NCBI GenBank assembly: GCA_020058355.1
Contig: JAGVEG010000010.1
Coordinates: forward strand, 1-14,590
Origin: Candidatus Berkelbacteria bacterium
GTDB lineage: Bacteria; Patescibacteriota; UBA1384; CAILIB01
DNA length: 14,590 nucleotides
Direction of reading: 5' to 3'
Part shown: in pieces, positions 1 to 14,590 of the stretch
How positions within the stretch are numbered: the first letter of the stretch is position 1
Layout: the number at the start of each line of letters is the position of its first letter
Position numbers and translations under genes: made by a program
The notes under the pieces: model-generated
Database searches by the model: none
What the model saw: only the letters and a program-made list of their open reading frames with translations
What the model was told of the DNA's origin: nothing

Positions 1-442
1 CCCATACCTCGATGCTCTCAGTATCTCGTGGCGCATCAGCATCACCGGCAAAAACCGTGACGTAAAGCCGAGCTGGATCGAGACCAAAACCTGCTTCAGG
101 ATCTGTCAGCAGCTCCCAGCTCCAGGTAATTGCCTCTTCTTTCCCATAATCACCTAGCGACCAGTTTCCCATCATCTCAAAGAGCGTCAGATGGCGATTA
201 TCCCCCACCTCTTCAATATCATCGGTACGCAGGCACTTCTGTGCATCAGCAATGCGCTTACTACCAGAAGGGTGTGGCTGGCCCAGCAAGTAGGGCACCA
301 AGGGGTGCATGCCCGCGGTAGTGAAGAGTACGGTTGGGTCGTTCTCAGGAACCAACGATGCAGAAGGAATAATAGTATGCCCCCGCTGAGCAAAATGCTG
401 CAGGAAGCGGCTGCGAATTTCAGGAGTAGTGAGAGCTTTCAT
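1..442 (-). CDS. alaS: Alanyl-tRNA synthetase, N-terminal part (cut by window edge)
   Basis: Charges tRNA-Ala with alanine in the cytoplasm; class II aminoacyl-tRNA synthetase. Only the first 147 residues are in the window; the gene runs on past base 1. The start of the catalytic domain is clear: the N-terminus reads MKALTTPEIRSRFLQHF, followed by the AlaRS-typical stretches LVPENDPTVLFTTAGMHPLV (about residues 32-51), QKCLRTDDIEEVG and HLTLFEMMGNWSLGDYGKEE. These are strongly conserved in the family and make the call secure. The ATG at 442-440 gives the standard AlaRS N-terminus. No Shine-Dalgarno sequence precedes it; a TAGGCT hexamer lies six bases upstream. It is transcribed leftwards, away from the ruvX-mltG cluster that begins a few kilobases to the right. 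In Firmicutes alaS lies close to ruvX and mltG, so the neighbourhood is partly conserved. Confidence 0.97.
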   Translation of the reverse strand, partial: MKALTTPEIRSRFLQHFAQRGHTIIPSASLVPENDPTVLFTTAGMHPLVPYLLGQPHPSGSKRIADAQKCLRTDDIEEVGDNRHLTLFEMMGNWSLGDYGKEEAITWSWELLTDPEAGFGLDPARLYVTVFAGDADAPRDTESIEVW

Positions 443-448
443 AGATGT

Positions 449-479
449 AGCCTAGCGAAAGGTGTGGCCTGAGTATAGC
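449..479 (-). promoter_or_regulatory. Putative alaS promoter elements
   Basis: On the minus strand a TAGGCT hexamer (454-449) ends six bases before the alaS ATG, and a better -10 match, TATACT, lies further upstream (about 477-472). The first would give a leaderless mRNA; the second would give a leader of about 25-30 nt that has no Shine-Dalgarno sequence. No convincing -35 box is seen for either. Which one is used cannot be decided from sequence. Confidence 0.4.
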
Positions 480-492
480 CAGGGTACGTAAA

Positions 493-515
493 TGCCCAGC
501 ACGTGCGGCTGGGCA
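493..515. repeat. 8-bp inverted repeat (hairpin) between a small gene and alaS
   Basis: TGCCCAGC (493-500) and GCTGGGCA (508-515) are perfect complements around a 7-base loop. It lies 15 bases downstream of the minus-strand small gene that ends at 530 and just upstream of the alaS promoter region. On the minus strand only three T residues follow, so as an intrinsic terminator it is weak. It may be a transcription end for the small genes or a protein-binding site. Confidence 0.5.
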
Positions 516-529
516 AATGGGATACGTGA

Positions 530-646
530 CTAAGTCCACTTCTTCTCTTTTTTCAAAGCTTCTGAGACCTTCCTCCCACGCTTCGACCTTCGACCGCGCT
601 TCGTCTTTTGATGAAGCCTATTATATATCCCACCTCGACGCTTCAT
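530..646 (-). CDS. Small, highly basic protein of unknown function (38 aa)
   Basis: Not recognised. The ATG at 646-644 is preceded by GGGAG with about six bases of spacing (AGAAGGGAGTAAAAATG), a good Shine-Dalgarno arrangement. The frame runs 38 codons to a TAG at 532-530. The product starts MKRRGGIYNRLHQKTKRGRR and is mostly Lys, Arg and Gly. That composition resembles small ribosomal or nucleic-acid-binding proteins (the size class of bL34, bTHX or COX24-like peptides), but no family motif matches, so no name is given. It lies between another small gene and alaS, all on the same strand, and could belong to a histidine kinase-small gene-small gene unit. An open frame on the opposite strand (517-804) covers this region but has no ribosome site. 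Existence is likely rather than certain. Confidence 0.5.
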   Translation of the reverse strand: MKRRGGIYNRLHQKTKRGRRSKRGRKVSEALKKEKKWT

Positions 647-697
647 TTTTACTCCCTTCTACTGTAAGAGCCCGGTCGACATTGACTGGGCTGCGAA

Positions 698-826
698 CTA
701 CGACTGAGAAGATTCTTCCTCCCCTGATTCAGGAATGGGGAGATCTATCTCCTCGTCTTCGCCGGGTTCGTTTTTCCGGACAGAAAATCGTTTTCGAATC
801 GTAAGTTTTGACTTAACTTTTGGCAC
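698..826 (-). CDS. Small charged protein of unknown function (42 aa, GTG start)
   Basis: Not recognised. The GTG at 826-824 is preceded by AGGTGG at a spacing of about five bases, a strong Shine-Dalgarno match. The frame runs 42 codons to TAG at 700-698. The protein has two charge halves: a basic N-terminus (MPKVKSKLTIRKRFSVRKNE) and an acidic, Ser/Glu-rich C-terminus (EDEEIDLPIPESGEEESS). This looks like a flexible adaptor or a nucleic-acid-associated peptide, which is inference only. It follows the histidine kinase gene by 84 bases on the same strand and precedes a second small basic gene by 51 bases. The strong start signal and the non-random composition argue for a real gene; the short length keeps confidence moderate. 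Confidence 0.5.
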   Translation of the reverse strand: MPKVKSKLTIRKRFSVRKNEPGEDEEIDLPIPESGEEESSQS

Positions 827-910
827 TTTTTCCACCTATTTGAGATTACCCCTTACGAGGTTAGGAACAAACGTACACCACTTACCAAGAATTGCAACAG
901 CTAGTTGTAC

Positions 911-1750
911 TTATTCCGGAATCCACAAATGCACCACCGTCCCTAGCTTCCCCTGGGTATCAAACTTCAATTGCATGCCAAGGGTATCGGCGAGCTGCTT
1001 GGCCACGAACAATCCGAGACCCATACCTTCATGATCAAAGGTCATAATGTCAGTACCCCTGACAAGACTCGTGCCAATCTGGTCGAGTACTTCGTGCCTG
1101 ATGCCGCCGGCGGCGTCATGTATCTGAAACTCGAATCCGCTCACCCCAACCTCTTGCACAATTGCCACCACTCGCGCACCTTCTGGACTAAACTTCACCG
1201 CATTATCAAGAAGTGCAACTAAGATCTGCTGGGTCAGTCGCTTATCACCACGAAACTCAGTACGCATCTTACAGAGGCTCTTCGCCTCAAGGTGTACGTT
1301 TTTTAGGTTGGCAAAGGAAAGAACCTGGGCCATTGCCGCATCAAGCAGCTCGGGGCCATTGATAACCTGGTTTTGCGTCCCAAGCTTGTCGCTCCGCAGG
1401 CGCATGACCGTCAGAATCTGGTTCACGATGATCGAAAGACGGCGCTGGCCAGTAGTGATTGCGTTCAAAAGGCGCTCTCGCTCACCGGGACCCAGGTTTT
1501 CTGTTTCTTGCAGACGTGAAACCGCTGCCTGAATAGCAGCCGTTGGCGTTAACAGGTAGTGAGAAGCAAGCTGCAGGAAGCTGTTTTGAGCCGTAAGGTA
1601 GTGAGTACGATACCGCTTAATGATAATTGGTGTGACCAGAAACGGAATCGTCGCACCTAAAACAATCCCAACAAATAGCATGAGCCACTCACGCCCGGTG
1701 GCGTAAGAAGCAAAAAATGCACCAATGTCGCTAAGTAGTTGCCCCTGCAT
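911..1750 (-). CDS. Membrane-anchored sensor histidine kinase, orphan
   Basis: Likely autophosphorylates a histidine and passes the phosphate to a response regulator not present in this window. The 279-residue protein has a short N-terminus, one hydrophobic segment at about 22-44, then a HisKA dimerisation helix with candidate phospho-acceptor His64 in ASHYLLTPTAAI. A HATPase_c domain follows: N box LLDNAVKFSPEG (Asn183), a G1-like segment DAAGGI (Asp212) and a clear G2 box GMGLGLFVAKQLA (about 242-254). Two things are odd: the G1 box lacks the first Gly of the usual DxGxG, and no extracytoplasmic sensor domain is visible because there is only one membrane segment. The gene is divergent from the pilM-like gene with 70 bases between start codons. 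TATACT lies six bases before the ATG. Kinase family is secure; catalytic competence is likely but not certain. Confidence 0.88.
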   Translation of the reverse strand: MQGQLLSDIGAFFASYATGREWLMLFVGIVLGATIPFLVTPIIIKRYRTHYLTAQNSFLQLASHYLLTPTAAIQAAVSRLQETENLGPGERERLLNAITTGQRRLSIIVNQILTVMRLRSDKLGTQNQVINGPELLDAAMAQVLSFANLKNVHLEAKSLCKMRTEFRGDKRLTQQILVALLDNAVKFSPEGARVVAIVQEVGVSGFEFQIHDAAGGIRHEVLDQIGTSLVRGTDIMTFDHEGMGLGLFVAKQLADTLGMQLKFDTQGKLGTVVHLWIPE

Positions 1751-1820
1751 TGCTCCAGTATACGCAGGTGGCTGCTGCTTTGCTACACGACAGGAGCTAT
1801 TTACGGTAGGATTACGGTAT
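1751..1820. promoter_or_regulatory. Divergent promoter region (histidine kinase / pilM-like)
   Basis: The 70 bases between the two divergent start codons hold TATACT on the minus strand (1762-1757), six bases before the kinase ATG, and TAGGAT on the plus strand (1807-1812), eight bases before the pilM-like ATG. Both fit -10 hexamers placed so that transcription would begin at or next to the start codon. No good -35 boxes and no Shine-Dalgarno sequences are seen. Confidence 0.45.
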
Positions 1821-3083
1821 ATGGCCCTTTTCTCTCGTAAACCAAAACTCCGTCCCGCCCTGCTCTCACTTGATATCGGGACTGAGTTTGTGAAGGCTCT
1901 CGTCCTGGAAACTCAGGATGATCGCGGCTACGTGATTGGCACCGGCAAGGAACGACAGCGTCTTTCTGATATGCACGGCGGTGCGGTCACTGACATTTCT
2001 GCCGTGATCGAAAACTGTGCACGCGCTCTAGAACTTGCCTTTCACCAATCAGGTCGCACCACCCGACAAACCGTGATCGGCATTGCTGGCGAACTCGTAA
2101 AAGGAACAACTACTGCCACCACCCTGACCCGCAAAGACCGCACCGCCAAGATTACTGAGCATGAACTTCGCGATCTTATCCTCGAGGCACAGAAAGATAT
2201 TCTTGCCCGTTCTCGTAAGGAACTTGCCTGGGAAACTGGTTACCAGGAAGTTGATGTTGAACTGGTAAACTCTGCAGTGGTTGGCGTTACCATTGATGGC
2301 TACCGCGTAACTAACCCAATCGGCTTTACCGGGCGCACCATTGAGATTGCTATCTATACCGCCTATGCGCCGGCCGTTCATCTGGCAGCGATCACCACAA
2401 TTGCCGATGAGCTTGGCCTTGACCTGCTTGCCATTACTCCAGAACCCTATGCCGTAGCTCGTGGGTTTGGTCCTCAAGAAAATGACCTTTCCTGCATCTG
2501 TATCGATGTTGGTGGTGGTACAAGTGACATTGCCGTGATTCGCAATGGTGGCCTGGAAGGCACCAAGATGTTCGCCATTGGTGGCCGTGTGTTTACCCGC
2601 CGCCTTGCCAGTGAGCTTAAGATTACTTTTGAAGAAGCCGAGGAACTGAAACTTGCCTACAGCGAAGGCCGTGTTGATAACGAAGACAAAGCTACCGTGC
2701 GCCGCGCCATTGCTGACGATGTTGAAGTCTGGCAATCAGGCGTTGAGCTTGCCCTTGAGGAGTTCATGCAATCGGAGCGCTTCGCTGATAATCAGCTCTT
2801 CCCTGCCAGTATTCTTCTTTGTGGTGGTGGAAGCCTGCTTCCTGATCTTGCAAAATCACTCAAGGCTACCAAGTGGACCGAAAAACTCCCTTTTGCCCGC
2901 CAGCCCGAGATTGGTTTCATTGAGCCAGGACGTGTCAGCCTGATTATCGACACCACCGAGAGCCTCACGAGCGTGCAAGATGTAACTCCGATGGCACTTG
3001 CCGCCGTGGGCCTTGATCTTGTGGGGTCAGAAGGCACCGCCGACAGCACCATCCAACATCTTTTGCGAGGATTACGCGCATAA
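1821..3083 (+). CDS. PilM/FtsA-like actin-fold ATPase
   Basis: Actin/Hsp70-fold ATPase of the FtsA/PilM group, peripheral to the inner face of the membrane. In the 420-residue protein the phosphate-1 loop is LSLDIGTEFVKAL (Asp18), an FtsA/PilM-type inserted subdomain covers about 85-175 with IGIAGELVKG at its start, phosphate-2 is CIDVGGGTSDIAVI (about 227-240) and the adenosine motif is LLCGGGSLLPDL (about 332-343). The last residues (IQHLLRGLRA) could form a short amphipathic membrane helix as in FtsA. The ATG at 1821 is chosen because the upstream extension (from 1725) overlaps the divergent kinase start and shows no family features. The next gene follows after 14 bases and encodes a membrane protein, which suits the PilM role of recruiting a membrane partner (PilN). 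FtsA itself cannot be excluded, but no ftsZ is nearby. Confidence 0.82.
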   Translation: MALFSRKPKLRPALLSLDIGTEFVKALVLETQDDRGYVIGTGKERQRLSDMHGGAVTDISAVIENCARALELAFHQSGRTTRQTVIGIAGELVKGTTTATTLTRKDRTAKITEHELRDLILEAQKDILARSRKELAWETGYQEVDVELVNSAVVGVTIDGYRVTNPIGFTGRTIEIAIYTAYAPAVHLAAITTIADELGLDLLAITPEPYAVARGFGPQENDLSCICIDVGGGTSDIAVIRNGGLEGTKMFAIGGRVFTRRLASELKITFEEAEELKLAYSEGRVDNEDKATVRRAIADDVEVWQSGVELALEEFMQSERFADNQLFPASILLCGGGSLLPDLAKSLKATKWTEKLPFARQPEIGFIEPGRVSLIIDTTESLTSVQDVTPMALAAVGLDLVGSEGTADSTIQHLLRGLRA

Positions 3084-3091
3084 GGTATAGT
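3063..3091 (+). promoter_or_regulatory. Putative internal promoter before the baseplate-J-like gene
   Basis: TTGCGA (3063-3068), 17 bases, then TATAGT (3086-3091), which ends six bases before the ATG at 3098. The -35 box matches consensus at four of six positions and the -10 at five of six. It lies inside the last codons of the pilM-like gene and would produce a leaderless mRNA. Confidence 0.5.
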
Positions 3092-3097
3092 GCAGCC

Positions 3098-4822
3098 ATG
3101 CAGCAGATTTACGTAGAACTCAGCGACGAAATCACCACCGTTATCGGCCGCATTAAGCATGCCGATGAACGAGACATTGCCCTCCTTGTCCCTAAGGGTG
3201 CTGGCGTTCTGCAAAGTGTAGTTAACCTCAAGCTCGTTGCCAAGGCGGCCAAGGATGCGAAGCGTGATCTCACACTGATCACCACTGATCAGATTGGTCG
3301 CACCCTCGCCACTCAAGTGGGCCTTGCCGCATTCCCCACCCTGGAGGCCATGCAGGATGAAGAGATCGAAGAAGATGGTGTACGTGTGATTGGCGGCGTA
3401 AAGGTTCACCGCTACTTTGACGAGCCTACTCCCGTTGTTGATATCACCAGTGCTGCGCCGATCATTCCTACAGCAATTATTACCGAGGTACCACGTACTG
3501 ATTCTGTTGCTGAAGATTCAGCAACATCTGAAGAGACGCCTCCCGTGGTCACCGAAACGGCCGAGGAAGTTACTCCTCAGGTCGAGGAGTCTACCAATAA
3601 AAAACCGCTCGCTACCAAGGAGGTTGTTCTTGAAGAACCGGTAAAGCCAAAGAAGGGCGAGAAGCCACCCCGTAAGAAGGGTCGATTCTCTTTTAAGAAG
3701 GCGGCGCTCCCACTCGTTATTATTCTGAGTATTCTCGTTGTTTCTGGCGCCACACTTGGCACCCTCTACCTCCCTGGCGTAACCGTTACGGTCACCATCC
3801 CTACACAAGAAAGCACCCTCCAGCTTGATGGCACTGCTCGTGTGGATACTCCAGCCGATGGGAATACTACCATCGCTGAGGCGAAGCGTATTTCGGTAAG
3901 TGCAGAAGGCAAGCTTGATGTGCAGGCAACAGGTAAAAAGGATGTTGGCGAAAAAGCGAAGGGAACCCTTGAGCTCCGCAATTTTGCTGATAGCGACACA
4001 CAAACTCTCCCCGCTGGCTCACGCATTACTTCTGGTGGACGCACCTTCTCAACCGCCCAAGCGGTTTCAGTACCTGGTTTCCGCCGTCAAAATGGTGTTG
4101 ATGTTCCCGGAAGTGCAACCGCGCAGATTATTGCCGAAACCGTCGGTGAAGCCGGTAACCTCGATGAGGAAGTCGCTGCGATCACCAGCCCCAAGACCGT
4201 ACTCAGCGCAAGTAAGGTACGTACTTCGGGTGGCTCAACCCAGGTTGTCACGATTGTCAGTGATGACGATATTACAAATGCCCGCGCGCGCATCAACCAA
4301 GAGCTTGAGAAGCAGCTCACTGAAAAGATTACCACTGACACCAGTAGCAGTAACCTTGTGAGCGACCCTGCAAAAGATAGCGTGCAAGTCTCTGACATGC
4401 AGGAATCCCAACAGAGTGGCGCACAGGTAGACAATTTTACCATTCAAGCAAAGGCTACTCGCGTCCGCGTCGCGGTTGATCTAGTTTCGAGCCGACCCTT
4501 CGTTACTAATAAGATCACCCAGTCACTCTCTCCAGAGCTCGAAATTGCAGGCATTCCTGAAATTGCCATCGAAGACCTCAAGGTTGATGCTGGCGCTGGT
4601 TCCGCAACATTCAAGTTAGGCGCCAAATACCGCAGCCGCCCTCGTATTGATACCGATAAAGTACAGGCGAGCATTCTTGGAAAGAAGCATGATGACGCCA
4701 TTACCATCATTGCCGATGGTATTCCCGGTGCTACCACCAGCATCACGTCGACAACACCATGGTGGCCCAGCAAGCGTATTCCCCTGCAAGCAACCTACGT
4801 ACGCGTAACAGTGAGCGAATAA
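3098..4822 (+). CDS. Single-pass membrane protein with baseplate-J-like extracytoplasmic region
   Basis: Three parts can be seen in the 574 residues. Residues 1-90 form a cytoplasmic alpha/beta domain (for example IALLVPKGAGVLQSVVNLKL and DLTLITTDQIGRTLA). Residues about 105-200 form a Pro/Glu/Lys/Thr-rich low-complexity linker, and about 203-225 form one transmembrane helix (LPLVIILSILVVSGATLGTL). The rest lies outside the membrane and resembles the baseplate-J/gp47-like domain found in many CPR and actinobacterial envelope proteins: GKKDVGEKAKGTLELRN, LPAGSRITSGGRTFSTAQAV and TVGEAGNLDEEVAAI are typical. Phage baseplate origin is a family relation only; no phage genes are near. Pairing with the upstream actin-fold ATPase mirrors PilM with a bitopic membrane partner, so an envelope or pilus-assembly role is inferred. 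The domain call is likely; the function is unknown. Confidence 0.72.
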   Translation: MQQIYVELSDEITTVIGRIKHADERDIALLVPKGAGVLQSVVNLKLVAKAAKDAKRDLTLITTDQIGRTLATQVGLAAFPTLEAMQDEEIEEDGVRVIGGVKVHRYFDEPTPVVDITSAAPIIPTAIITEVPRTDSVAEDSATSEETPPVVTETAEEVTPQVEESTNKKPLATKEVVLEEPVKPKKGEKPPRKKGRFSFKKAALPLVIILSILVVSGATLGTLYLPGVTVTVTIPTQESTLQLDGTARVDTPADGNTTIAEAKRISVSAEGKLDVQATGKKDVGEKAKGTLELRNFADSDTQTLPAGSRITSGGRTFSTAQAVSVPGFRRQNGVDVPGSATAQIIAETVGEAGNLDEEVAAITSPKTVLSASKVRTSGGSTQVVTIVSDDDITNARARINQELEKQLTEKITTDTSSSNLVSDPAKDSVQVSDMQESQQSGAQVDNFTIQAKATRVRVAVDLVSSRPFVTNKITQSLSPELEIAGIPEIAIEDLKVDAGAGSATFKLGAKYRSRPRIDTDKVQASILGKKHDDAITIIADGIPGATTSITSTTPWWPSKRIPLQATYVRVTVSE

Positions 4823-4833
4823 GCTCTGACCTT

Positions 4834-5211
4834 ATGAGCATCCTGGCTCTTGATATTGGTACCCGACACACCGGCGTCGCACTTTCAGAAAGTGGTATTG
4901 CTGGCGAGGTGCTGCCGACCATCCACCACGAAAATGTTGATGAACTCGTCATTGGCGTGCGAAAACTCTGTCTGGACTACGCCGTTACCGCAGTAGTAAT
5001 CGGCATGCCCCTCACCCTTCACGACGAAGAAACCCCGCAGGCACAGCTGGTCCAAAGTGCACAAGCTGCGCTCCAGGCCGGCCTTGCCGACCAAACAATT
5101 GAATGGCATGAAGAGAATGAATTCGGCACTAGTAGCGGCGGTGCTGATGACCATGGCGGGGCAGCTGCAGTAATCCTTCAGAACTTTCTCGATGGCCAAG
5201 TCTCTGCCTAA
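4834..5211 (+). CDS. ruvX: RuvX/YqgF-family putative pre-16S rRNA nuclease, shortened
   Basis: RuvX/YqgF proteins have an RNase H-like fold and act in 16S rRNA 5'-end maturation (and were earlier proposed as Holliday-junction resolvases). The 125-residue protein starts MSILALDIGTRHTGVALSES, with catalytic Asp7 in the family signature. VVIGMPLTLHDEETPQA (about 55-70) matches the family's G-P-L stretch and DDHGGAAAVILQNFL (about 105-119) the final Asp-Ala-Ala-x-x-L-Q motif. Oddly, the usual DERxST-xxA-xxxL segment before this is replaced by a short HEENEFGTSSGG, about ten residues shorter than normal, which removes the consensus DER residues. The ATG at 4834 places the signature at the N-terminus. 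The gene begins 12 bases after the previous one and its end overlaps mltG by 20 bases, implying coupled expression. Confidence 0.85.
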   Translation: MSILALDIGTRHTGVALSESGIAGEVLPTIHHENVDELVIGVRKLCLDYAVTAVVIGMPLTLHDEETPQAQLVQSAQAALQAGLADQTIEWHEENEFGTSSGGADDHGGAAAVILQNFLDGQVSA

Positions 5212-5983
5212 GAACCCTCCGCGTGCGCTCGGGATCTTTTTTGGTGCCGCCTGCGCCATACTTATCCTTGGACTTGCCTCTGGCTTCTATCTCCGATCAG
5301 TTATTCGAAAAGAGCGTGCCGCCCGCTATGCAGCCGCCCAGTCAGTAGTACGACAGGACTATGCCGTAACCATCCCTGAGGGGTGGCGGCGCGAGCAAAT
5401 TGCTCTACAGCTTGAAGAGCAGGGTATCTGCACCGCGGCTTCATTCATACAGGCAAGCGCCACAAAGGAAGGATATCTTTTCCCTGACACCTACCGATTC
5501 TTCAAGGACACTCCGGCACCTGAAGTAGTTCAGCGCATGACCACCACCTTCACCAAACGCACTGAGGGCCTGAATCCCACCCGCGACCAGATTATTCTTG
5601 CCTCGATTGTTGAGCGTGAGTCGGGTGGCGGCAACGACCGCGAACTAATCGCTGGTGTCTATGCTAACCGCATGGCAATTGGCATGGCCCTCCAGGCTGA
5701 TCCTACTATCCAGTATGCCCTTGAGAATACCGGAGCACTAAAGAAAAAAGTAACGGATTACTGGCAACCTATTCTCCGCAGCGACTACGACCGTAACCTC
5801 GCACCTTACAGCACCTATACGGTCGCAGGACTTCCCCCAACCCCAATCGCCAATCCTGGACTCGCCAGTATTAAGGCAGCGATAAACCCGGAGAAGCACG
5901 CCTACTACTACTTCCTCCACACCAAGGACGGAACTATTCTGCCGAGCAAGACGCTAGCAGAACACGAGCGTAAGCAACGATAG
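5192..5983 (+). CDS. mltG: Endolytic murein transglycosylase MltG (YceG family)
   Basis: Cuts nascent peptidoglycan glycan strands at the outer face of the cytoplasmic membrane. The 263 residues show one N-terminal membrane helix (about 12-34, LGIFFGAACAILILGLASGF) and a shortened LysM-like part (VTIPEGWRREQIALQLEEQG, about 59-78). A YceG catalytic domain follows: KEGYLFPDTYRF (92-103), the catalytic-glutamate region ASIVERESGGG (137-147), ADPTIQYAL (169-177) and YSTYTVAGLPPTPIANPGLASIKAAINP (about 206-233). Family members are usually 300-350 residues; the missing length lies mainly between the LysM-like part and the EGYLFPDTY motif. The start overlaps ruvX by 20 bases, and no Shine-Dalgarno sequence is present. 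The link to the elongation machinery downstream (mreB to mrdA) is functional rather than operonic, because an accessory gene pair lies between them. Confidence 0.95.
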   Translation: MAKSLPKNPPRALGIFFGAACAILILGLASGFYLRSVIRKERAARYAAAQSVVRQDYAVTIPEGWRREQIALQLEEQGICTAASFIQASATKEGYLFPDTYRFFKDTPAPEVVQRMTTTFTKRTEGLNPTRDQIILASIVERESGGGNDRELIAGVYANRMAIGMALQADPTIQYALENTGALKKKVTDYWQPILRSDYDRNLAPYSTYTVAGLPPTPIANPGLASIKAAINPEKHAYYYFLHTKDGTILPSKTLAEHERKQR

Positions 5984-6008
5984 CAACACTATAGGACTAT
6001 CATTTTTA

Positions 6009-6052
6009 GATAATGTATGGTACGAAGAAATGCACAAATCAAAAGAAAGGAG
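6009..6052 (+). promoter_or_regulatory. Putative promoter (-10) and Shine-Dalgarno site of the 107-aa gene
   Basis: GATAAT (6009-6014) matches the -10 consensus at five of six positions; no -35 box is convincing. Downstream, AAAGGAG (6046-6052) is a strong Shine-Dalgarno sequence nine bases before GTG at 6062. This site, rather than the ATG at 6017, decides the start, giving a leader of about 40 bases. Confidence 0.5.
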
Positions 6053-6061
6053 ATCAAAGAA

Positions 6062-6385
6062 GTGGACAATAGGTTTATGACCAAAGAAGTGGTGCGGTCA
6101 CTACTAGCACCCCTCAAATTGGATCCGGAACGGTTGAAAGATGTTGTCAATCGAATGGCCTTTATTAGTCTCGACACCAAAAGGCCCACCGATACACTCA
6201 GGGCACACCTGAGTCATTGTGCCGCTATCGACATCGAGGTACAGGTAATCGTTCTTGGGGCAGCCCCATTTACTGATTATCTTAGGATTGAACCACTAAT
6301 CTCAAGATTTGAGAGCCGATTTATACGCCTCCACTCTGGAAGCTACAAGGCAGATCTTGAGTCTCTCATAGCATCCCTACTTTAA
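6062..6385 (+). CDS. Hypothetical protein (107 aa)
   Basis: Not recognised. With the GTG start the product is 107 residues, beginning MDNRFMTKEVVRSLLAPLKL when GTG is read as Met. It looks like a small soluble alpha/beta protein: helical N-terminal half (MTKEVVRSLLAPLKLDPERL), then IDIEVQVIVLGAAPF as a likely buried strand, and a helical C-terminus. No membrane segment or signal peptide is present. An in-frame ATG at 6017 would add 15 basic residues, but the strong AAAGGAG before the GTG favours the shorter form. The gene follows mltG by 78 bases with its own promoter signals, ends in its own terminator, and converges with a kinase-like gene. Together they form a two-gene block inserted between mltG and mreB. 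The sequence is more AT-rich than its neighbours, which suggests an accessory origin. Confidence 0.7.
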   Translation: MDNRFMTKEVVRSLLAPLKLDPERLKDVVNRMAFISLDTKRPTDTLRAHLSHCAAIDIEVQVIVLGAAPFTDYLRIEPLISRFESRFIRLHSGSYKADLESLIASLL

Positions 6386-6406
6386 GTCAGGGATGCTCAT
6401 TTTTTA
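6371..6406 (+). terminator. Intrinsic terminator overlapping the end of the 107-aa gene
   Basis: GCATCCCT (6371-6378) pairs perfectly with AGGGATGC (6389-6396) and is followed by TCATTTTTTATTTT. The left arm is made of coding bases, so the stop codon (6383-6385) sits in the loop. The U-tract is on the plus strand only; for the converging gene the hairpin lacks a T run. Confidence 0.85.
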
Positions 6407-6409
6407 TTT

Positions 6410-7432
6410 TCAACGTATAGCTCCACCAATTAGCCTTATTTGCTCACTCGGTGAAAGCACATCTTTTGAACAAACCTTTTTATTCGCAATAACATGGTCA
6501 ACTCTACTCCAGAAGCGAGCGATTTCTTCATTTGTCAGATGTGGCGCCATGTAAATATTGAGCTCTTCTTTCTTAGACCTCCCAACTAACAAGCGATCAA
6601 TTACTTCCAAGGGAAGATCGGCCATGCCCGCCGTTCTCTGTGTAGGCCGGTTGAGAAACTCACTTGGCCCGGTTGAGGGGTATGAAAGATATCCCAAAGG
6701 TGAGAAAGAACAACCATTATCAATGGCCACAACCTCAGGTTGCTGGTTCTCTATTTGTCTTCGATAGAGAATATTCTCGCCATGTCTATCAAAATTCAAA
6801 GTAAGAAAGTCAAAAAGAGCCAGTACTTTATATCGCAAAGACCGAGTAATCTCATCAAAATAATCATCCCATTCTTGTTCTAGCTGCTCTGGTTCGCCAG
6901 GCATTCGAGACGGACTCCTCCCCGACTCCTGCAGACGCTCCATTTGACTATTCGTTCCCCAATCACCTAAGTCCATGAACTGCTGAAGTGACCCGTATAC
7001 ACCCTCAACTCCTATCACCCTTGTAACAGTTGGGGGTACGAGACCAAATCCAAAATGTTCAGAAACTCTGAACGATATTGCTTCTCGCGGATACATTTCC
7101 GTAATACCCATCCTATCTAACATCTCTTTGCTCTCACCAATACATGGCTTCCACACGGCATAGACCGACTCACTCCCGCCTTCAATAACCATGAGTGAAG
7201 TTTCTGGAGTAACCTCAGCAAAATCTGCCTTGTTTGTGTGTGGCTTAACAAGATCACCCAAAATGTCACGTAATGAACCCAATACTTCAACACTTCCCTG
7301 AGTAAGAACTTCACATATTCTTTCTTTGTCATCAAAAGTAGATATCCTTTCAGATGTTTTACTAACTCTCTCTGAAGCAGAGTGTTCAGATGGACTACGC
7401 ATGATAGGGTCTTGTTGCATCATTATCATCAT
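6410..7432 (-). CDS. PI3/PI4-kinase-like (HipA/SCO-type) putative kinase
   Basis: Probably a phosphotransferase of the bacterial PI3/4-kinase-like superfamily, known from uncharacterised actinobacterial proteins. Visible from N to C (numbered from the TTG at 7462): ATP-binding lysine in YAVWKPCIGE (Lys105), the family block REAISFRVSEHFGFGLVPPT (about 126-145), catalytic loop FLTLNFDRHGENIL (Asp225, Asn230) and the metal-binding Asp248 in VVAIDNGCSFSP. Order and spacing fit the family well, and all expected catalytic residues are present. The substrate is unknown; protein, lipid and small-molecule targets all occur in this superfamily. Residues before about 45 are Ser/Glu-rich and look disordered. 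The start is uncertain: a cluster of ATGs at 7432-7418 is preferred here, but a TTG at 7462 with AGAGG upstream is possible. The gene converges on the 107-aa gene and is divergent from mreB. It is more AT-rich than the core genes. Confidence 0.72.
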   Translation of the reverse strand: MMIMMQQDPIMRSPSEHSASERVSKTSERISTFDDKERICEVLTQGSVEVLGSLRDILGDLVKPHTNKADFAEVTPETSLMVIEGGSESVYAVWKPCIGESKEMLDRMGITEMYPREAISFRVSEHFGFGLVPPTVTRVIGVEGVYGSLQQFMDLGDWGTNSQMERLQESGRSPSRMPGEPEQLEQEWDDYFDEITRSLRYKVLALFDFLTLNFDRHGENILYRRQIENQQPEVVAIDNGCSFSPLGYLSYPSTGPSEFLNRPTQRTAGMADLPLEVIDRLLVGRSKKEELNIYMAPHLTNEEIARFWSRVDHVIANKKVCSKDVLSPSEQIRLIGGAIR

Positions 7433-7488
7433 CTTAAGGCTGCCTACTGTAGATAGGACCAATAATACACGAACCTCTTGAAAAATTC

Positions 7489-7497
7489 TGCTAGGGT
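7489..7497 (+). promoter_or_regulatory. Extended -10 element before mreB
   Basis: TGC followed by TAGGGT (7492-7497), seven bases before the ATG at 7505. The TGN prefix is the extended -10 form, which can work without a -35 box; none is visible at 17 bases. The placement predicts a leaderless mreB mRNA. Confidence 0.45.
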
Positions 7498-7504
7498 GTA
7501 CCAG

Positions 7505-8557
7505 ATGCGCACTTCATGGATCGACAATCTCACGAGTCGTCTCGGTAGTGATATCGGAATCGACCTCGGCACCGCCACCTCCCACGTCTATATGCGCGGG
7601 CGAGGTATTGTCTTGAGTGAGCCAAGCGTCGTAGCAATTAATGCCCACACTCGTGCTGTCTATGCCGTTGGAAATGAAGCAGCTGCTATGGTGGGGCGTA
7701 CTCCTGCCCACATTATTGCCATCCGCCCGCTTGTTGATGGCGTTATCTCAGACTTTGAAATTACCGAGGCAATGCTACGCTCATTTCTAGAGAACACCCG
7801 GGATAATCGTCTCCCCTACCAGATTCGTCCACGCCTGGTGATTGGCGTTCCCTATGGAGTAACCGAAGTAGAACGCCGTGCGGTTGAGGAAGCAGCAATT
7901 AGCGCGGGTGCCCGCCAGGTATTCCTTATTGAAGAGCCGATGGCTGCTGCAATTGGAGCCAATCTCCCGATTCAAGATGCCGGTGGCGTCATGGTGGTAG
8001 ATATCGGCGGCGGAACTACCGAGGTAGCCGTCATTAGCCTCGGCGGCATTATTACCTCACGCAGCCTACGCATTGCTGGTGATGAGTTAACGAACGACAT
8101 TATTACCTTTGCCCGTGAGCAGCATAACCTGGTACTTGGTGAGCGAACGGCTGAAAAGATTAAGATGACCATTGGCTCGGCGAGTCCCCTTGCCCAACCA
8201 CTTCAAACCGCCATGCGTGGCCGCGATCTCGTGAGTGGCCTTCCTAAGGAAGTCCTCGTTGGTGACGAAGCCATTCGTACCGCCATGAAGAAATCAATCG
8301 CAGCAATCTTAGAGGCTATTCGCCTCACTCTTGAAGAAACTCCACCTGAACTCCTTGCCGACCTCATGGACCGTGGCATCACGCTCTGTGGCGGTGGTGC
8401 GCTTTTGCGTGGCCTTGATCACCTGATTCAAACCAGTAGCCGTGTCCCGGTTCATATCGCTCATGATCCCCTTACCTGTGTGGCCCGAGGTACTGGTGCG
8501 GTATTGGAGCACCTTGATGAGCTCAAGGGCGTCTTGCTACCTGCCCGCGGCAACTAG
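7505..8557 (+). CDS. mreB: Rod shape-determining protein MreB
   Basis: Actin-like ATPase that forms membrane-bound filaments and guides lateral wall synthesis. The 350 residues show phosphate-1 SDIGIDLGTATSHVYMRG (about 15-32), the family stretch SEPSVVAIN (38-46), IAIRPLVDGVISDFE (71-85), LVIGVPYGVTEVERRAV (111-127), LIEEPMAAAIGANLPI (141-156), phosphate-2 VVDIGGGTTEVAVISLGG (164-181), AGDELTNDII and the adenosine motif ITLCGGGALLRGLD (292-305). Length is normal for MreB. The ATG at 7505 is preferred over an in-frame TTG at 7478 because the MreB N-terminus is short and an extended -10 lies just upstream. It is the first gene of the operon; mreC begins three bases after its stop. No key residue is missing. 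One small departure is Ser25-His27 in place of the usual Asn in the phosphate-1 loop (DLGTANT in typical MreB). Confidence 0.97.
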   Translation: MRTSWIDNLTSRLGSDIGIDLGTATSHVYMRGRGIVLSEPSVVAINAHTRAVYAVGNEAAAMVGRTPAHIIAIRPLVDGVISDFEITEAMLRSFLENTRDNRLPYQIRPRLVIGVPYGVTEVERRAVEEAAISAGARQVFLIEEPMAAAIGANLPIQDAGGVMVVDIGGGTTEVAVISLGGIITSRSLRIAGDELTNDIITFAREQHNLVLGERTAEKIKMTIGSASPLAQPLQTAMRGRDLVSGLPKEVLVGDEAIRTAMKKSIAAILEAIRLTLEETPPELLADLMDRGITLCGGGALLRGLDHLIQTSSRVPVHIAHDPLTCVARGTGAVLEHLDELKGVLLPARGN

Positions 8558-8560
8558 CCT

Positions 8561-9355
8561 ATGCGTACCCGTATTATTATTCTCGGTATTCTTGGGGCCT
8601 GTATTCTCTTGTTACGCCAAGACACACCCGTTCGCACCGGCATTCTCACGGCAACCCTCCCCCTCCAGCGAGCCACTGCTCGCAACGTTAATGCGGTAAG
8701 TACTCGCGTTGGCCAACTTCAGCAGATACCGCTGCTCTTTAGTGAACAGGCGCGACTCCAAGCAGCCATTGCTGATTTACAGCTTCAACTACGCGATCGC
8801 TCCTCCCTTGCCGCTGAAAATGCCGCACTGCGAGAAGAGCTCAAGGTTGCGAATCGCCCCGCCACTACCAAGTTGCTCGTTGCACCTATCCGTGCGCGAA
8901 GTTTTCGTACAGAAACCACCGACCAAGGGCGGCAGTTTACCCCCACCCTTACCGTAAGTATTGGGAGAGAGGCCGGTGTGGTTGCGGGCTCAGCAGTGAC
9001 GGTACTTGGTCACTTAATTGGTCGCGTAAGTACTGTTGAGACAAATCAGTCTGAGATTACCTTAATTACCGGTGAGACCAGCCGCATCCAAGTAGAGCTT
9101 GATGGCAGTAAAGAAAAAGGACTCCTGAAGGGAAGTCTGGCTGGCAATCTCTTTATTACCGATGTTACGCAAGGCATCCAGGTCCCCGCCGGTACTCTCG
9201 TACTCACCAGTGGACTTGGTGGCACACTCCCGCAGGGTATTCCCATTGGCACTGTTACGGAAACGATAACCAAGGCTAACGAGCAAACACAGGAACTTGC
9301 CTTAACGAGTCCGATTAATCTTGATCTTCTCGAGTACGTCATGATTGTCCCATGA
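8561..9355 (+). CDS. mreC: Rod shape-determining protein MreC
   Basis: Extracytoplasmic scaffold of the elongasome that links MreB and MreD to PBP2. The 264 residues have an N-terminal membrane helix (about 4-19, RIIILGILGACILLLR) and a coiled coil (about 60-97, with QARLQAAIADLQLQLRDR and ENAALREEL). The two-part beta domain typical of MreC follows, with LTVSIGREAGVVAGSAVTVLGHLIGRVSTV, ITLITGETSRIQVEL and a final GIPIGTVTETIT. Length is in the normal range. It starts three bases after the mreB stop, and its own TGA overlaps the next gene's ATG in an ATGA arrangement. No Shine-Dalgarno sequence is visible, so translation is probably coupled to mreB. Confidence 0.93.
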   Translation: MRTRIIILGILGACILLLRQDTPVRTGILTATLPLQRATARNVNAVSTRVGQLQQIPLLFSEQARLQAAIADLQLQLRDRSSLAAENAALREELKVANRPATTKLLVAPIRARSFRTETTDQGRQFTPTLTVSIGREAGVVAGSAVTVLGHLIGRVSTVETNQSEITLITGETSRIQVELDGSKEKGLLKGSLAGNLFITDVTQGIQVPAGTLVLTSGLGGTLPQGIPIGTVTETITKANEQTQELALTSPINLDLLEYVMIVP

Positions 9356-9795
9356 ATAGTCGTCATGCTCTTCAGTTTCTTATCCTCGCTCTCGGAGTAC
9401 TGATCGCCGGAGCCCTTCCCATTAGCTGGTACTGTGCCGTGCTTGCGCTGTGGATTGGCTGGGTTGCACGACGAACCCCACTTACCCGCATCGGGATCAA
9501 CCCGGGTCACTTTATTGCCTTTGGGCTTGTTCTTCATGAAATTACTACCCAGAACCAACTCTGGCTTGCCACCACTGTCACTGTTTTTGCGCTCATTGTT
9601 CGATTCCTCCTCAGTAAGCTTTCTTCGGCGGTAGCAAGTTTTCAGCACGCCGTGGCCGCACTTGCTGGGTGCCTCGTCCTTATCTGGCTTACCAACCAGT
9701 GGTCACAAACCGCCGTGTGGAGTATTTGTCTCATGACCTGCTTCTTGGGAGCTCGCCTTGCTCTTCGAAGTGATGTAGTCTCGCGGTATGCCTAA
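9352..9795 (+). CDS. mreD: MreD-like integral membrane protein
   Basis: Small polytopic membrane protein of 147 residues, named by position between mreC and PBP2 and by hydropathy, because MreD sequence is poorly conserved. Likely membrane segments are at about 8-35 (FLILALGVLIAGALPI and on), 50-65 (weak), 67-85 (LATTVTVFALIVRFLL region) and 95-140 (LAGCLVLIWL and VWSICLMTCFLGARLAL). It is thought to anchor MreC and MreB in the membrane. The start overlaps mreC by four bases and the stop overlaps mrdA by eight, so translation is tightly coupled. Charged residues are few and confined to loops. The alternative is an unrelated membrane protein in the same slot, but that is less likely. Confidence 0.75.
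   Translation: MNSRHALQFLILALGVLIAGALPISWYCAVLALWIGWVARRTPLTRIGINPGHFIAFGLVLHEITTQNQLWLATTVTVFALIVRFLLSKLSSAVASFQHAVAALAGCLVLIWLTNQWSQTAVWSICLMTCFLGARLALRSDVVSRYA
9776..9781 (+). promoter_or_regulatory. TANNNT hexamer before mrdA
   Basis: TAGTCT (9776-9781) ends six bases before the ATG at 9788, identical in sequence and spacing to the hexamer before the antitoxin at 14519. It lies inside the mreD-like coding region. A chance match is possible since no -35 box is clear. Confidence 0.25.
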
Positions 9796-11746
9796 GCGAT
9801 CCCCCGCAAACGCACCCCTGCAAGCGATTGGCGCTTACCACGACGTAACGCTCCCCCTTACTGAGCTTGAAGTACCCGTGCGCGAACTTCACCCCGAGAC
9901 ACGAGGTCTTCCCGGTCTCTGGATTGCGCTCTTTGTTATTCTCACCCTCCTGACCAGTCGGTCACTCTATCTTCAAGTGCTCACCGGTTCAAAAGGAGCA
10001 CAGGCGGCCGAAGGTAACCGCACCCGCCTCCGCACCACCACCCCTAATCGTGGCTTGATCACTGATAGTAAGGGTACTCCGCTGGCGATGAACTCCCAGC
10101 AGACGGCGCTTGTAGTACTTCCCGCCGAACTTCCCCGTAAAAAAACCGAGCGCGAAGCGGTGTACGAGAAACTCCGCACCATCACCAGTTTTACGAGTGA
10201 GCAGCAGGCCCGTGTTGAGGAAGCGTACAGTAACATCGGTAACCGTATCACCCTTAAGACCCCACTCACCAAGGAGGAGACACTACTCCTCAAAGAACAG
10301 ATTGTTACCCTTCCTGGCGTCGCAGTAGTTGAAGTACCGATTCGTACCTACGTTGATTTTGCCTCCGCGGGCCACCTTCTTGGCTATGTCGCACCTCCCA
10401 GCCGCGATGAGCGCCAGGGACTGATTGACGCAACTCCAACCGGTATCGCTGGTGTTGAAAAGTTCTACAACGAAACCCTCCGCGGGACCAATGGCACCAC
10501 CGCCATCACGGTGGATGCCCGTGGCGTACCACAGGGAGAAAGCACCGTTGTGAGCCCCGTGGTGGAAGGGAAAAACCTCGTACTTGGTATTGATGCTGAC
10601 GTCCAGAAAGTAACTGCCGACGCCCTCAAGCAGCAGCTTGAAATCCGTCAGAAAAACCTGGGTGACCTTCCCAAGCTTGGTGCTACCGCCGTGGTGATTG
10701 ACCCGAGAAACGGCGTAGTCCGGGCCTTGGTTTCCTATCCCGACTTTTCACCCAATCAATTTACGAAGGGCATCTCCCAAGAAGACTACACCACGCTGAG
10801 TACCGACCCTGGTAACCCACTACTAAATCGTGCAACGCAAGCCCTCTTCCCTTCGGGATCGGTTATCAAGCCATTTGTAGCAGCCGTTGCCCTGGAAGCT
10901 GGCGTTATCAATGGCAATACCGCCTTCGCCACCCCAAAAGAGCTCTGTGTTGCTGGCACCTGCTTCCCTGACTGGAAATTCCACCCCGGCGTTACCGATG
11001 CCCGTCGCGCCATCGCTGAATCAAATAATATTTTCTTCTACGCAATTGGCGGTGGTTATGCCGATGCCAATATTAAAGGTCTGGGCATTGAGAAGCTCGC
11101 AAACGGCCTAGCTAAATTTGGTCTCGGTGAGAGTTATCAACCTGATTTCGGCTCGGCAAACGGTGGTGTGATCCCGACTCCTGACTGGAAAAGGAAGCGA
11201 CTTAAGGAATCGTGGTTCCTTGGTGACACGTACAACACCAGTATCGGCCAAGGATACACCCAGACAAACCCCATGCAAATTGCCCTTGCCACCGCTGCCA
11301 TTGCGAATGGAGGCACCCTCTACGAGCCCTCTGCCGGCGAATACTGGCAAGATGCCATAACCAAAGAAAAAACCCGCATAGAGCCCCGCACAAACGGTTC
11401 TGTGGGGGTTTCTGATGGCAACATGCGCGTAATCCGCGAAGGCATGCGCCAAGGCGTCACCTCGGGATCCAGTCGTCTCTTAGACGCGATTCCCGTACCA
11501 ATTGCCGGAAAGACCGGCTCCGCTCAGTTTGGCCCCAATAAAGAGCTCACCCAGTCGTGGTTTACCTCCTACGCACCCTACGACAACCCCGAGTACGTCG
11601 TTACCGTACTAATTGAAGGCGCGGGCGAGGGCTACCTCTACGCCGTCCCCACCGCCGATGCTATTTACCGCAAGCTCTTTAACCAGCCGCCGCCCGCCGT
11701 TCAGACCCAAAGTACTGACGTTGCCGGCTTCGCGGGAGAACGCTAA
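9788..11746 (+). CDS. mrdA: Penicillin-binding protein 2 (peptidoglycan transpeptidase)
   Basis: Class B transpeptidase of the elongasome, acting outside the membrane with a SEDS glycosyltransferase partner. The 652 residues show a cytoplasmic tail (1-42), one membrane helix (about 43-64, GLWIALFVILTLLTSRSLYL) and an N-terminal dimerisation region with RTTTPNRGLITDSKGTPLAMN (about 82-102) and GIAGVEKFYNETLRGTNG (about 219-236). The transpeptidase domain starts with ATAVVIDPRNGVVRALVSYPDF (about 299-320). Its catalytic motifs are all present: SxxK as SGSVIKPF (nucleophile Ser358, Lys361), SxN as ESNN (Ser412, Asn414) and KTG at AGKTGSAQF (575-577). The PBP2-typical IGQGYTQTNPMQIALATAAIANGG motif is also seen. 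RodA, often adjacent, is absent from the window. The start overlaps mreD by eight bases. Confidence 0.96.
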   Translation: MPKRSPANAPLQAIGAYHDVTLPLTELEVPVRELHPETRGLPGLWIALFVILTLLTSRSLYLQVLTGSKGAQAAEGNRTRLRTTTPNRGLITDSKGTPLAMNSQQTALVVLPAELPRKKTEREAVYEKLRTITSFTSEQQARVEEAYSNIGNRITLKTPLTKEETLLLKEQIVTLPGVAVVEVPIRTYVDFASAGHLLGYVAPPSRDERQGLIDATPTGIAGVEKFYNETLRGTNGTTAITVDARGVPQGESTVVSPVVEGKNLVLGIDADVQKVTADALKQQLEIRQKNLGDLPKLGATAVVIDPRNGVVRALVSYPDFSPNQFTKGISQEDYTTLSTDPGNPLLNRATQALFPSGSVIKPFVAAVALEAGVINGNTAFATPKELCVAGTCFPDWKFHPGVTDARRAIAESNNIFFYAIGGGYADANIKGLGIEKLANGLAKFGLGESYQPDFGSANGGVIPTPDWKRKRLKESWFLGDTYNTSIGQGYTQTNPMQIALATAAIANGGTLYEPSAGEYWQDAITKEKTRIEPRTNGSVGVSDGNMRVIREGMRQGVTSGSSRLLDAIPVPIAGKTGSAQFGPNKELTQSWFTSYAPYDNPEYVVTVLIEGAGEGYLYAVPTADAIYRKLFNQPPPAVQTQSTDVAGFAGER

Positions 11747-12060
11747 TGGCCTGGGACAAGATCAGTGCCCCGCTCCTTGCCAGCGCTCGTCGGCATGGAC
11801 TCTATGGCGAGATGGTTGGCGCACAGCTTTGTGCTGCCGCTCAATCCATTCTTCCCACCGGAGCAACCGCCGTCTCGGTAAAAGATGGTGTATTGAAGGT
11901 GGGTATGGGAATCCCCCAGCAACTACCGGTTATGACGTTGGAGCGACAGCTGTTGGCAATTGTGAATAAGGAGGCAGAGCGCCTACGTGTTCCGGGGGTT
12001 ACGAGGGTGCAGCGGGTATTGAAGCAAAAAGAAAACCCCGGATTATCCGGGGTTGGGTAA
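11746..12060 (+). CDS. DciA-like (DUF721) protein
   Basis: Small protein of 104 residues resembling the DUF721/DciA family, whose studied members help load the replicative helicase DnaB. Supporting features are the basic N-terminal helix (ISAPLLASARRHGLYGEMVG), a beta strand pair around VSVKDGVLKVGMG (about 43-54), and the family-like TLERQLLAIVNKEAERL helix (about 64-80) followed by VPGVTRVQRVL. The ATG shares one base with the mrdA stop codon (TAATG), so it is translationally coupled; GGGAG nine bases upstream could serve as a ribosome site. The C-terminal residues KENPGLSGVG are encoded by a terminator hairpin belonging to the opposite-strand gene, so they are probably not under protein-level selection. 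It is the last gene of the mre operon. Confidence 0.6.
   Translation: MAWDKISAPLLASARRHGLYGEMVGAQLCAAAQSILPTGATAVSVKDGVLKVGMGIPQQLPVMTLERQLLAIVNKEAERLRVPGVTRVQRVLKQKENPGLSGVG
12026..12054 (-). terminator. Intrinsic terminator of the minus-strand gene, inside the dciA-like 3' end
   Basis: AACCCCGGA (12034-12042) and TCCGGGGTT (12046-12054) form a perfect 9-bp stem with a TTA loop. Read on the minus strand it is followed by TTCTTTTTG, a good U-tract. On the plus strand the hairpin is followed by GGGTAAAAC and would be a poor terminator. It therefore belongs to the gene at 12063-13169. Confidence 0.85.
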
Positions 12061-12062
12061 AA

Positions 12063-13169
12063 CTACCCGAAAATGGTTTCTCGCTGCTTTTTCCGCCAAT
12101 CACTCATGGGGTGATGAATTATTCTCACTACTCCAGGAATCTTCTGTAGCTCACTCCTACTAAGATAGGCGGTCACATCTTCCCATTGAATATCGCCATT
12201 CAGTGGCAAGATATAGGTTGCCTCACCATAGTTCGGAGAAGCAAGCACCACGTACCCCATCTCTGAGAAGTAGGCGACTACGAGACCGTCCTGCCAAGAA
12301 CCCCTCCGGATACTTGATGGGACGATCCATTTATCAGGGCCAAGGCTCCTCAAGAACTCAAGACGCACGATCTGGTCATTTTGACCAGCGCGGTCACCTG
12401 ACTCTGCAAGCCGAATTCTCAGTTGTGATAGAACCTCATGGACCTGTTCAGATGTAAGGGTTTCTGAAGTAAGCTTACCAAAGAGGCCAGTAATCCTGAG
12501 TTTTTCGATTGCTACCCACTCCTGGTCACGTTTTGTGACATCACGGGCTCGTGTGTCTCGTGCGTGATCAAGTACTTCTTGAACTATTCTCTTGTGAGTC
12601 TCCTCTACTAAATCAGTCGTATCTCTTCCGGCGCGAGAAAGCAGGCACCTTCGATACGGTAACCATAGAGTAAGTGGTACGATATCCTCTGTCTCTATGA
12701 CAACCATCTCTTGTGACTGCGCACTCACACGAACATACATTGTCAGCCTGCCTCGCTCTGCATAGGTTATGAGATCAGTAAGCGTAAGTATGCCGAAGGC
12801 AAAGTACTCACAAAGAGCATTTCTCCTACCTTTTTCTAGAAAAAGACGGTACACTTCACCACCATGTGTCTCGAACTGCTTAAGCCACTGCGAGTCAAGT
12901 GACAGCGATAGCATGTATGGAGCAAGCTCATTGAGAATGTCTGGGTCCTCAATACGGAAGAGGAATTCCCCAGCATTCAGGTAGATGCTTCCATCACTAC
13001 TACAAGACGCTAATCGGAATGCTGCACTATACAAACCAACATACCCATCAAGCCTAGCAACCTCTAAGTCAGTTGGTAGCGGCCACCCCTCTTCACTAAT
13101 TCTCGGCAGCGCAACCACCAAAACCTGAGTTTGTAGCTGTAAACTCCCCGCCAACATAACTCTTCTCAT
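12063..13169 (-). CDS. Hypothetical protein (368 aa)
   Basis: Not recognised. The ATG at 13169 is preceded by GAGGAG (13181-13176) at good spacing, which decides the start over upstream in-frame positions. The 368 residues have no signal peptide and no convincing membrane helix. N-terminal 1-60 are strand-rich (LQLQTQVLVVALPRI, GYVGLYSAAFRLAS); 185-225 are strongly charged and helical (DTTDLVEETHKRIVQEVLDHARDTRARD), and 230-252 may be a helix-turn-helix-sized segment (GKLTSETLTSEQVHEVLSQL). The C-terminus is a strand-rich region (GLVVAYFSEMGYVVLASP) ending in a basic tail. The gene has its own terminator and a -35-like TTGACA upstream, and is divergent from the next gene with 117 bases between starts. 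Codon use and base composition are less GC-rich than the mre genes. Confidence 0.65.
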   Translation of the reverse strand: MRRVMLAGSLQLQTQVLVVALPRISEEGWPLPTDLEVARLDGYVGLYSAAFRLASCSSDGSIYLNAGEFLFRIEDPDILNELAPYMLSLSLDSQWLKQFETHGGEVYRLFLEKGRRNALCEYFAFGILTLTDLITYAERGRLTMYVRVSAQSQEMVVIETEDIVPLTLWLPYRRCLLSRAGRDTTDLVEETHKRIVQEVLDHARDTRARDVTKRDQEWVAIEKLRITGLFGKLTSETLTSEQVHEVLSQLRIRLAESGDRAGQNDQIVRLEFLRSLGPDKWIVPSSIRRGSWQDGLVVAYFSEMGYVVLASPNYGEATYILPLNGDIQWEDVTAYLSRSELQKIPGVVRIIHHPMSDWRKKQRETIFG

Positions 13170-13175
13170 TTCACT

Positions 13176-13229
13176 CTCCTCACACTTAGTATTACTACCC
13201 TCACTATCGTGGGCTTGTGATTTTGTCAA
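13176..13229 (-). promoter_or_regulatory. Promoter and Shine-Dalgarno site of the 368-aa gene
   Basis: On the minus strand TTGACA (13229-13224) is a perfect -35 box. A -10 is less clear: GATAGT at 15 bases or TAGTGA at 17 bases. GAGGAG (13181-13176) is six to seven bases before the ATG at 13169, with GTGAAATG context. On the plus strand the same place reads TTGTCA, so the promoters of the two divergent genes may overlap. Confidence 0.5.
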
Positions 13230-13286
13230 GTTATGGTAGAAGGTGAGAGATACAGAAAAATCATCCCCGAAAGGAAACTCATCACA

Positions 13287-14429
13287 ATGAGTCAATCACC
13301 CAAAAAACAAGATGATGCAGGTCAGGTAGAGATCGTTATAATCGATACTGGAGTTCCAGAAGACTACCAGCAAATCTTTACCGATTCTGGAACAACAATT
13401 GGTCATGAGGTCAAAAAGCATATTAGCAACCTACTACGCACCCTGATCACCGAAGGAAAGCAGCCTGTACATGCGGTGGAGCTAACATTTGCGAGGATAT
13501 CCACAGCTGAAGAACTGACTGGACAACTTGCAACTGTAATCTTTGAGTCTGCTGGAGAAAGACCGGTGGGCAAGCTCATCGGTGTTCCACTCACAAGAAC
13601 TGATACTATGGGTACTTCTATTGTCCCAATTATCTTGGAACTTTCTCTTGTGTGCAAAAAACCTTATCCAAACCACGACTTCCTCAGGCGTAAGGGGGCG
13701 AATCTACTGATGGCAGGCGCTCCTATAGTGATGCCAACACCCACTGAAGAGGATAATCCACCACGAAATGTAGACCCTTGGTGGAATAAGCTTACAGAGC
13801 TGGATAGTCACTTTGAGAGAAGTCATGACGGCTTTGTTTCGACAAATGAATTCAAGGGCAATGAATGGTCGGAGGTACCACTGGAAATAAGGGGGAATTA
13901 TGTAATCTTCCCAGGAAGTCGCCTCCTGATCATTGCTCGTCGCTCGCGCTTTACGCCTCGCCTTACCAAGCGGTGCTACGAGCTCTGCACGGCGCTCCTA
14001 AAACAGGGTGACCTCACCTCTGAGGAAATCGTTCAGTTATTCCGAACTAGCGGCATCAGCAACGTTCAAGATGTTATTACCAAACTGACTGAACAGGGCA
14101 TTATCAGCTATACAAATGGCGTAGCCCACTTGCAGATGCGGAACTTTGAATTCTTCCAGGTCACAAAGATCACCGAGAATACCGTAGGTGGTAATCTCCA
14201 ATCAATCGGCACCCCTGACTCTGAACATGCTGGACCAACTCCAGAGGCGGTTACTGCAGCATTGGCAGTCCTGGAACAGGCACGAAAACAAGTTAGTGAA
14301 CTTCAGGCACTCCACGACCGAAGAGACGCACTACAAGCGGAACTCGCGGAAGTTGAGCGACAGATAGCGGAAGCAACTCCTGGCACGGAGAGGATTCGTC
14401 AGCTCTTGGAGCCAACGAATAACCTCTAA
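13287..14429 (+). CDS. Hypothetical protein with possible winged-helix segment and C-terminal coiled coil (380 aa)
   Basis: Not recognised. The ATG at 13287 is chosen because AAGGAA (13271-13276) lies about ten bases upstream; an in-frame ATG at 13233 has no such site. Residues 1-200 form an alpha/beta region without a known motif (VEIVIIDTGVPEDYQQIF, LIGVPLTRTDTMGTSIVPII). Residues about 205-282 look like a winged helix: GSRLLIIARRSRFTPRLTKR, then YELCTALLKQGDLTSEEIVQ, a second helix NVQDVITKLTEQG, and a hairpin IISYTNGVAHL. About 320-365 form a coiled coil (LEQARKQVSELQALHDRRDA). A DNA-binding or scaffold role is inference. Base composition shifts near 13930, where the second half becomes more GC-rich, so the gene may be a mosaic. 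It is divergent from the 368-aa gene and followed by a terminator. Confidence 0.65.
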   Translation: MSQSPKKQDDAGQVEIVIIDTGVPEDYQQIFTDSGTTIGHEVKKHISNLLRTLITEGKQPVHAVELTFARISTAEELTGQLATVIFESAGERPVGKLIGVPLTRTDTMGTSIVPIILELSLVCKKPYPNHDFLRRKGANLLMAGAPIVMPTPTEEDNPPRNVDPWWNKLTELDSHFERSHDGFVSTNEFKGNEWSEVPLEIRGNYVIFPGSRLLIIARRSRFTPRLTKRCYELCTALLKQGDLTSEEIVQLFRTSGISNVQDVITKLTEQGIISYTNGVAHLQMRNFEFFQVTKITENTVGGNLQSIGTPDSEHAGPTPEAVTAALAVLEQARKQVSELQALHDRRDALQAELAEVERQIAEATPGTERIRQLLEPTNNL

Positions 14430-14444
14430 GTTGACCCCACTCTT

Positions 14445-14476
14445 GCCCACACCACCCTTGGTGTGGGCATATTTTT
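14445..14476 (+). terminator. Intrinsic terminator after the 380-aa gene
   Basis: GCCCACACC (14445-14453) and GGTGTGGGC (14460-14468) form a perfect 9-bp stem with a 6-base loop, followed by ATATTTTTATC. It ends transcription of the 380-aa gene 15 bases after its stop and isolates the antitoxin promoter downstream. Confidence 0.9.
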
Positions 14477-14483
14477 ATCTTAC

Positions 14484-14517
14484 TTTACAGACTGGTCTAT
14501 TTAGACTAGTCTAAATA
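14484..14517 (+). promoter_or_regulatory. Antitoxin promoter with overlapping palindromic operator
   Basis: A -35-like TTTACA (14484-14489), 17 bases, and TAGTCT (14507-14512), which ends six bases before the ATG at 14519. Overlapping the -10 is a perfect 20-bp palindrome at 14498-14517 with core TTTAGACTAGTCTAAA. A second, partly symmetric site AGACTGGTCT begins at 14489, giving two AGACYRGTCT sites 14 bp apart. This is the layout expected for autorepression by a Phd-type antitoxin or its toxin complex. There is no Shine-Dalgarno sequence. Confidence 0.75.
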
Positions 14518-14518
14518 C

Positions 14519-14590
14519 ATGACAACCATCGGTAGTTACTATCTCAAAACCCATACCTCTCAGGTTATAGAAGCCGCTTCACGTGGTGAG
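14519..14590 (+). CDS. Phd/YefM-family antitoxin, N-terminal 24 residues (cut by window edge)
   Basis: Likely antitoxin of a type II toxin-antitoxin pair: Phd/YefM proteins bind operator DNA through their N-terminal half and neutralise a toxin through their C-terminal half. The visible residues, MTTIGSYYLKTHTSQVIEAA then SRGE, match the family start of the pattern (V/I)G-x-Y-x-x-K-T-x-x-x-x-(L/V)(L/I)-x-x-(A/V)-x-x-GE. The ATG lies one base after a 20-bp perfect palindrome that overlaps a promoter, typical of autoregulated antitoxins. The rest of the gene and the expected toxin (RelE, Doc or PIN type) lie beyond the window, so the toxin class is unknown. With only 24 residues, the assignment is good but not certain. 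Confidence 0.7.
   Translation, partial: MTTIGSYYLKTHTSQVIEAASRGE

Follow-up and report, generated by a model that had tools for sequence, protein, structure and literature searches.

Leaderless genes are known in other bacterial phyla, and the mechanism considered here is therefore not a new one. In Deinococcus radiodurans, a TANNNT hexamer is reported ca. 6–7 bp before the ORF in nearly one third of genes, with bases 1, 2 and 6 described as irreplaceable and the hexamer acting as a promoter -10 element in reporters (PMC12340547; Zheng 2011, PMC3160421). For Actinobacteria, the share of leaderless genes is given as around 20% (Zheng 2011, PMC3160421). A different arrangement is described for the Bacteroidetes, where Flavobacterium johnsoniae keeps the anti-Shine-Dalgarno (anti-SD) sequence in its 16S rRNA, the mRNA SD being absent, and where 87% of predicted transcripts are reported to carry leaders longer than 10 nt (PMC6847099, PMC9976891).

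The DNA analysed, referred to as the window, is a stretch of 14,590 nucleotides (contig JAGVEG010000010.1) from a 0.80-Mb assembly (G000; GC 49.6%) of the Patescibacteria, or CPR. The CPR account for much of bacterial diversity, and almost none of its members are in culture. The closest clearly named relative of the window's MreB is a Kerfeldbacteria one (61%). Compared with Deinococcus-Thermus, the TANNNT hexamer holds the same -10-adjacent position; in contrast, a GGAG ribosome-binding motif is also described there while SD sequences are at background here, and the present case concerns another phylum and a 0.8-Mb assembly. Actinobacteria share a substantial leaderless minority of genes and, as described, a TAnnnT signal. 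They use SD sequences as well, and the sites of M. tuberculosis rest on RNA 5' ends that have reportedly been mapped, whereas those described here rest on sequence. The likeness to the Bacteroidetes lies in SD-less mRNAs, with an anti-SD kept in the 16S rRNA of same-family genomes, but transcripts there are mostly leadered, while leaderless promoters are predicted to be prominent here. What is new is the extent of putative leaderless initiation in a CPR family, the near-absence of SD sequences and a second SD-free pattern, formed by TAA/TAG stop codons at a gap of 9 nt from the next start.

TANNNT hexamers in the window

A preliminary description had reported seven start codons preceded by TANNNT at a nearly fixed distance, two of them with a -35-like box. 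Every one of the seven hexamers was confirmed in the sequence at the spacing claimed, and both -35-like boxes lie exactly 17 bp from their -10 hexamer (Table 1). Its statement that such recurrence is unlikely by chance also stands: the probability that 7 or more of 14 starts would carry the hexamer at spacings 6–8 is 1.3e-6 at 3/64 per start and 1.8e-7 with the measured genome background of 3.2–3.5%. As the window pattern was picked by eye, the genome-wide test presented below outweighs this count.

Table 1. Promoter-like and associated features in the window
Feature	Sequence	Position	Strand	Context
-10 hexamer	TAGGCT	449..454	-	6 bases upstream of alaS ATG (442)
-10 hexamer	TATACT	1757..1762	-	6 bases upstream of histidine kinase ATG (1750)
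-10 hexamer	TAGGAT	1807..1812	+	8 bases upstream of FtsA/PilM-like ATG (1821)
-35-like box	TTGCGA	3063..3068	+	17 bp upstream of -10 of 3098 gene
-10 hexamer	TATAGT	3086..3091	+	6 bases upstream of ATG 3098 (574-aa protein)
Stop-containing hexamer	TAAGCT	4820..4825	+	8 bases upstream of ruvX ATG (4834); TAA is upstream stop
-10 hexamer	TAGGGT	7492..7497	+	7 bases upstream of mreB ATG (7505)
-10 hexamer	TAGTCT	9776..9781	+	6 bases upstream of mrdA ATG (9788), within mreD end
-35-like box	TTTACA	14484..14489	+	17 bp upstream of antitoxin -10
Perfect 20-bp palindrome		14498..14517	+	spans antitoxin -10
-10 hexamer	TAGTCT	14507..14512	+	6 bases upstream of antitoxin-like ATG (14519)

The products were identified by Pfam search as alanyl-tRNA synthetase gene alaS (PF01411, E 5e-49), a histidine kinase (HATPase_c and HisKA) and, for mrdA, a PBP transpeptidase. 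The name pilM-like given to the gene at 1821 is to be widened, the best score being FtsA (7e-14) with PilM_2 weaker (1.5e-6), and the name baseplate-J-like for the gene at 3098 finds no Pfam match at 0.001. The asserted lack of SD sequences fails for the kinase, which has a GGAG from -6, inside the spacer and too close to be canonical; at the pilM-like site, AGGA is contained in the TAGGAT hexamer itself. The antitoxin-like gene comprises only 24 codons before the contig end, and the palindrome spanning its -10 hexamer is probably an operator. The hexamer before ruvX was considered as an eighth site and dropped, its TAA being the stop codon of the upstream gene; it is probably not a promoter, and the one same-family ruvX orthologue has no site (0/1).

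Genome-wide enrichment and promoter features

The genome-wide count proposed in the preliminary description was carried out on 547 ATG starts, called from codon statistics only and blind to the motif, with 200 shuffles, in-frame internal ATGs, and E. coli K-12 and Thermus pTT27 passed through the same pipeline as controls. TANNNT at spacing 6 precedes 116/547 starts (21%), against a shuffle mean of 12.5 (sd 3.8, maximum 23; z 27) and 1.1% of internal ATGs, an excess of ca. 9-fold over shuffles and ca. 20-fold over in-frame internal ATGs. The refuting outcome named in the preliminary description, a lack of enrichment at this offset, did not occur. Spacing 7 is found at 32/547 starts (shuffle mean 12.3, z 6), and spacing 8, at 17/547, shows no significant excess over shuffles (z 1.4). 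A scan independent of gene calls gave 260 occurrences at spacing 6 and 77–170 at other spacings, and with TTG 17 bp upstream also required, 21 and 0–7, respectively. E. coli was negative (1/122 starts) and Thermus positive (8/64). The selection of the window sites by eye could suggest that the pattern was read selectively, or that it is an artefact produced by base composition or by the way starts were called; however, start calling relied on codon statistics only, and the shuffles, internal ATGs, E. coli and the gene-call-free scan reject this explanation, which is scarcely credible.

Features which played no part in site selection were compared with 420 other starts and with 74 chance occurrences of TANNNT-6-ATG within genes. 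TTG at -35 is present at 14/116 sites (12.1%), vs 6/420 other starts (p 3e-6) and 1/74 chance sites (p 0.01), and TTGACA-like boxes peak at a 17-bp spacer (15, vs 1–5 at the remaining spacers from 12 to 23). The TG of an extended -10 element, at -15/-14, occurs at 31/116 sites (26.7%) vs 33/420 other starts (p 4e-7), and a pyrimidine stands at -1 in 106/116 (91%), vs 71% of other starts and 42% of chance sites. Two of these observations count against the leaderless promoter reading: an exact -35 TTG is present in just 12% of sites, and a -1 pyrimidine is frequent at starts without the motif too.

In the comparison of 258 transcription-unit head genes with 177 operon-internal genes, spacing-6 sites precede 70 of the former (27%) and 20 of the latter (11%; p 6e-5). 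These promoter features and the head-gene bias are not accounted for by a signal that acts in translation alone. The attribution to core genes in the preliminary description proved too narrow. Pfam matched 16 of 20 head genes searched among the 70, including core types (aminoacyl-tRNA synthetase, ClpP, UvrB, LepA) and others (two pilin-like proteins, a GNAT acetyltransferase, a photolyase), with two antitoxin-like genes scoring below the cut-off. The ribosomal-protein genes examined within operons have a different arrangement from spacing-6 TANNNT.

Enrichment at one exact spacing, the promoter features and the head-gene preference support the leaderless reading proposed at the outset, to which we assign a probability of about 0.88: TANNNT would be a sigma70-type -10 element, RNA polymerase would start at, or 1–2 bases from, the A of the ATG, and the 5'-terminal AUG would be translated without an SD sequence, as a general mode. 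RpoD would be the sigma factor; a PF04545 search of the assembly found no RpoD, and tblastn with E. coli RpoD returned the N-terminal part only, cut by a contig end (L063). From the excess at spacings 6 and 7, the leaderless share is estimated at ca. 24% of ATG-started genes and ca. one third of transcription-unit heads. Excess counts were used in place of an EM estimate with a free matrix (0.59 of non-operon-internal genes), which was set aside as untrustworthy because its control of 400 internal ATGs collapsed to 1.0.

Relatives and the Shine-Dalgarno sequence

Spacing-6 hexamers recur in the same family at rates of 16–29% (G004 36/125, G002 10/63, G003 4/22), a fourth same-family genome having too little DNA for a rate. 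Orthologues of mreB carry sites in 3/4 same-family genomes (G003 TACGGT/8, G002 TACCCT/8, G004 TACCCT/7), in a comparison that favoured nearby starts with a motif and so altered G004 only, by 2 codons upstream; no site was scored for mreB of same-family G001 or of G005, which belongs to the same order. In addition, the 574-aa gene has TACAAT at 8 in G002 (1/1 same-family), alaS has TAAATT at 6 in G024, from another family of the class, and pilM of G002 has TACTAT at 9, seen by eye and scored as none, being outside the 5–8 range. No site was seen at mrdA in either G004 or G002 (0/2), which, like the missing mreB site of G001, counts against the leaderless reading.

The kin mreB spacings of 7–8, along with the enrichment at spacing 7, would also suit a real -10 element followed by leaders of 1–4 nt, or a transcription start inside the ORF with a downstream start codon used. 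Against this stand the narrow peak at 6, where a -1 pyrimidine and a +1 A give the standard start-site geometry, and the MreB reading frames, which begin at the same Met as the window's in 3/4 same-family genomes; such leaders are a very unlikely explanation.

A crude pattern exceeded its reversed control in G000 (261 vs 152), G003 (224 vs 128) and G004 (145 vs 55), with little excess in G001 (179 vs 151) and none in G002 (339 vs 398), the last two counting against the leaderless reading. By the crude spacing 6/9 ratio, G000 ranks 3rd in a phylum-wide set of 192 genomes, itself included (183/192 above 1, median 1.28). Medians were 1.17 in nine genomes reached via MreB loci (39/80 loci used; eight titled as Patescibacteria lineages, one as ‘bacterium’) and 1.12 in 30 genomes of other titles, Verrucomicrobia reaching 1.74. 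With ratios elsewhere this similar, the measure does not show that the trait is characteristic of the phylum or peculiar to it.

SD cores are at background in G000 (12.5% of starts vs 12.1% of internal ATGs) and G004 (11.2% vs 15.8%), E. coli giving 53.3% vs 5.2% in the same pipeline. Residual strong SDs are seen in G000, AGGAGG occurring at 10/547 starts vs 7/2876, and SDs are present in 4-kb loci taken from the class outside this family (27.8% vs 13.7%). No 16S rRNA gene was found in G000; the anti-SD CCTCC is retained in the 16S of G002, G003 and G004. IF3 and an S1 protein with four repeats are present, and a specialisation of the ribosome for leaderless mRNA is therefore not obvious. About one quarter of genes being apparently leaderless, with hardly any ribosome-binding sites, suggests that this lineage initiates protein synthesis unlike textbook bacteria. 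If true, gene-start predictions from SD models would be unreliable in the lineage, and expression constructs for it would need leaderless or coupled design. The family would also offer a system for asking how ribosomes, with an intact anti-SD in kin, pick their starts.

Stop-start junctions inside operons

Short intergenic distances of -4 and -1 nt are reported as common in other prokaryotes, with a small peak near +10 (PMC10666635, PMC12548453). The -4 and -1 nt spacings are common here also, but the assembly differs in a sharp +9 peak: TAA or TAG, and no other stop, lies exactly 9 nt upstream of ATG in 31/110 close gene pairs, several times within ribosomal-protein operons. A 4-base SD core was found at 0/31 of these junctions. 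T at -7 is present in 11/31 and TG at -15 in 0/31, and the junctions are therefore not promoters as a group, while individual ones may still be.

UA at -12 is thus brought about here by something other than a promoter, which gives some weight to a rival in which UA at -12/-11 is read by the ribosome in leadered mRNA, comparable to the start contexts, A-rich or Kozak-like, of Bacteroidetes that lack SDs, and in which the likeness to a -10 element is secondary. Near-background SD cores and the A-richness of motif-less starts at -11 (43%) and -10 (40%) point the same way. The head-gene hexamers, however, are accompanied by TGn and a -35 box at 17 bp, and none of the 70 coincides with the stop codon of a gene called upstream, leaving a ribosome-read signal improbable as their explanation and favouring the leaderless promoter reading.

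Tentatively, this CPR family may be largely without SD-guided initiation, combining leaderless heads with a fixed UAA/UAG-9 nt-AUG handover inside operons. At such a junction, the terminating ribosome, its leading edge about at the AUG, would pass on to the next cistron, an SD-free coupling open to direct test with simple reporters.

The 20 operon-internal spacing-6 sites were considered as internal promoters and rejected in that role, 12/20 being upstream stop codons at gap 9. In kin, the gap-9 stop codon completes a TANNNT at 6/7 junctions, and stop and -10 element may be interconvertible there.

The TANNNT hexamer ahead of start codons

The seven TANNNT hexamers reported in the preliminary description ahead of alaS, the histidine kinase gene, the pilM-like gene, the gene at 3098 (574 amino acids, "baseplate-J-like"), mreB, mrdA and the antitoxin gene, together with their spacings (bases between hexamer and start codon) and both -35 boxes, are all found in the window sequence. 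The window is contig 42 of 115 in an assembly of 803,169 bases (G000; completeness 84.6%, GC 49.6%), and its alaS, histidine kinase, FtsA/PilM-like, ruvX, mltG (YceG), mreB and mreC genes are confirmed by Pfam, as is a penicillin-binding transpeptidase taken as mrdA. Against a measured background of 3.2–3.5% per start, the motif at spacings 6–8 in 7 of 14 window starts gives p = 1.8e-7, a biased value as the pattern was spotted by eye, and the genome-wide test therefore weighs more.

Genes were called with a hexamer-codon model blind to upstream sequence (680 genes: ATG 566, GTG 76, TTG 38), and the 547 ATG starts with 45 bases upstream and without N were scored. The genome-wide enrichment over shuffled sequence that the preliminary description had proposed as a check is present, with TANNNT lying exactly 6 bases before ATG at 116 starts (21.2%) against a mean of 12.5 and a maximum of 23 sites in 200 dinucleotide shuffles; the corresponding frequencies are 1.08% for 2876 in-frame internal ATGs and 0.85% for 5382 out-of-frame ones. 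Relative to the shuffles, spacing 7 is likewise enriched (32/547, z 6.2), spacings 8 and 9 show no significant excess (17/547 each, z 1.4 and 1.6) and the remaining spacings across 0–15 show none. By arithmetic, spacings 6 and 7 exceed the internal-ATG background by about 132 of 547 genes (24%). A scan free of gene calls returned 260 occurrences of TANNNT-N5-Y-ATG at spacing 6 versus 77–170 at the remaining spacings of the 1–15 range, and among 639 genes with 80 bases upstream the motif precedes 116/536 ATG, 7/69 GTG and 2/34 TTG starts.

Promoter marks accompany the 116 sites outside the selected hexamer, with T (48%), T (41%) and G (43%) at -35 to -33, T (41%) and G (46%) at -15/-14, and a pyrimidine at -1 (91%). 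Compared with 420 other starts and 74 chance TANNNT-6-ATG occurrences inside genes, respectively, TTG at -35 is found in 14/116 versus 6/420 and 1/74, TG at -15 in 31/116 versus 33/420 and 5/74, and the -1 pyrimidine in 106/116 versus 299/420 and 31/74. TTGACA-like boxes are most frequent with a 17-bp spacer (15/116), every other spacer length between 12 and 23 giving 1–5. In textbook geometry, transcription from a -10 hexamer that occupies -12 to -7 begins on the A of ATG; judged from sequence, transcripts of these genes would begin at the start codon, be translated leaderless and have RpoD as the probable reader of their promoters. RpoD itself is represented only by a truncated N-terminal portion, at a contig edge (L063). 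A separate sigma factor carries ECF-type region 2 and region 4 domains (table).

By position (536 starts), spacing-6 sites occur at 31/116 divergent and 39/142 same-strand starts with a gap of at least 40, the two classes of transcription-unit heads, and at 11/39 with gaps of 15–39, 20/177 with gaps below 15 and 15/62 of unknown position; 12 of the 20 at gaps below 15 are themselves formed by an upstream stop codon at -12. A Pfam scan of 20 of the 70 head sites, drawn from the 26 with the highest promoter scores, gave matches at 16, including a class-I tRNA synthetase, ClpP, UvrB, LepA, RadC, a trypsin-PDZ protease, two ABC ATPases, GNAT, photolyase and two N-methylation pilin motifs. The 16 also include two antitoxin-like proteins whose Pfam matches are under the curated cut-off. 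The palindrome at the window antitoxin gene is likely an autorepressor operator, and a Phd/YefM-like gene elsewhere in the assembly also has an inverted repeat (table).

Coordinates of individual features (window, positions in the contig; L numbers, other loci)
Feature	Location	Strand	Description
Palindrome	window 14498-14517		perfect, 20 bp, enclosing the antitoxin -10
Gene with alternative start	window 12063-13169	-	in-frame ATG 13169, 12 bases 5' of called start 13157, GAGGAG 6 nt ahead
Phd/YefM-like gene	L118:10076-10330		match below Pfam cut-off; inverted repeat around predicted leaderless promoter (by eye)
Sigma factor gene	L024:4560-5141		ECF-type region 2 and region 4 domains
Ribosomal operon	L038:468-3764		five called junctions with gap 9, one with -1
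ATG after uncalled stretch	L038:1594		TAA at the same 9-nt distance

Shine-Dalgarno background and 16S tails

Four-base Shine-Dalgarno (SD) cores in G000 are at background, preceding 68/543 starts (12.5%) versus 12.1% of internal ATGs, and the same-family genome G004 has 11.2% versus 15.8%. The controls give 53.3% versus 5.2% (E. coli) and 45.3% versus 26.4% (Thermus). Other families of the class do have SDs (27.8% versus 13.7%, 4-kb loci). Residual strong SDs exist in G000, with AGGAGG at 10/547 starts versus 7/2876 internal ATGs. The alternative start at window 13169 appears to be of SD type, unlike its neighbours, and its gene was possibly acquired.

A 16S search of the 84.6%-complete assembly gave no match. 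The anti-SD CCTCC is present in 13 of 15 16S tails of related genomes, the tails of G005 (same order) and G057 not being placeable. The GGATCA preceding the anti-SD is usually invariant; it reads GGACAA in G004 (L252), GGACCA in G002 (L253), GGAACA in G006 (L257) and GGAATA in one of the two copies from G003 (L255), CCTCC being kept in each, and is intact in nine other tails, among them the other G003 copy, possibly a contaminant.

Distribution among relatives

In the MreB comparison, the closest relatives that carry a clear name belong to the Patescibacteria, for example Kerfeldbacteria (61%), and the same-family genomes G001–G004 reach 69–70%. With an orthologue script that favoured motif-bearing starts among nearby candidates, TANNNT was found at 7–8 before mreB in G002, G003 and G004, as TACAAT at 8 (3098-gene orthologue) and TACTAT at 9 (pilM) in G002, and as TAAATT at 6 before alaS in G024, of another family. 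It was absent from the mrdA orthologues of G002 and G004 and the ruvX orthologue of G002, and none was scored at mreB of G001 and G005.

Under the same pipeline, the spacing-6 motif precedes 1/122 starts in E. coli K-12 and 8/64 in Thermus thermophilus pTT27 (150 kb each), the phylum of the latter being leaderless according to published work (PMC3160421, PMC12340547). Within the family, counts are 36/125 (G004), 10/63 (G002) and 4/22 (G003), with 1/7 in G001 and 1/6 in G005 on very little DNA. Pools drawn from 65 of 80 mreB loci give 8/91 (Patescibacteria-titled, plus one titled "bacterium"), 7/236 (Verrucomicrobia-like), 2/137 (Omnitrophota) and 1/193 (Desulfobacteria/Deltaproteobacteria-titled), and mreB loci (4 kb) from within the class or order but not the family 2/72. 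Given the family counts against those of the pools, the leaderless-type motif is strong in the G000 family and uneven elsewhere. Raw versus reversed-pattern counts show an excess in G000 (261 v 152), G003 (224 v 128) and G004 (145 v 55) but, counting against the interpretation, little in G001 (179 v 151) and none in G002 (339 v 398).

The ratio of spacing-6 to spacing-9 patterns has a median of 1.28 over 192 genomes of the phylum, G000 ranking third (2.46), and of 1.12 over 30 outgroup genomes. The phylum counts are thus in line with the trait, but the outgroup values overlap them, and a phylum-wide property is therefore not claimed. Excesses near that of G000 are seen in family f42 (G071, G089, G106; 2.1–2.6) and in G079, G010, G229 and G157 (2.05–2.26). 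With several further Patescibacteria families in excess, a strong signature of leaderless genes may have more than one occurrence in the phylum.

Leaderless genes are an established feature of bacteria (PMC3160421, PMC12340547), and 21.6% of bacterial species are predicted to use leaderless transcripts, up to 40% of their total (PMC9581028); genomes of the candidate phyla radiation may thus already be included there. Among the titles and abstract openings listed from an open literature collection, none dealt with leaderless genes in this phylum. We rate G000 as a strong new instance of a known mechanism, from a phylum without a report among the papers listed and with an unusual SD-poor background.

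Stop-start junctions with a gap of nine

Among 110 same-strand G000 pairs with an ATG start and a gap of 0–20, the gap is exactly 9 nt in 31, compared with 2 at gap 8 and 6 at gap 10, the next highest being gaps 5 (13) and 1 (12). The -4 overlap also numbers 31, and a different gene set gives 32 gap-9 pairs. Known operon gaps are dominated by -4 and -1, with a small peak near +10 that leaves room for an SD (PMC10666635, PMC12548453), and no description of a sharp SD-less +9 peak was found in the portions of the operon-gap literature examined.

The stops at the 31 junctions are TAA (24) and TAG (7), never TGA, and SD cores are found at 0/31 versus 13/89 at other gaps of 0 to 30. A occupies -6 in 15, and pyrimidines -5 and -1 in 29 each. 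As a class these junctions are ruled out as promoters, because T is at -7 in only 11/31 and TG at -15 in 0/31. Nine of ten downstream genes tested matched Pfam (L24, L5, L6, S5, L11, S18, L2, a GroEL-type chaperonin and RpoC), and one ribosomal operon has several gap-9 junctions (table); tblastn found no orthologue of this operon in sampled DNA of related genomes.

Gap 9 accounts for 7/42 pairs in related genomes (G004 4/24; G002 and G003 3/18), the stop completing TANNNT in six of the seven by eye, and for 5/136 in another pool, to which G001 contributes 9 kb. E. coli has 4/26, spread over 9–11, and Thermus 2/10. While a terminating ribosome has the stop codon in its A site, its leading edge would be positioned approximately at the AUG. 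The junction sequences point to translational coupling at gap 9, for which a hand-over of the ribosome may, speculatively, be envisaged.
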